This document shows, piece after piece, positions 1 through 64,000 of a stretch of DNA of 64,000 bases. The notes under the pieces are model-generated. The model had not been told where the DNA came from, ran no database searches, and saw only the letters and a program-made list of their open reading frames with translations. The stretch lies in contig CANNDF010000004.1 in the NCBI GenBank assembly GCA_947503305.1, forward strand, positions 248,001 through 312,000, read 5' to 3'. The translations under genes and the position numbers were made by a program. Position 1 is the stretch's first letter. Each line of letters starts with the position of its first letter. The stretch is from an uncultured Dokdonia sp. (lineage in GTDB: Bacteria > Bacteroidota > Bacteroidia > Flavobacteriales > Flavobacteriaceae).

Positions 1-878
1 TAGAAACCATTATATCTGATTCCAATTTTTCAGATATAGATGCTGTTGTAGGTCCAGTACTATCTGGTAATTTCAATCGAGCAGCGAGTTTATTATCTAG
101 GCGTAATATACCTTTGATATCACCATTTACTCAAAAAGTAAATGCTGCATCTAATGTTTTTCAGTCTAGACCCAGTGAATCTATGCTTCGCAATGCCATG
201 CTAAATTTTCTAAAAGAGAACGGTGAAGGAAAAAATATTATCATTATTGCAGATTCAAAAAATGCAACTTCAAAATCTAAATTACGTAGCTTGTTTCCTA
301 ATGCAAAACAAGTAAATCCAAGATCTGGTGACAAAGGTCTGTATTTGTATCCAGATGATATCCCCTCACAAATTTCAGAAACTCTAGAGAATTGGGTGAT
401 TTTAGAAACAAATGATGTACCCCTTATTAGTAATGTAACGACAAACCTCAATACACTCGTAGCATTAAATAAAGTGGTATTGTTTACAACAAATAAAGGG
501 AGGGCTTACGATAGTGATGAAATACAACATATGCACTTAATGAACCTTAATTTTCATTTTCCTTCAATGAATAAAGAATATAGTTATAACGATCAATCAA
601 AAGAATTTATAGACGCTTACGAGGAACGTTATAAATTAAGTCCTAGTGAAGAAGCAATACGAGGATTTGATATTATGTATGATACACTTTTACGTCTAAC
701 ATATGCAGATGATTTATATGGTGCTGCATATTCTGGGATTGAAACTAGCTATATAGAAAACAAATTTAGATACCAAAGAAACGCATCTGGAGGCTTTGAT
801 AATGATGCTATTTTCCTTATAAAATATGGAGAAGAACTTACTCTTGATGAAGTCTCGATTCAGAAATCTGATGAGTAA
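1..878 (+). CDS. Periplasmic-binding-fold protein, C-terminal part (5' truncated)
   Basis: The reading frame is open from base 3, so the gene enters from the left edge and about 291 C-terminal codons are visible. The first visible part (DAVVGPVLSG, then IPLISPFT about 35 codons in) has the look of a type I periplasmic binding fold of the LivJ/branched-chain amino-acid receptor kind. A TTG at 114 could be mistaken for a start, but the homologous-looking sequence upstream of it shows it is internal. In Flavobacteriaceae such a domain commonly forms the C-terminal half of LysM-repeat envelope proteins. The LysM part would lie outside the window, so that is inference. The gene ends just before a shared bidirectional terminator and faces the next gene. 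Confidence 0.6.
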   Translation, partial: ETIISDSNFSDIDAVVGPVLSGNFNRAASLLSRRNIPLISPFTQKVNAASNVFQSRPSESMLRNAMLNFLKENGEGKNIIIIADSKNATSKSKLRSLFPNAKQVNPRSGDKGLYLYPDDIPSQISETLENWVILETNDVPLISNVTTNLNTLVALNKVVLFTTNKGRAYDSDEIQHMHLMNLNFHFPSMNKEYSYNDQSKEFIDAYEERYKLSPSEEAIRGFDIMYDTLLRLTYADDLYGAAYSGIETSYIENKFRYQRNASGGFDNDAIFLIKYGEELTLDEVSIQKSDE

Positions 879-892
879 ATAATTTTAACTTC

Positions 893-928
893 AAAAAAAA
901 GCGTTTCCAAACTGGAAACGCTTTTTTT
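893..928. terminator. Bidirectional intrinsic terminator
   Basis: An A-tract, a 9-bp stem AGCGTTTCC/GGAAACGCT (900-908 with 914-922), a 5-nt loop and a T-tract lie between convergent genes ending at 878 (+) and 942 (-). A- and T-tracts on opposite sides let it serve both strands. Confidence 0.9.
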
Positions 929-941
929 AATCTATTTTAAT

Positions 942-1739
942 TTACAGCCCTCCATTTGCTTGTAAATCTGCAATACAAAGAGGATCAAAATCTGGAATAC
1001 TTCCTATATCACTTGTATTAAATATGCTTGTCACCGTTTGAAAAAACATTAAACATCCATCTACATTACAATGTCTTGGATTTTCTGGAAGATCTTCATG
1101 ATCTGATGTAAGTGGTGTACCAGAATTTACTAATCCGAAAATATGTCCAAATTCATGACGCAATGTGGATGTTTCTAATAGGGTTCTATTAATCGGGGTT
1201 GTTGAGTTATTTGCCAGATCTATGAATGTCTTTTCATAAATTACCATAGATGTATTACGATAGGCAGTTCCTAAAACAACAGAGTTTCCAGAGTTGGACT
1301 CAGAAACACCATCAGAAAAAAACATCCATACTCCTATTTCATCACCATTATTAAAAACAGTGCGATGTGCATCTTCTATTGCAACAATTTCATTTATGTC
1401 ATAAGGAGCAGTTGCAGTTTGAGACGGGTCAATAACGGTCTCTACAATTGTAATCCCATCAGGTTTATCAAGACGTGCTGCTAGAAATGATTCTATAAGA
1501 TCTATTGTCATTTGCGTAGGGCGAAAGCCTTCAGGATATGATAATTCTAGACGTAAACTGGTAAAGCTCGTTGCCGATAATAACTCATTTGCAGAAGCCC
1601 CTAAGGGTAATTGGTTTGCCGCATTATTTGATACTTCAGGTTCTGTAGTGCCACTTTCATCGTCACTTCCGCACCCTACAGCGATCAAAAGAACCATCAT
1701 AATGTATGTTATAGGTAGTCTAAACAGTTTACTATTCAT
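942..1739 (-). CDS. Metzincin-like zinc metalloprotease lipoprotein
   Basis: A 265-aa protein with an N-terminal lipoprotein signal peptide: hydrophobic residues 8-20, then a lipobox ending at Cys23 (IAVGC) and an acidic/Ser-rich linker. The catalytic motif HEFGHIFG starts at about residue 195, where His195, Glu196 and His199 would bind zinc and catalyse. A CX4CxM sequence (CNVDGCLM, about 224-231) follows and could supply the metzincin Met-turn. The classical third ligand position of HExxHxxGxxH is Asn205 here, so the third ligand is probably elsewhere (His214 in SDHED is a candidate). It resembles what is annotated in flavobacteria as membrane metalloprotease. Likely acts on the cell surface or in the periplasm; substrate unknown. 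Confidence 0.72.
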   Translation of the reverse strand: MNSKLFRLPITYIMMVLLIAVGCGSDDESGTTEPEVSNNAANQLPLGASANELLSATSFTSLRLELSYPEGFRPTQMTIDLIESFLAARLDKPDGITIVETVIDPSQTATAPYDINEIVAIEDAHRTVFNNGDEIGVWMFFSDGVSESNSGNSVVLGTAYRNTSMVIYEKTFIDLANNSTTPINRTLLETSTLRHEFGHIFGLVNSGTPLTSDHEDLPENPRHCNVDGCLMFFQTVTSIFNTSDIGSIPDFDPLCIADLQANGGL

Positions 1740-1776
1740 TTTTATATCTTTAGTGTCTTAGAATTTAATCGTAAAA

Positions 1777-2313
1777 ATGATGAAAAAATTACTATTTGTA
1801 CTACTTTTTTTAAGTTCATTACATTTTTTTGCTCAAAAATCTACCTATCATCAAGATGTAATTAAATATTTAAATACCAATGGAACGGCAAATCAATATA
1901 CGGATGCTATCGATCAACTATTTACATTACTTAAACATCAGTATAAGAATTATGATATTTCGGAGAGTCTTTGGGATGAACTTAAAACAGACACAAAACC
2001 AGAATTAGATCGTATTCTCAACATGTTAGTATCTGCATATAGGGGCACGTATGAGCAAGATGATATAAAAGGGATGCTTGCTTTTTACGAAACGCCGGCA
2101 GGCAAACAATTTATTACGGATAAGACGAATTTAACCTATGAACAGCAGACAGAGATTTCAAATTTCTATAACTCACCTGTAGGCCAGAAAATATTAGCAT
2201 CTGAACAAGAGATTAGTAGACGTGTTGGTGAAGTTTCAGAAATATGGAGTCGAGATTTATATAGAAACCTTGTAGATAAGCTAGCTGCAAAGGGCTATGT
2301 TATGCAACAGTAA
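1777..2313 (+). CDS. DUF2059 domain-containing secreted protein
   Basis: A 178-aa protein with a clear signal peptide (charged MMKK, hydrophobic LFVLLFL, likely cleavage after FFAQ). Residues about 85-150 carry the DUF2059 pattern: a helix pair with DIKGMLAFYETPAGKQF followed by EISNFYNSPVGQKI. ATG codons at 1777 and 1780 are equally possible starts. The function of the family is unknown, and the protein should be periplasmic. Its last 14 bases overlap the 3' end of the convergent methyltransferase gene. Confidence 0.8.
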   Translation: MMKKLLFVLLFLSSLHFFAQKSTYHQDVIKYLNTNGTANQYTDAIDQLFTLLKHQYKNYDISESLWDELKTDTKPELDRILNMLVSAYRGTYEQDDIKGMLAFYETPAGKQFITDKTNLTYEQQTEISNFYNSPVGQKILASEQEISRRVGEVSEIWSRDLYRNLVDKLAAKGYVMQQ

Positions 2314-3010
2314 GCCTTGCTAAATAATCATAATGATCACCTTCTATAATGAGTTCAGCAATGAGCTCATTTTTTTTAGCATAATATTGTAGCGTCTCAA
2401 AATCGAGGTATAACCACTTGAAATCTTTAGATCGTTGCCCTTTATAACTCATGGCCATGGTGACTTCTCCATAATAATTACTATTCATGTCAATCCAGTA
2501 ACCTCCATCTTCATCTTCAAACATATATTTGATATCAGAACTATCTATTAAAATCTGACCTCCTACATTTAATAACGATTTTAGATGCTGTAAATACAAA
2601 TCAATTTTACTAACCTGCTCAAAAATTCCAGTGCCATTCATAAGTAATAACAGCGTGTCATATGTATCATGATGATGTAGAATAGAATTGCAAATGGTGT
2701 TTTTAAGAGTCCGCTTTCGCGAAAGCGTAAGTACTCCTTTAGAAATATCAATTCCTGTAACATCGAGTCCTTGCTCTTGTAACCAAATACTATGACTCCC
2801 TACACCCGAACCGATATCTAATACACGGCCATTGCATAGTTGAAGCGCTTTTTGTTCTATAAGAGGCATGTCTTCATAATCACGAAATAAGTAGGGGATA
2901 GGTAATATATCATCTTCTGCGATAGAAGAGTGTACTATAATATCTTCTGTATAATGAGACATATAATAGTCTGTAGTTGCTAGTCCAAAAATGTCTATAT
3001 GATGATCCAC
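2300..3010 (-). CDS. Class I SAM-dependent methyltransferase
   Basis: A 236-aa protein. Motif I, VLDIGSGVGSHS, is at residues 63-74, followed by GLDVTGIDIS (motif II acid at the end of strand 2) at 81-90, so AdoMet binding is well supported; the substrate is unknown. The N-terminal DIFGLATTDYY.HYTED stretch looks like part of the family, which favours the start at 3010 over the internal Met at 2962. The palindrome GCTTTCGCGAAAGC (2713-2726) lies inside the gene and is read as LSRK, just after motif II. The start is only 23 bp from the divergent YkgJ-type gene. Confidence 0.82.
   Translation of the reverse strand: MDHHIDIFGLATTDYYMSHYTEDIIVHSSIAEDDILPIPYLFRDYEDMPLIEQKALQLCNGRVLDIGSGVGSHSIWLQEQGLDVTGIDISKGVLTLSRKRTLKNTICNSILHHHDTYDTLLLLMNGTGIFEQVSKIDLYLQHLKSLLNVGGQILIDSSDIKYMFEDEDGGYWIDMNSNYYGEVTMAMSYKGQRSKDFKWLYLDFETLQYYAKKNELIAELIIEGDHYDYLARLTVA
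2713..2726. repeat. Iterated palindrome GCTTTCGCGAAAGC, copy 1
   Basis: Perfect 14-bp palindrome, followed on the + strand by GTA, inside the methyltransferase gene. Confidence 0.95.
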
Positions 3011-3033
3011 CTGTAATACTTAAATTTGTGATT

Positions 3034-3525
3034 ATGGATAAGGTACTTAAATTGCTTCCACAGCAAGCCAAAGATAAACATAACGAAAACAAAAAATTTT
3101 TTGCGAAGCTTCGGAAAAAGCCACCAAAAAATCTAGACTATATCATGCAAGAGTTACATGCATCAGAATTTGAACGTACGGATTGCCTCACCTGTGCTAA
3201 TTGTTGTAAAACGACAGGGCCATTATTTACAGACAAAGATGTCACTCGTATTGCAAAATATTTTAAGATGAAAGAGCAAGCTTTTATCGAAACCTATTTA
3301 CGAATAGATGAAGAAAACGATTATGTTTTACAAAGTGTTCCTTGTACTTTTCTAGGCGCAGATAATTATTGTTCTATTTATGAAGTACGACCAAAAGCTT
3401 GTCGGGAATTTCCACATACCGACAGGAAAAAATTCCAGCAAATTTCTAATCTTACACTTAAAAATGTTGCTATCTGTCCAGCAGCATATTCTATTGTAGA
3501 AGAAATGAAAAAACGAATACGATAG
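3034..3525 (+). CDS. YkgJ family cysteine-cluster protein
   Basis: A 163-aa cytoplasmic protein if started at the ATG at 3034. A longer frame from 2977 would overlap the divergent methyltransferase start and adds no family-like sequence. The cysteine cluster is CLTCANCC (Cys51, 54, 57, 58), then PCTF (Cys104), YCSIY (Cys113), ACREFP (Cys123) and a late Cys148. This is the pattern of the YkgJ/UPF0153 family, thought to bind zinc or an iron-sulfur cluster. The molecular role is not established. The basic N-terminal 35 residues precede the metal-binding core. Confidence 0.85.
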   Translation: MDKVLKLLPQQAKDKHNENKKFFAKLRKKPPKNLDYIMQELHASEFERTDCLTCANCCKTTGPLFTDKDVTRIAKYFKMKEQAFIETYLRIDEENDYVLQSVPCTFLGADNYCSIYEVRPKACREFPHTDRKKFQQISNLTLKNVAICPAAYSIVEEMKKRIR

Positions 3526-3528
3526 ATT

Positions 3529-4188
3529 CTACATTTTATCTTTTTGTAATAGCCATTCTTTAAACTCGTAAAAATTAGTAGGGTGTACACCATGTCCTAC
3601 AGGGAATTCATGCAATGAACTTTCAATCCCTAAGGCTTTGAGATATGGAGGAGTTTTACGAGCTGCATCAATAGGTATTACTTGATCTACTGTTCCATGT
3701 GAATTGTAGATATTTAGATGCGCATAGGAAGCATTGCTTTTAAGATTTATAATAGCTTCATTTATATAACCACTGAGTCCTATAACATTCTTGACTTTTT
3801 CTGGATATGTAAGCGCAACACTATAACTTAAAATAGTGCCTTGACTGAACCCCAATAGCGTTACATTATAAGGATCCAAATCATATGCTATTATGGCTTC
3901 ATCAATAAATTGAGCTATCAGATCTCTAGAGACGATTCCTCTTTCATTATCTGATGATTTTACACCCTCATGATCAATAGTGATTGCATACCATGCATTT
4001 CCATAGGGTTGCATAGGGATAGGAGCTCTTGCCGAGATGATAAAATAGTTTCCCGGAAGCTCAGGAGCAAAACTAAACAGATCATTTTCATCACTTCCGT
4101 ACCCATGTAAAAGAAGTAATAATGGAGATTTTCCATTTGACTTTTTTGTAGGTTTCTGGATAATATGCGTTAAGGATAGTTGTTTCAT
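3529..4188 (-). CDS. Alpha/beta hydrolase, phospholipase/carboxylesterase family
   Basis: A 219-aa protein in the acyl-protein-thioesterase-like family. The oxyanion-hole region is LLLLHGYGSDENDL (residues 24-37), the nucleophile elbow is GFSQG with Ser115, the acid is probably Asp168 (GTVDQVIP) and the base His199 (VGHGVHP). All catalytic elements are present in the expected order, and the length fits the family. No signal peptide, so cytoplasmic. It ends 3 bp after the convergent YkgJ-type gene. Short-chain ester hydrolysis is the expected activity; the natural substrate cannot be told. Confidence 0.87.
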   Translation of the reverse strand: MKQLSLTHIIQKPTKKSNGKSPLLLLLHGYGSDENDLFSFAPELPGNYFIISARAPIPMQPYGNAWYAITIDHEGVKSSDNERGIVSRDLIAQFIDEAIIAYDLDPYNVTLLGFSQGTILSYSVALTYPEKVKNVIGLSGYINEAIINLKSNASYAHLNIYNSHGTVDQVIPIDAARKTPPYLKALGIESSLHEFPVGHGVHPTNFYEFKEWLLQKDKM

Positions 4189-4195
4189 AGGTATT

Positions 4196-4225
4196 AAAAA
4201 AGATGTTACAATATCGCAACATCTC
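4196..4225 (-). terminator. Intrinsic terminator, minus strand
   Basis: On the minus strand AGATGTT/AACATCT (4218-4224 with 4201-4207) closes a loop of about 10 nt and is followed by a run of T. It lies downstream of the small membrane protein ending at 4249. Confidence 0.7.
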
Positions 4226-4248
4226 TTATTATTTTATATAAGTTTGAT

Positions 4249-4572
4249 TTATATGCTTTTAAACCATTCTTGGAAATAGGCTCCTACGATAGGAATTTCT
4301 TTTTTCTCTCCTTGGATTGCGCCAATAAACCCTAAAATCCATAAAACAAAAAGGATAATTTGAATTCCCCAGATGAGAAATCCAGGAGCTCCTACCCATC
4401 CTAAGATAGAGTTTCCGAGACCAAAAGCACATAATCCTATCATATTCCTGATATGATACGAAGCAAATTCATCTTTTTTTGAACTATTCATTACAAAAGC
4501 AATAACTAATCCTATGATCCATAAATAAGATATAATTGCTGTTGTTTTACCGTCTGATGTAGGTGTTGTCAT
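4249..4572 (-). CDS. Small DUF4870-like membrane protein, paralogue 1
   Basis: 107 aa if started at the ATG at 4572 (MTTPTSDGKT); an upstream frame to 4620 adds a poorly hydrophobic leader that the paralogue lacks. Three membrane segments are visible: ISYLWIIGLVIAFVMN, a middle segment after FASYHIRNMIGL, and IQIILFVLWILGFIGAI. It ends IPIVGAYFQEWF. The HIRN/GL pattern and the GKTTA start are shared with the next gene (4642-4977), so the two are tandem paralogues. They resemble the DUF4870 (Tic20-like) group; function unknown. Confidence 0.75.
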   Translation of the reverse strand: MTTPTSDGKTTAIISYLWIIGLVIAFVMNSSKKDEFASYHIRNMIGLCAFGLGNSILGWVGAPGFLIWGIQIILFVLWILGFIGAIQGEKKEIPIVGAYFQEWFKSI

Positions 4573-4641
4573 TGTATATAGGTTCGTGTTATGCCAATAT
4601 GGGCTTTTTAAAATTAACAAAATTATTTGGACGTACCGAGA

Positions 4642-4977
4642 TTACTTATTAACACTAAATACGCGTTGGTAGAAATTCCCTACAATTGGGAGGGGTTTTA
4701 TTTGCCCTTGAAAAGCACTGACGATACCATATAGCCATAATGCTAAAAATGCTAACATAAATGGACCACTAACCAACCATGAATTAAAAGAGCTTAAAGG
4801 GATCATAAATAAGAAATAGGTCAAAGTAAGTCCTAGAGATTGTCTAATATGAAAAGCTGCAAATGGGTTTTTGGACTCACTATTCATAAAATAAGCAATG
4901 ATAAGCCCTACAAATGTGATATAGCTCAACGCTGCTGCCGTTTTTCCTTCAAAAACAGTATTTTGATCCATTCCCAT
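4642..4977 (-). CDS. Small DUF4870-like membrane protein, paralogue 2
   Basis: 111 aa, starting MGMDQNT or at the second Met. It has the same plan as its neighbour: EGKTAAALSYITFVGLIIAYFMNS, then FAAFHIRQSLGL, two further hydrophobic segments, and an ending LPIVGNFYQRVF that parallels IPIVGAYFQEWF. It starts 4 bp after the dihydroorotase-like gene and is probably co-transcribed with it. Function unknown; the link to the upstream genes is positional only. Confidence 0.75.
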   Translation of the reverse strand: MGMDQNTVFEGKTAAALSYITFVGLIIAYFMNSESKNPFAAFHIRQSLGLTLTYFLFMIPLSSFNSWLVSGPFMLAFLALWLYGIVSAFQGQIKPLPIVGNFYQRVFSVNK

Positions 4978-4981
4978 TTAT

Positions 4982-6235
4982 TTACGTTAATTCTATTTTA
5001 TTGTTTGCAATAACACCATATACTTGCCCTTTTAGCTTAGCATCTATAAAGCTGGCGTTTTTTGATTTGGATACGATATCACTTTCCTTAAATTGATAAT
5101 TCCCTTTTGTACTAAACAAAGTTAGGTTAGCTTCTGTATCTTTCTTGATTGTATAAGTAGATTGTATAAATCGCTTACGAGCATTTGTTAACAATTGAAT
5201 AGCTTTTTTCTCACTTACTAATGTGAGTAAGGCTCCAAACATTGCTTCTTGAGAAATAGTCCCGAACATTGCATTATCAAATTCTACATGCTTGCGTTCT
5301 ATATCTAATGGATTGTGGTCACTTGTAACCATATCAATAATCCCTTCTTTTACTCCTGTAATAAGGGCATCTACATCGTCTCTTTCTCGTAGTGGAGGTA
5401 TTACTTTATAATTGGTATCAAAAGTTTCTAGTACATCGTCTGTAAAGAATAAATTATGTATTGCCACACTACAACTTACATCTAAGCCTTTATTTTTTGC
5501 TTCTTTAATAAGCGCTACAGACGCTTTTGTAGAAATTGTTGGGATATGAAGTTTACCTCCTGTGTATTCTAAGATATGAAGATCACGTGTAACTTGTAAA
5601 CTTTCGGCTATTGCAGGAATTCCTTTTAAGCCTATACGAGTGCTTACAGGGCCTTCATTGACCTGACCTACACCAGCTATTTGATCGTTTTGTGGAAAAG
5701 ACAGTACCATTCCTTGGAAACCTTGGGCATACTGTAAAGCTATTTTTAGTAAGTTAGGATTTTTAATTGATTTTTGATAATCTCCAAATGCGACAGCACC
5801 TGCTTGTTGCATGTCATAAAGTTCTGCAAGATCTACACCAGTACTTTTTTTAGTAAGTGCACCTATAGGATATATACTTGTGGCAACTCCTTCTCCCATT
5901 TTTTTGATAAAAGCAACAGCACTACTTGTATCTATGACGGGATTCGTATTTGGATTTACAAGAACTCCAGTAAAGCCACTCTTTGCAGCGACATGAAGGC
6001 CATTTTTGATTGTTTCTCGCTCTTCATAACCCGGCTCCCCCATACTTACACTGCTATCAAACCAACCTTGAGAGACATATAAGTTTTCTTTTTGAATGAG
6101 TTGCTCATCGGAAGTTGCACTTAGCTTTTTTGCTATTTGAACAATTTTTCCATCCTTAATACGAATGTCAACAGTAGCACCGTGATGTGGGCTTTGATTA
6201 TCAATAACTGTTGCCGCTTTTATAAGTGCGTTCAT
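4982..6235 (-). CDS. Dihydroorotase-like amidohydrolase lacking the HxH metal motif
   Basis: A 417-aa protein with the full layout of a long-type dihydroorotase: an N-terminal beta-sandwich (LIKAATVIDNQSP), a TIM-barrel core, and a late TSDHNPLDIERK segment matching the TDHAPH region. At the place where active enzymes have DxHxHLRDPG, this protein reads FDSSVSMGEPG (residues 59-69), so both metal-binding histidines are missing while the following GEPGYEERETI is kept. It may be an inactive pseudo-dihydroorotase, for example structural or regulatory for aspartate transcarbamoylase, or have another activity. Its start codon overlaps the stop of the BatA-type gene by 4 bp (6232-6235), indicating translational coupling. 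Confidence 0.8.
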   Translation of the reverse strand: MNALIKAATVIDNQSPHHGATVDIRIKDGKIVQIAKKLSATSDEQLIQKENLYVSQGWFDSSVSMGEPGYEERETIKNGLHVAAKSGFTGVLVNPNTNPVIDTSSAVAFIKKMGEGVATSIYPIGALTKKSTGVDLAELYDMQQAGAVAFGDYQKSIKNPNLLKIALQYAQGFQGMVLSFPQNDQIAGVGQVNEGPVSTRIGLKGIPAIAESLQVTRDLHILEYTGGKLHIPTISTKASVALIKEAKNKGLDVSCSVAIHNLFFTDDVLETFDTNYKVIPPLRERDDVDALITGVKEGIIDMVTSDHNPLDIERKHVEFDNAMFGTISQEAMFGALLTLVSEKKAIQLLTNARKRFIQSTYTIKKDTEANLTLFSTKGNYQFKESDIVSKSKNASFIDAKLKGQVYGVIANNKIELT

Positions 6236-8166
6236 TTAAAATATTTTATGATGAGTATTTCTAATAAGAGAAATATCAGCGCAAAAATAACAAACCATTT
6301 CCAAAGCGATTGAATACGATCACTATCTTTCAAACTATCGAAGAGGTTAACTACAGATGTATGGTAGTTGGCACCTTCTTTGGGCTGTATTGTTTGATAT
6401 CGCAATATACTTTCTGATCTACTATAGTTATAGCTTACTTGTTGAAGCGTACTATCCTTGTATACCACATTGTAAATGCCTGCTTCTTCTGGTTGTGTTC
6501 CCGTTGTAATTGTTACTTTATTTCCAAAAGTTCGTTGTAATGGAATATGTATATCTGATGGGTTTTGATCTCTTGCTAAAGATAAGATCGCATCTTCTTG
6601 AAGAGATATAGGAATATCATATTGAGTAGATATCCCGTTTGTAAAATAGAGTCTAGGTAGGGCCAGACTTTGTTTGGCCATATTATATAACGTAGGGACG
6701 ATGAGAGGAGAATTTTTAAAATTTGAATTCTTTGTATTGATACCTCCAGCTGTTACATATATGCTATTTTTAGTTGTTATAAAATGAGAACCATCCTCAA
6801 AACTTAAAACGGGATCTCCATTGCGCAAAGCAAACGTATTTTCTATAGAGGGGTATTGGAAATTTTTAATACGATTATCAAATACATTTGCATATATGGG
6901 ATGATCATAATTGATATTGGTAACTAGTTTTGGAGATGCTACAGTTTCCCCTAGTTGTATATTTCCCAGTTTTGAAAGTATGTTTATATAGCTTTGACGA
7001 TCCCCATCTTCACTTAAAATACACAAAACACTCCCTCCTTTATCAGAAAATGTAGCCAATGCATTGGCTAGTGCCTGTGAAGGGGTAGTAACCTCATTAA
7101 GAATGATAAAATTGTAATTGGGGATCTTACTATAGTCAAGATCATTAATAGCAGTGGCAGTGTATTCGAATTCTGGCATTGTATATATACGTGATAAGAA
7201 CTCTGAATTGCTGTGTTCATTTATAGACAAAACTTTTATGGGTCTTGTCGTATTACTATTAAAATATAAGGTGTTATCAAAAGAGAGGAGCGGGTCTTCT
7301 ATCGTAACGCTACCTTTAAAATCTGTATTATTTTTGATTTCAAAAGTTACTTCGGTCTCTAAATTGTTATCAAATGAAGCGGTAGCTTTTGCCATAAGTT
7401 GTTCTCCATTATATAGTGATACAGGGATATTAGTATCTTGATTTTCCTGAGTAGACAATTGTGCTGTTAATTTGATCTTGCCCACATCACCACCTATCGG
7501 GTATAATGAATCTATGGTAATATTGTTTTCTACGACGGGTTTTGTTTGCACATAATAAAGCGCCATATTTTCATGATCTATAGAATATTGCTCTCCTGTA
7601 TCTTGAAAATCAGAAATCATAATAAGTCGTTTCTCTGAAGCCGGGTTTTTTGAAAATTCCTTTTGAGCTTTTAAAGAAATGCCTTTAGCAGATAGTTGTT
7701 CTGAAGTATATGGTATTTGTAAAATATTATTTCTTGCATCTTTAATAGAAATATTTTTGTAAGTATCTGTATTTGTAATGATGGTAAATACTTCTTCTTC
7801 GGGGATATTTGTAACTACATCTTGTAAGGCTTGTTTTAATAATTGTCCAGAAGCTCCTTTTGCCTGCATACTAAAGGAGTTGTCTATATATACTACAGTC
7901 TCTTTTTCTCGCGTAGCACTATCGCTTTGTGTTAAAAATGGTTGTGCAAAGGCAAGTACAATCATTGCAATTACTCCTAGACGAGTAAGTAATATCAGCC
8001 ATTTTTTTATAGTATTACTTTTACGTGTTTGTATACTTATTTGTTTCAGAAAGGCAACATTGGTAAAATTTTCTTTTTGAAATTTACGCAGTTGAAATAA
8101 ATGAACAATAACAGGAATGATTAGTAAAAGTAAGGCGTAAAGTAATTCTGGATGTTTAAACTGCAT
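6232..8166 (-). CDS. BatA/VWA-domain membrane protein
   Basis: A 644-aa membrane protein. It begins with the typical BatA (aerotolerance regulator) N-terminus: a membrane helix in FKHPELLYALLLLIIPVIVHLFQ, a cytoplasmic basic loop (LRKFQKENFTNVAFLKQI), then a second helix at about 56-76. A VWA-like domain follows with VVYIDNSFSM, a DxSxS-type metal-ion site at residues 95-99. A long extracytoplasmic region with beta-rich and class-I-amidotransferase-like sequence (FIILNEVTTPS, GGSVLCILSEDGDRQ) follows, and a final helix lies at about 623-642. Known in Bacteroidota as a BatA-containing protein of unknown role. Confidence 0.83.
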   Translation of the reverse strand: MQFKHPELLYALLLLIIPVIVHLFQLRKFQKENFTNVAFLKQISIQTRKSNTIKKWLILLTRLGVIAMIVLAFAQPFLTQSDSATREKETVVYIDNSFSMQAKGASGQLLKQALQDVVTNIPEEEVFTIITNTDTYKNISIKDARNNILQIPYTSEQLSAKGISLKAQKEFSKNPASEKRLIMISDFQDTGEQYSIDHENMALYYVQTKPVVENNITIDSLYPIGGDVGKIKLTAQLSTQENQDTNIPVSLYNGEQLMAKATASFDNNLETEVTFEIKNNTDFKGSVTIEDPLLSFDNTLYFNSNTTRPIKVLSINEHSNSEFLSRIYTMPEFEYTATAINDLDYSKIPNYNFIILNEVTTPSQALANALATFSDKGGSVLCILSEDGDRQSYINILSKLGNIQLGETVASPKLVTNINYDHPIYANVFDNRIKNFQYPSIENTFALRNGDPVLSFEDGSHFITTKNSIYVTAGGINTKNSNFKNSPLIVPTLYNMAKQSLALPRLYFTNGISTQYDIPISLQEDAILSLARDQNPSDIHIPLQRTFGNKVTITTGTQPEEAGIYNVVYKDSTLQQVSYNYSRSESILRYQTIQPKEGANYHTSVVNLFDSLKDSDRIQSLWKWFVIFALIFLLLEILIIKYFK

Positions 8167-8231
8167 TCCTTTATAAGGGTTTTGTCAAAAGTAGCAAAAA
8201 AAGTAAAGGAGCACTAGGATTTAAGTTTTCT

Positions 8232-8996
8232 TTAAAATCCTTCAAATGCTCCAAGCCCAAACAATGCAAAATCATATTTTACTGGGTCATCGGGATCTAG
8301 TTTGCGAAGAGAAGTATCTAATTCTAAAAGGGCTTTTGCATCATTTTGCTTTCGCGAAAGCAATCTTAATTTTCTTCCTACATTACCAGTATGTACATCA
8401 AGAGGACATGATAGGAGGGATGGGGATATCTTTTTCCAAATCCCAAAATCTACACCAGCTTTTGAATCACGAACCATCCATCGTAAAAACATATTGATAC
8501 GCTTTGCAGCGCTATTGCGCAATGGATCACTCACATGTTTTTGTGTGCGTTGTTGATGTTGTACTTCAAAAAATAGTGCTTTAAAATAAGCTATTGCAGG
8601 CTGTAATCCTTCTTGTGTAATTCCAGAAACAAAGACATTCTCTAGTCCTCCATGATTAAGATACATGTTTTGAAGAGCTCGGACAAATGTTTCTAAATCT
8701 ATTTCATTAAATGTACGATGTACAAATCCTGAGAATATTTCTTTTTGATCTGGGGTATAATTAAGGATAAACTCATGAGGATTGTCTTCCATTAATGTCA
8801 TTAGCTTTGTAGCATTTGTAATGATACTTTTACGATTACCCCATGCAATTGTTGCTGTAAGAAATCCAGCGATCTCTATATCTTCCTTTTTTTCAAATCG
8901 ATGCGGGATTTGTATAGGATCTGATGGGATAAAATCTGGGCGTTCATATTGCATCGCTTTTTCATCCAGAAAGCGTTTAAGATCTTTTTTATTCAC
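8232..8996 (-). CDS. TIGR02757 family protein
   Basis: A 254-aa cytoplasmic protein with the features of the TIGR02757 family: EIAGFLTATIAWGNRKSIITNA near residue 45, and the C-terminal LLSCPLDVHTGNVGRKLRLL and DPDDPVKYDFALFGLGAFEGF blocks. The family is widespread in Bacteroidota; its helical, HhH-glycosylase-like appearance is only an impression and no function is established. It overlaps the upstream membrane-protein gene by 8 bp. The iterated palindrome (8348-8361) is read here as LSRK just before the conserved C-terminus. Confidence 0.82.
   Translation of the reverse strand: MNKKDLKRFLDEKAMQYERPDFIPSDPIQIPHRFEKKEDIEIAGFLTATIAWGNRKSIITNATKLMTLMEDNPHEFILNYTPDQKEIFSGFVHRTFNEIDLETFVRALQNMYLNHGGLENVFVSGITQEGLQPAIAYFKALFFEVQHQQRTQKHVSDPLRNSAAKRINMFLRWMVRDSKAGVDFGIWKKISPSLLSCPLDVHTGNVGRKLRLLSRKQNDAKALLELDTSLRKLDPDDPVKYDFALFGLGAFEGF
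8348..8361. repeat. Iterated palindrome GCTTTCGCGAAAGC, copy 2
   Basis: Perfect 14-bp copy inside the TIGR02757 gene, flanked by T and A, without the GTA extension. Confidence 0.95.
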
Positions 8997-10689
8997 GAGC
9001 TACTTTTTTTGAATAAAACCCATCCGAAAGTTTTTCTGTACGCATCTGTGGAACTTCTAAAAAATAGGCTTTAAAGTCCTGCAGTTGCTGTTCTTGAATG
9101 CATGGAAGTTCACAATCGCCTGTTGCCCAAAAGAAATCAATATTTATGGGTGCATTAAACTGTAAGTTACCTTCTGTAACCTTCTTGTATGTTGCATTTG
9201 TATATTTTGTTTTCGGGTGTGGAGTCAATAGATAATCTATTGAGAATCTGCTAAGGCTTAGTTGAAACTCGTTTTTTGTAAACTGGTTTAAGTCAAAAGG
9301 AATAAATAATGGAACGGCTATGGCCAGTGTTGCCAGTATGACGAGGTATTTTATGTAAATTTCTTTTTGAAGAATAATTGTTAATGTAATCATTGTAAGT
9401 AGCATAAGAAATCCAAAAAAGAAACGATACTGAGGTGAGGTGAGCCATAGGAAAACTAGCTGTAGTATACTTATCACAAAAAGGATGAGTAATGGTTTTT
9501 TTGTTTTAGACTTCAAAATAATTATAGGAAAAAAGAGCAACATAGCACACATAGAGAGATTAAAAAATCCATGGAGCTTAGGTAGCAATAACCAATGTAA
9601 TGTCCTACTTATGAATGTACTTGAGTCGTAGACCTCGGGTGTCATAAAAAAGGCATAATGCTTAGTGGTTTGTACTAAGTATTGTTGGAGAGGTAATGGG
9701 AGTGTCCAGTCAACTTCTTTTAAACTAAAACTATCTAAAGGATATAATGGATATCCAGTAATAATGCTATTTTTTATAGCGAATAGAATAAATGCACAAA
9801 TGGATAGCGGTATTATTTTTAAAAGGTCTCGGCGTATATTTCCTTTATGCTTAAGGTATAATAGTACTGGAAACAGTAATAAGAAAACGGCAGTTACTTT
9901 TATATAGATTGCAAAAACACCTAGTAAAAACAGGATGGCTATGCTTGTAGACTGTTGTTTATTATAATAAGTGATAAATTCTCCAAATATGATAAGGGTA
10001 AGCACATAGATCGGGAGATCTGGTGATGGAGCACTTATAAATTGAAAAAGAAAAATATTGAATAACGGGAATAAGCCTGTGTATTGCAGGTAAGTTTCTT
10101 TGGTTTTTATATATCTCCCTAATGCTTCTAATGCATATAAATTTCCTAGGATAAGATAAAACCCATTGAGATCATTAAGAAATGAAGTAAAACCATTAAT
10201 ATTTAGGGCACTTTGTAATATATGCCATCCTGACGTTTGGCCTAGGAAAAAATGGAAATTTGAAAGTCCATTTACAAAGCCATACGTGTCAAGCCATTTT
10301 ATCGTTTGTATATAATAAGATTCATTATCAATAGTATATGGAGCGCTTGCACATTGTGCACTTGCAAAAAGGATGATAAGTACAGCAACTATTTTAAGGT
10401 AATAGGGGAGTGATTTTAATTTCGCTTTAAGCGAAAATATATAATCTCTATAGTGCTTACGTTGCAGGATCATTAGTAAAAGAGTAACTCCTGTTATAAA
10501 TAATTCAAATAGGGTTCCTAAACCTCCAAAAATAGACCAGATACTTGCAAAAAGCGTAATTGTAAAGCCACCTATGAAAGGAATAATAATAGCATGTGTT
10601 TTTTGACGTATAAATCCTTTTTGAATGCTTAAGCCTAGGCTACTTGTAATCAAAAAAAGATAACACCAATATGTAAGGACAAGTAGCAT
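8989..10689 (-). CDS. Polytopic membrane protein, GT-C glycosyltransferase-like (LIC_10190-type)
   Basis: A 566-aa protein with roughly 11-13 hydrophobic segments spread from the N-terminus to about residue 470, followed by a soluble C-terminal tail of about 90 residues with ATGDCELPCIQEQQ. An early acidic/aromatic loop (SAPYTIDNESYYIQTIKWLDTYG, about 115-137) sits where lipid-linked-sugar glycosyltransferases of the GT-C fold carry their catalytic acidic residues. It resembles proteins annotated LIC_10190 family in Bacteroidota. A role in cell-surface glycosylation is inference. It starts 1 bp after the LolD-like gene ends, so the two are one transcription unit. Confidence 0.68.
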   Translation of the reverse strand: MLLVLTYWCYLFLITSSLGLSIQKGFIRQKTHAIIIPFIGGFTITLFASIWSIFGGLGTLFELFITGVTLLLMILQRKHYRDYIFSLKAKLKSLPYYLKIVAVLIILFASAQCASAPYTIDNESYYIQTIKWLDTYGFVNGLSNFHFFLGQTSGWHILQSALNINGFTSFLNDLNGFYLILGNLYALEALGRYIKTKETYLQYTGLFPLFNIFLFQFISAPSPDLPIYVLTLIIFGEFITYYNKQQSTSIAILFLLGVFAIYIKVTAVFLLLFPVLLYLKHKGNIRRDLLKIIPLSICAFILFAIKNSIITGYPLYPLDSFSLKEVDWTLPLPLQQYLVQTTKHYAFFMTPEVYDSSTFISRTLHWLLLPKLHGFFNLSMCAMLLFFPIIILKSKTKKPLLILFVISILQLVFLWLTSPQYRFFFGFLMLLTMITLTIILQKEIYIKYLVILATLAIAVPLFIPFDLNQFTKNEFQLSLSRFSIDYLLTPHPKTKYTNATYKKVTEGNLQFNAPINIDFFWATGDCELPCIQEQQLQDFKAYFLEVPQMRTEKLSDGFYSKKVARE

Positions 10690-10690
10690 A

Positions 10691-11356
10691 TTATTCGGTT
10701 ACAAAAGTACCATCAACCATTGTTAGTTTACGATCTGCCATATTTGCAAGCTCTTTATTATGCGTCACAATAATAAGAGTCTGCCCAAAAGTATCGCGGA
10801 GTTTAAAGAAAAGTTCATGAAGATGCTCTGCGCTTTCTGTATCTAAATTACCAGAAGGCTCATCTGCAAGAATAAGCGCAGGTTTGTTTATGAGAGCTCT
10901 AGCTACAGCAACCCGTTGTTGTTCTCCTCCAGAGAGTTCATTTGGTTTATGATTATAGCGATGTGAAAGGCCTAGAAAATCTAGAAGCTCTTTAGCTCTT
11001 TTCTCAGCCTCACTTTTTGAAGTTTTAGCAATATATGCAGGAATACATACATTTTCTAATGCGGTAAATTCTGGTAATAATTGATGAAATTGAAATATGA
11101 ACCCTATATGCTTATTTCTAAACTTACTAAGCTCTTTTTGTTTAAGAGCCGTTAGGGAGGTTCCATTAATGGTTATCGAGGTATCCGTATTTGTAGAAGG
11201 AGTGTCTAGTGTACCTATAATTTGAAGTAAGGTTGTTTTTCCAGCACCACTAGGGCCTACTATAGAAACAACTTCCCCTTTTTTTACCTCTAAGGATACA
11301 TTTTTAAGAACCGTAAGATCCCCGTAGGATTTTGAAATATGCTTTGCAGATACCAT
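10691..11356 (-). CDS. lolD: LolD-like ABC transporter ATP-binding protein
   Basis: A 221-aa ATPase. Walker [10 protein letters not shown] is at residues 34-42, the Q-loop lies in [18 protein letters not shown], the signature is [15 protein letters not shown], Walker B is [13 protein letters not shown] and the H-loop [22 protein letters not shown] and GNLD are characteristic of the LolD/MacB-type subfamily, which drives lipoprotein release or macrolide-type export with a LolC/E- or MacB-like permease. No permease is adjacent, so the partner must be encoded elsewhere; the symbol is by family. Confidence 0.85.
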
Positions 11357-11414
11357 ATAATCAATTCAATTTATGAAGTGAAAGTACTACAATAAATTGC
11401 ATCATACAATTTGA

Positions 11415-13847
11415 CTAAGAAGACTTTTTAAAGATCCCTTTAACATTGTTATAATCTATAAAATAGGTAACTCGCAATGAAACGGTATGTTCTATAGGTT
11501 GATCAAAAAGATTGCTTAAGCTTTCTGTATAATTGAGTGTAGATTGTTCATCACTATTAAAAATCTGATTTCTATACAATAATGTTGCTTCACTTCCAGG
11601 TGCAAATCGCCATCTGAAACTTAAATCCATATTCCATATATTAAAATTGGTATTAGGATCTCTCTGTTCTGTAATATCATAATCATCGATTTGAGTCCTG
11701 GAACCATCCGTATTTAAGATATAATAGACGTTACTACTATGGTCTGCTGTACTCCAAAAATTGCGAAGGCGTAAATCTATAGCTTTATAGGGATCAAAAT
11801 TATAGCTTGCGCTTATCGTATTTTCAAAAGATGTTACATCTCTTAATCCTAAGAAAACCTCTGTATCTGTATTGTCCACCCATCCAAAGTTTTTATTTCG
11901 AGTTCTATAATTTGTTGAAAGGATAAGTAAAAATTTATCTGAAAAACGATATCTAGGGGAGAAGTTTACTCCAAAGTTGACTTGTTCTTGATTTCCAAAC
12001 CATTTTCGGGCATTTACACTAAAATCAAATGCAAACTTTTTTCTGAAATCTGTAGATATAAAAGTATCCCCGCCCCAATTAGGTTCAAAAGTAACAAAAC
12101 GTCCTTCTATACGAGGTTCGAAATAATCATCGTTTTTTGAATTATAACTTGAAAACCCTCCAAAGGCAAACCGTTTTTTGGTAAAGAAAAACCAATTTGC
12201 ATTAATGGAATTTCGGGTTTGTACACTAGGATCATAAAGTCTTCTATGTCTGGCAGTGATACTAAATCGATAATTATTAAATTTTTCTGTAGGTTGGATA
12301 ATCTCATAGGAACCTCCAACAACAAAATTATTAAAATTATTTCTAAAATTTAGTCCTAAGTCATTGATATCTAATGTGGTATTTGCAAAATCATGCCCAA
12401 AGCGATAACGCCATTTTCCTTTAATTTTAAATACATCTAGTTCTGAGAGAAACCCTGAAGTATTCCCATCAAGAGTACGTACATTACTAAAAATTGCACG
12501 TCCTGAAGCTCTAAAATTATTTCCTTTATCGGCAACATTAAAAACACCACCCGTAACATTTGCATCTTTAAACTCACTACCACTTCTAATAACACTTGTA
12601 TTTATAAGTGATACAGATGAGTTTTGATTAAATTGTTGATCAAAGACAAAGACATTATAATTTGTAAGAGGTTCTACTAATACTTCTCTACGTTCTCCTG
12701 TTTCAGTATTTTCTATTTCAGCATATGTTTTTTCTGATATAGAATTCAGAAAACCAATTCCAAGTCCATCTTTAGTACGTCCAGAAATCTTTAATGAATT
12801 AAGTAAATTTACTTTATTTGGAAAATCAATGACCTCTTCATTATCATCTAAATCTCCGACATCCCCTGAAGGGGGACCTCCAATACGTCTAGAAAAAAAA
12901 ATACGTCCTTTTTCAAATAAATCAATTCCTTCGGTAAAAAAGGGTCTGTTTTCTCTAAAGGTCTGTTCAAAGGGGCCTAAATTTAAAACTACATTATCAA
13001 AGGCTACCTGACCAAAATCAGGAATAAGTTGCGCATCTAATGTAAAACTATCACTCAGACCATATTTGATATCTACACCGCCAGTAAAATCGGTTGTGTT
13101 CTCTCCATCTAAGGTTACAGATTGAGCTTGTAGAAAAGGGAAAAATGTCAAACGTATAGGTGGATCTATGTTTTCTACACCCTTTACAATTCCATTATAT
13201 TGGGTATCACGACCTACTCCTCGCTCAATACGATTCCAAGTATGTGTTTCATTTTGACGCACTAATCTGCGATAAAAATTAACACTCCAATCCTGAATAT
13301 CTACTTCGGGGAAACGTAATGCATTGTAGGGTATTTTATATTCTGCATACCATCCTTTATCATCTTTTGATACACGACATTCAAAAACTACATTAAATCC
13401 AAAATCACGATCGGTTTGAGTAACCCTCTGGTCTCCAATAGTTCCTGCGCTAGTCACATAAAATCTTGTTTCATTGATCCCATCATTATAAGTATTTAAT
13501 GCTACCACAAAGTTATCTGCTTGCGCAAATACTTCATCACGTTGACTAAACTGACTTGGAATGAGATCTGGATTTGGATCATATAAATAAGCTGCAATGT
13601 ATACGGCCTTATCATCATATGCCATTTTGATTTCTGTACGTGTATCCTCATTTATGACGCCCTCATTTCCCGGTTCAAACATTGTAAAATCTCCATATGT
13701 CGGGAGTTCACTCCATATCTGATCATCTAAGATTCCATCTATTTTAGGAGTGTTACTTATGCGAGTTGCAGTAAGTTGTTTTTGTGCTTGTAGTGATATA
13801 TAAAAAGTGTTTACTAAAAGGAGGAGCAAAAAGAGTCTCTTAGACAT
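11415..13847 (-). CDS. DUF5916 outer-membrane protein with CBM9-like N-terminus
   Basis: An 810-aa protein with a signal peptide (MSKRLFLLLLLVNTFYISLQAQ). Residues about 25-210 look like a family-9 carbohydrate-binding module: PKIDGILDDQIW, AYDDKAVYIAAYLYDPNP, WYAEYKIPYNALRFP. The rest has the alternating aromatic/polar pattern of a large beta-barrel and holds the DUF5916 signature (FRENRPFFTEGIDLF.KGRIFFSRRIG, about 295-322). The protein is expected in the outer membrane; its substrate is not known. A TAGATTTG (-7-like) box lies on the minus strand at 13877-13870. Confidence 0.85.
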   Translation of the reverse strand: MSKRLFLLLLLVNTFYISLQAQKQLTATRISNTPKIDGILDDQIWSELPTYGDFTMFEPGNEGVINEDTRTEIKMAYDDKAVYIAAYLYDPNPDLIPSQFSQRDEVFAQADNFVVALNTYNDGINETRFYVTSAGTIGDQRVTQTDRDFGFNVVFECRVSKDDKGWYAEYKIPYNALRFPEVDIQDWSVNFYRRLVRQNETHTWNRIERGVGRDTQYNGIVKGVENIDPPIRLTFFPFLQAQSVTLDGENTTDFTGGVDIKYGLSDSFTLDAQLIPDFGQVAFDNVVLNLGPFEQTFRENRPFFTEGIDLFEKGRIFFSRRIGGPPSGDVGDLDDNEEVIDFPNKVNLLNSLKISGRTKDGLGIGFLNSISEKTYAEIENTETGERREVLVEPLTNYNVFVFDQQFNQNSSVSLINTSVIRSGSEFKDANVTGGVFNVADKGNNFRASGRAIFSNVRTLDGNTSGFLSELDVFKIKGKWRYRFGHDFANTTLDINDLGLNFRNNFNNFVVGGSYEIIQPTEKFNNYRFSITARHRRLYDPSVQTRNSINANWFFFTKKRFAFGGFSSYNSKNDDYFEPRIEGRFVTFEPNWGGDTFISTDFRKKFAFDFSVNARKWFGNQEQVNFGVNFSPRYRFSDKFLLILSTNYRTRNKNFGWVDNTDTEVFLGLRDVTSFENTISASYNFDPYKAIDLRLRNFWSTADHSSNVYYILNTDGSRTQIDDYDITEQRDPNTNFNIWNMDLSFRWRFAPGSEATLLYRNQIFNSDEQSTLNYTESLSNLFDQPIEHTVSLRVTYFIDYNNVKGIFKKSS

Positions 13848-13944
13848 AATAATAGATTGATTGACTTTACAAATCTAAAGGTGTCAGATAGATCATTATA
13901 CTAATTAAAAGTTAAAAAGAAATAGATAGCATTTTCCAAAGCTG

Positions 13945-13952
13945 TATATTTG
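13945..13952 (+). promoter_or_regulatory. Candidate -7 box TATATTTG before folE
   Basis: Fits the Bacteroidota -7 consensus TAnnTTTG and lies 33 bp before the folE ATG. No convincing TTG -33 element at the usual spacing, so support is partial. Confidence 0.4.
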
Positions 13953-13985
13953 ATCATAAAGAAAATAATTTCCCAATTTAAATAT

Positions 13986-14582
13986 ATGCCATACAGAAAG
14001 TTTGAAGAGTATAACATACAAGTTACGGATGATGTTAAGAAAAATTTTGAATCCATTATTGACAACTTAGGAGAAGATATTACAAGAGAAGGTATTGTAA
14101 AGACTCCAGAGAGAGCTGCAAAAGCTATGCAATATTTGACTTCTGGTTATGAAATGGATCCTGCTGCTATATTAAAAGGAGCTATGTTTAAGGAAGATTA
14201 CGATGATATGGTAATCGTAAAAGATATTGAGCTATATTCACTATGTGAGCATCATATGTTGCCTTTCTTTGGAAAAGCTCATATCGCATATATCCCTAAC
14301 GGTCATATAGTAGGTCTTAGTAAACTCCCTCGTATAGTAGATGTGTTTGCCAGACGTCTGCAGGTTCAAGAACGACTTACACATGATATCTTGGAATGTA
14401 TAAACGCAACTTTACAACCAAAAGGAGTAGCAGTAGTTATAGAAGCATCACATATGTGTATGATGATGCGGGGCGTTCAAAAACAGAATTCTACGACAAC
14501 AACATCGGGCTTTAGAGGGCAGTTTGAAAAGATTGAAACCCGTAATGAGTTCTTAAAATTGATAAGCTCAAAGCTTTCATAA
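13986..14582 (+). CDS. folE: GTP cyclohydrolase I
   Basis: 198 aa from the ATG at 13986; a TTG-started frame from 13950 adds 12 residues without homology and would overlap the putative promoter. The enzyme opens the GTP ring to make dihydroneopterin triphosphate for folate and related pterins. Zinc ligands are visible: Cys87 and His90 in [19 protein letters not shown] and Cys158 in [26 protein letters not shown] is the family's C-terminal block. The length is that of a short bacterial folE. It is monocistronic or followed by a small membrane-protein gene on the same strand. Confidence 0.96.
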
Positions 14583-14645
14583 AAACGTATAATTGTATTT
14601 GGAACACTTGTTGCTTACACAAAAGTGTTATATTTAATACAATTT

Positions 14646-14948
14646 ATGAGTAAATACAAACTATTAATTATTGGCCTATTTATTGACGGAATAGGTATTT
14701 TAACATCAAGTTGGATTCTTCCTGTTATAGGTGATTTTGCAGATATCATATGGGCACCATTGTCTGCATGGCTTATGACAAAAATGTATAAAGGAAATTC
14801 AGGTAAAATCGCTGGTGTAGTTACTTTTATTGAAGAAATCATCCCAGGATTAGATATTATTCCTTCATTTACATTAATGTGGCTTTATACCTATGTCATT
14901 AAGAAGAATAATGAGCCAGATGATGAAACGATAATAGATATTACTTAA
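14646..14948 (+). CDS. Small membrane protein, unknown function
   Basis: 100 aa from the ATG at 14646 ([17 protein letters not shown]); an upstream TTG start at 14625 is less likely. Two to three hydrophobic segments: residues 5-25, about 33-46, and 75-90. Between them is a short acidic/Gly segment, [14 protein letters not shown], and the tail [11 protein letters not shown] is acidic. It resembles small conserved flavobacterial membrane proteins; I cannot assign a function. Its last bases overlap the end of ybaB, which converges from the other strand. A weak hairpin (14603-14629) lies between folE and this gene. Confidence 0.7.
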
Positions 14949-15264
14949 AAAAATCCATGCCAGGTATGGAGGGCATTCCTTCTTTTGCTACCGCAGCCAT
15001 TTCTGTATCATGTATATTTTGAGCCTTTTCTAAAGCTTTGTTTATGGTTAATATAAGATAGTCTTCAAGTTGCTCTTTGTCCTTAAGAATAGCATCGTCA
15101 AGGGATATCTCTTTAATACGACCATTAGCAGAGGCTGTCACTTTAAGAAGCCCATCACTAGATTTTTCATCAACAAAAACAGTTTTAAGTCGTTCTTTGG
15201 TTTGTGCTGCTTTTTCCTTGGCTTCTTGCAGTTTACCCATGAGTCCCATCATATCTCCAAACAT
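14941..15264 (-). CDS. ybaB: YbaB/EbfC family nucleoid-associated protein
   Basis: A 107-aa protein with the family layout: an N-terminal Met- and Gly-rich helix ([26 protein letters not shown]), a beta-sheet core with [16 protein letters not shown], and a C-terminal helix ([24 protein letters not shown]). The family forms dimers that bind DNA without strong sequence preference. It diverges from the oligopeptidase B-like gene across 68 bp. Confidence 0.92.
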
Positions 15265-15332
15265 AATTCTCGTTTTTAAATTAATTTGCTGACAAATTTA
15301 TTAAATTGACCAGTTCCTAGGTACATAAAATT

Positions 15333-17468
15333 ATGAAAACTATAGCCCCGATACTATTTCTTACACTTATTTTTGCTCTCAGTTGTAATCAAAAAGATAC
15401 TAGAGCTTTGACAAAAAATATAAATCCTCCTATAGCAGAGAAGAAATCAGTAAATCTAGAAATGCATGGCGATATCCGTGTGGATGATTATTTCTGGATG
15501 AATGAACGCGATCATCCAGAAGTCATAGATTATTTAGAACGCGAAAATGATTATTATGATAAAATGACTGCGCATACTAAAGCATTTCAAAAAGATCTTT
15601 TTGAAGAAATGAAAGGGCGCATAAAAGAAGATGATGCTTCTGTACCTTTTAAAAATAATGGTTACTGGTATTATACTCGATATGAAACAGGAAAGGACTA
15701 TCCAGTTTTCTGTCGTAAAAAAGATTCTTTATCTGGTGATGAAATTGTTGTTTTTGACAATAATATAATGGCAGAAGGGCAATCCTATTTTAATCAAGCG
15801 GGTTATACTGTCTCAGAAGATAATCGTATTGCAGCTTTTGGAGTAGATCTTGTGAGTAGACGTAAATACACACTTCGATTTAAAAATCTAGAGACAGGAG
15901 AATTACTTCCCGAAAAAATTGAGAATACTACTGGAAGAGCTGTATGGACTAATGATAATAAAACTGTTTATTATTCTAGAAAAGATGAAGAAACCTTACG
16001 GTCTAATCAAATATATAAACATGTTTTAGGTACATCTCCAGAAAAGGATGAACTCGTTTTTCAAGAAGATGATGAAACCTTTTTTTCTTATGTATATAAA
16101 ACTAAGTCTAAAAAGTTTATTGTTATAGGCTCTAGTAGTACACTCACAAGTGAGTTTCAGGTTGCTTCTGCCGAGAGTGGGGAACATAAATTTAAAGTCT
16201 TTCAGAAACGTACAAGGGGCTTAGAGTATAGTATCGCGCATTATGAGGACACGTTTTATATACTAACAAACAAGGATAAGGCGACTAATTTTAAATTAAT
16301 GAAGACTTCTGAAACAGAAACAAGTCTCGAGAACTGGACAGAAGTTATTGCGCATAGAGATGATGTTTTACTAGAAGATATTGATATTTTTAAGGACTTT
16401 TTGGTTGTAAGCGAGCGCGCTAATGGATTAAATAAAATACGTATTACACGTTGGGATGGAGAAGTAGATTATTATTTGCCTTTTGATAATGAGACATATA
16501 CTGCCTATCCAACTTCTAATATAGAATTTGATACAGAAACATTGCGATATGCATATAATGCACTTAATACGCCAAGTTCTATTATTGATTTTAATATGAC
16601 TACTAAGGAAAAAGAAGTCAAGAAAGAACAAGAAGTACTGGGGGGTAACTTTGATAAAGACAATTACATTATGGAACGTGTATGGGCAACAGCTCGTGAT
16701 GGAGTCAAGGTGCCCGTATCTATAATCTATCATAAAAATACTCCTATAAATGGGGAAGCTCCATTACTTCAATATGCGTATGGAAGTTACGGAAGTACTA
16801 TTGATCCTTCTTTTTCGACAATACGATTAAGTCTTTTGGATCGCGGTTTTATTTATGCTATTGCTCATATTAGAGGTGGGGAGTATTTAGGACGGACCTG
16901 GTATGAAGATGGTAAATTACTAAAGAAGAAAAACACATTTACAGATTTTATCGATGTGTCAAAATATCTAGTAAGTTCTGGATACACATCATCAGAGCAT
17001 TTATATGCATCTGGAGGATCTGCAGGGGGGTTATTAATGGGAGCAGTAATAAATATGGCTCCAGAATTATATAATGGAGTAATAGCTGCCGTGCCTTTTG
17101 TAGATGTAGTTACGACCATGCTTGATGATACAATTCCTTTAACTACAGGAGAGTATGATGAGTGGGGAAATCCTAATGAAAAATCATATTATGACTATAT
17201 GAAGAGTTATAGCCCTTATGATAACGCTTTCGCGAAAGCGTACCCAAACATATTTGTAACTACGGGATATCACGATAGTCAAGTACAATATTGGGAACCT
17301 GCAAAATGGATAGCAAAATTACGAGATAACAATACTGGCAAGAATAAAATTCTTTTTCATTGTAATATGGATGCAGGGCATGGAGGTGCTTCAGGAAGGT
17401 TTGAAGCTTTAAAAGAAATTGCCGAAGACTATGCCTTTCTGCTGGATTTAGAAAAGATCAGGAAATAA
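15333..17468 (+). CDS. S9 family peptidase, oligopeptidase B-like lipoprotein
   Basis: A 711-aa protein with a lipoprotein signal ending at a Cys in FALSC near residue 19. The N-terminal beta-propeller begins with RVDDYFWMNERDHPEVIDYLEREN, the classic oligopeptidase B/prolyl oligopeptidase opening. The catalytic domain has the nucleophile in GGSAGG (Ser563), the acid in GYHDSQVQYWEPAKW and the His in DAGHGGASGRF. It cleaves peptides, probably after basic residues if the OpB assignment holds, at the periplasmic face of a membrane. The palindrome copy at 17226-17239 is read AFAKA between the Ser and Asp blocks, so it lies in a well-conserved domain without breaking it. Confidence 0.9.
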   Translation: MKTIAPILFLTLIFALSCNQKDTRALTKNINPPIAEKKSVNLEMHGDIRVDDYFWMNERDHPEVIDYLERENDYYDKMTAHTKAFQKDLFEEMKGRIKEDDASVPFKNNGYWYYTRYETGKDYPVFCRKKDSLSGDEIVVFDNNIMAEGQSYFNQAGYTVSEDNRIAAFGVDLVSRRKYTLRFKNLETGELLPEKIENTTGRAVWTNDNKTVYYSRKDEETLRSNQIYKHVLGTSPEKDELVFQEDDETFFSYVYKTKSKKFIVIGSSSTLTSEFQVASAESGEHKFKVFQKRTRGLEYSIAHYEDTFYILTNKDKATNFKLMKTSETETSLENWTEVIAHRDDVLLEDIDIFKDFLVVSERANGLNKIRITRWDGEVDYYLPFDNETYTAYPTSNIEFDTETLRYAYNALNTPSSIIDFNMTTKEKEVKKEQEVLGGNFDKDNYIMERVWATARDGVKVPVSIIYHKNTPINGEAPLLQYAYGSYGSTIDPSFSTIRLSLLDRGFIYAIAHIRGGEYLGRTWYEDGKLLKKKNTFTDFIDVSKYLVSSGYTSSEHLYASGGSAGGLLMGAVINMAPELYNGVIAAVPFVDVVTTMLDDTIPLTTGEYDEWGNPNEKSYYDYMKSYSPYDNAFAKAYPNIFVTTGYHDSQVQYWEPAKWIAKLRDNNTGKNKILFHCNMDAGHGGASGRFEALKEIAEDYAFLLDLEKIRK
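17226..17239. repeat. Iterated palindrome GCTTTCGCGAAAGC, copy 3
   Basis: Perfect 14-bp copy with the 3' GTA extension, inside the S9 peptidase, read in the AFAKA frame. Confidence 0.95.
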
Positions 17469-17483
17469 ATAAAAAAATTGTAG

Positions 17484-17491
17484 TATTTTTG
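17484..17491 (+). promoter_or_regulatory. Candidate -7 box TATTTTTG before the cysteine synthase-like gene
   Basis: Matches TAnnTTTG and lies 56 bp before the ATG at 17548. No TTG element at the expected distance was found. Confidence 0.35.
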
Positions 17492-17547
17492 TGCCGATTT
17501 GAGTCAAAATTTTAACCAGGAATAGACTCAATATCTAACCTAAACTT

Positions 17548-18588
17548 ATGGAAGAACAACTTCACGTGTATGATAATGTATTACAACTTGTAGGTAATAC
17601 CCCTCTTATCAGACTCAATACAATTACTAAAGATTTTGCAGGTGATTTCTACGCAAAGGTAGAAGCCTTTAATCCAGGACATTCTTCAAAAGATCGAATA
17701 GCGCTTCATATTATAGAAGAAGCAGAGCGTAATGGTGTATTAAAACCTGGAGATACAATAATAGAAACTACGTCTGGGAATACAGGATTTAGTATTGCTA
17801 TGGTAAGTATTATTAAAGGATATGAATGTATTCTAGCTGTAAGTTCAAAATCTTCACCAGATAAAATAGATGCATTAAAGGCAATGGGGGCAAAAGTATA
17901 CGTATGTCCAGCTCATGTCAGTGCAGATGATCCAAGGTCTTATTATAGTGTGGCAAAACGTTTGCATGAAGAAATGAAAGGATCTGTATATATAAACCAG
18001 TATTTTAATGAATCAAACATTGATGCTCATTTTAATACTACAGGACCAGAAATTTGGAATCAAACACGAGGTAAAATTACACATCTTATTGCTTGTAGTG
18101 GAACTGGAGGTACTATTTCTGGGACAGCTCGCTTTTTAAAATCTCAAAATAAAGATATCAAGATTATAGGAATAGATGCCTATGGATCTGTTATCCAAAA
18201 ATACCATGAAACTCGCGAGTTTGATGCTAGTGAGATTTATCCATATCGTATAGAAGGATTAGGAAAGAATTTAATTCCTACAGCAACAGATTTTGATTTT
18301 ATAGATTCTTTTGTAAAAGTATCTGATGAAGATAGTGCACATAGTGCACGTGAAATAGCGCAAACAGAAGGTCTCTTTGTTGGATATACCAGTGGTGCTG
18401 CTGTACAAGGAATTAAGCAACTAGCTGCTCAAGGCGAATTTGATGAAAATAGTAGGGTAGTCGTTATTTTTCCAGATCATGGGAGTCGATATATGAGTAA
18501 AGTGTTCAGTGACAAATGGATGCGTGATCAAGGCTTTTTTGATAGTCAAAATGAAGAAGCTGCAGAAACAATAGAATATATCAAATAA
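17548..18588 (+). CDS. PLP-dependent cysteine synthase-family enzyme, candidate cysteate synthase
   Basis: A 346-aa fold-type II PLP enzyme. The Schiff-base Lys is Lys48 in HSSKDRIA, the phosphate-binding loop is TSGNTG (75-80), and the GTGGTISG loop binds the PLP phosphate. It is clearly in the cysteine synthase / cystathionine beta-synthase family but lacks the C-terminal CBS domains. Its direct neighbour is an alpha-oxoamine synthase. In capnine (sulfonolipid) synthesis a cysteine synthase-like enzyme makes cysteate and an alpha-oxoamine synthase condenses it with a fatty acyl group, so cysteate synthase is a good candidate function. Ordinary cysteine or cystathionine synthesis cannot be excluded. 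A strong terminator follows, so the two genes are separate units. Confidence 0.78.
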
Positions 18589-18611
18589 TTTAACGCTTTT
18601 TAGATATAAAC

Positions 18612-18641
18612 AAAAAACTTCTACATATGTAGAAGTTTTTT
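18612..18641. terminator. Perfectly palindromic intrinsic terminator
   Basis: A 30-nt perfect inverted repeat: six A, then CTTCTACAT paired with ATGTAGAAG, then six T. It separates the two PLP-enzyme genes. Confidence 0.85.
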
Positions 18642-18696
18642 GTTTTGTGCATCAATGCATTAGCATTTTGAATTAGGTCAGCTACTATTAATTATG

Positions 18697-18704
18697 TAGT
18701 TTTG
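18697..18704 (+). promoter_or_regulatory. Candidate -7 box TAGTTTTG before the alpha-oxoamine synthase
   Basis: Matches TAnnTTTG and lies 23 bp before the ATG at 18727. The nearest upstream TTG (18668-18670) is 26 bp away, longer than the usual 17-23, so the pairing is doubtful. Confidence 0.4.
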
Positions 18705-18726
18705 CATTTCGTTTGAAAATTTGAAT

Positions 18727-19986
18727 ATGAAGGACTTATTTGAGAAGATTTATAAGGATAAAGGACCACTAGGTAAATGGGCATCTGTAGCAGAAGGATA
18801 CTTTGTTTTTCCTAAATTAGAGGGGCCTATTTCAAATCGTATGAAGTTTCAGGGAAAAGAAGTGATTACCTGGAGTGTAAATGATTATTTGGGACTTGCA
18901 AACCGTCCAGAGGTTCGCGAGATAGATGCTCAAGCAGCGGCAGCATATGGTAGTGCTTATCCTATGGGAGCACGTATGATGAGTGGTCATACAGATCTTC
19001 ATGAGCAATTACAAAACGAACTTGCAGCTTTTGTAAGTAAAGAAGCAGCATACCTTTTAAATTTCGGATATCAAGGAATTCTTTCTACGATTGATGCATT
19101 GGTAGGTAAAGATGATATCATTGTATATGATGTAGATACACATGCATGTATTATAGATGGTGTTCGTCTGCATATGGGTAAACGTTTTACCTATAAGCAT
19201 AATGATATGGCGAGTATCGAAAAAAACTTAGAGCGTGCTACTAAAATGGCAGAGCAAACGGGTGGTGGTATTCTTGTTATCTCAGAAGGAGTTTTTGGAA
19301 TGAGAGGTGAACAAGGTAGACTTAAAGAAATTGTTGCTCTTAAGAAAAAGTACAACTTCCGCCTTCTAGTAGATGATGCACATGGTTTTGGAACTTTGGG
19401 TGCTACAGGAGCCGGAGCTGGTGAAGAGCAAGGTGTGCAAGACGAAATAGATGTGTATTTTGCTACGTTTGCAAAATCAATGGCTAGTACAGGTGCTTTT
19501 ATAGCAGCAGATCAAGAAATTATAGATTATTTAAAGTATAACTTGCGATCACAAATGTTTGCAAAATCTTTGCAAATGCAACTGGTCGTTGGAGCTCTTA
19601 AGCGTTTGGACATGTTACGTACCATGCCAGAACTTCGTGAAAAGTTATGGGAGAATGTAAACGCATTACAAGGAGGCTTAAAAGAAAGAGGCTTTGATAT
19701 AGGAACTACGCAAAGTTGTGTTACTCCAGTATACCTTAAAGGTAGTATTCCGGAAGCGATGGCTTTAGTAAAAGACCTTCGAGAAAATTATGGTGTTTTC
19801 TGTTCTATAGTAGTATATCCAGTAATTCCTAAAGGATTGATTCTATTACGTATGATTCCTACGGCTACGCATACACTGGAAGATGTAGAGGAGACACTTA
19901 ATGCTTTTGATGCAATAAGAGATCGTTTAGAAAATGGTACATATAAGCGATTGTCTGCAAGTGTAGCTGCCGCGATGGGAGCATAG
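18727..19986 (+). CDS. Alpha-oxoamine synthase: serine palmitoyltransferase / cysteate acyltransferase type
   Basis: 419 aa from the ATG at 18727; a TTG two codons upstream (18721) is an unlikely start. Fold-type I PLP enzyme: WSVNDYLGLA (49-58), MGARMMSGHTDLHEQLE-like block (80-94), DDAHGFGTLG (216-225), and the PLP Lys250 in TFAKSMAS. This family joins an acyl-thioester to an amino acid with loss of CO2. In Bacteroidota, versions of this length make 3-ketodihydrosphingosine from serine or 3-oxocapnine from cysteate. The neighbouring cysteine synthase-like gene favours cysteate and hence capnine sulfonolipid synthesis, but serine cannot be excluded by reading alone. Confidence 0.82.
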   Translation: MKDLFEKIYKDKGPLGKWASVAEGYFVFPKLEGPISNRMKFQGKEVITWSVNDYLGLANRPEVREIDAQAAAAYGSAYPMGARMMSGHTDLHEQLQNELAAFVSKEAAYLLNFGYQGILSTIDALVGKDDIIVYDVDTHACIIDGVRLHMGKRFTYKHNDMASIEKNLERATKMAEQTGGGILVISEGVFGMRGEQGRLKEIVALKKKYNFRLLVDDAHGFGTLGATGAGAGEEQGVQDEIDVYFATFAKSMASTGAFIAADQEIIDYLKYNLRSQMFAKSLQMQLVVGALKRLDMLRTMPELREKLWENVNALQGGLKERGFDIGTTQSCVTPVYLKGSIPEAMALVKDLRENYGVFCSIVVYPVIPKGLILLRMIPTATHTLEDVEETLNAFDAIRDRLENGTYKRLSASVAAAMGA

Positions 19987-20011
19987 TAGAGAATTCTTTT
20001 TGCGAGATAAT

Positions 20012-20043
20012 ATAAAAGCGATATCAAATGATATCGCTTTTAT
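20012..20043. terminator. Intrinsic terminator after the alpha-oxoamine synthase
   Basis: A long stem, AAAAGCGATATCA with TGATATCGCTTTT, extended by AT pairs, and a 2-nt loop. It is placed 26 bp after the stop codon. Confidence 0.8.
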
Positions 20044-20197
20044 TGTTAAATATTTTGGGCTTTTAAAATATTCATTTGTAATTCTAGCGACCTCAAGAGA
20101 ATTTTTCCAAACTATATAAAATGCGACGCATTTTTAATTTTATGTAACCTATATCATTCTCACGCATGATCAAAAAATATTCTTGATGATTGAGCAT

Positions 20198-20229
20198 AAA
20201 AAATGTCTACTATAGAGTAGACATTTTTT
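20198..20229. terminator. Intrinsic terminator after the TlpA-like gene
   Basis: A 14-bp stem including A and T tracts (AATGTCTACT / AGTAGACATT) and an ATAG loop. It lies 20 bp downstream of the minus-strand stop at 20249. The 20044-20197 stretch holds only a minor hairpin around 20118-20134 (AAAATGCG / CGCATTTT). Confidence 0.8.
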
Positions 20230-20248
20230 TATACGGTGAGTAAATAAG

Positions 20249-21385
20249 CTAACTCTCTCCTAATAGCTCTGCCATTTTTGCTTCTAATGCAGGGCCTCTA
20301 AGATCTTTGGCAATAATTGTTCCTGTTTCATCTAGTAAGAATGTTGCAGGAATTGCACGTACTCCATAAGATCTTGGAATAGGGTCTTGCCAAAACTTAA
20401 GATTTGAGACATGATACCAATCCATTTGATCCTTTTCGATCGCTTTAATCCATCTTTCCTTTTGTCCTGGTCTATCTAGTGATACACTTATAATGTTTAA
20501 TCCTTTATCATGGTATTTATTATATACACGAACTACATTTGGGTTTTCCATGCGACATGGCCTGCACCATGAAGCCCAAAAATCTATAATTGTATATTTC
20601 CCAAGAGTTTCTGTAAGTGATAATTCTTTTCCCTCTGGAGTCTGAGCACTAAAAAGTGGCGCTTTATTACCTATGCTGGCAAGTTGAGCAGCAGCTCGTT
20701 GGGATTTTTGTTGTGCTATATAACGTTTAATACTTCCTCCTATAGGGGATTCTTGAATAGAAGACCCTAAGCCATTATAGTAGGCTTCTGTCTCTTCTAC
20801 CTTTAGTACCTTAGCATTGATAAGATCTGATAAGGCCATAATGGCAACCATGCTATTGGGGTTAGTATCCAAAACTTGCTTTTTATCTGTTACAAATTTT
20901 TCATCTAGAACTTTAATCTGATTTGAAAATTCTGTAACCATGACCCCATCCGTTTGAGCTTGTGCCTGACGCATTTTTTGTAATAGGTCAGCTTTCTTTT
21001 GGTTTTTTTGGCGACTTGTGTTCGTATATGTGTTAAAAAGTTCGTTTTCTTTACTACCCATTACTAAAGATGCATTGATACTATCTTTGTAGAGTGTAAC
21101 TGTTAATGGAGCTTTATCTTTTACTATTAATAACTGTCCATTGATGCCTTGTGCAGATAAAATCTGAATACCGGTACCATCGGCTGTAGGTTTAGTAAAT
21201 GTAAAGCTTCCAGCATTTACAACAGCAGTATCTATAGCAATACGTTTATTGTTTTCTCCTAACTCTTGAAGGTAGAGGGAAGTACCATCTTCGAAGCCTG
21301 TTGCAGTACCTTTAATACCATAGGAATCTTCTTTTCCACAGGAAAAAATTAAAAGGCTGGTAAATACCAATAAAATTCTTCTCAT
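20249..21385 (-). CDS. TlpA-like thiol-disulfide reductase lipoprotein with DUF4369 domain
   Basis: A 378-aa protein with a lipobox ending at the Cys of LLIFSCGK. Residues about 25-130 look like DUF4369 (IKGTATGFEDGTSLYLQEL, SFTFTKP), with a coiled helical linker near 130-160. The C-terminal thioredoxin-fold domain of the TlpA/AhpC-TSA type has the redox pair in FWASWCRPCRMENP and the cis-Pro block IPATFLLDETG. Expected role: keeping cysteines of envelope proteins or c-type cytochromes reduced. A minus-strand TATTTTTG box lies at 21413-21406, about 20 bp before the start. Confidence 0.88.
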   Translation of the reverse strand: MRRILLVFTSLLIFSCGKEDSYGIKGTATGFEDGTSLYLQELGENNKRIAIDTAVVNAGSFTFTKPTADGTGIQILSAQGINGQLLIVKDKAPLTVTLYKDSINASLVMGSKENELFNTYTNTSRQKNQKKADLLQKMRQAQAQTDGVMVTEFSNQIKVLDEKFVTDKKQVLDTNPNSMVAIMALSDLINAKVLKVEETEAYYNGLGSSIQESPIGGSIKRYIAQQKSQRAAAQLASIGNKAPLFSAQTPEGKELSLTETLGKYTIIDFWASWCRPCRMENPNVVRVYNKYHDKGLNIISVSLDRPGQKERWIKAIEKDQMDWYHVSNLKFWQDPIPRSYGVRAIPATFLLDETGTIIAKDLRGPALEAKMAELLGES

Positions 21386-21493
21386 AAATGCGTAAATTTG
21401 AGTAACAAAAATACATATTATCCGTCTAATATACTATACTCTGTATGTATATGAATACGTGAGTTATGAGATAATAAACCAAAAACTAACAAT

Positions 21494-23866
21494 ATGGCTT
21501 TTATAGAAGAAGATTTTCCGATGGCGATACATATCAGCTTTAAAAAGTTGGTAGATGATTATCGTGCATTTCTTGATGGAGATGATGAGATACTTGCTCT
21601 AAAAGCAAAACGCATAATTGCTGTTGCAGAGGAATATCCAGAATTGATAGATGGAGTACAGGATTTTGAAGAATTAAAAAAATTAAAACCGCAAACCGAT
21701 ATTCTACTTGAAGATCTTTTTTCAAATGTTTTACAAGACAATGAGATTAAGATAGCTTCTTTGCCTTTCCATAACGGGATCATAAAAAGCTCTAGACGCT
21801 ATGATAAGATCATTGAGAATGCTGGCGAAGGATTTGTTCCAGAAATAAAAAACTTTGACGATAACCATTTTTATATAATGGGATGTAGCATTATATTAGG
21901 TAGACATTATGGATATAATATAGATTTTAGACGTCCTTTTTATTATGATATTCCTGATGCTAATGGGATCATACGTCACTATCGAATGTTATACAATGCG
22001 GACTATTTAATTACTGAAAAAGGAGAAAATGCTATTGATATTACGCAAGAGGATGTAAATGAATTACTGGACAACTTTGATAATATTGATTTATGGAAGG
22101 CAAAATTCCCTCCATTGAGTTGGAAGTTCAAAGGGTTTATTCTTGCAAACTTATATGACGCTACTACCGATGTCTCTATATCAGAGTTTAAAACAAATTT
22201 ATTAAAGTATGACAAAGGAGATAGCGATTTCATTTTAGCATTTCAAAACATATTTAGATCTATATTTAATCTTACAGAAATTAAAGTAGGGTTTTCAAAT
22301 TACAATGTTCAATTTAAAAGTTTGGAAAGAGTTCCAGAAAAAGAAATTGATAGTTTTGTCCTTAATGAAGAAATGACTCAAGAATGTGAAAGTGCCTTAT
22401 GTAGTGGATCTTTTCATTCTATTTTTACAAAAGGTGAGTTTTTTGCGGTATCAGATGTAGAAAAATATTATTCCTATGACACAACATCTCCCTTTTACAA
22501 AAACCTATTAGATCAGGGGATACATAGTGCTATTTTTGCACCTATAACACACGGAGGTGACTTTTTAGGATTGTTAGAAATTGTTTCTCCAAATAAGTAT
22601 GAACTTAATAGTATTAATGCGAATAAGTTACTGGATCTTATGCCGTATCTTGTTGATTCTGTATTACGATCTAGACAGCAGATGGAAAATGATTTAGAAA
22701 TCATTATCCAGAATGAATGTACCTCTATACATCCTAGCGTATATTGGAGATTTAGACAAGAGGCACGTCGCTTTATGTATGGTCAAGTAGATGGTGATAC
22801 GTCCATTACTTTTAGAGATATTGTTTTTAAAGACGTATACCCATTATTTGGACAGACAGATATTAAAGGATCTTCACAGGCAAGAAATACTGCTGTTCAA
22901 AAAGACTTACTATTACAATTAGAAACCTCACGTACCATTCTTAATAAAGTATTGGAAAAAAATAAACTTCCAGTATACGAAGAGTTTCTTTTTAGAATAG
23001 ATTCTTTTGTTAATGAAATCAATGAGCAATTAGCTGTAGATAGCGAACGTAAAATTTTAAACTTCTTTACCTATGATATCAAACCATTTTTTAATCATAT
23101 AAAGGGGAATGATCATCAGATTGATTTATTGATTTCTAACTATGAGGGGATGTTAGAAGATAGTATGGGACTCATTTATAAGCACCGTAAGGATTATGAT
23201 GAATCTGTCATGCTTATCAATAAAAAAATGGCTGCTGTTTTAGATAAGCAACAAGCACAAGCGCAAAAGATGTACCCTCATTTTTTCGAACGTTTTAAAA
23301 CGGACGGAGTAGAGCATAATATGTATATAGGCGAGTCTATCACTCGAGAAGATAGTTTCAATAAGATCTATCTATACAACCTTAGACTATGGCAGCTACA
23401 AGCTATTTGTGAGATGGAGAATGAACATTATAAGCTTTCGCGAAAGCTATCACACCCTCTAGATGTTGCTTCTATGATTTTAGTTTTTAATACATCTCTA
23501 TCAGTACGTTTTAGAATGGATGAAAAACGATTTGATGTAGATGGGACCTATAATGCACGTTACGAAGTAGTAAAAAAACGTGTTGACAAAGCATATATTA
23601 AGGGAACAGAAGAACGTGTTACTCAAAAAGGAAAAATTGCTATTGTCTATAGTCAAGCCGCAGATGAGCGTGAATATATGAGATATATTAAATTCTTACA
23701 AGAAAAGAAATATCTAGGAGAACATGTAGAAGTAGTAGAACTGGAAGACTTACAGGCTGTTACAGGGTTGAAAGCCATACGTGTAGATGTATTGTATAAA
23801 ACTAAAAAAGGAGCAGAAAAACAGTACTACACATATGAAGATCTAATGGAAGAAATAAGGAACTAG
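21494..23866 (+). CDS. Large GAF domain-containing protein
   Basis: A 790-aa cytoplasmic protein. A GAF-type ligand-binding domain is visible at about residues 275-395 (ALCSGSFHSIFTKGEFFAVSDVEKY, GIHSAIFAPITHGGDFLGLLEIVSPNKYELN). Flanking regions are long, mainly helical and acidic, with no kinase, cyclase or output motif that I recognise. The gene type is common in flavobacteria and its function is unknown. The start at 21494 (MAFIEEDFPMAIHI) is the only ATG before the conserved-looking sequence, apart from the Met at residue 10. The palindrome copy at 23434-23447 is read LSRK near residue 648. Confidence 0.75.
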   Translation: MAFIEEDFPMAIHISFKKLVDDYRAFLDGDDEILALKAKRIIAVAEEYPELIDGVQDFEELKKLKPQTDILLEDLFSNVLQDNEIKIASLPFHNGIIKSSRRYDKIIENAGEGFVPEIKNFDDNHFYIMGCSIILGRHYGYNIDFRRPFYYDIPDANGIIRHYRMLYNADYLITEKGENAIDITQEDVNELLDNFDNIDLWKAKFPPLSWKFKGFILANLYDATTDVSISEFKTNLLKYDKGDSDFILAFQNIFRSIFNLTEIKVGFSNYNVQFKSLERVPEKEIDSFVLNEEMTQECESALCSGSFHSIFTKGEFFAVSDVEKYYSYDTTSPFYKNLLDQGIHSAIFAPITHGGDFLGLLEIVSPNKYELNSINANKLLDLMPYLVDSVLRSRQQMENDLEIIIQNECTSIHPSVYWRFRQEARRFMYGQVDGDTSITFRDIVFKDVYPLFGQTDIKGSSQARNTAVQKDLLLQLETSRTILNKVLEKNKLPVYEEFLFRIDSFVNEINEQLAVDSERKILNFFTYDIKPFFNHIKGNDHQIDLLISNYEGMLEDSMGLIYKHRKDYDESVMLINKKMAAVLDKQQAQAQKMYPHFFERFKTDGVEHNMYIGESITREDSFNKIYLYNLRLWQLQAICEMENEHYKLSRKLSHPLDVASMILVFNTSLSVRFRMDEKRFDVDGTYNARYEVVKKRVDKAYIKGTEERVTQKGKIAIVYSQAADEREYMRYIKFLQEKKYLGEHVEVVELEDLQAVTGLKAIRVDVLYKTKKGAEKQYYTYEDLMEEIRN
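23434..23447. repeat. Iterated palindrome GCTTTCGCGAAAGC, copy 4
   Basis: Perfect 14-bp copy, here extended to a 16-bp palindrome by flanking A and T, inside the GAF protein gene. Confidence 0.95.
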
Positions 23867-23887
23867 TGATATACTCTAGCTCCTTTT
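23857..23887 (+). terminator. Probable terminator overlapping the GAF gene stop
   Basis: AAGGA-a-CTAG pairs with CTAG-c-TCCTT around a 9-nt loop and is followed by TT. The stem contains the TAG stop codon. Confidence 0.5.
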
Positions 23888-23908
23888 CTTTCAAATAATA
23901 TGATTTTT

Positions 23909-25096
23909 CTAATTTATAGGAGGTGCTTGCACTTTAAAGAAGATTGCAAAAGATATTACAGAGGCTACAATACCTATAATAAAGACTGTATATGTGATAC
24001 GTAAGATTCTATATTTCCTATCTAGTACGACCCCAAGAAAATATAAGTCTTTTGTTAATGCAGAATAAATATAGTCTTTGTCTTGCATCATTTCATTGAT
24101 AGCCCATTCAAATTCTCCAAGGCTCATCTTATGAAAATTTCCAAAAAATAAAAGGTTTACTTTTTTTTGCTCAACATCTTCTCGAGTAAATTTACCACTA
24201 GTCACATTAGGTCTCGTAGCTAGTACAGATAGTATCATTGACGTAATACTAAATACTATAAAAACAACTGTAGGAATAATCAAATATTCATTAGATGGAT
24301 TATCAAGTTTTGGAATCAAATTAGACAATGCTAATGATACGATAATAGCATTTACAGATAGTAATATGTTTGCTTTTGTATCTGCAATATCACTAAGCTT
24401 TATATGATTTCTTAATGTAATACGAAACATAGATTGCACTCCTTTTTCAGGACTTTCATCTTTAAGTTTTGCTTTAAGTTTTTCTTTTCTCTTTGCTTTT
24501 TTTATTTCTTTTTGTTCTGCAAGCATTTTTACCAAATTTGCATCTTTTTTGGGTTTCCAATGCTCAATAGCATATGCTGTATAATAATGATGCTCTGTAG
24601 TAAACATACTGATATTACATTTACGCCAATCTTCTATAGAATGCTCTGCAATGCCTTGTATACGAAGTTCTTGCCTTAGGTATTCGCTTGCTTCTTCAAA
24701 ATAACTTTTTGCAAAATGTGATGCATCTGCATCTCTTAATATTTTATCTAATTCACCTATGGGAGTATTTTCCATCTTAGTTGCCATGATGGCTTGAGAA
24801 ACTTTCTCTATCCGTTCTTTACTCATCCCCTCAGAAGCTAAAAACTCATCTGCAATGACGATAGATGCTTCTTCATGATTATCTCTTCCATGAATATATC
24901 CGGTATCATGTAATAAAGCTGCAACTAGTACTATTTCTTTGTCGTCTGCAGTAAGTTCGCTTTTTTCTATGATTTCTTTCGTACTTTTATAAACACGTTT
25001 CGCATGTACATAATTGTGATAAATACATGTTTTTGGGAGTTTTTTCTCTAAAAGATCCGAAACAAAGGCATCAGTTTTTTCAACTAAAGATGTCAT
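23909..25096 (-). CDS. HD phosphohydrolase fused to a Pycsar-type (PycTM) membrane effector
   Basis: A 395-aa protein in two parts. The N-terminal HD domain has His31 (HNYVHAKRV), His63-Asp64 (ALLHDTGY), His74 (DNHEEAS) and a late Asp near 122-124 (RDADASHF), so its metal site looks intact. A Lys/Glu-rich linker follows (about 185-220). The C-terminus, starting MFRITLRNHIKLSDIADTK near 223, is the DUF5706/PycTM domain with membrane helices at about 245-262, 272-294 and 368-388. PycTM is the membrane-disrupting effector of Pycsar anti-phage systems, where it responds to cyclic pyrimidine nucleotides. No cyclase gene of the PycC type is adjacent. The fusion may couple nucleotide hydrolysis to membrane signalling. 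Confidence 0.8.
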   Translation of the reverse strand: MTSLVEKTDAFVSDLLEKKLPKTCIYHNYVHAKRVYKSTKEIIEKSELTADDKEIVLVAALLHDTGYIHGRDNHEEASIVIADEFLASEGMSKERIEKVSQAIMATKMENTPIGELDKILRDADASHFAKSYFEEASEYLRQELRIQGIAEHSIEDWRKCNISMFTTEHHYYTAYAIEHWKPKKDANLVKMLAEQKEIKKAKRKEKLKAKLKDESPEKGVQSMFRITLRNHIKLSDIADTKANILLSVNAIIVSLALSNLIPKLDNPSNEYLIIPTVVFIVFSITSMILSVLATRPNVTSGKFTREDVEQKKVNLLFFGNFHKMSLGEFEWAINEMMQDKDYIYSALTKDLYFLGVVLDRKYRILRITYTVFIIGIVASVISFAIFFKVQAPPIN

Positions 25097-25145
25097 AAGC
25101 TATATCTAATATAATTTAGTCCTAAAATTACATTAAAAATTACAT

Positions 25146-28100
25146 ATGAAAGTAAAATACTCAACCATCTACAGTTTAATTTTAATTTTTTGTATAAGTT
25201 GTGCTACATATCAACCTCAATTTTCTGATAAAGAGGGAGGTAGTGACGGTACGCTTTCGCAAAAACAGACTCCTTCAAAAACCTTTTACCTTATAGGTGA
25301 TGCTGGAAATGCAAAAACAGGAGCCAGTACAGATGCCTTAGTTGCCCTTAAAAAAGTATTAGATAATACACAATCTCAAGAAGATTATGCCATTTTTCTA
25401 GGTGATAATATTTACGAAAATGGACTTCCGAGTGATAACAGTCCCGATCGTGCAGATGCCGATCATAAATTACAAACACAACTAGATGCAGTAGATGACT
25501 TTAAAGGGAATGTTGTATTTATCCCTGGGAATCACGATTGGCGAGAAGGAACTAAAGGATTAAAACGTCAACAAAAACGTATCGAAGAAAAGCTAGGTAA
25601 AAATGCATTCTTACCAAAGAATGGTTGTCCTATTAAAAAGATAGATGTAAATGACGATATCATTTTTATAGCTGTTGATACCCAATGGTATTTAGAAAAT
25701 TGGGATAAGAACCCTACAATGAATGATGATTGCGATATCAAGACAAGAAAAGATTTCTTTTTAGAAATAGAAGGCTTGTTTAAGAAAAATAATGAGAAGA
25801 CTATTATTGTTGCAATGCACCACCCTATGTACACAAATGGTATTCACGGAGGGAATTTTGCGGCTGGAAAGCATTTATTCCCATTTCAGTCTAAGGTGCC
25901 ATTTCCTGTTATAGGATCACTTATCGCACAGGTTAGGTCTCAAGGAGGAGTATCTCCTCAAGACAGGTATCATGCTAAGTATCGTAAATTCATGAATCAA
26001 CTCTCTACTCTGGCAAGAGATACAGATAAAGCAATTTTTGTTTCTGGTCATGAGCATAGTTTACAGTATATAGACCATGAAGGAGTAAAACAAATTGTTA
26101 GTGGCGCTGGTTCTAAAGCTTCTGCTGCAAGTCTGGGAGACGATGGATTATTTTCATACGGGGGTCAAGGATTTGCTGCATTGACAGTAGCAAATGATGG
26201 TTCGTCATTTGTTAAATACTACAGTGCTATAGATGGAGTTCCTAAACTCTTATACGAAACTGAGGTTCATGAAAAAGATAAAGCGTATGATATTTCGGGC
26301 TTATCTAACTCTTTTGAGACAAGTAGAAATGAATCTGTATATACTAAGGCAGATACTGAAAAGAAAAAATCATATGAAAGATTATGGGGAGAACATTATC
26401 GTTATGTCTATGGAACAGATATAAAAGTTCCTGTTGCTACTTTAGATACACTTATGGGTGGATTTACAATAGAACGTAAAGGTGGTGGACATCAGACAAG
26501 ATCTTTACGTTTGATAGATAAAGATGGAAGAAACTTTGCTTTACGGGCTATAAAGAAAAGTGCAGTACAATTTTTACAAAGTGTTGTTTTTAAAGAAAAC
26601 TTTATAAGAGATGAGTTTAAAGATTCGTTTACAGAAGATATTTTATTAGATTTTTATACCTCTAGTCACCCTTATGCGAGTCTTGCAATAGGACCTCTTG
26701 CAGATGCTGTGGGTGTTTATCATACAAACCCTCAGCTTTTTTATGTTCCAAAACATCCTGCTTTAGGAAAATATAATGCTGAGTTTGGAGATGAATTATA
26801 CATTATGGAAGAACGTCCTGATGATGGGTTTTTAGATGTTGCTTCTTTTGGAAATCCTGATGATATAGAGAGTACTGCAGATGTTTTTAAAAAAATACGA
26901 AAAGACGAAAAGTTTCAGGTAGATGAAGATGCTTATGTACGTGCACGTTTATTTGATATGCTTTTAGGTGACTGGGATCGCCATACAGATCAATGGAGAT
27001 GGGCTCGATTTGATGAATCTGATGATAAAAAAGTGTACAGACCTATCCCAAGAGATAGAGATCAAGCCTTTTCTAATTATGATGGAAAACTATTAGACTT
27101 TTTTAAATTCATAAGCCCTCCAGCAAGACAGTTTCAGGAATATGACGGAGCATTAAAGGATATTAAATGGATTAATAGTGCTGGGCTTAGACTAGACAGG
27201 GATCTCACAGGAAAAGTAGGTAGAGAGGTATGGATAAAACAAGCGCAGTATATTCAAAATAACCTTAGTGATACTGCTATTGATAATGCTTTTAAGTATT
27301 TTCCTCAAGAAGTTCAGGATGAAGTGCTTGAAGGGGTTAAAGCTAAACTGAAAGTACGTCGAGGAAATCTTGAGGATATTGCAAATCGTTATTATGATTA
27401 CTTATCTGATCTTGTTGTAATCAAGGGAACTGATAAAGATGATCATTTTGAGATTACAAGAAAAGATGGCGCTACTCAAGTAGATATCTCGCGTATTAAA
27501 AATGGAAAGGTATTGTCTCCGTATAAAAGCTATACTGTAAATAGCGCAGATACAGATGAAATATGGATTTATGGTCTAGATGACGATGATACATTTCATG
27601 TTGCCGGAAAAGGAAGGAAACCTATTCGTATGCGCGTTATAGGAGGTCAAAATAATGATTCATATACTATAGATGATGGTCGCCGACTTAAAATTTATGA
27701 TCACAAAGACAAACCTAATACTGTGATTAAGAAAAAAGGGATTATGCGTTTTTCAAATGATTACTCGTATAATACCCATAAATTCGATAAAACAATTCAA
27801 CGTATAAATAATGTGATACCATCTTTAGGGTTTAATCCAGATGATGGTTTGCGTATAGGACTGCAAGAGAGCTATACTGTAAAAGGATTTAAAGATAGCC
27901 CATTTGCTAGCAGACATTTACTTAATGTAGGATATTTTACAGCATCTAGTGGTTTTGATATCCAGTATAATGGAACTTTTACCAAAGCACTTGGAAAGTG
28001 GGATTTGGATATTTCTGCCCGATATACATCTGATAGCTTTGCACGTAACTTTTTTGGAATAGGTAATTTAACTGAGAATATAGAGGCTAATTTTGAAGAT

Positions 28101-28967
28101 GATGATTTTGACACATCACTTACTGATATATTACAGAGTAATGGATTTGACCTAGAAGATGACCTTGATTTAGACTTTAATAGGGTTCGTAATAGAAATT
28201 TAGCATTGAATGTAGGTTTTGTTAGGGACAATAGATATGGGAGCGTATTTAGTATCAGAGGTATTTTAGAAGATATAGAGATAGAAGATACTGCGGGTCG
28301 TTTTATTGATCAAGATCTAGGGCTTAATCCATTTGATATTGCTGGAGAGGAAACGAGTCAAGAAGTAATTGATCGAATATTTGAGGGGCAAACGTTTTTA
28401 GGTTCTGAAATAGGTTATAGCTATACTAATACTGATAATTCTGCAAACCCTACTCGAGGAATGATCTTTGGACTAATAGTAGGGGGTAAGGTTAATCTTG
28501 ATGATAGTGATCGTGCCTTTGGATATTTAAAACCTAAACTTGCCTTTTACAATGCTATCACAAAAAATAGAAAATTAGTTCTGAAAACACAGGTACAGGG
28601 ACAGTATAATACAGGAAATATTTTGGAAGACTATGAGTTTTATCAAGGCGCGACCCTAGGTGCTAATACAGGGTTAAGAGGATTTAGAAATGAACGTTTT
28701 ACAGGAGAATCTTCTTTAGTAGGTAGTGCAGATCTTCGCTATAGCTTTAAAAGAGGTAGAACTGGGTTTTTACCTTTACAGTTTGGAATTTTTGGAGGAT
28801 CAGACGCAGGTCGCGTTTGGGTAAGCGGAGAAGATACTAATAAATGGCATCTTGATGCTGGTGGAGGAGTATGGGCTAATGCTGTTGATATCATCTCTGC
28901 ACAACTAGGTGTATTTACAGGGAGTGATGGACTGAGAATTAGTTTTGGATTTGGTGTACGACTATAG
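25146..28967 (+). CDS. Purple-acid-phosphatase-like lipoprotein fused to an outer-membrane beta-barrel
   Basis: A 1273-aa protein. A lipobox ends at Cys19 (CISC). A calcineurin-like phosphoesterase follows with all metal blocks: LIGDAGN (Asp52), FLGDNIYENG (about 86-93), IPGNHDW, AMHHPMYTNG and VSGHEHSLQYI. The GDNIYENG and GHEHSLQYI blocks resemble the ACP5/tartrate-resistant acid phosphatase branch. A central region of about 500 residues includes DMLLGDWDRHTDQWRW and PIPRDRDQAF, which have a kinase-like flavour that I did not resolve. From about residue 900 the sequence is beta-barrel-like and ends in SFGFGVRL, as in Omp85/surface-antigen barrels. Probably exposes a phosphatase at the outer membrane. 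Confidence 0.82.
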   Translation: MKVKYSTIYSLILIFCISCATYQPQFSDKEGGSDGTLSQKQTPSKTFYLIGDAGNAKTGASTDALVALKKVLDNTQSQEDYAIFLGDNIYENGLPSDNSPDRADADHKLQTQLDAVDDFKGNVVFIPGNHDWREGTKGLKRQQKRIEEKLGKNAFLPKNGCPIKKIDVNDDIIFIAVDTQWYLENWDKNPTMNDDCDIKTRKDFFLEIEGLFKKNNEKTIIVAMHHPMYTNGIHGGNFAAGKHLFPFQSKVPFPVIGSLIAQVRSQGGVSPQDRYHAKYRKFMNQLSTLARDTDKAIFVSGHEHSLQYIDHEGVKQIVSGAGSKASAASLGDDGLFSYGGQGFAALTVANDGSSFVKYYSAIDGVPKLLYETEVHEKDKAYDISGLSNSFETSRNESVYTKADTEKKKSYERLWGEHYRYVYGTDIKVPVATLDTLMGGFTIERKGGGHQTRSLRLIDKDGRNFALRAIKKSAVQFLQSVVFKENFIRDEFKDSFTEDILLDFYTSSHPYASLAIGPLADAVGVYHTNPQLFYVPKHPALGKYNAEFGDELYIMEERPDDGFLDVASFGNPDDIESTADVFKKIRKDEKFQVDEDAYVRARLFDMLLGDWDRHTDQWRWARFDESDDKKVYRPIPRDRDQAFSNYDGKLLDFFKFISPPARQFQEYDGALKDIKWINSAGLRLDRDLTGKVGREVWIKQAQYIQNNLSDTAIDNAFKYFPQEVQDEVLEGVKAKLKVRRGNLEDIANRYYDYLSDLVVIKGTDKDDHFEITRKDGATQVDISRIKNGKVLSPYKSYTVNSADTDEIWIYGLDDDDTFHVAGKGRKPIRMRVIGGQNNDSYTIDDGRRLKIYDHKDKPNTVIKKKGIMRFSNDYSYNTHKFDKTIQRINNVIPSLGFNPDDGLRIGLQESYTVKGFKDSPFASRHLLNVGYFTASSGFDIQYNGTFTKALGKWDLDISARYTSDSFARNFFGIGNLTENIEANFEDDDFDTSLTDILQSNGFDLEDDLDLDFNRVRNRNLALNVGFVRDNRYGSVFSIRGILEDIEIEDTAGRFIDQDLGLNPFDIAGEETSQEVIDRIFEGQTFLGSEIGYSYTNTDNSANPTRGMIFGLIVGGKVNLDDSDRAFGYLKPKLAFYNAITKNRKLVLKTQVQGQYNTGNILEDYEFYQGATLGANTGLRGFRNERFTGESSLVGSADLRYSFKRGRTGFLPLQFGIFGGSDAGRVWVSGEDTNKWHLDAGGGVWANAVDIISAQLGVFTGSDGLRISFGFGVRL
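25250..25260. repeat. Degenerate half-copy of the iterated palindrome
   Basis: TACGCTTTCGC then A instead of GAAAGC. The retained half is the reverse complement of GCGAAAGCGTA, i.e. the half with the GTA extension. It lies in the linker after the lipoprotein signal of the phosphatase-barrel gene. Confidence 0.5.
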
Positions 28968-28995
28968 GTTGTACGTGCGTTCTTAATTTATATAG

Positions 28996-29029
28996 AAAAC
29001 TCTCTAGATACGTATATCTAGGGAGTTTT
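28996..29029. terminator. Bidirectional terminator between convergent genes
   Basis: A 15-bp stem (AAAACTCTCTAGATA with TATCTAGGGAGTTTT, one mismatch) and a CGTA loop. Its right arm reaches the stop codon of the endonuclease gene. Confidence 0.85.
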
Positions 29030-30992
29030 ATTTTATGATCAAACGTTTTATAATACTTCCAGTTGTCGTATTTACCTGCATAAGATAAACACCCTTTGTA
29101 GTATCTATTGATATGTTTTGTGAAGTACTATTGAATTCTTGCTGATGAATCATCTGTCCTAGGAGTGTATATATTTGAAGATTTCCTCGTTCACTAGGAG
29201 AAGTAATTATAAATTGTCCATTATTTGGATTAGGGTAGACAACGATTTCTTGTAATGATGAAGATTCAACGCTTAAGGGGTTCATCCATGTATCTCCTAT
29301 ATTATCTCCCCAAATAAACTCTACAAGATCTGGAAGGTCAATAAATGGGTTTCTATTAAACTGCCAAGTATATACAATATTGTTACGGTTCATTTCATAA
29401 TCATCCGGAGGATCATTGCGATGCCAATCTAGTAAGATATCTAGGTCTCCTAATGCTCCAACAGTACTATTTTCGGGATTTCCTGAGACGACTTCAAGTC
29501 CATTATAGCGTATGGTTAAAAAGAAAATAGCTCTTGCTACATCTCCTTGCCAACTACCTAAATTTCCATCTGGCCCTGAATATTCTCCATAGTCTTGATT
29601 TCCTCTAGCGCTGTTTTCTGGACCATCTGTTGCTCGTATTGCGTGCGCATCACTATTTGCATGTCGTAAAGAATCAGCTTTGGTAGGAAAGAAGATATCT
29701 ATTCCATCTGCTATATCGTCTGCGGCGATATCATCATACCCCCCTCGTGATCTTGGATAAGTATGTTCACGATTCCATAACCCAACATTACTGCCTCCTG
29801 TAGTTTGAAAATCTATTTTGGGGCGTTGTTGTTCTGTATATAGTAACCACACTTGATTACTATTAAGTGGACTTTGATCTGCACTTTTTAAAATATCAAT
29901 GACATCTGTATAGGTTTGTGCACGAACAATATCCGGATCTGCTATAATATTTTGTATAGCTTGTACTAAGGCCTCATTAGATTGGCCCTCTAAGGTATCA
30001 TAATACCCATCAGGTTGAGTACTTTCTACCTGATCAAATGTTGGGTTTAATGGCGTCCCCCACGTTGAAATAGTAAAATCATTATCTATAATACGTACTT
30101 CCAAATTATCATTGAGTCTATTGAAATCGTCTGGGAGATCTCCAAAAGTGATTTGCATGATTTCATCTCCTTCATCATCTGTATCATCTATAAGTTGTAT
30201 AGATGTACTCATAGTATTTGATCCATTAAGAATTGTGACAGTTGTATCCCCAGTATAATCATTACTATCAAAAGTATCGTTATCTAATGTAAACTCTACA
30301 ACTAAATCTTCTGTTACAACTTCTTGTGTTGTAAATGTAATTTCAATTAATTCGCCTTCATTAAACGAAGTATTTGTGACACTATATCCTATTGCATTAA
30401 AGGGAATACCAGAACCGTCATTGAGGGCACCTGGCGTAGGAGTGGTAACTACATAAGTACCATCATTATTGCGCTGGATAGATTCTGTAGATTGGTTCCC
30501 ATTTATACCTTCATTTATTTGTTCAGATAATCCTAAAAGTGCTAGTAATGCTTCATCATCAGAGTCATTTGTGTCATAGGCAAGGGCATCAATAAGATTT
30601 ACTGTTGTAGCGACAGTACCATCAGGAAAATCTGATGCATTTCCTTGATAAATAGCGATTGCATCTGCTCCATTCTGTATGGTATTATCAAAAAGCAAAA
30701 AATCACCTACTGGTGATACATCATTATTTGATATAAGAAATACACCATTTATATCAGTTGTAAGTCCATCTAGATCTAAAGCAAAATAACTAGCGTCCAT
30801 ACCGCTATCAGAACCATTGAATAATACTAAAACAAACCCATCCATTGTAAATTCTGGGGTGTCAGATTTTAGTTCTATAAACTCCATAGTATCTGTACTA
30901 GGAGTGTCTGAATCTAATTCATTAATCACTATTTGAGCTTTAACACTTACAGAAAGCATTAAAGCTAAAAGGAAACCGGGGAGGACTTTCAT
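29028..30992 (-). CDS. Secreted endonuclease I with lamin-tail and T9SS sorting domains
   Basis: A 654-aa protein with a signal peptide (cleavage near VKAQ). Domains in order: a lamin-tail-like domain starting IVINELDSDTPSTDTMEFIELKS (about 21-190), a Calx-beta-like segment with FNEGELIEITFTTQEVV (about 205-295), then an EndA/NucM endonuclease I domain with YYDTLEGQS and the beta-beta-alpha-metal catalytic block NREHTYPRSRGG near residue 407. The C-terminal VVYPNPNNGQF ... GVYLMQV ... IIKRLIIK is a T9SS type A sorting domain, so the nuclease is exported through type IX secretion and attached to the surface or released. A role in using extracellular DNA as phosphorus or carbon source is plausible. 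Confidence 0.92.
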   Translation of the reverse strand: MKVLPGFLLALMLSVSVKAQIVINELDSDTPSTDTMEFIELKSDTPEFTMDGFVLVLFNGSDSGMDASYFALDLDGLTTDINGVFLISNNDVSPVGDFLLFDNTIQNGADAIAIYQGNASDFPDGTVATTVNLIDALAYDTNDSDDEALLALLGLSEQINEGINGNQSTESIQRNNDGTYVVTTPTPGALNDGSGIPFNAIGYSVTNTSFNEGELIEITFTTQEVVTEDLVVEFTLDNDTFDSNDYTGDTTVTILNGSNTMSTSIQLIDDTDDEGDEIMQITFGDLPDDFNRLNDNLEVRIIDNDFTISTWGTPLNPTFDQVESTQPDGYYDTLEGQSNEALVQAIQNIIADPDIVRAQTYTDVIDILKSADQSPLNSNQVWLLYTEQQRPKIDFQTTGGSNVGLWNREHTYPRSRGGYDDIAADDIADGIDIFFPTKADSLRHANSDAHAIRATDGPENSARGNQDYGEYSGPDGNLGSWQGDVARAIFFLTIRYNGLEVVSGNPENSTVGALGDLDILLDWHRNDPPDDYEMNRNNIVYTWQFNRNPFIDLPDLVEFIWGDNIGDTWMNPLSVESSSLQEIVVYPNPNNGQFIITSPSERGNLQIYTLLGQMIHQQEFNSTSQNISIDTTKGVYLMQVNTTTGSIIKRLIIK

Positions 30993-31164
30993 TTTAGAAA
31001 TGTTTGGGGTACAAGATACTGATAACTTTGGGCTTAATACATTAAGGTTGTATTAATAATTTAAATTTTAAAATACGCTCCCAATACTAAGTTCTATTGA
31101 AAGAAAAAGGAATCTTGATCTGCGCTATCTGAAGTAGATTGCGTTATTCTTATACTTTGTAATA

Positions 31165-32376
31165 TTAAAAGAATTTTGACACAGAAATTCTCAGGAAACT
31201 ATCTTCTTGGAAATTGGAAAGAATTAGTTCGGTTGTGTCTATATTATTAAAAATGCGGGCTTCAACATTTACGGTCCAAGTTGTTCCAAAACGGCGCGAA
31301 GCTTCGACGCTAAAAATAGTACTACTTTGCTCTAGGTCTGCGATTGCACCTATTAATATGGAAGTATCTTGTATATCATTAAAAGCGACTCTACTTCCAA
31401 AAAAGACATCATTTTGTAATGTAGTAAGTGATAGTTCATCACGTTCATCATATAGGTATTCCCCTAATAAGCCTATATCTAATCCATTACCATCGATATT
31501 ACTAAAAGTAAATTCTAATCCAGCGACTAGCGCTAAGAAATCCTGGGCCTCAGCATTTCTATAGATGGACTCTAATTTCCAAAGAAAGGCATTATGCGTA
31601 ATTTGTAGATCTAATCCAGTTTGATGTATGACAGGATAAAAAGATTCAATACCACCTTGAGGATTGAATAGGAACAATGGCTCACGACCATTTCCATAAA
31701 AATGAGATAACCCTATATCAAACGCGCCTACATAGTATTTCCATCTAAAAGCGAGGTCTTGTCTAAATTCTTCAGCGCCACTTTCATAGGCTATATCGTC
31801 TCTGTCTATTACTGTTCCAAAGCGTAAACGCCCTTTCTCACCAGCAAATGTTCGTTCACGATGATAAGGGAGGTAAAAGAAATCAAAGGAGCCAAATTTT
31901 TGAGTATTCCACGTAAACTGGACCATAGGTTGTCCTAGCTTTTCCTCTCCGTCAAAGGTTTCTACTGCATCTGTTTGATTTATAATATCTACTAAGTGAT
32001 TACTTTCGGCTACACCCCAGTATACTTTTTTAAGGCCTACACTAAGTTCCCAATTATTTTTTGCTTTTTGGTAGTAAAGTTCTCTAATATCCCAATGTGT
32101 CCGTTCATCATCCCTGTCTAGTCGAAAGAATCCTGTAAAATTGATGCTTTCATATCCTTTACTCCACTCTATATTATATTCTGGACGAATAGCAATTGAT
32201 GGAAAATGGCTTTCCTGACCATTAAATTGTGCATCATCATAAAAATATCGATATTCTCCTTCTACTTCAAGCTCAAACTCCTGTGTAGTTGACTTGGGTT
32301 GTTCTGATTGCGCTTTCGCGAAAGCGTAATTAAAAAAAAATATAAAGCTTATTATATATGTTGTTACTTTCATCAA
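31165..32376 (-). CDS. Outer-membrane beta-barrel protein of the MMPL operon (DUF1302-like)
   Basis: A 403-aa protein. The signal peptide is MMKVTT...FFFNYAFAKAQ, and the likely signal peptidase site (AKA|Q) is made by a copy of the iterated palindrome. The rest is beta-barrel-like with alternating aromatic residues (WSKGYESINFTGFFRLDRDDERTHWDIRELYYQK, WNTQKFGSFDFFYLPYHRERTF) and ends in a final aromatic (SVSKFF), a common outer-membrane insertion signal. The start overlaps the preceding gene by 4 bp. RND/MMPL transporters in other bacteria are found with DUF1302-type barrels, which fits. It probably forms the outer-membrane part of a lipid or hydrophobic-compound export route. Confidence 0.75.
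   Translation of the reverse strand: MMKVTTYIISFIFFFNYAFAKAQSEQPKSTTQEFELEVEGEYRYFYDDAQFNGQESHFPSIAIRPEYNIEWSKGYESINFTGFFRLDRDDERTHWDIRELYYQKAKNNWELSVGLKKVYWGVAESNHLVDIINQTDAVETFDGEEKLGQPMVQFTWNTQKFGSFDFFYLPYHRERTFAGEKGRLRFGTVIDRDDIAYESGAEEFRQDLAFRWKYYVGAFDIGLSHFYGNGREPLFLFNPQGGIESFYPVIHQTGLDLQITHNAFLWKLESIYRNAEAQDFLALVAGLEFTFSNIDGNGLDIGLLGEYLYDERDELSLTTLQNDVFFGSRVAFNDIQDTSILIGAIADLEQSSTIFSVEASRRFGTTWTVNVEARIFNNIDTTELILSNFQEDSFLRISVSKFF
32312..32325. repeat. Iterated palindrome GCTTTCGCGAAAGC, copy 5 (in a signal peptide)
   Basis: Perfect copy with GTA extension, read on the minus strand as AFAKA at the end of the signal peptide of the barrel protein. Confidence 0.95.
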
Positions 32377-32750
32377 AGCGATTTTGATTGTTTTTTATCT
32401 ATGAATACTCCTAGTATAGTAAGGAACATTCCTAGTATCAGTACTCCTAATACGGTTAGAAAAAATGGGTTGCTGTATTTTAAATATAGATAGACAAGTA
32501 CAGAGACAAAAAAGAGGCGTATAAATAATGTCCACATATAGAGTTGTCTAATTTTATACCGATATATTAGGGCTACTAGCGTACCAAGGCCTATGGTAAA
32601 CATTCCCAGTAAATTTGCTATTTCAGGAGGGTATGTCATGTTACTGCCCAGTAATGAGAATACAAGATTTGGAATGCCTATTAATAATATACCCGTAACC
32701 ATGAGTACTGTAATGGGGTATACTAAACTCCTTCGCGTATATGTATTCAT
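32373..32750 (-). CDS. Small four-helix membrane protein in the MMPL operon
   Basis: 125 aa with four hydrophobic segments: about 11-33, 43-62, 71-92 and 96-117, separated by short charged loops, with a basic C-terminus (FIDKKQSKSL). No recognisable domain. It overlaps the downstream barrel gene by 4 bp and lies between the LolA-like gene and the barrel, so it belongs to the same transcription unit. Function unknown. Confidence 0.75.
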   Translation of the reverse strand: MNTYTRRSLVYPITVLMVTGILLIGIPNLVFSLLGSNMTYPPEIANLLGMFTIGLGTLVALIYRYKIRQLYMWTLFIRLFFVSVLVYLYLKYSNPFFLTVLGVLILGMFLTILGVFIDKKQSKSL

Positions 32751-32778
32751 CTTTAAAGTTATAAAGAATTAAAAGTAA

Positions 32779-32829
32779 TGACTAGAGAGACCGAGGGAAG
32801 CAGTGAGACTGCTTAGTCATCTCTAGTCA
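32779..32829 (-). other. Intra-operon structured RNA element
   Basis: The outer stem TGACTAGAGAGAC pairs with GTC-a-TCTCTAGTCA (32779-32791 with 32816-32829, one bulged A at 32819). An inner stem AAGCAGT/ACTGCTT (32798-32804 with 32808-32814) has a GAG loop. It lies in the 96-bp gap between the LolA-like gene and the next gene of the operon. There is no strong T-run after it, so an RNA-processing or partial-attenuation element is more likely than a full terminator. Confidence 0.65.
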
Positions 32830-32846
32830 ATTACCAACCATCAAAA

Positions 32847-33620
32847 CTATTTTCCTGCTCTTTGAAGAGCTACTTGAGAAAAATCATCTTCAGATAAACT
32901 CGCATCAAAGTTATAGTCACTAAATTCTAATAGTGTTTCTTTATTACTTTGATGATTGATCATATTGAAAGTATTTGCTCTCCAAAATTTATTTTTATAA
33001 ATCTTATAATCTGAGTATGTTAATGTTTTGAGTAATGCATTTTTTCTGTCATAAAACTCTATTTTTTCAATACGATATCCTTTATCTTTATTGTATGTCA
33101 CAATACGACGTGTATATCCAGATTTTGGATCTACAGGATCTTGCTCTACAATGAGATTGCTTCCTTCTTCCTTTAAAAATGTATAAGAATATTTTTCTAC
33201 TTCTTGCGATGAAAGATCTTCATACGCAAATTCACTTCCTACAAATGGCCCCGACTTATTATTTGAGGAGATTCGTTTTACTCGTTTTATGGAAGGTAAA
33301 AACAACCACTGGTCATCTGCTGTTGTTTTATGGGTAAAGGTGAGCGTTGCAGTACCTTTAACATCTTTTGGACTATTAAAAACGATGAGAGATTTATCTC
33401 CATCCTCTGTAAGTTCAAGAGTACGTGTTTCTAAAAATCGTTCACTTGTTTGTCCATTTTTATTTTTAAGAGTCATTTTTAACTCTACAGTAGAACTTCC
33501 AAAACCTAGGTCAGCTTCTTCGGCGGCCTTTGCTATTTGTAAACCACGTTCTTCTGGAGTTTGCGCCAGCATAATATTTATTGCTGAAAAAGCGATTGCT
33601 GTTAAAATTGTTGTTTTCAT
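32847..33620 (-). CDS. LolA-like outer membrane lipoprotein-sorting protein
   Basis: A 257-aa protein with a signal peptide cleaved near MLAQ. The region from about 35 to 245 has the half-barrel pattern of the LolA-like family found next to RND/MMPL transporters (TATLTFTHKTTADDQWLFLPSIKRVKRIS, GSEFAYEDLSSQEVEKYSYTF, YRIEKIEFYDRKNALLKTL). Such proteins carry hydrophobic ligands across the periplasm. It starts 30 bp after the transporter gene ends and is in the same operon. Confidence 0.85.
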   Translation of the reverse strand: MKTTILTAIAFSAINIMLAQTPEERGLQIAKAAEEADLGFGSSTVELKMTLKNKNGQTSERFLETRTLELTEDGDKSLIVFNSPKDVKGTATLTFTHKTTADDQWLFLPSIKRVKRISSNNKSGPFVGSEFAYEDLSSQEVEKYSYTFLKEEGSNLIVEQDPVDPKSGYTRRIVTYNKDKGYRIEKIEFYDRKNALLKTLTYSDYKIYKNKFWRANTFNMINHQSNKETLLEFSDYNFDASLSEDDFSQVALQRAGK

Positions 33621-33650
33621 TTTTTTTTAATTTGATATTGATGGATTTAT

Positions 33651-36029
33651 TTACTTATCAAGTCTAGCTTGAAGATTGGTACTTTTTGAGATACTTGCAG
33701 CTTCTTTTTTACTTACTAAAATCAATAAAGAGGGGAGAAGTATAAAATCTATAATAAGGGCTGCAACAATAATAATTAATGTAATACGCGCCATATAGCT
33801 ATTTAATGCAAAGGGAGAAGTCGAGAGTACACTAAATCCTGCGACCAGTACTATAGTTGTTGTTACCAAGGCACGACCTACAGTCTCAAATGCATATATA
33901 ACTGCTGCTTTTGCGTCGTAGCCTAATTCTCTTCGTGCACGTAAAAATTTGCTCATAAAGTGTACGGTATCGTCTACGATGATTCCTAAAGTCATCCCAA
34001 AGACTATTACCATTCCTGTATTAATAGTCCCTTTGTATAACCACCATAATCCAAATCCTACAAGGACTGGGGCTACATTAGGTATAATACTCAATAACCC
34101 TAACTTGAAATTACGAAGGGCTAGCATAAGGATAAGAGATATTAGGATTAATGCTACAATATTTCCATTAAACATACTATCTGCCTGACGGAATCCTAAT
34201 TTTGAAAACATAAGAGTAGGACTTACTCCTATAGAATGCATAGGCTCTGGAGCATTGTCTTTAAGCCATTGCTCAGAACGTTCTGAAAAGGCAATCATCT
34301 CTGCACTTGAATTGTTTCTAAGCGTTGCTGTAAGGCGTGTTTCAGACTTGTCTACATTGATTTGATTATTAAGATCAAGACCAAATGGGAGTGATAACTC
34401 ATAGAGCAATAAATATTGAGCAGCTTCTTCACGATTTGCAGGAACTTTATAAAATGCTTCATTATCTCCATGCATAGAACGATTTACACGTCGGGCTACC
34501 TCACTAAATGCATTTACATGTACTACCTCTGGTTGTTCCTCTAACCAGTCTTCAAACTCGTTTAGTTTTGAAAGATACTCGGGATTATTAATTCCTCCAC
34601 TTTCACCACTACCAACAGAGAATTCTACATTATAAAACCCAGTAAGGTTCTCATTTATAAAATCACTGTCTTGTCTAAACTTTACAGAGGTATCAAAATA
34701 CTCTACAAACTCATCATTAAAAACATTGAATGTTGCTAGATATGTAAGGCCAGCTATTACTAGTAAAGAGATCGCACTAAGTCTAACTGGTTGTTTAACT
34801 ACCCACATTCCTAAGTTAGTATACCACCCAATTTTTTCTTCTTTTTCTGGGGCATTTTTCTTTTTCCATAGAGGGAATATAGCCATGATTGCGGGTAAAA
34901 AAGTTGTAGAAAAAACAAATGCCATTAACATTCCAAAGGCTACAATATTTCCTAAATCCCAGAATGGAGGTACATCTCCAAAATTCATAGTTAAGAAACC
35001 GATTATCGTTGTCAAACTTGTTATAAACACAGGCATAAAGTTGAGACGTACACTTTCTACTAATGCATCTTTTTTGGAATACCCTTCTTTACGAGCTTTT
35101 TGTAAATAGGTAATGAGTATATGAATACTATCTGCAACAGCTAGGGTAAGAATCATCGTTGGAAACACAGATGATGGCGGTGTTAATTTGATTCCCATAA
35201 GACCAATAAACCCAAAGGCACTCATAAATGAAAAGACAAATACAAGTAGAGTAGAGATCATGGCAAAGAAATTACGAGTAAGAATAAGTGTCAATAGCAT
35301 TACGATTAATACCATTAAACCTACAAGCGCAAATCCTTTTTCTGAGTATTCAAAAAAAGCAGTATTTAAAGGGACTAACCCAGTTACGTACACATCAAAA
35401 TTTGGATATTTTTCTTGAAATTTTGCAACCATTTCTCTAGAAGCTACTGTTACTTCTGGGATTTCGGCGGCACTATCTATTCCTGGTAAACGTACAGTAA
35501 CATTAATTGCCGTTACACTTCCTTCTTCATTAATCAATCGATGAACCAGTAACGGTTCTTTAAGTGCTTTCTTTTTTATTTCGGCAATTTCTACTTCTGT
35601 TTTTGTAGCAGATTCATAGGAAAGATCATCTACATAAAGATCATCTCCTACAGCACTTGTATGCTGGAAGTTAGTCACGGCATCTACTCGTGAAGAATAG
35701 GGGGTATTCCAGGCTTCGGCAGTGAGTTCTTCAATAGCGACTAGGTTTTCTTTAGTAAATACATTTTTGTCTTTTGGAGCTAATACAATGACAATATTAT
35801 CATCTTTAGTGTACTTATCTTGAAGAGCGTCAAACGCTTCTAGTTCAGGATTAGATTCACTAAAGAATACATGATAATCTCCATCAAACTGCATTTTTCC
35901 TTGAGAGCCAAGACCAACGGCCAATAAGATAGAAATGATAAGTACAGGCCATTTGAAACGTATAACAAATTCTGCCCATTTTTTTGCAAAAGTGTTACTG
36001 GCATCACCAGCTTTTTTGAGTGCATTCAT
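33651..36029 (-). CDS. MMPL/RND family transporter
   Basis: A 792-aa inner-membrane transporter with the RND layout: TM1 at about 29-47, a periplasmic domain, five helices at about 225-390 (ILTLAVADSIHIL, LTTIIGFLTMNFG), then the repeat with a helix near 415, a second periplasmic domain and five helices at about 625-780 (FGMTLGIIVDDTVHFMSKFLRARRE). The Asp residues in VADS and IVDD sit where RND proton-relay residues are found. With the LolA-like protein and barrel it forms a putative lipid or hydrophobic-compound exporter. An 18-bp inverted repeat 60 bp upstream (36089-36106) is a candidate operator for the adjacent TetR. Confidence 0.9.
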   Translation of the reverse strand: MNALKKAGDASNTFAKKWAEFVIRFKWPVLIISILLAVGLGSQGKMQFDGDYHVFFSESNPELEAFDALQDKYTKDDNIVIVLAPKDKNVFTKENLVAIEELTAEAWNTPYSSRVDAVTNFQHTSAVGDDLYVDDLSYESATKTEVEIAEIKKKALKEPLLVHRLINEEGSVTAINVTVRLPGIDSAAEIPEVTVASREMVAKFQEKYPNFDVYVTGLVPLNTAFFEYSEKGFALVGLMVLIVMLLTLILTRNFFAMISTLLVFVFSFMSAFGFIGLMGIKLTPPSSVFPTMILTLAVADSIHILITYLQKARKEGYSKKDALVESVRLNFMPVFITSLTTIIGFLTMNFGDVPPFWDLGNIVAFGMLMAFVFSTTFLPAIMAIFPLWKKKNAPEKEEKIGWYTNLGMWVVKQPVRLSAISLLVIAGLTYLATFNVFNDEFVEYFDTSVKFRQDSDFINENLTGFYNVEFSVGSGESGGINNPEYLSKLNEFEDWLEEQPEVVHVNAFSEVARRVNRSMHGDNEAFYKVPANREEAAQYLLLYELSLPFGLDLNNQINVDKSETRLTATLRNNSSAEMIAFSERSEQWLKDNAPEPMHSIGVSPTLMFSKLGFRQADSMFNGNIVALILISLILMLALRNFKLGLLSIIPNVAPVLVGFGLWWLYKGTINTGMVIVFGMTLGIIVDDTVHFMSKFLRARRELGYDAKAAVIYAFETVGRALVTTTIVLVAGFSVLSTSPFALNSYMARITLIIIVAALIIDFILLPSLLILVSKKEAASISKSTNLQARLDK

Positions 36030-36088
36030 AGTTTTGTGTTTAGTGTTTTAGTGTTGAACGTTTCTATTTCTTAATTAGGGGACAATAT

Positions 36089-36106
36089 TAGTTGACCAGT
36101 CAACTA
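36089..36106. promoter_or_regulatory. Operator candidate for the TetR regulator, MMPL operon promoter
   Basis: Inverted repeat TAGTTGACCAGTCAACTA: arms TAGTTGAC and GTCAACTA around CA. It lies upstream of the MMPL gene and is closely matched (16 of 18) by the site at 36761-36778. Confidence 0.7.
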
Positions 36107-36143
36107 TTAACATTATTATGCTTACAATTTTTAGTGCGCATAC

Positions 36144-36758
36144 TTACCTTTTTCTACCTATGTATCTTATAACACTTCCTTCTCCATTATGATAATTGCC
36201 TTCTTGAAGCGTTACAATGGTTTCTTCTAGTGTTATAATCTCTATATCTTTAAACTCATTCTGTATATCTTCTACAGAAAATAACATACTCAGATTATCA
36301 GGTCCGCCTACCTTTGGATTTTTAGTACGATACGGGATATGATTTTTACTAAAAGCCTCAAAAAATAGATACCCTCCTTTTTTTAGCAACTTAGAAAGCA
36401 GTTTATGATAGTGGGTACGTACTGAAGATGGGAAATGGGCATATATAAGCGCTATATGATCAAAACTATCTTCTTTATAGTGTAAATATGGAAGCTCTCC
36501 TACTTGATAATCTAGTGTTACATTATGTTTATTTGCCAACTGTATTGCTTTATTTCTTCCTGAATTACTGATATCAAATGCCGATACTTGTAATCCTTGA
36601 GTAGCAGCATACACGGCGTTTCTTCCTTCTCCTTCTGCAGGAAAGAGGATGCTACCTTTGGGGGAAAAGGTAGCCATCACTTCTCTCAAAAATGCATTTG
36701 GAGATTTACCATATGCATATTGCGGTTCATCGTATCTTGTATTCCAGAATTCAATCAT
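36144..36758 (-). CDS. Class I SAM methyltransferase (TehB-like)
   Basis: 204 aa. It starts with FWNTRYDEPQYAYGKSPNAFL, typical of small TehB/thiopurine-type methyltransferases. Motif I is ILFPAEGEGRNAVYAA (about 37-52), followed by LQVSAFDISNSG and the DHIALIYAHFP (motif IV-like) region. The substrate is unknown. Its start codon is immediately behind an operator-like inverted repeat (36761-36778), so it is probably controlled by the same TetR as the MMPL operon. Confidence 0.82.
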   Translation of the reverse strand: MIEFWNTRYDEPQYAYGKSPNAFLREVMATFSPKGSILFPAEGEGRNAVYAATQGLQVSAFDISNSGRNKAIQLANKHNVTLDYQVGELPYLHYKEDSFDHIALIYAHFPSSVRTHYHKLLSKLLKKGGYLFFEAFSKNHIPYRTKNPKVGGPDNLSMLFSVEDIQNEFKDIEIITLEETIVTLQEGNYHNGEGSVIRYIGRKR

Positions 36759-36760
36759 AA

Positions 36761-36778
36761 TAATTGACCAGTCATCTA
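36761..36778. promoter_or_regulatory. Operator candidate 2 of the TetR regulator
   Basis: TAATTGACCAGTCATCTA, 16 of 18 positions identical to the site before the MMPL gene. It lies 2 bp upstream of the methyltransferase start. Confidence 0.65.
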
Positions 36779-36795
36779 TGAATGTTAATAAAAAA

Positions 36796-37392
36796 TTATT
36801 TTAATAATACGCTACGTATAATTGTCATAAAATTGTCAATAGGGTAAGCGCTATTCATTTCTTTCATAGAAACCATGGCTCCTCTTCCAGCATCTTCCAT
36901 AAAAGCAGCAAGATCTATTGCTGGCAGGGTATTAGAAATCTCTCCATAATTTTGAGCTTCTTCTATAACGCTTGCTATTTTTGATTTTATCATTTCTGTT
37001 TTACTATGGACGGCATTTCTAATGGCTTCACTATGCTCGGCCATTTCATTTGCAAGGTTACATCCTAGACATCCCATTTTACAATCAAATTGCTCTTTCA
37101 GAATATTACTTCTGAGCTCGTATAAATCGAGTAAACGTTGTTTTGGAGAAATGGTCTTATTATCTAGAAGTTCAAACGCTGGTCCAAATTGTTGTTGAAA
37201 ATATTTTTCTATTGATTTTATTGCAAAATCTTCTTTGCTTTTAAAATAGAAATAGAAAGATCCTTTTGGAACCCCTGCTTCTTTTACAATATCATTTACA
37301 CTAGTAGCATTATAACCTTTACTCCATAAGAGCATCATTCCTTTATCTATGAGGCCGTCAGCTTTTATTTCGTGTTTGAGGGTCTTTGACAT
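36796..37392 (-). CDS. TetR/AcrR family regulator
   Basis: 198 aa. N-terminal HTH in TSVNDIVKEAGVPKGSFYFYFKSKEDFA (about 30-57), the standard TetR DNA-binding block. The ligand-binding part contains the Cys-rich DCKMGCLGCNLANEMAE (about 103-119). Three close cysteines there could make it redox- or electrophile-responsive, though the GCLG.NLA pattern is common in this subfamily. It lies next to the methyltransferase and MMPL genes and probably represses both. A weaker site (GACCACTCGTC, 37421-37431) lies upstream of its own start. Confidence 0.88.
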   Translation of the reverse strand: MSKTLKHEIKADGLIDKGMMLLWSKGYNATSVNDIVKEAGVPKGSFYFYFKSKEDFAIKSIEKYFQQQFGPAFELLDNKTISPKQRLLDLYELRSNILKEQFDCKMGCLGCNLANEMAEHSEAIRNAVHSKTEMIKSKIASVIEEAQNYGEISNTLPAIDLAAFMEDAGRGAMVSMKEMNSAYPIDNFMTIIRSVLLK

Positions 37393-37503
37393 TAGTAATT
37401 GTTTGACGATGTAAAAATATGACCACTCGTCTAGTATACAAAATATATTCGTGTTAAAGTTTGTGAAAATTTACAAAACAAATTTTAAATAATTGATATT
37501 CAA

Positions 37504-38235
37504 TTATTTACTATGTGCAACTAAATGGGAAAGCGCTTCCTTAAGTTGTGAATTCCAATTTTTAAAATCATGTCCACCCTTTGTAACATGTGTTCTAATA
37601 TGATATCCTTTACTTGTATAGATATTTTTAAGAGGTTGTATATAGCGTTCGGCGTCGTTTACTCCAGTCGAAAGAAAAATATAAAGAGCTTCATTTTTTG
37701 AGAAGGCAATCTGCTTCATTAATAAATCTTGTCTAGGATATGTTACAGGGGATAGTAGTCCAAAATTTTTAAAAGATTGGGATACTGCAGAAAAATAAGC
37801 ACTGTTAAGCCCTCCGAATGAAATACCTATCAATGTTCTATCTTTTGGGTATATTTTTGAGGGGAATTGTGATTCCATTTTCGGAATGAGTTCTTTTTCG
37901 AAAAATGTAAGATAGTTTTCATTGCAAAAAAAGTATTCATTGCGATGATCGTTTCCGGTAGTGTCATCTATCGTATGTACAAAGACATACATTGCTTTTG
38001 GGATTTCATTTTTGTCTGTAAGTTCTTGTAAACGGGATATAGTACCGCTATCAATCATTTTTTTTCCATCTGTAAAATAAATAATAGGTATCGAACTTTC
38101 CGAATCACCCGTGGTATAGGTAGACACAGTAATCTCTCTTTGTAATGAATCACTTTGTAGGGTCGTTGTTTCTAATTGCGCTTTCGCGAAAGCGTAATTA
38201 AGAAAGATCACAATACATAATAGAAATGTTTTCAT
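37504..38235 (-). CDS. Secreted putative esterase (alpha/beta hydrolase)
   Basis: 243 aa from the ATG at 38235 (MKTFLLCIVIFLNYAFAKAQ). An upstream frame to 38262 would start inside a terminator hairpin. The signal peptide cleavage site AKA|Q is again encoded by a palindrome copy. The catalytic elements fit the esterase D/IroE-type family: IIYFTDGKKMID early, the nucleophile in GISFGGLNSAYFS, and the His in THVTKGGHDFKNW. It probably hydrolyses an ester in the periplasm. Confidence 0.83.
   Translation of the reverse strand: MKTFLLCIVIFLNYAFAKAQLETTTLQSDSLQREITVSTYTTGDSESSIPIIYFTDGKKMIDSGTISRLQELTDKNEIPKAMYVFVHTIDDTTGNDHRNEYFFCNENYLTFFEKELIPKMESQFPSKIYPKDRTLIGISFGGLNSAYFSAVSQSFKNFGLLSPVTYPRQDLLMKQIAFSKNEALYIFLSTGVNDAERYIQPLKNIYTSKGYHIRTHVTKGGHDFKNWNSQLKEALSHLVAHSK
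38180..38193. repeat. Iterated palindrome GCTTTCGCGAAAGC, copy 6 (in a signal peptide)
   Basis: Perfect copy with GTA extension, read on the minus strand as AFAKA at the signal-peptidase site of the esterase. Confidence 0.95.
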
Positions 38236-38248
38236 ATCTAGCTTAAAA

Positions 38249-38283
38249 ATAAGGGTTATCATGATAGATATGATAACCCTTAT
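38249..38283 (-). terminator. Strong terminator of the secreted SRPBCC gene
   Basis: A 14-bp perfect stem (ATAAGGGTTATCAT with ATGATAACCCTTAT) and a 7-nt loop, followed on the minus strand by a T-rich tail. It lies between 38312 and the esterase start. Confidence 0.8.
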
Positions 38284-38311
38284 ACTTTAATTAACGATTA
38301 TAATTAAAAAA

Positions 38312-38821
38312 TTACTTGGTAGAAGCTTTTGCAATATTTGCAATCATTTCTCCTGAAGCCTGGTTTAAAAAACCTTTGAATTGCTCCTCATTCATTTGTG
38401 GGTTTTGCATGAATTTGTCGTAACTAGATGTCCATACAATCATTGATTTATTATAACCCAGATCTACTACCTTAAAATTATTGACCATACCCATAGCTGG
38501 AACACCTTCTAAAACTGCATAAGTATAGGTACGATTTGTATCATCAAAGGAGAGGATACTTTCCTTAAATTTTCCTTGACCATCTGCCGATGTACATACA
38601 CGAGTCCCGCCAGTACCTTTGGCTCCTGTCCATTCTACTTTGTTGATAATACTTGAATATTGGTCAATATCATCCATTTGTCTCAACTTACCCCAGACAT
38701 TATCTGCCGAAGTTTCTACCACTTTTGTTAGTGTAATGTTTGCATTAGCATTTTGAGCATTGGTTTGAGAATACCCAAATGTAACTAAGGCAATTAGTGT
38801 TACGATTTTTACTAGTTTCAT
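38312..38821 (-). CDS. Secreted SRPBCC (START-like) protein
   Basis: 169 aa with a signal peptide cleaved near TNAQ. The remainder is a polyketide cyclase/SRPBCC fold: ITLTKVVETSADNVWGKLRQMDDIDQYSSIINKVEW at the start and a long C-terminal helix (NEEQFKGFLNQASGEMIANIAKAS). The fold binds hydrophobic ligands in a cavity. It is divergent from the MarR gene across 136 bp. Its position in a region of transport and hydrophobic-ligand genes suggests a periplasmic lipid-binding role. Confidence 0.82.
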   Translation of the reverse strand: MKLVKIVTLIALVTFGYSQTNAQNANANITLTKVVETSADNVWGKLRQMDDIDQYSSIINKVEWTGAKGTGGTRVCTSADGQGKFKESILSFDDTNRTYTYAVLEGVPAMGMVNNFKVVDLGYNKSMIVWTSSYDKFMQNPQMNEEQFKGFLNQASGEMIANIAKASTK

Positions 38822-38920
38822 TTTTTAATGTTTATAAATTACTATTACAACTTAGATTCATAAACAATATGGGTGTGACAAGATGATTCATAAAATATGA
38901 TCTTAATTTTTATTAAAAAA

Positions 38921-38940
38921 TAGTTGCCCAGCTAACTATA
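38921..38940. promoter_or_regulatory. Operator candidate of the MarR regulator, site 1
   Basis: TAGTTGCCCAGCTAACTATA, an imperfect inverted repeat overlapping the -33 element of the MarR promoter. It recurs with 17 of 20 matches at 39396-39415. Confidence 0.65.
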
Positions 38941-38953
38941 TAAATTATATTTG
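38924..38953 (+). promoter_or_regulatory. Promoter of the MarR gene
   Basis: TTG (38924-38926), 19-bp spacer, TATATTTG (38946-38953). This is an exact match to the Bacteroidota TTG-N17-23-TAnnTTTG promoter. The ATG follows only 4 bp later, which implies a leaderless or nearly leaderless mRNA. Confidence 0.75.
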
Positions 38954-38957
38954 TACT

Positions 38958-39383
38958 ATGATTAATGAAAATTTATATTATAAAATAGAACTTACAGCCC
39001 GTAAAATAAGACATTACGGACAGTCTGTATTAAAAAGTCACGGTATCAATATTACTGTAGAACAATGGTTGGTGCTTAATGTGATCAATGATAATAAAGG
39101 AATTAATCAATTACGAATAGGAGAAATTCTTGTAAAAGATAAGCCTACTATTTCAAAGATGGTGCGTAGTTTACTAGAAAAAGGATTCATACAAAAAGAA
39201 GTATCTAGCAAAGATTTACGACACTATTCTATTTCTATTTCAAAAGAAGGAGAAAAATTAATGAATGTGGTTTTTCCTGTAGTAGAAGAAATACGGTTGA
39301 AAGGAATAAATAGTCTCACTGAAATAGAAAAGGAAAACCTAAGCATACTATTATTAAAAATTCAAAAAAATATAGATAGTTAA
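38958..39383 (+). CDS. MarR family regulator
   Basis: 141 aa with the winged-helix core: ITVEQWLVLNVINDNKGINQLRIGEILVKDKPTISKMVRSLLEKGFIQKE (about 30-79), followed by the wing with SSKDLRHYSISISKEGEKL. It probably represses itself and its neighbours through the inverted repeats at 38921 and 39396. The ligand is unknown. Confidence 0.9.
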   Translation: MINENLYYKIELTARKIRHYGQSVLKSHGINITVEQWLVLNVINDNKGINQLRIGEILVKDKPTISKMVRSLLEKGFIQKEVSSKDLRHYSISISKEGEKLMNVVFPVVEEIRLKGINSLTEIEKENLSILLLKIQKNIDS

Positions 39384-39395
39384 TTTTTGCATAAT

Positions 39396-39415
39396 TAGTT
39401 GTCTAGCTTACTATA
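39396..39415. promoter_or_regulatory. Operator candidate of the MarR regulator, site 2
   Basis: TAGTTGTCTAGCTTACTATA, 17 of 20 identical to the 38921 site. It lies 20 bp before the NTF2-like gene. Confidence 0.6.
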
Positions 39416-39435
39416 TTAATTTAAACCTAATCCTA

Positions 39436-39867
39436 ATGAAACATTCAATTTTAATTTTAATACTAACAGCCTTTGTTTCTTATAATTCAATGGCACAAAA
39501 TTCTATTATGGAAGAAGAAGTTAAGTCTGCTCTTAGTGGTTATTTATCTGCAGGAGACACCAATGATTCTAATACATTACTGCAGTATTTGCATGATGCA
39601 TTTAGAGTTGTTTTATATGATGGTAGTAAGGATACTGCTAGTGTCTTAGATAGAGCTACGTATGTTACTTTTATTAAAGAGAAAAAATTTGGAGGTTACA
39701 TACGTACGGTATCGTATCAATCTGTACATTTTATTGGAGAACATATGGCAACAATACAGGTGATATTAACAAGTCCAGATAAACCAACATTAAAGAACTT
39801 TTATTCTCTTGTAAAAGTAGGGGGTACGTGGTTAGTCATTCAAGATTTTGTCACATTGATCCCATAA
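39436..39867 (+). CDS. Secreted NTF2-like (lumazine-binding-like) protein
   Basis: 143 aa with a signal peptide (MKHSILILILTAFVSYNSMAQ). The core is the small alpha+beta NTF2-like cone: EVKSALSGYLSAGDTNDSNTLLQYLHDAFRVVLYDG, then HFIGEHMATIQVIL and NFYSLVKVGGTWLVIQDFVT. The fold binds small hydrophobic ligands or acts as an enzyme; the function is unknown here. It carries the second MarR-type operator in its promoter and is probably the regulated target. Confidence 0.8.
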   Translation: MKHSILILILTAFVSYNSMAQNSIMEEEVKSALSGYLSAGDTNDSNTLLQYLHDAFRVVLYDGSKDTASVLDRATYVTFIKEKKFGGYIRTVSYQSVHFIGEHMATIQVILTSPDKPTLKNFYSLVKVGGTWLVIQDFVTLIP

Positions 39868-39902
39868 GTTGACTTTTTTTATAGCTATCTTTAAAGAGAA
39901 GT

Positions 39903-39930
39903 TGTCACACATTCTAAGCGTATGCATCTA
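39903..39930 (+). promoter_or_regulatory. Candidate ECF-type promoter of the sigma gene
   Basis: TGTCACA (39903-39909), 15-bp spacer, CATCTA (39925-39930). Same spacing and similar boxes as the site before the other ECF gene (54164-54190), suggesting autoregulation. This is inference from the two sites only. Confidence 0.4.
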
Positions 39931-39947
39931 AGTTGTAAAACCCTACT

Positions 39948-40826
39948 ATGGAGAATCCTTTTTTAAAAGAATATAAAAGTGATAAAGACGATAAACAACT
40001 AGTTTTTGAAGCACAGTCTGGAGATAAAAAATCTCTAGAGGCACTTATACTAAGGCATCAACCTTATATCTATAACATTGCATGGAAATTTGTAAGAAAT
40101 GGAAAAGATGCTGAGGATATTACACAAGAAGCCATTATTAAAGTAATTACTCAATTGGTAAAATTTGAGAACAGAAGTAGTTTTAGAACATGGGCATACC
40201 GTATTGTTGCTAACCATTTTTTGATGTCAAAACGAAAAAAAGGCGAGACACAGGTTGACAATTTTGAAACAATGGCTCAGAACTTGGCAAATACTCCAGA
40301 TAATGTACTTACCGAATTTGAGCAAGAAGAGCAGAAACATTTAATTAAAGAAATGAATTATATGTGTATGACAGGAATGTTACTATGTTTAAATAGAGAT
40401 CAACGCATGGTTTTTATTTTAGGAGAAACATTTAATGCAGATCATACCATAGGTTCACAAATATTGGGAATCTCAAAAGATAACTTCAGAAAAAAATTAT
40501 CCAGAGCTAGAAACGACCTCTATAATTTTATGAATAATAAATGTGGCTTGGTCAATAAATCAAACCCATGTAGATGTCATAAGAAGGTAAAATTTGTGGT
40601 AGATAATAAAATTATAGATAGTAAAAATCTTTTATTTAATCGTGAAGATTTTGCTTCTTTTAGGCAGTTTATAAGAAAAGATGCAGATGCGTTAATGAGC
40701 ATTATTGATCAAAAATATGCCGAACTTTTTCATGAATTACCATATAAGGAGCATTTTGATAAGAAGACATTTATGGAAGATATTGTAAATGATGATCACA
40801 TTCGTAATATAATGAAGCTTAATTAA
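39948..40826 (+). CDS. ECF RNA polymerase sigma factor with C-terminal extension
   Basis: 292 aa, clearly longer than a minimal ECF factor. Region 2 is YIYNIAWKFVRNGKDAEDITQEAIIKVI (about 42-69) with RSSFRTWAYRIVANHFL. Region 4 is LCLNRDQRMVFILGETFNADHTIGSQILGISKDNFRKKLSRARNDLYNFM (about 147-196). After that comes a roughly 95-residue extension beginning with a Cys cluster, KCGLVNKSNPCRCHKKVKF, which could bind a metal and act as a built-in sensor or anti-sigma part. No anti-sigma gene follows; the next gene is DinB-like. Confidence 0.86.
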   Translation: MENPFLKEYKSDKDDKQLVFEAQSGDKKSLEALILRHQPYIYNIAWKFVRNGKDAEDITQEAIIKVITQLVKFENRSSFRTWAYRIVANHFLMSKRKKGETQVDNFETMAQNLANTPDNVLTEFEQEEQKHLIKEMNYMCMTGMLLCLNRDQRMVFILGETFNADHTIGSQILGISKDNFRKKLSRARNDLYNFMNNKCGLVNKSNPCRCHKKVKFVVDNKIIDSKNLLFNREDFASFRQFIRKDADALMSIIDQKYAELFHELPYKEHFDKKTFMEDIVNDDHIRNIMKLN

Positions 40827-40887
40827 CATTAGGATGCGACGTTTTCTACGAAACATTCGTACACTTTTTATTACATCCTGGTTTCCT

Positions 40888-41349
40888 ATGACGGTACAAC
40901 AATCAACATTTAAAAATGAATTTCTCAAAAAATGGCAAAACTCTTTGGAGTATACACTATCTGTTGCGACTCAGATGCCAGAAGATAGCTATGGATATCA
41001 ACCTTCCCATTTGATGCGAAGTTTTGGAGAGCAAATAGTACACATTGGAATGGCGATTACATATTTGTCTCAATCAGCACTTTCATTAAAGCATATAGAT
41101 TATAAGGGAGATATACAGGATAAGGAAGCTGTAATCACATATTTAAAACAACAATATATAAAAGTTTCTAATGCAGTTGTGGCATTACCTGCATCAGATT
41201 TTGAGCAAACTAAGGTTTTTTGGGCAGGCCGTATGACAAGGCGAAAAATTCTTAACATCACATTTGACCATATAACACATCATCGTGCACAAGCCATTGT
41301 TTATTTGCGTATGCAAAGTATAGTACCCCCAACATATATATCTTGGTAA
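40888..41349 (+). CDS. DinB family protein
   Basis: 153 aa from the ATG at 40888 (MTVQQSTFKNEFLKKW). The frame also allows a start at 40834, 8 bp behind the sigma gene, adding 18 hydrophobic/basic residues; I prefer 40888 but cannot decide. DinB four-helix fold with a metal-binding His triad: His in EQIVHIGMAITYL (mid-protein) and two in DHITHHRAQAIVYLR (late). The family includes metal-dependent enzymes and thiol-S-transferases. Placed directly after the ECF sigma gene and probably its target. Confidence 0.8.
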   Translation: MTVQQSTFKNEFLKKWQNSLEYTLSVATQMPEDSYGYQPSHLMRSFGEQIVHIGMAITYLSQSALSLKHIDYKGDIQDKEAVITYLKQQYIKVSNAVVALPASDFEQTKVFWAGRMTRRKILNITFDHITHHRAQAIVYLRMQSIVPPTYISW

Positions 41350-41373
41350 ACGCTATTTTTAATCCCCCTAATT

Positions 41374-41407
41374 CAAAAGTCTAAACATATATACGTTTAG
41401 ACTTTTG
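41374..41407. terminator. Bidirectional terminator
   Basis: A 13-bp stem (CAAAAGTCTAAAC with GTTTAGACTTTTG) and an 8-nt loop between the convergent DinB-like and AlkC/D-like genes. Confidence 0.75.
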
Positions 41408-41423
41408 TGCATAACATACTCGT

Positions 41424-42230
41424 TTATTTACTTTTAACAATAGTACGTAATGCTTTTTTTAAAATATAACTCGTTTCTTTGGTAGGAGACTCCTTTTCCC
41501 ATTTACTACAAATAGATTGTACCCATTCAGGCTGTGATTTACTGGCATCGTTTAACCAATTCCCTACAGAATCTCTTACGTACTTTGCGTCATCAGATTT
41601 GAGAGGTTCTAGTATAGGCAATCCCTTTTCAGGATTTTCTTGAAACTCAGGAATCTTTTTTGTCCATACGCCTATGGGTCTGAGGGCTTCTGCAGCATAC
41701 CTTCTTATATTTTCATCGGGATCTATTGTCCATGATGTAAGGCATAGAATGGCATTATCTAGATCTTTAATCATTCGTTCTTTACTAGCAAATATGACAA
41801 CTTCACGTACGCCAAAATGCGGATCTGAAGCATAGGGTTTCATAGCAGCAATAAGAGATTGAATATCATTATGTTGCAAGCTTTCAAACCAACATGCCCA
41901 ACATCGTACAATGTCTGATGTATGCGTATATAGATGATCTTTGATAAAAGCTGTATCTGTAAGTTGCGCAAAGGTCTCTCCAATAACTTTAGTATTACTA
42001 TTTGCAGTAGGTTTTTTTTGGGCATATACTGCTTGCTCAAAAGAAGGGAACCAATCTGTCTTTCCCACTTTTTTTAGAATATTTTCAAGTAAGACCAATT
42101 GATCTGTAGCGAGCCATTCCATTAAGTTTTTGGTTTCTACTTTTCCAGTATTTAGATAGGTAATTACTTCTGGGTTAAGATCTTTTAAGCTTCTGGGGCC
42201 TTTACGATCTAAGATATGTTTTGGGATCAT
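41424..42230 (-). CDS. DNA alkylation repair protein (AlkC/AlkD-like HEAT repeats)
   Basis: A 268-aa all-helical protein. HEAT-like repeats run from about residue 100 to 255 (HTSDIVRCWACWFES, DPHFGVREVVIFA, DPDENIRRYAAEALRPIGVW, DDAKYVRDSVGNWLNDASKSQPEWVQSICSKW). The VRDSVGNWLND...P.WV...W block is characteristic of bacterial DNA alkylation repair HEAT proteins, which excise positively charged alkyl bases. The gene diverges from the DUF2652 gene across 136 bp. Confidence 0.83.
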   Translation of the reverse strand: MIPKHILDRKGPRSLKDLNPEVITYLNTGKVETKNLMEWLATDQLVLLENILKKVGKTDWFPSFEQAVYAQKKPTANSNTKVIGETFAQLTDTAFIKDHLYTHTSDIVRCWACWFESLQHNDIQSLIAAMKPYASDPHFGVREVVIFASKERMIKDLDNAILCLTSWTIDPDENIRRYAAEALRPIGVWTKKIPEFQENPEKGLPILEPLKSDDAKYVRDSVGNWLNDASKSQPEWVQSICSKWEKESPTKETSYILKKALRTIVKSK

Positions 42231-42354
42231 TGATATTCTATTTTAAATTTTTAAGATACATAAACTAATATACGACTAGAAAACAAAGTTATATTTTATA
42301 TAAAAATTAAGATTCCCGTATACTACATGCGATCAAATTAAGGGCTTTATTATG

Positions 42355-42362
42355 TACCTTTG
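42355..42362 (+). promoter_or_regulatory. -7 box TACCTTTG directly before the DUF2652 gene
   Basis: Matches TAnnTTTG and ends 4 bp before the ATG at 42367, the same spacing as the MarR gene, implying a near-leaderless transcript. No TTG at the usual distance. Confidence 0.5.
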
Positions 42363-42366
42363 AGAT

Positions 42367-43434
42367 ATGCCAAAATCATTATTATTTATACCCGATATTT
42401 CTGGATTTACAAATTTTGTGCAAACTACAGAAGTAGAACATAGTCAGCACGTTATTGCAGAACTTCTTGAGGTTATCATCTCTGCAAATACACAAAAACT
42501 AGCACTTGCAGAAGTAGAAGGGGACGCATTATTTTTTTATAAGGAATCTCATATCCCTTCTCAAGAAAAATTACTGGCTCAAGTAGAAACAATGTACACA
42601 GCATTTTATAGTCATTTAAAATTGCTTGAGAAACATCGTATTTGCCCTTGTCGTGCTTGTGCGACTGCTCCAGAGTTGGAATTAAAAATTATAGCTCACT
42701 CAGGAGATTTGCAATTTTTAGAAGTTCAAAATAATAGAAAACCTTTTGGAGAAGCAGTAATTAATGCGCATAGACTCCTTAAAAACTCAATATCTTCACA
42801 TAATTATGTGTTGATCAGTAAAGATTTGGCTACTGATATAGGAATGCCTATTGATTATGAAAGTAATTTATTCTGCTTTCGCGAAAGCGTAGACACCTAT
42901 GACACTAATGAAATACAGTATACGTTTTCAGAAATAGAAACTCAAAAGCTAAAACTCAAATCTTTTCCAGAGGGAACTAGAGTTTATCTTGAGGGGGCTC
43001 CTAACTTAGTTTTTGAACGCACATATCCTATAGATGCTGATAAACTAATGGAAACAATCACTAACTATAAGTACAGACATTTATGGGCAGAGGGAGTAGA
43101 TGAAATCCAATGGAATGATAAAGAAGTTACACGCTTGGGATCCGAACATATTTGTATCATAGGAGGAGAACAGCTTAACTTTACTGTAGTAGCCAAAGAT
43201 CAAGATTCAAGTGAACTTGTATATGGTGAACTTACAACAAGCCCTGCACCGGTAGATAAATTGTATCAATTTTATAATATTCAGCGTATATCAGATACAA
43301 AATCTAAAATTCGGGTAGAACTTTTTTGGGAAGCAAAATCTATTTTCAAGAAACTTATTATTGCATTGGTTGCTAAAAAAGCATTCAAAAAAGCCACTAA
43401 TAAAGCATTGGATAAATTACAGGAGATTGTCTAA
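42367..43434 (+). CDS. DUF2652: class III cyclase-like domain fused to an SRPBCC domain
   Basis: A 355-aa cytoplasmic protein. The N-terminal domain (about 1-190) has class III nucleotidyl cyclase features: LLFIPDISGFTNFV (metal Asp equivalent), AEVEGDALFFY (second Asp) and FGEAVINAHRLL in place of the GxxVNxAxRL block, where the Arg is kept but the Asn position is Ile. The C-terminal domain (from about 200) has an SRPBCC/START-like pattern (VFERTYPIDADKLMETITNYKYRHLWAEGVDEIQW ... YQFYNIQRISDTKSKIRVELFWEAKS). Catalysis is uncertain and the protein may only bind a nucleotide or lipid. A palindrome copy (42875-42888) is read CFRES. Confidence 0.8.
   Translation: MPKSLLFIPDISGFTNFVQTTEVEHSQHVIAELLEVIISANTQKLALAEVEGDALFFYKESHIPSQEKLLAQVETMYTAFYSHLKLLEKHRICPCRACATAPELELKIIAHSGDLQFLEVQNNRKPFGEAVINAHRLLKNSISSHNYVLISKDLATDIGMPIDYESNLFCFRESVDTYDTNEIQYTFSEIETQKLKLKSFPEGTRVYLEGAPNLVFERTYPIDADKLMETITNYKYRHLWAEGVDEIQWNDKEVTRLGSEHICIIGGEQLNFTVVAKDQDSSELVYGELTTSPAPVDKLYQFYNIQRISDTKSKIRVELFWEAKSIFKKLIIALVAKKAFKKATNKALDKLQEIV
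42875..42888. repeat. Iterated palindrome GCTTTCGCGAAAGC, copy 7
   Basis: Perfect copy with GTA extension, inside the DUF2652 gene, in the third reading frame (CFRES). Confidence 0.95.
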
Positions 43435-43442
43435 GAACATTT

Positions 43443-43466
43443 AAATTAAACCAAACGGTCTAATTT
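43443..43466. promoter_or_regulatory. Operator candidate of the second TetR regulator
   Basis: AAATTAAACC, 4-bp spacer, GGTCTAATTT; the arms match at 9 of 10 positions. It sits at the -33 region of the TetR promoter. The half-site GTCTAATTT recurs at 44107-44115 before the SRPBCC gene. Confidence 0.65.
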
Positions 43467-43480
43467 TAAAATTAAATACA

Positions 43481-43488
43481 TATATTTG
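43481..43488 (+). promoter_or_regulatory. -7 box TATATTTG directly before the second TetR gene
   Basis: TAnnTTTG match ending 7 bp before the ATG at 43496, again near-leaderless. The -33 TTG is not seen and the operator overlaps that position. Confidence 0.5.
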
Positions 43489-43495
43489 CACCATA

Positions 43496-44077
43496 ATGGG
43501 CTATAAGTATAACAAAGAAGATATTTTAAAAGTAGGATATCATGTACTCCGTAAAAATGGATATCATGGGGTGGGTATCAATGATATCTTAAAAGAGGCT
43601 GGGATTCCAAAAGGCTCCTTTTACAACTTTTTTGATTCTAAAGAAGATTTTGCAAAACAAGTAATAGCACATTATGGTGAAGGCAATAATCAATGGATAG
43701 AAACTTTTTTCAAAGAAGCTACAGGAACCCCATTAGAAAACCTAAAATCTTTTTATAAGTTACTGATTAAATACAATGAAGAAGACGACTTTAGTAGTGG
43801 ATGTTTGGTAAATGTTCTAAGTAATGAAATAGGTCGTACTAATGATGAGCTTGCTTCTGTATCTAATGCATGCTTTTTAGATTGGATTCATATAATATCC
43901 AGAGAAGTACATAAAGGACAGGAAAGTGGAGAAATACGTAATGATTTTTCTGCTTTAGAAATTGCTGAATATCTACATTCTGGCACATATGGTGCTTTTT
44001 CTAGAATGAAAGTGACTCGTAATCGCGTATACTTAGATGTTTGGTATGATATAACCTTTACATTTCTAGCAAAATAA
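43496..44077 (+). CDS. TetR/AcrR family regulator 2
   Basis: 193 aa. N-terminal HTH in HGVGINDILKEAGIPKGSFYNFFDSKEDFAKQVI (about 25-56). The C-terminal ligand domain has SSGCLVNVLSNEIGRTNDELA, the same GCL.N.. pattern as the first TetR in this window but with a single Cys. It is followed by an SRPBCC gene and a lipoprotein gene that share its operator half-site, and it probably represses all three. Confidence 0.88.
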   Translation: MGYKYNKEDILKVGYHVLRKNGYHGVGINDILKEAGIPKGSFYNFFDSKEDFAKQVIAHYGEGNNQWIETFFKEATGTPLENLKSFYKLLIKYNEEDDFSSGCLVNVLSNEIGRTNDELASVSNACFLDWIHIISREVHKGQESGEIRNDFSALEIAEYLHSGTYGAFSRMKVTRNRVYLDVWYDITFTFLAK

Positions 44078-44122
44078 AAATTTTTATAAATAAAATAAGT
44101 AGAACAGTCTAATTTATTATAA

Positions 44123-44596
44123 ATGAAAAAATTTAATGTAACCCAATTTACAGAAGCCCCTCAACAACTTCAATTTTCAAGAATTGTAAATGCTCCTATT
44201 AGAGAGGTATGGAAGATAATATCCGACCATCAAGGGATGACACAATGGATGCCTATGATCAAGCATGTTGATCTTGTAATACCAGACAAGAAAGGGGGAT
44301 GGGAAGAAGGTTGTGAGCGTCATTGCCAGTTTGGCGGCGATGTATTAAAAGAAAAAATTGCGTATTGGAATCCCCCTTATGGATATGCATATATGATAGA
44401 AGACATGCACATTGTCAAAGACCATGTTGGGCATATAGAACTTACAGAAAAGCTAGAAGGAACTTTAGTCACATGGTCACAATATTTTTACCCACAAGGG
44501 AACTTTGCAAAAAAATGGATGGCAAAAAATGTAATGCTTCCATTTGTGATGAAAAAAGCACTTAAGAATTTAGAAAAAAAAATCAACAACTTTTAA
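44123..44596 (+). CDS. SRPBCC (START-like) protein, cytoplasmic
   Basis: 157 aa without signal peptide. SRPBCC opening LQFSRIVNAPIREVWKIISDHQGMTQWMPMIKHVDLV (about 14-50), central EGCERHCQFGGDVLKEKIAYWNPPYGYAYMI and a C-terminal helix. Binds a hydrophobic ligand in related proteins. Its stop overlaps the start of the next gene by one base, so the two are coupled. Confidence 0.85.
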   Translation: MKKFNVTQFTEAPQQLQFSRIVNAPIREVWKIISDHQGMTQWMPMIKHVDLVIPDKKGGWEEGCERHCQFGGDVLKEKIAYWNPPYGYAYMIEDMHIVKDHVGHIELTEKLEGTLVTWSQYFYPQGNFAKKWMAKNVMLPFVMKKALKNLEKKINNF

Positions 44597-45498
44597 TGTA
44601 TAATACCATGAGAATATTATCGAGATTACTATTTACAATCACACTTTTGTTTGTTCTTCAATCCTGTAAATCTGTAGATTTACGATCAGAATATTTATTA
44701 GAAAGACCCAACCAGGCTGAATCTACGGGAAGAGAGTTGCTTCAAGCCTCTATGGAGAAAATGGGATATGATAAGCTTGCTGAGACTCAAGTATATGAAG
44801 TAACAGCACAATTTAAATGGAAGGGCGTATGGTTAACAATGCCCATGAACGCATTTCCGGGAAATAATAAAAAAGACCTTCAGTTTAGGTTTGCAACAAA
44901 TACCTTTGATGGGCAATTAGAATATCTAGAAGGACGTAAAAAAGGAGTCATTCAAGGGATGCAATCTTGGCAAGGTTATAAAACAAAGGCGGGAAGTGAT
45001 GTTATTAAAGAACATGAACATGATCGCTATTTATGGGGACTAGCTACCTATCACTATATCTTAGAGTCTCCTAAACGTATGTTAGATGCTACTATCATAC
45101 GCTATGCTGGAGAAAAAGAATTAGATGGAAATGCCTACGATTTGGTATATGCTACCTGGGGATCAGAGGCACCCAATAATGATTATGATAGATGGCTTAT
45201 TTATATAAACAAAGAGACAGGGTTTATAGACCTTACAGAAGTAACTATTAACGACTTTTTTATTACGATGCCTAAAGGGATGCAACATGGTACAGTGCGA
45301 TTTGAGAGAGAAAAAACAAGTTTAGGTGCATACTTGCCATCTAAAGTTCAAATACAATTATTAGGCCCTAAAAAGGAAGAAAACTATGTGTATTATTTTA
45401 CATTAAAAGAGTATAAGTTTGACACTTTTGATAAACAGCTTTTATACCCAATAGCTGGTCTTCCTGAATATGGTAATTCGAAACCCGAAATAGAATAA
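44596..45498 (+). CDS. LolA/LolB-like lipoprotein, unknown function
   Basis: 300 aa with a lipobox (LFVLQSCKS). The mature part starts with a helix (TGRELLQASMEKMGYDKLAETQVYEVTAQFKW) and then a run of beta strands (LQFRFATNTFDGQLEYLEGRKKGVI, WGLATYHYILESPKRMLDATIIRYAGEKELDG, YDRWLIYINKETGFIDLTEVTIND), a layout like LolA/LolB-type half-barrels that hold lipids. I do not recognise a named family. It may be the envelope partner of the SRPBCC protein. Confidence 0.7.
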   Translation: MYNTMRILSRLLFTITLLFVLQSCKSVDLRSEYLLERPNQAESTGRELLQASMEKMGYDKLAETQVYEVTAQFKWKGVWLTMPMNAFPGNNKKDLQFRFATNTFDGQLEYLEGRKKGVIQGMQSWQGYKTKAGSDVIKEHEHDRYLWGLATYHYILESPKRMLDATIIRYAGEKELDGNAYDLVYATWGSEAPNNDYDRWLIYINKETGFIDLTEVTINDFFITMPKGMQHGTVRFEREKTSLGAYLPSKVQIQLLGPKKEENYVYYFTLKEYKFDTFDKQLLYPIAGLPEYGNSKPEIE

Positions 45499-45516
45499 TT
45501 ACAAGCCCCCATTATT

Positions 45517-45550
45517 AAAAGCCGTCAATACTTATATATTGATGGCTTTT
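45517..45550 (+). terminator. Intrinsic terminator after the TetR2-SRPBCC-lipoprotein operon
   Basis: AAAAGCCGTCAATA pairs with TATTGATGGCTTTT (one G-U) around a 6-nt loop, with extra T after it. Confidence 0.85.
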
Positions 45551-45640
45551 TTTATGTCGTATTCTTATATCGTGACACGGTAGTTTTTATATCACTTTAT
45601 CTTTATTCTTCGTGCAATGTTTCTTTAAATGCATGTATAC

Positions 45641-45654
45641 GCTTTCGCGAAAGC
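45641..45654. repeat. Iterated palindrome GCTTTCGCGAAAGC, copy 8 (intergenic)
   Basis: Perfect copy with the GTA extension on the opposite side, between the operon terminator and the PfkB kinase gene. Confidence 0.95.
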
Positions 45655-45695
45655 AAAACGATATATTCTCACTATGTTATATAAAAGATTTTATA

Positions 45696-46670
45696 TTAGG
45701 AGTATACAGAAGTAATAATTTTATTAGTCTCATCAAGGGACTTGAAAACTTCAAAGGTTTTACCTTGCGTTCGTTGTGCACCCATAGCATTTCCGTATTG
45801 AGCTGCTTTTATATAATCTGTAGGGTCTTTAAGCAAACTAAATGCAATTCCTCCTGCAAAAGAATCACCACAACCTGTAGTATCAATAACCGTTTCTACG
45901 GGAACGGAAGGCACAAAGTCTTGTTGTAACGTTCCATTTACCATAGTATAGACCATTACACCGCGAGCATCAAGAGTAACATATAAAGCTTTTAAACCTT
46001 GTCTAAGACAATGTTCAGCAAACTTTGGGAGCTCTTCTTCTGAAATATCACCGTTTTCTTTTAAGTCTTTTAATTGATATTCATTTTGAAACCAACTGCA
46101 ATTAGCTTCTTCTAAATTCATTTTTAAAACATCAATATATGGAAGCCATAAATCACGATCTACCCAAAATTTAGTAACACGTTTTCCTTTAACAGTTAAC
46201 GAAGTTGTAGGGCCATGTGCATCAAAAACAATAACTGCATTTGAGTTTTCTTTTATGTATTGTAAAGTATATAAAGGGACTTCAAAATCAGTTACAGGAA
46301 CACACACAAATAGTTCACAATCTAATAACTCATGGACATCAGTATGACTTATAGGTTTCATAAACCCTGTCTGGGTTTCTTTACGATTATTCTGGTCTTT
46401 AAACTTTAACCGTATAACATCACCTTGATCTGCTTTTGAAGAAATATGATGTGTTTTAATATTTTTATATGGTGACAATACATCATGTACACCTTCTTCA
46501 TCTTGAACTCGGATATGTGTTACCGGGATAATCTCATCTTTCTCACTAAGTAAGTTAGATAATGCAATAGCAGTATGTGTAACACATCCGTATTTCTGAA
46601 TAACCTCTTTATTATGTGTAATGATATAATCTCTAGGGATAGGACCTAAAACAGCTAATTTATGATTCAT
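45696..46670 (-). CDS. PfkB family carbohydrate kinase
   Basis: 324 aa. The C-terminal signature VIDTTGCGDSFAGGIAFSLL (about 275-294) contains the anion hole and the catalytic Asp (GCGDSF). The N-terminal LAVLGPIPRDYI and FDAHGPTTSLTVKG fit the ribokinase fold. Substrate cannot be told; sugar or nucleoside phosphorylation is expected. No neighbouring sugar genes help. Confidence 0.87.
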   Translation of the reverse strand: MNHKLAVLGPIPRDYIITHNKEVIQKYGCVTHTAIALSNLLSEKDEIIPVTHIRVQDEEGVHDVLSPYKNIKTHHISSKADQGDVIRLKFKDQNNRKETQTGFMKPISHTDVHELLDCELFVCVPVTDFEVPLYTLQYIKENSNAVIVFDAHGPTTSLTVKGKRVTKFWVDRDLWLPYIDVLKMNLEEANCSWFQNEYQLKDLKENGDISEEELPKFAEHCLRQGLKALYVTLDARGVMVYTMVNGTLQQDFVPSVPVETVIDTTGCGDSFAGGIAFSLLKDPTDYIKAAQYGNAMGAQRTQGKTFEVFKSLDETNKIITSVYS

Positions 46671-47088
46671 ATCGTAATTTACATATTTTAGTGTAAAGCT
46701 AGTCGTTCTATTCCTTTTTTTGGAATTATTTTTTCTAATAATATTTCGACCTATGAAGAGAGTAGTTTATTGATTTTGTCTTTAAGAACTTACCAAGAAA
46801 TAAAGAAGAGATGGGTTATACTTATTACTTGATAAGTTCTATGACTAAACTATTCGTTTTTTGATATTTCAAAGATCAGAAAACCTAAAAAATAAACAGG
46901 TTAAGTATAGGTTAAATAGAAGGTTAATAGTTAAGGCATAAAAAGAGTATACATATTAACATATACTCTAACCTCAGAGATAATAATAGATTGAAGAGGT
47001 CTTAACGTTAACACTCGGTTAACGATGGTATAAAATTGTGCAGGATTTAAGATACGTACTACATTTGAACCATCGAACTACCAAAAAA
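46671..47088 (+). promoter_or_regulatory. Long regulatory intergenic region before the two-component genes
   Basis: 418 bp without a gene. The first 220 bp show nothing recognisable. The second half holds the GGTTAA direct repeats (46899-46936), an 8-bp hairpin AGAGTATA/TATACTCT (46944-46951 with 46962-46969), a TTAACGTTAA palindrome (47002-47011) and a further GGTTAAC (47017-47023). A TAAAATTG at 47031-47038 is a poor -7 match. Confidence 0.6.
46899..46936 (+). promoter_or_regulatory. Phased GGTTAA direct repeats, candidate OmpR-type operator
   Basis: GGTTAA at 46899, 46910 and 46922 (spacing 11 and 12 bp), then AGTTAA at 46929. About one helical turn between direct repeats is typical of OmpR/PhoB/CpxR-type response regulators, and such a regulator is encoded just downstream. 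Confidence 0.6.
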
Positions 47089-48483
47089 ATGAAAAACAAA
47101 TTCACCATACTTATATTAATCTCTGCACTGGCACTGGGCGCATTATCTGCAATACAAGCGTATTTGGTCAATAATACGTATGTCCTTAAAAAACGTGCAT
47201 TCCTTAATGAAGTAGATGATTTGGTATCAGAAATCGATAATGAACAAATATTAGACTCTTTATATTTTGAAACCTGGGGAAATGATCTTGCAGATCATAT
47301 AGCCGATTATAAAAATGGTAGAATAGATCAAAAAGAAGTTACCCAAAGAACCATGGCAAAAGCAGATAGTCTTAACTCATCATATATGTCTTATTATAAT
47401 GCGTTCTTAGACTCACTACAACTTGAATACACGATAAAATATCATAAAAATTTAGAAAGTGTACTCATTTTTGATGGGAATACTTTTGATTCTATCTTAT
47501 CTAGTACAAGTGATTCACCTATTAAACTTTTTGGAGAAGAATTTGACGAAAAAGAAGCCGTAAGTCTAAGTTCTAGTAGATGGTATGGAGAACGAGATTA
47601 TATAACAACTGTTAATGATTCTGTCGTAACAGAGAGTTATGATATGGAAGTAAAAACACAGGATAAAATAATTATTACTAACTGGAGACGAGTTGTTTTA
47701 AGACGTATGTCAGGATTACTAATAGGCTCTATTTTGTTATTCCTTTTTGTAATAGCTTTATTATACTATTCCATTAAAAACTTAATTACTCAAAAGAAAA
47801 TTGCAGAGGTCAAGACAGACTTTATCAACAATATAACCCATGAACTTAAAACTCCCTTAGCAACCTTAGGAATTGCAACAAAGAGCTTGCGTAATGAAGC
47901 GATTAAAAGCTCTCCTAGTGCGTTTGATACTACACTAGGTATTGTAGAACGACAAAATAATAGATTACAAAAACTCATCGATCAAGTACTCACCAATAGT
48001 CTAAGTGCTGAAGAAATTCAATTGAGTAAAGAACAGATAGTAGATAATACTTTTTTTAGTGAGCTTATAGCAGATTTTAAACTATCTACGCAACATAGTG
48101 ACCTTACGATACATAATAAAGTGCATGTTCCTGAGATATTACTACGTATTGATCGTTTTCATTTTACAACAGCCTTGCTTAATATATTAGAAAACGCAAT
48201 CAAATATGGTAAAGATCATACAGAAATTACTATTTATACAGCTGTAAAACACGGCAATTATATAATACATATCTCTGATAATGGTATAGGTATCTCACCT
48301 AAAGATCAGAAAGTTATTTTTGACAAATTTTACAGAGTAAGCGACGGTAATGTGCATGATGTGAAAGGACTAGGCTTAGGATTGTATTTTACTCATCAGA
48401 TAATTACTGCTCATAAAGGTACTATAACGACTGAGAGCGAACTCAATAAAGGAACCACATTTATCATAAAATTACCTGTATAG
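47089..48483 (+). CDS. Sensor histidine kinase (RprX-like)
   Basis: 464 aa from the ATG at 47089 (MKNKFTILILIS); a GTG frame from 47038 adds a non-hydrophobic leader. TM1 is about 5-24, an extracytoplasmic sensor of about 185 residues follows, and TM2 lies near 213-233. The H-box is FINNITHELKTPLATLGIA, with ATP-binding N-box ALLNILENAIKYG, G1 ISDNGIGI and VKGLGLGLYF. It partners with the response regulator 3 bp downstream. Confidence 0.92.
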   Translation: MKNKFTILILISALALGALSAIQAYLVNNTYVLKKRAFLNEVDDLVSEIDNEQILDSLYFETWGNDLADHIADYKNGRIDQKEVTQRTMAKADSLNSSYMSYYNAFLDSLQLEYTIKYHKNLESVLIFDGNTFDSILSSTSDSPIKLFGEEFDEKEAVSLSSSRWYGERDYITTVNDSVVTESYDMEVKTQDKIIITNWRRVVLRRMSGLLIGSILLFLFVIALLYYSIKNLITQKKIAEVKTDFINNITHELKTPLATLGIATKSLRNEAIKSSPSAFDTTLGIVERQNNRLQKLIDQVLTNSLSAEEIQLSKEQIVDNTFFSELIADFKLSTQHSDLTIHNKVHVPEILLRIDRFHFTTALLNILENAIKYGKDHTEITIYTAVKHGNYIIHISDNGIGISPKDQKVIFDKFYRVSDGNVHDVKGLGLGLYFTHQIITAHKGTITTESELNKGTTFIIKLPV

Positions 48484-48486
48484 ATT

Positions 48487-49200
48487 ATGGAAAAGCAACG
48501 CGTACTTTTGGCAGAAGATGATTTTGATTTTGGAAGTATTCTTAAGCAATATCTTGAGATACATAATTTTCAGGTTATATGGACCAAAGATGGTAAAGAA
48601 GCTGAGTCTGCTTTCGCGAAAGCAGAAAAAGAAAACCTCCCATATGATATTTGTGTATTTGATGTCATGATGCCAAAACAAGATGGATTTACACTTGCAG
48701 AAAAAGTGATTACTATAAATCCAGAAGTCCCTTTTGTTTTTCTAACAGCAAAAAAATTAAAAGAAGATCGTATTCAAGGCTTAAAACTAGGGGCAGATGA
48801 CTATATCATAAAACCATTTGAAGCCGATATTTTAGTCTTGCGACTTCAGAATATCTTAAAAAGAACACAACAGGTTGCTCGTACAACAACCGTTAGTAAG
48901 CAATCATATACGATAGGGAACTATCAATTTGATGCTCAAAACCATACGCTTTCATACAATGAGATACTGCAGTCTCTCACAGAAAAAGAAGCGTTATTGA
49001 TTCAATATTTCTATGAAAATAAGAATCAGATGCTCCGAAGAGAAGATATCCTAACAAAAATCTGGGGAAGTGACGACTTCTTCTCAGGACGAAGTATGGA
49101 TGTTTTCATAAGTCGACTTCGGAAATACTTTAAGGAAGATCCAACGATTGCTATCGAGAGTACGCGAGGTGTTGGACTCACTTTTAAAATCAATAATTAG
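48487..49200 (+). CDS. OmpR-family response regulator (RprY-like)
   Basis: 237 aa. Receiver domain: acidic pair Asp11-Asp12, phospho-acceptor Asp59 in CVFDVMMPKQDG, Thr in VFLTAKK and Lys in DYIIKPFE. The C-terminal winged helix (about 140-235) has LTEKEALLIQYFYENKNQMLRREDILTKIWG and SRLRKYFKEDPTIAIESTRGVGLTFKI. It likely binds the phased GGTTAA repeats upstream of the operon. A palindrome copy is read AFAKA at residues 42-46, in a surface helix of the receiver. Confidence 0.94.
   Translation: MEKQRVLLAEDDFDFGSILKQYLEIHNFQVIWTKDGKEAESAFAKAEKENLPYDICVFDVMMPKQDGFTLAEKVITINPEVPFVFLTAKKLKEDRIQGLKLGADDYIIKPFEADILVLRLQNILKRTQQVARTTTVSKQSYTIGNYQFDAQNHTLSYNEILQSLTEKEALLIQYFYENKNQMLRREDILTKIWGSDDFFSGRSMDVFISRLRKYFKEDPTIAIESTRGVGLTFKINN
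48610..48623. repeat. Iterated palindrome GCTTTCGCGAAAGC, copy 9
   Basis: Perfect copy flanked by T and A (16-bp palindrome), inside the response regulator gene, AFAKA frame. Confidence 0.95.
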
Positions 49201-49285
49201 TTTACAAATCATTAAAAAAACGAATAGTAACATAGCGAGTAAAGATTTCAAATATCTGATTACTCCTTTTTAAAAAATCAATATC

Positions 49286-50590
49286 ATGAAAACTATAATA
49301 AATTTAATATTATCGATTCTTTTTACAGGAATAGGAACCATAACTGCCCAAGTAATGCCAGATCCGCCACCGCCACCGCCAGCTCCACCTGTAGCTCCTC
49401 AAGTTGATAGCGAGAGTAACTATAGTATTACTGTTAACTCTAGTGATACTGAGAGTGGTGAAAGAATCTCATATTCTCTTACAAATACAGATGACACCTA
49501 TAAAGTACGTGGGCGTTTTCCAAAACGATTTTCTGGAGATATAAAAAGGTATATTCTTGAAGAAATGGGAAGAAGTAAAATGAATACAAGTGGTAATAAG
49601 ACAATCTGGAAAGCTGTTTCAAATGGAGATGATGTTTATGAAATAATAACTAGCCCTGGAAAACTAAATATGTTTATAGATAAAGAGATCGCATCTAATA
49701 ATCTCATAGAAAAATTTGGAGAGATGGGCTTATACATAAAAGATATTATCTCTGAGGATGATGAAGACAAGACAGAAGTAGAGCGATTAGAAAGAGATGC
49801 TGTACGACTACGTATGGATGCTGAGCGTATGCTTCAAGAAGCAGAACGACTTAAAAAACGTAATAAACGAGAGTCAGATAGAGCAGAAAGAGAATCAGAT
49901 AGAGCAGAGCGTGAGTCACAACGATTAGAACGAGAAGCTGCTCGACTTGCAAGAGAAGTAGAAAAGGCAGAAAGGAAGAGTGCTCATCGAGGTGGTATGG
50001 ATAATGCCGTACGGGATGTGCTACATGAAGAAATTACATTCTATGATGCTTCTAATGCTCAAAATAAAAATGGATGGATATGGCCTGCTTTTCAGCAGGA
50101 CCTTATCCTATCTTTAGAAAGTGATGAGTTAGTAGGAGAAGATAATGAACTTGTTTTTGTACGTGATGCTTCAGGAATTTACGTTAATGGTAATAAAATG
50201 GATAGAAGTCAACAAGATGCATATACAGATTTATTTAAAAAACATGGAGTTGCATCTACTGGGTATTTTACATTTTATAAACTATATGATCATATTATGG
50301 TTATAAATTCTGATGCAGAAATCTTAGCATTTTTTGACACATTAAAGGATATAGGAGAAATTACATCAACAAAAAAACCTGTCAAAATTGCTATTAACGG
50401 AGATAGTATTATCAAAGATGGTGTTGCACTTTCTCCTGATAAAGTAAGTCAGTACAATAAATTACTAACAAAACATAATATCATACCTGTACCTGGAAAA
50501 GTAATACAACTCATGGAGAAAGGGAATTATAAGCTAGGTTATAGTATTGGAGAGCATACACATATTGGAACCTGGGGAATGATAGAATAG
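49286..50590 (+). CDS. Secreted coiled-coil envelope protein, unknown function
   Basis: 434 aa. Signal peptide cleaved near TAQ (about 22), then a Pro-rich stretch (PDPPPPPPAPPVAPQ), a beta-rich domain to about 150, and a highly charged coiled coil at about 160-235 made of repeated ERxERESDRAERES-like heptads. The C-terminal 200 residues hold two similar alpha/beta units (FVRDASGIYVNGNKMDRSQQDAYTDLFKKHGV and KIAINGDSIIKDGVALSPDKVSQYNKLLTKHNI). No known family recognised. It follows the two-component genes and may be their envelope target or sensor partner. Confidence 0.7.
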   Translation: MKTIINLILSILFTGIGTITAQVMPDPPPPPPAPPVAPQVDSESNYSITVNSSDTESGERISYSLTNTDDTYKVRGRFPKRFSGDIKRYILEEMGRSKMNTSGNKTIWKAVSNGDDVYEIITSPGKLNMFIDKEIASNNLIEKFGEMGLYIKDIISEDDEDKTEVERLERDAVRLRMDAERMLQEAERLKKRNKRESDRAERESDRAERESQRLEREAARLAREVEKAERKSAHRGGMDNAVRDVLHEEITFYDASNAQNKNGWIWPAFQQDLILSLESDELVGEDNELVFVRDASGIYVNGNKMDRSQQDAYTDLFKKHGVASTGYFTFYKLYDHIMVINSDAEILAFFDTLKDIGEITSTKKPVKIAINGDSIIKDGVALSPDKVSQYNKLLTKHNIIPVPGKVIQLMEKGNYKLGYSIGEHTHIGTWGMIE

Positions 50591-50612
50591 CGGTAGGACT
50601 CCTTTTTAAATA

Positions 50613-50632
50613 AATAGCTAACTTTAGCTATT
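50613..50632 (+). other. Hairpin just before a start codon
   Basis: AATAGCTA/TAGCTATT with an ACTT loop, ending 2 bp before the ATG at 50635. It could limit translation, or the sequence may instead be a -7 box variant (TAACTTTA, 50619-50626). Confidence 0.4.
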
Positions 50633-50634
50633 CT

Positions 50635-51762
50635 ATGGATGGATTATTATCTACTACTGTATATGCTGTTACTGCTATTGTTTGCTTAATTACTGCAATA
50701 GTAATACAGCGTATATTTTTTAAAGAAGTACAGCGTAGTGCTTCCTCTAAAGCCGTAGATGGGATTAAATGGTTTGGTTGGGCCATCTTTATATGGGGTT
50801 TCGGCGCATTGCTTCACCTTATTTTGGTATCTATATATGGAGTACAACCTACATCAAGGTTTATAATATATCTAGGGGTTGTTGTTTCTTTACTTAATTC
50901 ATTATGTATTCTTTTGTCTTTGCCATCTATAGAGCATGCTAAGAAACGAAGCTTGGTGGTTAGACTTGTAGAGCGTTTTAACCAAAGAGAATTTGTCATT
51001 TTTTTCTCTGGTATATTAGTTATGATCGCTTTTGTATTTATTGCAACTTCCTATAATAATGAAGCTATCCATAACACTTTTATATGGTTGATTGATATTC
51101 CTATATCCTTGGTGGTGGCATTGTCACTACTACATGAGTTAAATAAAGCATTTACGAGTAGAAATATGCGATTTATGATATTACCAGTACTCGTATTATT
51201 TGCTTTGATTATCATTGCGGTAACCCATCGTATTATACCTAAAGAGATGATTTCTGGCTATATGAATTCAGAACGATGGGAAAGTATAGGTGCCGTTACA
51301 TCCGTCTCGTTTAAGTTTTTATTTATATTGTTATTCTCTATTTTATTATATAGCTGGAAGTTTCTTTCTGAAAAAGAGCAGCAACAGACCCTTACAGAGA
51401 CAATAGAAAAAGAAAATCAAGATTTACGTAAAGCATATGAACAATTAGTCTTGGCTAATGAGAGCCATCTGGATACCATTAAAACGTTTAAGAGTGAACT
51501 TGAAGGAATACGAGCTACATCCAAAATCCAACTTTCAGACCGCCAGAAAGAAGTACTGGCAAATCTCGGAGTCTATGGCGATCGTATGTCTTATGGTGAA
51601 ATAGCAAATGCAATGCATATATCTTTAGATGGTTTTCAAGCTCATATTCACCAAATCAAAAAAATACTTAATATAAGTGGGGCAGGAGGTAAGGAGCGTT
51701 TGATTGCTTTTGCAAAAGCAAATGATATTATAAGACACGCTTCTATAACACCAACTGCTTAA
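50635..51762 (+). CDS. Membrane-bound LuxR-like transcription regulator
   Basis: 375 aa. About seven hydrophobic segments lie in residues 1-245, then a coiled coil (EKEQQQTLTETIEKENQDLRKAYEQLVLANE, about 250-280), then an HTH domain (SDRQKEVLANLGVYGDRMSYGEIANAMHISLDGFQAHIHQIKKIL, about 302-346) of the LuxR type. The 7TM-plus-HTH layout suggests a receptor that binds DNA directly from the membrane. I know similar arrangements only as uncharacterised Bacteroidota proteins. The ligand is unknown. Confidence 0.68.
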   Translation: MDGLLSTTVYAVTAIVCLITAIVIQRIFFKEVQRSASSKAVDGIKWFGWAIFIWGFGALLHLILVSIYGVQPTSRFIIYLGVVVSLLNSLCILLSLPSIEHAKKRSLVVRLVERFNQREFVIFFSGILVMIAFVFIATSYNNEAIHNTFIWLIDIPISLVVALSLLHELNKAFTSRNMRFMILPVLVLFALIIIAVTHRIIPKEMISGYMNSERWESIGAVTSVSFKFLFILLFSILLYSWKFLSEKEQQQTLTETIEKENQDLRKAYEQLVLANESHLDTIKTFKSELEGIRATSKIQLSDRQKEVLANLGVYGDRMSYGEIANAMHISLDGFQAHIHQIKKILNISGAGGKERLIAFAKANDIIRHASITPTA

Positions 51763-51859
51763 AAGTACGTACGTAGTCTGCTTATCATTTTTGAACAGTG
51801 CGTAACCTTTTCTATGTAGTAGTTTCCTAGCACATTTGTCGTAATCAAAAAACGTACAA

Positions 51860-53413
51860 ATGAATCTTTTTCTTTTCCAAGAGCAATCACTAGATCAACG
51901 TATTAATGAACAGTTTGATAACGCTACAAGTTGGTTTGTTGATGCAATTTTAGCACAAATCCCTATTACGGATTCTATTGGGATCCCTTGGGTATTAATT
52001 GTGTTAATAATAGGTGCTTCTTATTTTACCATCTATTTTAAGTTTATCAATTTTAGGGGTTTTTGGACTTCAATTCAAGTAGTACGCGGTAAGTATGATG
52101 ATCTGGAAGAAGGAGGGCATGTATTGGTAAGTGGTAATTTATCTTCTGTAGATGGAGATATCGCAGATACGATTCGGGTGGAGGGCGAAGAGGGAGAGGT
52201 AAGTCATTTTCAAGCTCTTACTGCAGCATTATCTGCAACAGTAGGTCTGGGGAACATAGCGGGAGTAGCAATTGCATTATCTATAGGAGGACCTGGCGCT
52301 ACGTTCTGGATGATATTGGTAGGATTGCTAGGGATGTCTTCAAAATTTGTAGAGTGTACACTTGGAGTTGCTTATCGAGAAGTTGATGCTTCTGGGACTG
52401 TATATGGGGGACCTATGTACTATCTGAGTAAAGGTTTAAAATCCAAAGGATTTGGAGTTTTTGGGAAAATACTCGCTATTCTTTTTGCTATTATGTGTAT
52501 TGGAGGATCTTTTGGAGGAGGAAACATGTTTCAGGTCAATCAAGCTTTTAAATTATTTGAGCATGTAACTGGAGCTTCAGATAGTATTTTTTATGGAAAA
52601 GGATGGCTTTTTGGTTTGATAATGGCAATTTTAGTAGGGCTTGTCATTATAGGTGGGATAAAAAAAATTGCCAATGTTACTGATAAAATTGTTCCTGCGA
52701 TGGTAGGTATGTATGTTCTTGCAGTAATCATTGTCATAGGAATTAATTATGAAGCTATTCCTAGCGCTTTTATAAGTATATGGGACGGGGCATTTCATCC
52801 AGAAGGAGTAGCAGGTGGTTTTATAGGAGTTTTAATACAAGGGTTTAAACGAGCCGCTTTTTCTAATGAAGCAGGTATAGGATCTTCATCTATTGCTCAT
52901 AGCGCAGTAAAGACAAAATACGCAGCTAGCGAAGGTTTAGTAGCTCTTCTTGAACCTTTTATAGATACTGTAGTGGTTTGTACTATGACAGCATTGGTGC
53001 TCATTATTACAAATCAATTAGTAGTAGGAGCCCAGATTAATGATGAACAGGGAGTATTGCTTACAGCATCTGCTCTAGGAAGTGGCATTTCATGGTTCCC
53101 ATATTTACTTTCTTTTGCTGTTATTTTATTTGCTTTTTCTTCTATGATATCATGGTCATACTATGGATATCAAGCATGGTCATATCTTTTTGGACGTAGT
53201 AAACGTATGGAATACATATATAAAACGTTATTCTGTGTTTTTGTAGTAATTGGAGGGGCTGCTAGCTTAGGAGCTGTTATTGGGTTTAGTGATGCAATGA
53301 TCTTTGCAATGTTAGTACCTAACATGATAGGGCTATTTATATTAGCCCCAAAAGTTTCGGAAGAGCTTAAACGATATCGTCTAGCAATTAAAAAGACTAA
53401 AATGAGTAACTAA
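51860..53413 (+). CDS. Sodium:alanine/glycine symporter, AGCS family
   Basis: 517 aa with about 11 membrane segments. Family blocks: FQALTAALSATVGLGNIAGVAIALSIGGPGATFWM, SSKFVECTLGVAYR, GTVYGGPMYYLSKGLK and FSNEAGIGSSSIAHSAVKT. It imports alanine or glycine with Na+. An acidic insertion around residues 76-110 (GKYDDLEEGGHVL...GEEGEVSHFQ) is longer than usual for the family. Its end overlaps the convergent hydrolase by 4 bp. Confidence 0.93.
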   Translation: MNLFLFQEQSLDQRINEQFDNATSWFVDAILAQIPITDSIGIPWVLIVLIIGASYFTIYFKFINFRGFWTSIQVVRGKYDDLEEGGHVLVSGNLSSVDGDIADTIRVEGEEGEVSHFQALTAALSATVGLGNIAGVAIALSIGGPGATFWMILVGLLGMSSKFVECTLGVAYREVDASGTVYGGPMYYLSKGLKSKGFGVFGKILAILFAIMCIGGSFGGGNMFQVNQAFKLFEHVTGASDSIFYGKGWLFGLIMAILVGLVIIGGIKKIANVTDKIVPAMVGMYVLAVIIVIGINYEAIPSAFISIWDGAFHPEGVAGGFIGVLIQGFKRAAFSNEAGIGSSSIAHSAVKTKYAASEGLVALLEPFIDTVVVCTMTALVLIITNQLVVGAQINDEQGVLLTASALGSGISWFPYLLSFAVILFAFSSMISWSYYGYQAWSYLFGRSKRMEYIYKTLFCVFVVIGGAASLGAVIGFSDAMIFAMLVPNMIGLFILAPKVSEELKRYRLAIKKTKMSN

Positions 53414-53985
53414 ACAATAGTTTTTAATTTTTCTGTATTAATCACTATTGCAAATTCGTCTTGTAAACTTGCAAGCGCTGTTTGGTGAATAAGCTCAGCA
53501 GGAAATAATTCCCCCTGGAGCCCTTTGCGGTCAAAAGTTGCAGTAGCATCTGAGATGAGGTAGGTAGTAAACCCTAAATTACCAGCCATTCGTGTTGTTG
53601 TAGATATACAGTGATTTGTTGTTAATCCTACAATAACAAGAGTATGGATATTTTGAGATTCTAAGGACTCTTTTAAATTAGTTCCTATAAAAGCGCTGTT
53701 TACATTTTTTACGATGACTGGTTCTCCAGATATAGGTTTTACTTCATCCCTTATTTCAAAACCGGGATGAGATTCATGAAGCTTAGAGTTTGGATTTTGA
53801 GAACTATGTATAATGTGAAAAATAGGTAAGTTCTGTTTTCTCCATATCGTTAAAATTTCAGCAGTTTTTTTTTCGGCATCTTTATTATTCCTATTACCGC
53901 CCCAATATGGTTCGTCATCAAAACCTTTTTGTAAATCAATTAATAGTAATGCTGTATTCTGTGCTCTTAATTTTTCAGGAGTCAT
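53410..53985 (-). CDS. Isochorismatase-like cysteine hydrolase
   Basis: 191 aa. Catalytic triad of the family is visible: Asp in LLLIDLQKGFDD (about 17), Lys in VIVKNVNSAF (about 98) and Cys in TTNHCISTTTRMAGNLGF (about 130). Related enzymes act on nicotinamide, isochorismate or similar amides. The substrate is not indicated by the context. Confidence 0.88.
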   Translation of the reverse strand: MTPEKLRAQNTALLLIDLQKGFDDEPYWGGNRNNKDAEKKTAEILTIWRKQNLPIFHIIHSSQNPNSKLHESHPGFEIRDEVKPISGEPVIVKNVNSAFIGTNLKESLESQNIHTLVIVGLTTNHCISTTTRMAGNLGFTTYLISDATATFDRKGLQGELFPAELIHQTALASLQDEFAIVINTEKLKTIV

Positions 53986-54163
53986 AATAGAAATTTGAAT
54001 ATAATCGATGCTTATTTTTAAGGAAGTATCATATATATACTAGTAGGATATTCGATTGTAAAATTACAAGAATACTTGAAGAAGTATTGTTAATTTTTTA
54101 AAAAGTTAAAAGAGTATGTATATTACCTTAAATTCTCAGTACTACAAGGGTTTATATTTTTTT

Positions 54164-54190
54164 TGTAACAAAATTTAAATAGGGTCGTCT
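54164..54190 (+). promoter_or_regulatory. Candidate ECF-type promoter of the sigma operon
   Basis: TGTAACA (54164-54170), 15-bp spacer, CGTCT (54186-54190). This is the general ECF form (GTAAC -35, CGTC -10) and lies just before the ECF gene, so autoregulation is likely. Confidence 0.55.
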
Positions 54191-54211
54191 TCCTTGTAAC
54201 TAACGAATAAT

Positions 54212-54721
54212 ATGGATCAAAAAACGTTCATAACGCTTGTAACTCCTTTTAAAGATAAAATATATCGTGTGGCCAAACGATTATTGATATCTGAAGATGA
54301 GGCACAAGATGCTACTCAAGAAGTATTGATACGATTGTGGACCCGTAGGGATCAGATGAAAAAATACCGAAGTGTAGAGGCGTTTGCAATGACAATTACG
54401 AAAAATTATTGTTACGACTTATTAAAGGCAAAACGAAGTAATAATTTACGGATTGTACATAATAATTATGAAGATCATTCTCGTAATACTGGCCGACAAA
54501 TAGAAGTTGCAAATGAAGTTGAATGGGTATATACTTTGATGAAAGATTTACCTGAACAACAACGATTAATATTACAATTAAGAGATATAGAGCAGTTTGA
54601 TAATTCAGAAATTGCAGCAATGTTAGAAATGAATGAAACAGCGGTGAGAGTTGCGTTATCAAGAGCTAGGAAAACAATAAGAGAAGCATTAATAAAAAAA
54701 CAAAACTATGGAGTCCAATAA
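54212..54721 (+). CDS. ECF RNA polymerase sigma factor
   Basis: 169 aa, normal ECF length. Region 2 is DKIYRVAKRLLISEDEAQDATQEVLIRLWTRR (about 15-46) with RSVEAFAMTITKNYCYDLLKAKR. Region 4 is LPEQQRLILQLRDIEQFDNSEIAAMLEMNETAVRVALSRARKTIREAL (about 113-160). Its 3' end overlaps the anti-sigma-like gene by 14 bp. Confidence 0.93.
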   Translation: MDQKTFITLVTPFKDKIYRVAKRLLISEDEAQDATQEVLIRLWTRRDQMKKYRSVEAFAMTITKNYCYDLLKAKRSNNLRIVHNNYEDHSRNTGRQIEVANEVEWVYTLMKDLPEQQRLILQLRDIEQFDNSEIAAMLEMNETAVRVALSRARKTIREALIKKQNYGVQ

Positions 54722-55145
54722 AGTTGAGCAGTTACTGGAGGCCTATTTTGAGGGAGCTACAACCCTTGCACAGGAAAAACAGTTACGAGATTATTTTACA
54801 AGTACAGAAGTAGCACCACATTTAGAAGATTATGTAGGAATGTTTTCCGCTTTCGCGAAAGCGCAAGAAGAAACGTATAATCTACCTATAGAAATTCCAA
54901 AACCTAAACGTCGTTATGGTTGGATATCTGGTGTTGCCGCAGTGGCTATAGTAGTAGTAGGTCTTACTATTCAACTTAAAGGAGATAATGATGCCTATAC
55001 AGGGACTTATGAAGATCCAGAAGTTGCCGTTTTAAAAACCAAACAAGCTTTAGGATTGGTAACAAAAATGTTTAATGAAAGCACTGCACAGCTGGGAGCA
55101 GTCAATGAATTTAATTCAACTACCAGCAATTTTTTTAAAAAATAA
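54708..55145 (+). CDS. Anti-sigma-like membrane protein
   Basis: 145 aa with a short cytoplasmic N-terminal helical domain (VEQLLEAYFEGATTLAQEKQLRDYF, a shape common in Bacteroidota anti-sigma factors), one membrane segment (about 73-88, ISGVAAVAIVVVGLTIQL) and a periplasmic tail. The gene overlap with the sigma factor supports an anti-sigma role. The palindrome copy at 54849-54862 is read AFAKA at about 48-52. Confidence 0.75.
   Translation: MESNKVEQLLEAYFEGATTLAQEKQLRDYFTSTEVAPHLEDYVGMFSAFAKAQEETYNLPIEIPKPKRRYGWISGVAAVAIVVVGLTIQLKGDNDAYTGTYEDPEVAVLKTKQALGLVTKMFNESTAQLGAVNEFNSTTSNFFKK
54849..54862. repeat. Iterated palindrome GCTTTCGCGAAAGC, copy 10
   Basis: Perfect copy inside the anti-sigma-like gene, AFAKA frame, flanked C and G but without GTA. 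Confidence 0.95.
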
Positions 55146-55169
55146 ATGAATATAAGAAAACCCAAAAAA

Positions 55170-55706
55170 ATGAAAACAATAGTAGTTGCAATAGCAATAG
55201 TAATGTCATCTATGATGATGAACGCTCAGACACAATTTGATAAATATGAGTCTGTAAAGGGGGTATCCTCTATGGTGATGAACCAAAAAATGTTTAAACT
55301 TTTAAGTAAAGTAGATTTAAACTCATCAGATCCAGAAATGCAAGCATATATCAACTTGGTAAACAACTTAGAAAATGTAAAGATGTTTACAACCACAAAA
55401 GATGATGTTGCTACACAAATGAATGGTACAATGAAAGAGTATGTGTCTTCTTCTAAGCTAGAAGAGTTACTAAGAGCAAAAGATGATGGTAAGAATGTAA
55501 AATTCTATTATAAGCCTGGTAGTAATGATGACTTTGTAAAAGAATTTGTAATGTTCCTTAACGGTGATATTGATGGTGAAGATCGCACTGTATTCTTTCA
55601 AGTAACAGGAAATATAGATTTAAAACAAATTTCAAAACTTGCTCAAGAACTTGACTTTAAGGGAAGCGATGCACTTAAAGATGTCGATAAAGCTAAAAAA
55701 GGATAA
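55170..55706 (+). CDS. DUF4252 secreted protein
   Basis: 178 aa from the ATG at 55170 (MKTIVVAIAIVMSSMMMNAQ); an upstream ATG at 55146 would add 8 basic residues. Signal peptide, then the DUF4252 pattern (FDKYESVKGVSSMVMNQKMFKLLSKV, then VFFQVTGNIDLKQISKLAQELDF). Role unknown. Fourth-from-last gene pair of the ECF operon; probably controlled by the ECF factor. The next gene is a paralogue. Confidence 0.85.
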   Translation: MKTIVVAIAIVMSSMMMNAQTQFDKYESVKGVSSMVMNQKMFKLLSKVDLNSSDPEMQAYINLVNNLENVKMFTTTKDDVATQMNGTMKEYVSSSKLEELLRAKDDGKNVKFYYKPGSNDDFVKEFVMFLNGDIDGEDRTVFFQVTGNIDLKQISKLAQELDFKGSDALKDVDKAKKG

Positions 55707-55708
55707 TT

Positions 55709-56257
55709 ATGAGAGCAATCGTAAAAACAATAGCTATTGCATTAGTAACTTGTGTAGGACTGGTAAGTTGTACTAATCAGCAATCATTACAAGAATACTA
55801 TGTAGCAAATCAAGAGAATGGAGATTTTATTCTTGTAGATATCCCTACAAGTTTGATAAGTGAAGATTCAGAATCTCTTGATGAAGAACAAAAGAAGGTG
55901 CTTAAAACTGTACGTAAGGTCAATATTATGGCATATCCATTAAAAAATGGAACTACTACAGAATTTGAAACTGAAAAAACAAAAGTAACCACTATTCTTG
56001 CAAGTGATGATTATGAAGAATTAATGAAATTTAATTCTGATGAAGGGAATATGAAACTCTACTTTAAAGGAGAAGAAGAAGCAATAGACGAAGTAATTGT
56101 TTTTGCCTCTCAAGAAGAAAAAGGATTTATGTTAGCACGTTTACTAGGTGATGATATGAATATAGGTGATATGGTTAATCTTGCAAGATCTATTGAAGAA
56201 GGCGGTATTGATGTATCACAATTTGAAGGAGTAATGGATGTTTTTAAAGACCAATAA
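55709..56257 (+). CDS. DUF4252 lipoprotein
   Basis: 182 aa with lipobox VGLVSCTNQ. Same fold as the previous gene: TVRKVNIMAYPLKNG, a DDYEELMKFNSDEGNMKLYFKGEEE segment and VIVFASQEEKGFMLARLLGDDMNIGDMVNLA. It starts 2 bp after the paralogue, followed by a terminator that closes the operon. Confidence 0.83.
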   Translation: MRAIVKTIAIALVTCVGLVSCTNQQSLQEYYVANQENGDFILVDIPTSLISEDSESLDEEQKKVLKTVRKVNIMAYPLKNGTTTEFETEKTKVTTILASDDYEELMKFNSDEGNMKLYFKGEEEAIDEVIVFASQEEKGFMLARLLGDDMNIGDMVNLARSIEEGGIDVSQFEGVMDVFKDQ

Positions 56258-56281
56258 CATCGATTATTAGTTAGTTATATA

Positions 56282-56311
56282 AGAAAACCCCGTTGAGAAA
56301 CGGGGTTTTCT
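56282..56311. terminator. Strong terminator of the ECF operon
   Basis: A 13-bp stem AGAAAACCCCGTT/AACGGGGTTTTCT with GAGA loop, A- and T-rich on both sides, between convergent genes. Confidence 0.9.
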
Positions 56312-56333
56312 ATTTTAAAACAGTATAGGTGTA

Positions 56334-58034
56334 TTAATTTTTTATAAACTTAATGACGCTAGCACTATTTTGACTTTCAACTTTTAGAAAGTAAATCCCT
56401 CTTCTAAGAGAAGATATATTAATAACGTTATTCTTTTCAAGAGTGCCTATCTGGACTATTCTTCCTACGGCATCAATAATTTGCATTTTTTCCAATACGA
56501 TTCCTGAGGTATTAGAAATTGTCAATTCTTCTTGTGCTGGATTTGGATATATAGAGATTTCTAAAGAATTTGCAACATCATTTACTCCAAGAACGTTTCC
56601 AGTAATTGCCCATAAAAGTGCATTCCTCATTAACTGAGCACCATCAGAAGCTGTATCCCAAAAATCATCACGCGCATCAATAGAAGGAGGGTAAAAGTTA
56701 AGGAAAACACGTCGTGCATTAGAAGGTCCTACATTTCCATCTTTAATAATAAGAGGAGATCCATCTGTATATTCTGCGATTACAGTTGCTCCTCCAGCAA
56801 TAGTTCCTCCTGTATTATGGAAAGAAGACGTTCCTCCGTCAAATGTATTGATATTAGTAAGGATAGGATCACTAGGGTCTAAAATAGTACCAAACCCTAA
56901 GTTTGCACCAGTAGACTGCCCAGAATTTGAATATAGCTCATATGCCGTAAATCCTCCGGTTATTTCCACATTAGGGGTGAAAGTAGCATCTACTACAGGA
57001 CCACCTGCATCTATATAATCTGCTAGGACATTTCCTAACCCTGTTGGGTCCAGAGCTCCAGCATCTGTAAATAAGAATACGGCATCATAATCCTGCAATT
57101 GGGCTAATGAAGGAGTTGCATTACCACTTAAGAAGGTGTTTACATTAAAGAAGTTTGTTTCTTCTAGTTTTTCTTCTACATCGTTAATCCAATCTGGATT
57201 TCCAGGAGATGCAACAACAAGAATAGAAGGTCCATCATTAAGATTTGCATCAGATGTCCAAAGCAAGGCATTTGCCATAATTGTCGCCCCATCCGAAGCT
57301 GTATCCCAAAAATCATCACGTGCGTCAATAGAAGGGGGGTAAAAATTAAGGAATGTACGTCGTACACTTTGCGGTCCTACATTATCTTGAATAATAATAA
57401 ATGGAGCTGTTGTAGTATATTCTGCTATAATAGTTGCATCAGCAGCGAGGGTTCCTCCCGTATTATGAAAAGAAGAAGTACCTCCATCAAAAGTGTTTAC
57501 GTTGTTCAAAATAGGATGTCCAGGATCATTAATAGTCCCAATGCCTAAGTTTGTACCTGTAGATTGCCCAGAATTTGAGTATAACTCATACGCTGTAAAC
57601 CCTCCGGTTATTTCCACATTAGGGGTGAAAGTAGCATCTACAACAGCGCCTCCTTCATCAATATATTGAGCTAAGATATCTCCAAATCCTGAAGGGTCTG
57701 TAACGCCAGCATCTGTAAATACAAATACAGCATCATACCCTTGGAGTGTTCCTAGTGTAGGAGTACCTGCACTCGTAAGAAATGTATCTGCAGAGACTAG
57801 TCCAGTACCATCCAATTTTGCTTCCACATCATCTATCCAATCGGGATTTCCTGGAGCTCCTAAAATAAGTACAGAGGTGAGTTCACTACCACGCGTGTCT
57901 TCGACGCCATGATTGTTTTGTATCCCTATAGGAAGGGTAGTGTCGTTTTGAATAGTTCCAGTTCCTTGTCCGAAACTACAAAATGCAGTCAAAAGTGTTA
58001 AAAGCACGATGCTTTTATGTGTAAAAAGTTTCAT
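56334..58034 (-). CDS. T9SS-secreted protein with two tandem 216-residue domains
   Basis: 566 aa from the ATG at 58034 (MKLFTHKSIVLL); a frame to 58067 adds a non-typical leader. Signal peptide cleaved near SFGQ. Two nearly identical domains follow, each beginning ILVVASPGNPDWINDVE-like and ending FLNFYPPSIDARDDFWDTASDGA..M.NALLW. They look like a class I amidotransferase/ThuA-like flavodoxin fold (DAVFLFTDAG, YIDAGGPVVDATF). The C-terminal ISIYPNPAQEELTI ... IYFLKVES is a T9SS type A sorting domain. No catalytic Cys is visible. Ligand unknown. Confidence 0.8.
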   Translation of the reverse strand: MKLFTHKSIVLLTLLTAFCSFGQGTGTIQNDTTLPIGIQNNHGVEDTRGSELTSVLILGAPGNPDWIDDVEAKLDGTGLVSADTFLTSAGTPTLGTLQGYDAVFVFTDAGVTDPSGFGDILAQYIDEGGAVVDATFTPNVEITGGFTAYELYSNSGQSTGTNLGIGTINDPGHPILNNVNTFDGGTSSFHNTGGTLAADATIIAEYTTTAPFIIIQDNVGPQSVRRTFLNFYPPSIDARDDFWDTASDGATIMANALLWTSDANLNDGPSILVVASPGNPDWINDVEEKLEETNFFNVNTFLSGNATPSLAQLQDYDAVFLFTDAGALDPTGLGNVLADYIDAGGPVVDATFTPNVEITGGFTAYELYSNSGQSTGANLGFGTILDPSDPILTNINTFDGGTSSFHNTGGTIAGGATVIAEYTDGSPLIIKDGNVGPSNARRVFLNFYPPSIDARDDFWDTASDGAQLMRNALLWAITGNVLGVNDVANSLEISIYPNPAQEELTISNTSGIVLEKMQIIDAVGRIVQIGTLEKNNVINISSLRRGIYFLKVESQNSASVIKFIKN

Positions 58035-58476
58035 AATAAGTATATGTATTGGTTTAATTAAAAGCAATTTACACTGTAGAAATCAATTAATTTACCATCT
58101 AATTAAATATGGGGCGTATTAGAATATTAATGGGTTTTTTGACTTATTTGTTTATAGGAATTTTTTTACAAATATGTAATATTGACAATATATGCTTGTA
58201 AATTATGAAGAGAATTATATTGATTATTTTACTTGTAAATAAGCATATATAAAAACCTATCTTCAAAGGAAGATAGGAGATATTCAATTTTGAGATAAAC
58301 TTAAAGTTATATTATAAATCCTAAAAGTTTAGAGTATTACTATACAAATGCATGGAAGGGTTTGCGCGCAAAATATATGTCTGCAAGACGTTAGAACAAT
58401 AACTAGAGCATTTTATTCTATGGGTGGTTTAATAAATAAATTGTTAGGATTAAGAGTGGGTCTACCTTAACATTCA
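58035..58476. other. AT-rich intergenic region with a minus-strand hairpin
   Basis: About 440 bp between the T9SS protein start and the SulP stop. The only clear feature is the CCTATCTTC/GAAGATAGG hairpin (58256-58277) followed on the minus strand by TTTTTA. No coding potential or RNA gene seen. Confidence 0.6.
58256..58277 (-). terminator. Intrinsic terminator for the SulP transcript
   Basis: A 9-bp perfect stem with a 4-nt loop, and a T-run on the minus strand, about 200 bp past the SulP stop. Confidence 0.65.
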
Positions 58477-60123
58477 TTATACCTCAGTATCGAGCAAATC
58501 TGTTACAACATGATATCTTGGGTCATCTACAGCCGTCTCAATAATAGTATCAAACTTTGGATTTGCTTTTAGTAAAAGGGCTTTGCATTCTGGACTAAGA
58601 TGTGTCAATTTTACTTCCTTACCAAGGTCTAAATATTTATTGGCAATACCTCGTAGTGCTTCTATTCCTGAATGATCATTTACGCGAGATTCTATAAAAT
58701 CAATCTCAACTTTATCAGGATCATTTTTTGCATCAAATTTTGAGTTAAAATTTTGAATAGATCCAAAGAATAAAGGCCCCCATATCTCATATACTTTTGT
58801 GCCATCATCTTTGATACGTTTACGAGCTCTAATCATGGTAGCGTTTTTCCATGCAAAAACGAGAGCACTCATGATAACACCAGCGATAACAGCAATAGCA
58901 AGATCTTGCCATACTGTAATTGCAGATACTGCAATGAGTACAAATGCATCTGCAAGCGGAATCTTGTTGAGTATTCTAAAACTAGACCAAGCAAAGGTTC
59001 CAATAACTACCATAAACATAACACCAACCAAAGCGGCAATAGGAATTTGCTCAATAAGAGGAGCGCCAAATAAAACAAAGCAAAGGAGTGCAGTTGCAGC
59101 GACTGCTCCTGAAAGACGCCCTCTTCCTCCAGAGTTTACATTGATAATAGATTGTCCAATCATTGCACATCCTCCCATACCTCCGAAGAGACCATTAAGA
59201 ATGTTTGCACTTCCTTGTGCAACACATTCACGGTTGCCACTCCCACGAGTTTCTGTCATTTCATCTATAAGGTTAAGTGTCATTAAGGACTCAATAAGCC
59301 CTACCGCGGCTAGTAAAAATGCTGTAGAGATGATAAGTCCCCAGTGACCATCTAATGTTTCTAATAGCCCAAAAATCTGAAACTGAAAGCTTGGTAACCC
59401 TCCTTGTAACCCAGTTCCTCCACCATCTCGTATAAAAGAACCTACGGTGCTCATTTCTAAATTTCCGAAAATAACAATAGCTGCAACGACAACAATGGCT
59501 GTCAAAGCCGCAGGGATTTTTTTAGTGAGTTTTGGTAACAAGTACATAATTGACATGGTAAGCCCAACAAAAGCTAGCATCATCCAGAAAGCCGTATTTG
59601 AAAATATAGCTGAAAACCAACTTCCAGTATCTTTTAAAATAGAAATTCCTTCGGTACCAGTACTCGGAAATAAACCCAATTGCGAAAGAAAAATAACAAT
59701 AGCAAGTCCGTTAACAAACCCCATCATTACAGGATGAGGGATCAAACGTACAAACTTCCCTAACTTAAATATTCCTGCAGTAATTTGTATCGCTCCTACA
59801 AAGAGTAGTGTGATAAAAAGCCATTGCAACCCTAGATTCTCAATAGGAGTAGCAAGAGCGTCGCCTACTTCATTTCCCTTTTGTATCATATGCACCATGA
59901 CTACCGCCATGGCTCCTGTAGCACCAGAAATCATTCCTGGACGCCCTCCAAATAGTGCAGTAACAATTCCCATCATAAATGCACCATAGAGTCCTACTAA
60001 TGGATCTATACCTGCAACAAAAGCAAAGGCTACAGCCTCTGGAACAAGAGCTAAAGCTACTGTAAGACCTGATAAAATATCGTCTTTAGGATTAAAGGTG
60101 AAATTTCTAAATATACGTTGCAT
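58477..60123 (-). CDS. SulP family anion transporter with STAS domain
   Basis: 548 aa. About 10-12 membrane segments in residues 15-415 with the SulP motif block near the start (DILSGLTVALALVPEAVAFAFVAGIDPLVGLYGAFMMG). A C-terminal STAS domain follows (about 440-545, VYEIWGPLFFGSIQNFNSKFDAKNDPDKVEIDFIESRVNDHSGIEAL). Family members move sulfate, bicarbonate or related anions, often with Na+; the substrate is not clear from sequence. Confidence 0.92.
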   Translation of the reverse strand: MQRIFRNFTFNPKDDILSGLTVALALVPEAVAFAFVAGIDPLVGLYGAFMMGIVTALFGGRPGMISGATGAMAVVMVHMIQKGNEVGDALATPIENLGLQWLFITLLFVGAIQITAGIFKLGKFVRLIPHPVMMGFVNGLAIVIFLSQLGLFPSTGTEGISILKDTGSWFSAIFSNTAFWMMLAFVGLTMSIMYLLPKLTKKIPAALTAIVVVAAIVIFGNLEMSTVGSFIRDGGGTGLQGGLPSFQFQIFGLLETLDGHWGLIISTAFLLAAVGLIESLMTLNLIDEMTETRGSGNRECVAQGSANILNGLFGGMGGCAMIGQSIINVNSGGRGRLSGAVAATALLCFVLFGAPLIEQIPIAALVGVMFMVVIGTFAWSSFRILNKIPLADAFVLIAVSAITVWQDLAIAVIAGVIMSALVFAWKNATMIRARKRIKDDGTKVYEIWGPLFFGSIQNFNSKFDAKNDPDKVEIDFIESRVNDHSGIEALRGIANKYLDLGKEVKLTHLSPECKALLLKANPKFDTIIETAVDDPRYHVVTDLLDTEV

Positions 60124-60231
60124 AGGGCATGTTTTGAAGGGCGCAAAGATATAATATTCTTTGTGCTCGTACTACCGATGCGGTTTATTTTTAAGATAAC
60201 GATTTCGCTATTAAACGATTGATTTATAGAC

Positions 60232-60408
60232 TTAAGAGATTTCATAAGTATCATCATCTTCGTCTTCGTCTTCTTTTAGATCAATTTGTTCCGTAAGGTT
60301 TTTAGGTAAGTCATCTTTTGAAAAAAACTTCATAGGTGCTGGTATTGTTGCAGCAAGTAGAATCATACATATCAATATTATAAGTCGTATATATCGTTTT
60401 ATATTCAT
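60232..60408 (-). CDS. Small membrane peptide with acidic tail (58 aa)
   Basis: The ATG at 60408 opens a 58-codon frame: MNIKRYIRLIILICMILLAATIP, a single N-terminal membrane helix (about 7-24), then a soluble tail ending KEDEDEDDDTYEIS with a run of acidic residues. No homologue recognised. The positive charges before the helix and the acidic outside give a plausible type II membrane orientation. Coding status is inferred from this layout and the intergenic position. Confidence 0.5.
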   Translation of the reverse strand: MNIKRYIRLIILICMILLAATIPAPMKFFSKDDLPKNLTEQIDLKEDEDEDDDTYEIS

Positions 60409-60504
60409 TTTATAAATAGCTATAATTATCCTTGTCAGGATAGTGTGGTAAATAAAATTTGTAAATCTCAGTGTATCCTTAACTGTTAAGAAGAAAAATG
60501 GATA

Positions 60505-60870
60505 CTATATATAGCTATGTATATTGATAAGAGGAGTCTTAGTATTATGGTGTATATAGTCTATAAGATACTCTTCTTTCTGTTGTATTCTTTTTAAGTA
60601 TAATACTTTATACGAAGAATGTGTAGTCACATTTTTATGCATTAGAAATGTATGAAAAGTAAATGCATAAAATGTATTTAATGAAGGTATTTGATTATAA
60701 GATATACTTTCATAAGCAACTTCGTTTTTAGATTGATTATAGGAAGATTGGATCAATTCTGTACGAAAGTGCGGTGATACAGTTGTGCCTGTATATAGTT
60801 GTTGTGCATATACATTTATAAGTAGTATAATGCTTAACAACCAATACTGTATGCCTATTTTATATCGCAT
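60505..60870 (-). CDS. Small secreted protein, unknown function
   Basis: 121 aa. A signal peptide is visible (hydrophobic YWLLSIILLINVYAQ, cleavage near VYAQ). The mature part, about 100 residues, is rich in Tyr, His and Ser and shows no known domain. No operon context; the gene lies between the 58-aa peptide and the thioredoxin/MsrA-like gene. Confidence 0.5.
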   Translation of the reverse strand: MRYKIGIQYWLLSIILLINVYAQQLYTGTTVSPHFRTELIQSSYNQSKNEVAYESISYNQIPSLNTFYAFTFHTFLMHKNVTTHSSYKVLYLKRIQQKEEYLIDYIHHNTKTPLINIHSYI

Positions 60871-60955
60871 GGTGTAAAGATACGAGTATTTTCTATTGCG
60901 TATCTTATATACTCAGTATGAGTGTTCATAGTAATCTATAGACTACTGTGAATAT

Positions 60956-61951
60956 CTAAGGTGTTACATCATTTTGAAGCTTTTTTGTCCAAGATGAAAC
61001 AAACTCTTTGTCAAATAGCACCTCTTTTTTATTTTTTGATGAAATAGCCGATTCTTTTAACCATTTTAACTGTCTTGGACTAAGGTATTTTGTAGCATTT
61101 TGACGCTTACCTAACGCTGAGTTTATTTTAGTTTTTTGAATAGTACTTAATGGTAGATATTTATAGGCTGTATGACGAAGATAATAATCTTCATCATTGC
61201 TAGCAGGCCGATAAGAACTACTTTTATCTATAGGTCTAAAATCATTTTGTTTAGCATACGCATCTAGTGTGTCTTCATTTAATTTACGTTTGTCATAAGT
61301 TACCTTAACTACTTCACGGCCATTCATAAAACCAGCTTCAGTAGCAAGTACTCCATCTGTGGCACCCAGTTGTTTTTCTCCGGTCCAGAAGCAATACATT
61401 GTATAATATGTTTCTTTTGTAGTATTTAAGGCACTGAATTCTTTTCCAAGTAAAATCATATACTCAGGAATTTCTTTAAATGTTTTTGTCAATGCTGTAT
61501 GCATTGCTTTATAAAGTCCTTTTGCAGAGTAATTACCTGCCACTCTAGGAGTAAGATCGATACCATTTGCGTCTACAATACGAACCACAGGATTGTTCCA
61601 ACTAGGTTCTTTAAATTGATTAAGAATTTGGCGGTCTTTCCCACCTTTATTATTATGAATAACCAGAGGTATAAATTGATCTTCAATGGCCTCAACAAGC
61701 AATGGATTGCTCAATACATTATTCCCATAATTACGACAGGTAGCACAACCAGGGACTTCTTGAAAAAGAATTAAAACGGGTTTATTCTCTCTTTTGGAAA
61801 GTGATACGGCGGTATCATAATCTCGATACCAACTTACTTTTCCAAGTTCAATATCTTGCTGTAATGCATTCGTTCGTTCTTGAGCTAAACTGTTTAAAAA
61901 TGAAAAACTTATTAAAAATATGGTGATTGCGTTGAGATGTTTATTTTTCAT
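60956..61951 (-). CDS. VPGC-type thioredoxin-like protein with MsrA-like domain
   Basis: 331 aa with signal peptide (cleavage near SLAQ). A thioredoxin-like domain follows, with PVLILFQEVPGCATCRNYG: the pair Cys69 and Cys72 sits in a VPGCxTC motif, the Cys form of the VPGUxxT (seleno)protein family. At about 184-220 comes an MsrA-like block (MYCFWTGEKQLGATDGVLATEAGFMNGREVVKVTYD), where Cys187 lines up with the catalytic Cys of methionine sulfoxide reductase A. The protein probably reduces oxidised methionine or other groups in the envelope, with the thioredoxin half recycling the MsrA-like Cys. Confidence 0.82.
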   Translation of the reverse strand: MKNKHLNAITIFLISFSFLNSLAQERTNALQQDIELGKVSWYRDYDTAVSLSKRENKPVLILFQEVPGCATCRNYGNNVLSNPLLVEAIEDQFIPLVIHNNKGGKDRQILNQFKEPSWNNPVVRIVDANGIDLTPRVAGNYSAKGLYKAMHTALTKTFKEIPEYMILLGKEFSALNTTKETYYTMYCFWTGEKQLGATDGVLATEAGFMNGREVVKVTYDKRKLNEDTLDAYAKQNDFRPIDKSSSYRPASNDEDYYLRHTAYKYLPLSTIQKTKINSALGKRQNATKYLSPRQLKWLKESAISSKNKKEVLFDKEFVSSWTKKLQNDVTP

Positions 61952-62098
61952 AGCGATGATATATTTTCTTTTTACTCATTTTTTGTCTCTCATCAATACA
62001 TGTTCTTACAACATTATATGTAATTAGTAAAGATTTAGCATTCAATACTAGTACTAGATTACGATTCAGTCCTGAAAATTGACAGTTGGGTTTATTAT

Positions 62099-62112
62099 GC
62101 TTTCGCGAAAGC
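62099..62112. repeat. Iterated palindrome GCTTTCGCGAAAGC, copy 11 (intergenic)
   Basis: Perfect copy with GTA extension, 42 bp before the start of the TPR-like gene. Confidence 0.95.
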
Positions 62113-62153
62113 GTATAATCTCTCAATTTTACACTATCAAAAATTACGATATC

Positions 62154-62786
62154 ATGAAAAAAACACTTATTTGTATTATTATACTATGGACTTCACTAGG
62201 GATTGCTCAATCACAATACGAAGGAGGGATGCGAAAGGCTTTTTCTCTTTGGGAAGAGAATAAACTTGATGAAGCATCAAATCTCTTTGAACGTATCGGT
62301 TCTGCCGAAAAAGAAAACTGGCTTCCCGATTATTACATAGCGCAAATTCATATTTTAAAATGCTGGATGAACTGGGAGAATAGGGAAGAGAGTGCTCTTA
62401 AAACAAATCTGGATAAAGCTCAGGAGCATATTAATAATATGCTTACTATTAAAAAAGAAAATCCGTATGTTAATCAAATGCAGGCGCAGCTATATACCGT
62501 ATGGGTTGCTCATGATGGGATGAAATATGGGATGAAATATTCAGGAAAAGTATCAGAATTATATACTGATGCCTTAAAAGCTGATCCTGAAAATCCTATT
62601 CTTATTTTGAATAAAGCAGAATGGGATATGGGTGCTGCTCGTTATTTTGGAACTTCATTAGAACCTTATTGTAAGGAAATACAACGTTCCATAGAACTTT
62701 TTGCTACCTTTAAACCTGCCACAGAATTCCATCCAAGTTACGGCCTTGAGCGTGCTCAGGAAGTAATTAAAACGTGTGGACAATAA
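62154..62786 (+). CDS. Secreted TPR-like protein, unknown function
   Basis: 210 aa from the ATG at 62154 (MKKTLICIIILWTSLGIAQ); an upstream start at 62079 would run through the palindrome and lacks a signal peptide. The mature part has TPR-like helices: ALSLWEENKLDEASNLFERIGSAEKENWLPDYYIAQIHI, then NLDKAQEHINNMLTIKKENPYVNQMQAQLYTV and ELYTDALKADPENPILILNKAEWDMG. The pattern is typical of tetratricopeptide scaffolds. The gene is 11 bp before the LytS-like kinase gene and likely shares its operon. Confidence 0.75.
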   Translation: MKKTLICIIILWTSLGIAQSQYEGGMRKAFSLWEENKLDEASNLFERIGSAEKENWLPDYYIAQIHILKCWMNWENREESALKTNLDKAQEHINNMLTIKKENPYVNQMQAQLYTVWVAHDGMKYGMKYSGKVSELYTDALKADPENPILILNKAEWDMGAARYFGTSLEPYCKEIQRSIELFATFKPATEFHPSYGLERAQEVIKTCGQ

Positions 62787-62797
62787 AGTATCTAGTA

Positions 62798-64000
62798 ATG
62801 AAGTATCTAGCGAGAGAGTTTGTAAAAGCATTTGTACTTGGGTTCGTCATCTTTTTGTTACATGGTCTTATCATGTACCTCATTGGGAACCCTTGGTATG
62901 GAGCTAGTATGTCAGAATTTTTCTTTCAAAATCAGCTTTTTTCTGTCTCGTTATACCTCGTGAATATGTATATTTTTAAAGCATATATTGATAAGTATGA
63001 AGCGCAATTCTGGACACTCAAACGCATTTCTATAGGCTTGTTAACGGGGGTATTTGCTACCTTTATCACTGTTTTTTTTATACGCCTTTTTTTAATGGTG
63101 ATCCGAGGAGGGCAAGCGTTAGAGGATTTTTTGGCAAATGAACAATTAAATGATTATTATCTCTCTGCAATTATTGCTTTTGTTTCTACAGGCTTATTTT
63201 ATGTCTTTTATTACTGGAAAAGTAAACAGGATAGAAAGGTCAAACAATCAAAAATTATTGCAGGAACAGCTTCTGCAAAATTTGATGCTCTTAAAAACCA
63301 ACTAGATCCTCATTTTTTATTTAACAGTCTTAATGTACTTGCGAGTCTAATAGAAGAGAATCCAAGACAAGCACAAAAATTCACTACCTCTTTATCAAAG
63401 GTTTATCGTTATGTTTTGGAACAGAAGAATAAAGATTTGGTTCCTATAGATGAAGAACTTTCTTTTGCTAGGACATATATGAATTTAATTAAAATGCGCT
63501 TTGAGGATAGTATTATTATTGATATTCCTGAACAAGCTTCTAATCCTGAATATAAAGTAGTTCCGCTATCCTTACAATTACTTTTAGAAAATGCGGTAAA
63601 GCATAATATGGTAACCCCAAATAGAAAACTGCATATTCGAATATATGAAGATAATAATCGATTGGTTGTAAAAAATAATATACAGGCAAAGCAAGTTGTA
63701 AAAAAGAGCAGTGGAGTAGGGCTTCATAATATCAAACAGAGGTATCACTTACTTACAGATGCTGACGTAGCTATTAAAGATGATGGGGCATTTTTTGGGG
63801 TAGCAATTCCAATGCTTACTGAGGCACGCTCTTTTAGGCCAAAACAAAAAGAATATATAGAAGATAAAAGATATAAACGTGCGCAAGAAAAAGTTGAAAA
63901 ACTAAAAGGGTTTTATATACACTTCACTATTTATCTAATTATGGTTCCTGTTTTTATTTTTTTAAATTATAAATCTACAGGATTTCCATGGGCTATATTC
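62798..64000 (+). CDS. LytS/YehU-type sensor histidine kinase, 3' end cut by the window
   Basis: The ATG at 62798 opens a frame that is uninterrupted to the right edge, so at least 401 codons. Four membrane segments lie in about 8-25, 40-55, 72-95 and 125-145. The histidine kinase block has LKNQLDPHFLFNSLNVLASLI, with the phospho-acceptor His in DPHFLFN, followed by the ATPase part PLSLQLLLENAVKHNMVTPN and GVGLHNIKQRYHLL. A second hydrophobic segment begins after residue 370 (IHFTIYLIMVPVFIFLNY), like the 2TM domain seen at the end of some LytS-type kinases. The partner LytR-type regulator is expected just beyond the window. Confidence 0.85.
   Translation, partial: MKYLAREFVKAFVLGFVIFLLHGLIMYLIGNPWYGASMSEFFFQNQLFSVSLYLVNMYIFKAYIDKYEAQFWTLKRISIGLLTGVFATFITVFFIRLFLMVIRGGQALEDFLANEQLNDYYLSAIIAFVSTGLFYVFYYWKSKQDRKVKQSKIIAGTASAKFDALKNQLDPHFLFNSLNVLASLIEENPRQAQKFTTSLSKVYRYVLEQKNKDLVPIDEELSFARTYMNLIKMRFEDSIIIDIPEQASNPEYKVVPLSLQLLLENAVKHNMVTPNRKLHIRIYEDNNRLVVKNNIQAKQVVKKSSGVGLHNIKQRYHLLTDADVAIKDDGAFFGVAIPMLTEARSFRPKQKEYIEDKRYKRAQEKVEKLKGFYIHFTIYLIMVPVFIFLNYKSTGFPWAIF

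Follow-up and report, generated by a model that had tools for sequence, protein, structure and literature searches.

An iterated, two-fold symmetric element of about 52 bp in a few Flavobacteriaceae genera and its possible role as a self-DNA mark

The stretch of DNA analysed here, 64 kb from an uncultured Dokdonia sp. (the window; GC 33.9%), repeats a perfect 14-bp palindrome, GCTTTCGCGAAAGC, and raises the question of what such a word is for. The initial annotation had listed 11 perfect copies and judged their number far outside chance. Every copy lies where it was placed, and with up to two mismatches allowed the window holds 13 matches against 0.08 expected from shuffles, none of them with one mismatch and two with two (Table 1). 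One of the latter had been described as a half-copy at 25250; it exists, but it starts at 25253 and is probably a decayed or nascent site. All 11 occurrences of TTCGCGAA in the window fall within complete 14-mers. The excess is not confined to this region: the 4.26 Mb genome contains 570 perfect copies and none of the reversed control. Allowing one mismatch raises the count to 668, so that 98 copies carry exactly one. The earlier observation was thus right and understated.

The division of the window copies into nine within genes and two between genes is acceptable, with the copy at 62099 depending on the start codon chosen. Called genes contain 37 of the 45 copies in the G000 sample, and outward T-runs are not enriched, on which grounds an intrinsic terminator was rejected. 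Beside the core, seven of the 11 window copies have GTA, which stands on the right in six and on the left in one, in agreement with the annotation. The description of this extension as directional was wrong. Across a 284-kb part of the window's contig with 45 sites, the preference is the same on both sides, with G at +1 in 28 right and 26 left arms and A at +3 in 33 right and 35 left arms. The GTA belongs to arms of about 19 bp. Both arms favour G-T/R-A, avoid G to about +19 and are A/C-rich overall, so the element measures about 52 bp and is two-fold symmetric, which points to a dimeric reader. On each strand, the sequence just 5' of the core is G/T-rich.

Arm composition varies between genera. 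The arms barely match each other beyond composition (6.9 of 19 positions versus 6.6, sd 0.15), and an extended hairpin was rejected. Intergenic arms carry a triplet rhythm of A in g1 (z 3.4) and g11 (z 6.4), which is not clear in the 10 arms of g191 (z 1.6). A strict rhythm of this kind, which would have hinted at RecA, was not relied on because different single positions carry the signal in each genus. Three two-mismatch palindromic variants like that at 51706 occur in the G000 and G206 samples, with arms of 10% G.

Table 1. Elements and two-mismatch copies in the window. Each element spans 52 bp (14-bp core and 19 bp per side), and no strand is assigned to elements; signs after ORF coordinates give the strand of the gene.
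Feature	Positions	Core	Location	Frame	Remark
52-bp element	2694..2745	2713-2726	SAM-methyltransferase-like gene (ORF 2300-3010 -)	LSRK	
52-bp element	8329..8380	8348-8361	DUF2400 gene (8232-8996 -)	LSRK	Site also in G206, G190
52-bp element	17207..17258	17226-17239	Oligopeptidase B gene (15333-17468 +)	AFAKA	Site also in G206, G190
52-bp element	23415..23466	23434-23447	ORF 21494-23866 +	LSRK	
52-bp element	32293..32344	32312-32325	N-terminus, ORF 31165-32376 -	AFAKA	Signal-peptide-like by eye
52-bp element	38161..38212	38180-38193	N-terminus, putative esterase 37504-38262 -	AFAKA	Signal-peptide-like by eye
52-bp element	42856..42907	42875-42888	DUF2652 gene (42367-43434 +)	FRES	
52-bp element	45622..45673	45641-45654	Intergenic		TAC on left arm (GTA on opposite strand)
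52-bp element	48591..48642	48610-48623	Response-regulator gene (48487-49200 +)	AFAKA	
52-bp element	54830..54881	54849-54862	ORF 54708-55145 +	AFAKA	
52-bp element	62080..62131	62099-62112	Within or just upstream of ORF 62079-62786 +		TTG start uncertain
Two-mismatch copy GCTTTCGCAAAAAC	25253..25266				TAC on left
Two-mismatch palindromic variant GCTTTTGCAAAAGC	51706..51719				

The reading that we favour, tentatively and at somewhat less than an even chance, is that this symmetric element is kept by selection or drive for the recognition of self DNA at entry. The core and its two G-poor, A/C-rich arms would form a single recognition element, which selection or a biased drive acting on DNA keeps on the chromosomes in a few genera of Flavobacteriaceae. 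The putative reader would be a dimeric protein of these genera that acts on double-stranded DNA; its job, less surely, may be to recognise self DNA as DNA enters the cell. If each piece of DNA needs one copy per several kb, copies would build up to an even density, a gene would stay marked even as the sites within it turn over, and genes moving between these species would bring the mark along. The 570 copies, the empty control and the excess of perfect over single-mismatch copies are consistent with this uptake reading, and the genus-specific arms resemble dialects. The perfect palindrome argues against it, since to our knowledge no known uptake sequence is one. In favour of uptake, PMC7965970 describes Riemerella columbina, which it places in the same family, as naturally competent with a preference for its own DNA.

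The distribution of the core is narrow. In a sample of 397 Flavobacteriaceae genomes from 237 genera, six genomes from three genera are rich in the motif (408-857 copies each) and 74 others carry 1-19 copies; in a phylum sample, the only rich genome among 296 is the window's own. This restriction fits the uptake reading, and so do the copies that several otherwise poor genomes hold in a common metal-efflux cluster. Phage contigs, however, also contain the core, and phage entry into cells does not go via transformation, which counts against uptake. Searches of phage and plasmid records with the site and its arms gave weak partial matches only (E of 3 or more). AT repeats excepted, scans of 11 poor genomes (40 kb each) brought up no other prominent iterated palindrome of at least 10 bp, and neither did 29 loci (5-21 kb) from Bacteroidota, named or unclassified. 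Among these loci, that of Flavobacterium sp. SLB02 has one copy of the core.

A few long gaps aside, copies are more evenly spaced than chance, at about one per 4-8 kb in the rich genera. With six gaps of at least 20 kb left out, 3 of 93 gaps are shorter than 2 kb against 24 expected, and the coefficient of variation (CV) is 0.46 against 0.99 for random placement; the C1 listing with long gaps kept gives 1.15, and 20 sites listed on another G000 contig give 0.71. Spacing is over-even in samples of five of the six rich genomes (CV 0.41-0.62 with nothing left out) and less even in G190 (CV 0.82). Two conjugative islands are nearly without the core: both lie in long gaps that contain conjugation genes, and of the 60 kb read in each, one stretch has a single copy, at the edge, and the other none. 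For the uptake reading this pattern cuts both ways. The scarcity of short gaps would follow from accumulation to an even density, whereas PMC1939737 describes uptake sequences as less even than chromosome-compacting sites should be.

The same regularity could reflect a chromosome-organising site, at which a dimeric nucleoid, condensin-loading or occlusion factor outside the ParB family anchors or measures DNA. We regard this as a serious rival, albeit rather unlikely. The two-fold symmetric element, the over-even spacing and the strong constraint on the core all fit such a site, as does the spread of a 16-mer subset of sites in G190, whose positions, among the matches listed, reach 2.88 of 3.16 Mb. 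Among these listed matches there is also a 303-kb gap at 2.37-2.68 Mb, with parB inside and a core copy nearby; notwithstanding this gap, macrodomain exclusion was not seen. The presence of the core in phage contigs, the nearly empty conjugation-gene gaps with the C1 value of 1.15, and the less even spacing of G190 speak against a chromosome-organising role.

Comparison of orthologous sites indicates how copies arise and persist. Substitutions affect 7 of 434 core positions versus 9-13% in the flanks, so that the core evolves about six times more slowly, a constraint that also speaks for the uptake reading. In the genes for oligopeptidase B (opdB) and DUF2400 there is no length change around the site (31 genomes each), and both sites arose by substitution, one of them changing the protein. 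All four site differences between G242 and G010 consist of 1-3 substitutions. One DUF2400 site is common to two genera, and all three g11 genomes are marked elsewhere in the gene; the gene has kept its mark and not the position, in line with the uptake reading. The initial annotation had also considered a tolerated small mobile unit, a palindrome inserted and then retained. Five extra residues at the response-regulator site relative to Flavobacterium and Winogradskyella homologues, and one G000/G206 difference that aligns with gaps, would suit insertion. The unchanged lengths at opdB and DUF2400, to which the response regulator is the exception, the G242-G010 substitutions and the sites common to different genera leave the proposal unsupported and very improbable. 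The 570 copies, their over-even spacing and the roughly six-fold constraint give good support to its alternative, a genome-wide signal as opposed to a terminator.

Shorter words within the core bear on two further explanations. Like HIP1 (GCGATCGC) in cyanobacteria, the element of the rich genomes is an iterated short palindrome of very high frequency. Copies of the inner TCGCGA that lie outside the full site show hardly any enrichment (18 observed versus 15 expected in the G000 sample), as Elhai (PMC4390886) reports for CGATCG outside HIP1. If an orphan DNA methyltransferase and directed mismatch repair had left the palindrome as a HIP1-like by-product, its iteration and its restriction to few genera would be accounted for. 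Type II methyltransferase targets are far shorter than a 14-bp core with 19-bp arms, and HIP1 itself has 8 bp and occurs about once per kb, unlike the element here; we consider this origin quite improbable.

Alternatively, the palindrome may act like Chi, halting AddAB-type degradation from both sides and helping RecA to load onto the G/T-rich strand running into the core. Phages would then keep the site to survive the nuclease. Chi of E. coli has a density of about one per 5 kb, comparable to that here, and RecA prefers G/T-rich composition such as that found 5' of the core. The phage copies fit this scheme, and lone half-sites (GCGAAAGC) are 4-20 times above expectation. In five samples, however, there are fewer of these half-sites (75, counting both strands) than of whole palindromes (198), and 45 of the 75 lie within two mismatches of a complete palindrome. 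A Chi site is a short, asymmetric word that is recognised on a single strand and has no need to be a palindrome, and no Chi as long as 14 bp is known to us. Proteins of AddB length with the PF12705 nuclease domain occur in 6/6 rich genomes, which suits a Chi-like site, but the domain is present in 10/10 poor genomes tested as well; AddAB-type nucleases do not discriminate rich from poor. We judge a Chi-like function unlikely.

The ComEC domain (PF03772) is found in 6/6 rich genomes, in line with uptake, but also in 9/10 poor genomes tested, and hence is not discriminating. Full-length PF00437 proteins (type IV pilus/type II secretion ATPase) occur in 2/6 rich and 8/28 other genomes; this ATPase was rejected as a correlate of motif richness, and its distribution weighs against uptake. 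Noc and ParB sites (NBS, parS) are palindromes of about this length, tolerated in genes and scattered round the chromosome, features that the present element shares at a far higher copy number. Each of the six rich genomes has one PF02195 (ParB family) protein, whose DNA-binding region, in the four aligned, closely resembles that of 26 others when judged by eye, g11 showing small changes. A second or respecified ParB/Noc was accordingly rejected as the reader, and the lone ParB, resembling that of poor genomes, is a further point against chromosome organisation. The families checked (ParB, pilus ATPase, ComEC and AddAB-type) yielded no reader protein, which tells against the uptake reading, as does the identity of one 90%-identical genome pair, which is constant with distance from the site and gives no recombination signal nearby.

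Among known systems, DUS of Neisseriaceae and USS of Pasteurellaceae share with the element hundreds to thousands of near-perfect copies, a large excess of perfect ones, restriction to a clade, composition-biased flanks beyond the core (AT-rich in USS) and accumulation by point mutation. They differ in that the element here is a perfect palindrome, symmetric over about 52 bp and present in phage contigs, and its uptake role is putative. We know of no other iterated palindrome with such length, symmetric arms and even spacing, and of no proven uptake sequence in the rich group of Flavobacteriaceae. USS are spaced at about 1 kb (PMC7811141), in contrast to the wider and more even 4-8 kb here. 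In the literature searched, GCTTTCGCGAAAGC, CTTTCGCGAAAG and TTTCGCGAAAGCGTA appear in no paper, and neither a highly iterated palindrome in Bacteroidetes nor an overrepresented DNA uptake sequence in flavobacteria was found; papers that bring up both Dokdonia and palindromes have unrelated titles. With more reserve than for uptake itself, we propose that the element could be an undescribed self-DNA mark of a Flavobacteriaceae group and its phages, with a dimeric reader, even density and genus-specific arms, distinct from DUS, HIP1, Chi and ParB/Noc sites.

Whatever its role, the reader could be fished directly with a bait of 52 bp. If the site organises the chromosome or acts like Chi, its copies would chart with unusual clarity, over the whole genome, the places at which that machinery acts. 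If it is an uptake signal, self-DNA recognition would reach into a group from which we know of no proven uptake sequence. The mark may also help to trace genes that originated in the rich group and, if it is indeed an undescribed self-DNA mark, the time that a piece of DNA has spent in the group could be read from the number of its cores.

The initial annotation placed eleven perfect copies of the 14-bp palindrome in the window, and every coordinate was confirmed. Its judgement that the excess lies far above chance also stands, with 13 matches at two or fewer mismatches against 0.08 in shuffled windows. Counted genome-wide, as that annotation had proposed, the 4.26-Mb draft genome (G000, with the window in contig C4) holds 570 perfect copies beside 98 single-mismatch copies, and its count for the reversed control is 0. 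A T9SS sorting domain in the window points to Bacteroidota, and the named top matches of one window protein are from Flavobacterium and Winogradskyella, on which grounds the genome is assigned to Flavobacteriaceae.

Richness in the motif is confined to a few genomes. Among 397 Flavobacteriaceae genomes drawn evenly from 237 genera, 80 carry the motif, of which only six are rich and the remaining 74 have 1-19 copies. The rich genomes are G000 and G206 (857 copies) in genus g1, G010, G242 and G394 (578, 664 and 609) in g11, and G190 (408) in g191, a genus represented by one species. In a phylum sample, 16 of 296 genomes contain the motif: that of the window, nine others of the family with 1-4 copies each, and 6 of 266 non-family genomes with one each. 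When two proteins from 31 genomes were concatenated, the midpoint-rooted tree placed the six rich genomes together. The single-gene trees pair G190 with g1, leaving the g11 placement open (oligopeptidase B), or place G190 elsewhere (DUF2400); support values were displayed for none of the three trees. A single origin of the richness is likely but not proven.

The element is symmetric. The initial annotation described a directional GTA extension, which did not hold, as the outward flanks are alike on both sides of the core. Across 145 sites (131 from g1, 8 from g11 and 6 from g191), G is favoured at +1 (73%), T at +2 (48%) and A at +3 (77%). G then falls to 2-10% at +4 to +19, rises to 19% at +20, and is 11-19% up to +30 and 17-19% beyond; its content in the arms is similar on the two sides (7%). 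No pairing between the two arms was seen beyond composition. The arm bias persists in 111 arms of g1 and g11 that lie entirely between genes, and codon use is therefore not its cause. In a larger sample it is strong in g11 with a less sharp outer end, and extends only to about +7 in G190; the 52-bp length of the whole element therefore rests mainly on the g1, phage and efflux-cluster arms. Favoured A positions vary by genus. The symmetric form around one strict palindromic core suggests, from sequence, a dimeric reader of double-stranded DNA.

Five samples contain 75 lone half-sites, a 4- to 20-fold excess over expectation; 45 of them differ from the whole palindrome at no more than two positions and look like decayed or newly forming copies. 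In G206, four half-copies AATTTCGCGAAAGCG come after stretches that are loosely alike and similar to TTGAAAC-AGTTCAGAGTA; a repeat dispersed between genes may have half the palindrome as part of it. In G190 (stretches L043, L044 and L407-L416), arms are weaker, spacing is less even and partial copies are commoner (12 TTTCGCGAAA not belonging to full sites) than in the g1 and g11 samples, which gives the impression of a fading system.

At two conserved genes, DUF2400 and oligopeptidase B, sites arose within existing sequence. In alignments of 31 genomes for each gene, the site substitutes for sequence at unchanged length, in oligopeptidase B altering the protein (VEAKA to AFAKA, for instance). 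G000, G206 and G190 share the same sites in both genes, whereas the three g11 genomes have none within oligopeptidase B and carry the DUF2400 copy at a different place. The response regulator at 48610 is an exception, with five extra residues relative to Flavobacterium and Winogradskyella. With a simple ORF caller, 37 of 45 copies in 284 kb of G000 (21 of these in the AFAKA frame) and 25 of 42 in 180 kb of G206 lie within called genes; the intergenic share, 18% and 40% respectively, compares with a non-coding fraction of about 9%.

Once present, the core changes little. G242 and G010 share 89.8% identity across 132.7 kb of alignment. Of the copies inside aligned blocks, 27 of 30 and 27 of 28 have no mismatch in either genome, compared with 32% of background 14-mers; another 10 (of 40) and 4 (of 32) fell outside such blocks and do not enter these counts. 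Core substitutions are 7/434 compared with 9-13% in the flanks, for sites selected because one or both genomes have a perfect copy. At larger distance numbers are small: 3 of 3 copies for G242 and G394, and 3 of 4 from either side for G000 and G206, where the flanks of one of these three align poorly.

Copies are more evenly spaced than chance would give, outside a few long gaps. For the first 100 listed sites of G000 contig C1, with six gaps of at least 20 kb removed, 3 of 93 gaps are below 2 kb (24 expected) and the coefficient of variation (CV) is 0.46, where random placement gives 0.99; with those gaps included the CV is 1.15. With no gaps removed, CV is 0.34 in the window, 0.71 for 20 sites of contig C2 and 0.62 in the 284 kb of G000, and elsewhere 0.60 (G206), 0.41, 0.51 and 0.44 (g11) and 0.82 (G190). 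In two long gaps, 60 kb read in each contained one copy at the extreme edge of one and none in the other, and both hold conjugation genes. These islands thus lack the site and are probably recent arrivals. The first contains three asymmetric near-copies ending TTTTCGCGAAAGC(G/A)T(A/G)C; two read GCTTTTCGCGAAAGC, which exceeds the motif by one base. The near-copies are perhaps a foreign or nascent form. Other features are tabulated, including a palindrome-poor stretch that is perhaps another acquired island.

Coordinates of features discussed (L numbers denote stretches of genomes)
Feature	Genome position	Stretch
Near-copy, first conjugative island	G000:C1 ~365.5 kb	L402:19549
Near-copy, first conjugative island	G000:C1 ~366.8 kb	L403:751
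Near-copy, first conjugative island	G000:C1 ~383.5 kb	L403:17481
Beta-lactamase-fold (PF00144) gene, second conjugative island		L405 2773-3987
Beta-lactamase-fold (PF00144) gene, second conjugative island		L405 7189-8598
Palindrome-poor stretch	G000:C1 602-686 kb	
Full-length type IV pilus / type II secretion ATPase, in that stretch	G000:C1:622010-623128	
Four half-copies	G206:C40 1-180000	L322-L330
Non-palindromic repeat with GGTTAAGGCTAA, 15 occurrences in 40 kb, both strands counted	G101	L385-L386

The motif also occurs outside the rich genomes. An 18-base pattern (core with G at +1 and A at +3) found 30 stretches from 20 viral contigs, a sample chosen by carrying the motif, in which copy-less contigs are not visible. 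These contigs and six pieces from a 14-mer scan (among the matches listed) have 1-5 copies each in the bases read. Ten proteins from three contigs include tape-measure and integrase matches (L165, three of five proteins without a match), a portal and a major head protein (L216) and a head maturation protease (L182). One motif-bearing contig, at 54% GC, may be a chance match. In 66 distinct phage arms G is scarce from +4 to +19 (5-17%) and commoner from +20 to +23 (18-24%); the search imposes the bias at +1 and +3, and positions from +4 are free of it. Thirteen stretches from nine motif-poor genomes, picked for closely placed matches, were examined. Copy pairs are separated by exactly 933 bp in G078, G087, G101 and G215 (family sample) and in G160 (phylum sample). 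The surrounding genes encode RND efflux, outer-membrane efflux, CusB-like fusion and heavy-metal P-type ATPase proteins; seven of eight proteins tested from L031 and L032 match such families or a related permease, and one has no match. In the outer-membrane efflux gene (eight copies, seven genomes), the motif is intact at 12 of 16 positions and disrupted at four, by 1, 2, 6 and 7 differences. This fits spread of the cluster out of rich hosts together with partial decay.

Candidate readers of the site were sought by gene content. A second ParB/Noc was not found in the rich genomes, and the distribution of a pilus-type ATPase does not track the motif. All six rich genomes, and nearly every poor genome tested, have ComEC and AddAB-type nucleases, so that neither route is favoured or excluded. 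A role in chromosome organisation is the closest rival to an uptake-type self signal. The palindromic form, the even spacing and carriage by phages speak against the uptake-type reading; uptake sequences are less even than compaction sites would be, according to PMC1939737. The element would appear to work most like USS and HIP1 without belonging fully to either. PMC7811141 describes USS as a ~31-bp motif with AT-rich flanks and ~1 kb spacing; PMC4390886 reports HIP1 to be enriched only as the full word, a property it shares with this motif, and proposes a methyltransferase link. The uptake-type self signal remains our preferred reading: it accords with the copy pattern, with sites changing position inside marked genes, with the genus dialects and with the marked travelling cluster, and PMC7965970 reports self-DNA preference in a competent relative (the same paper describes F. 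johnsoniae as not competent).
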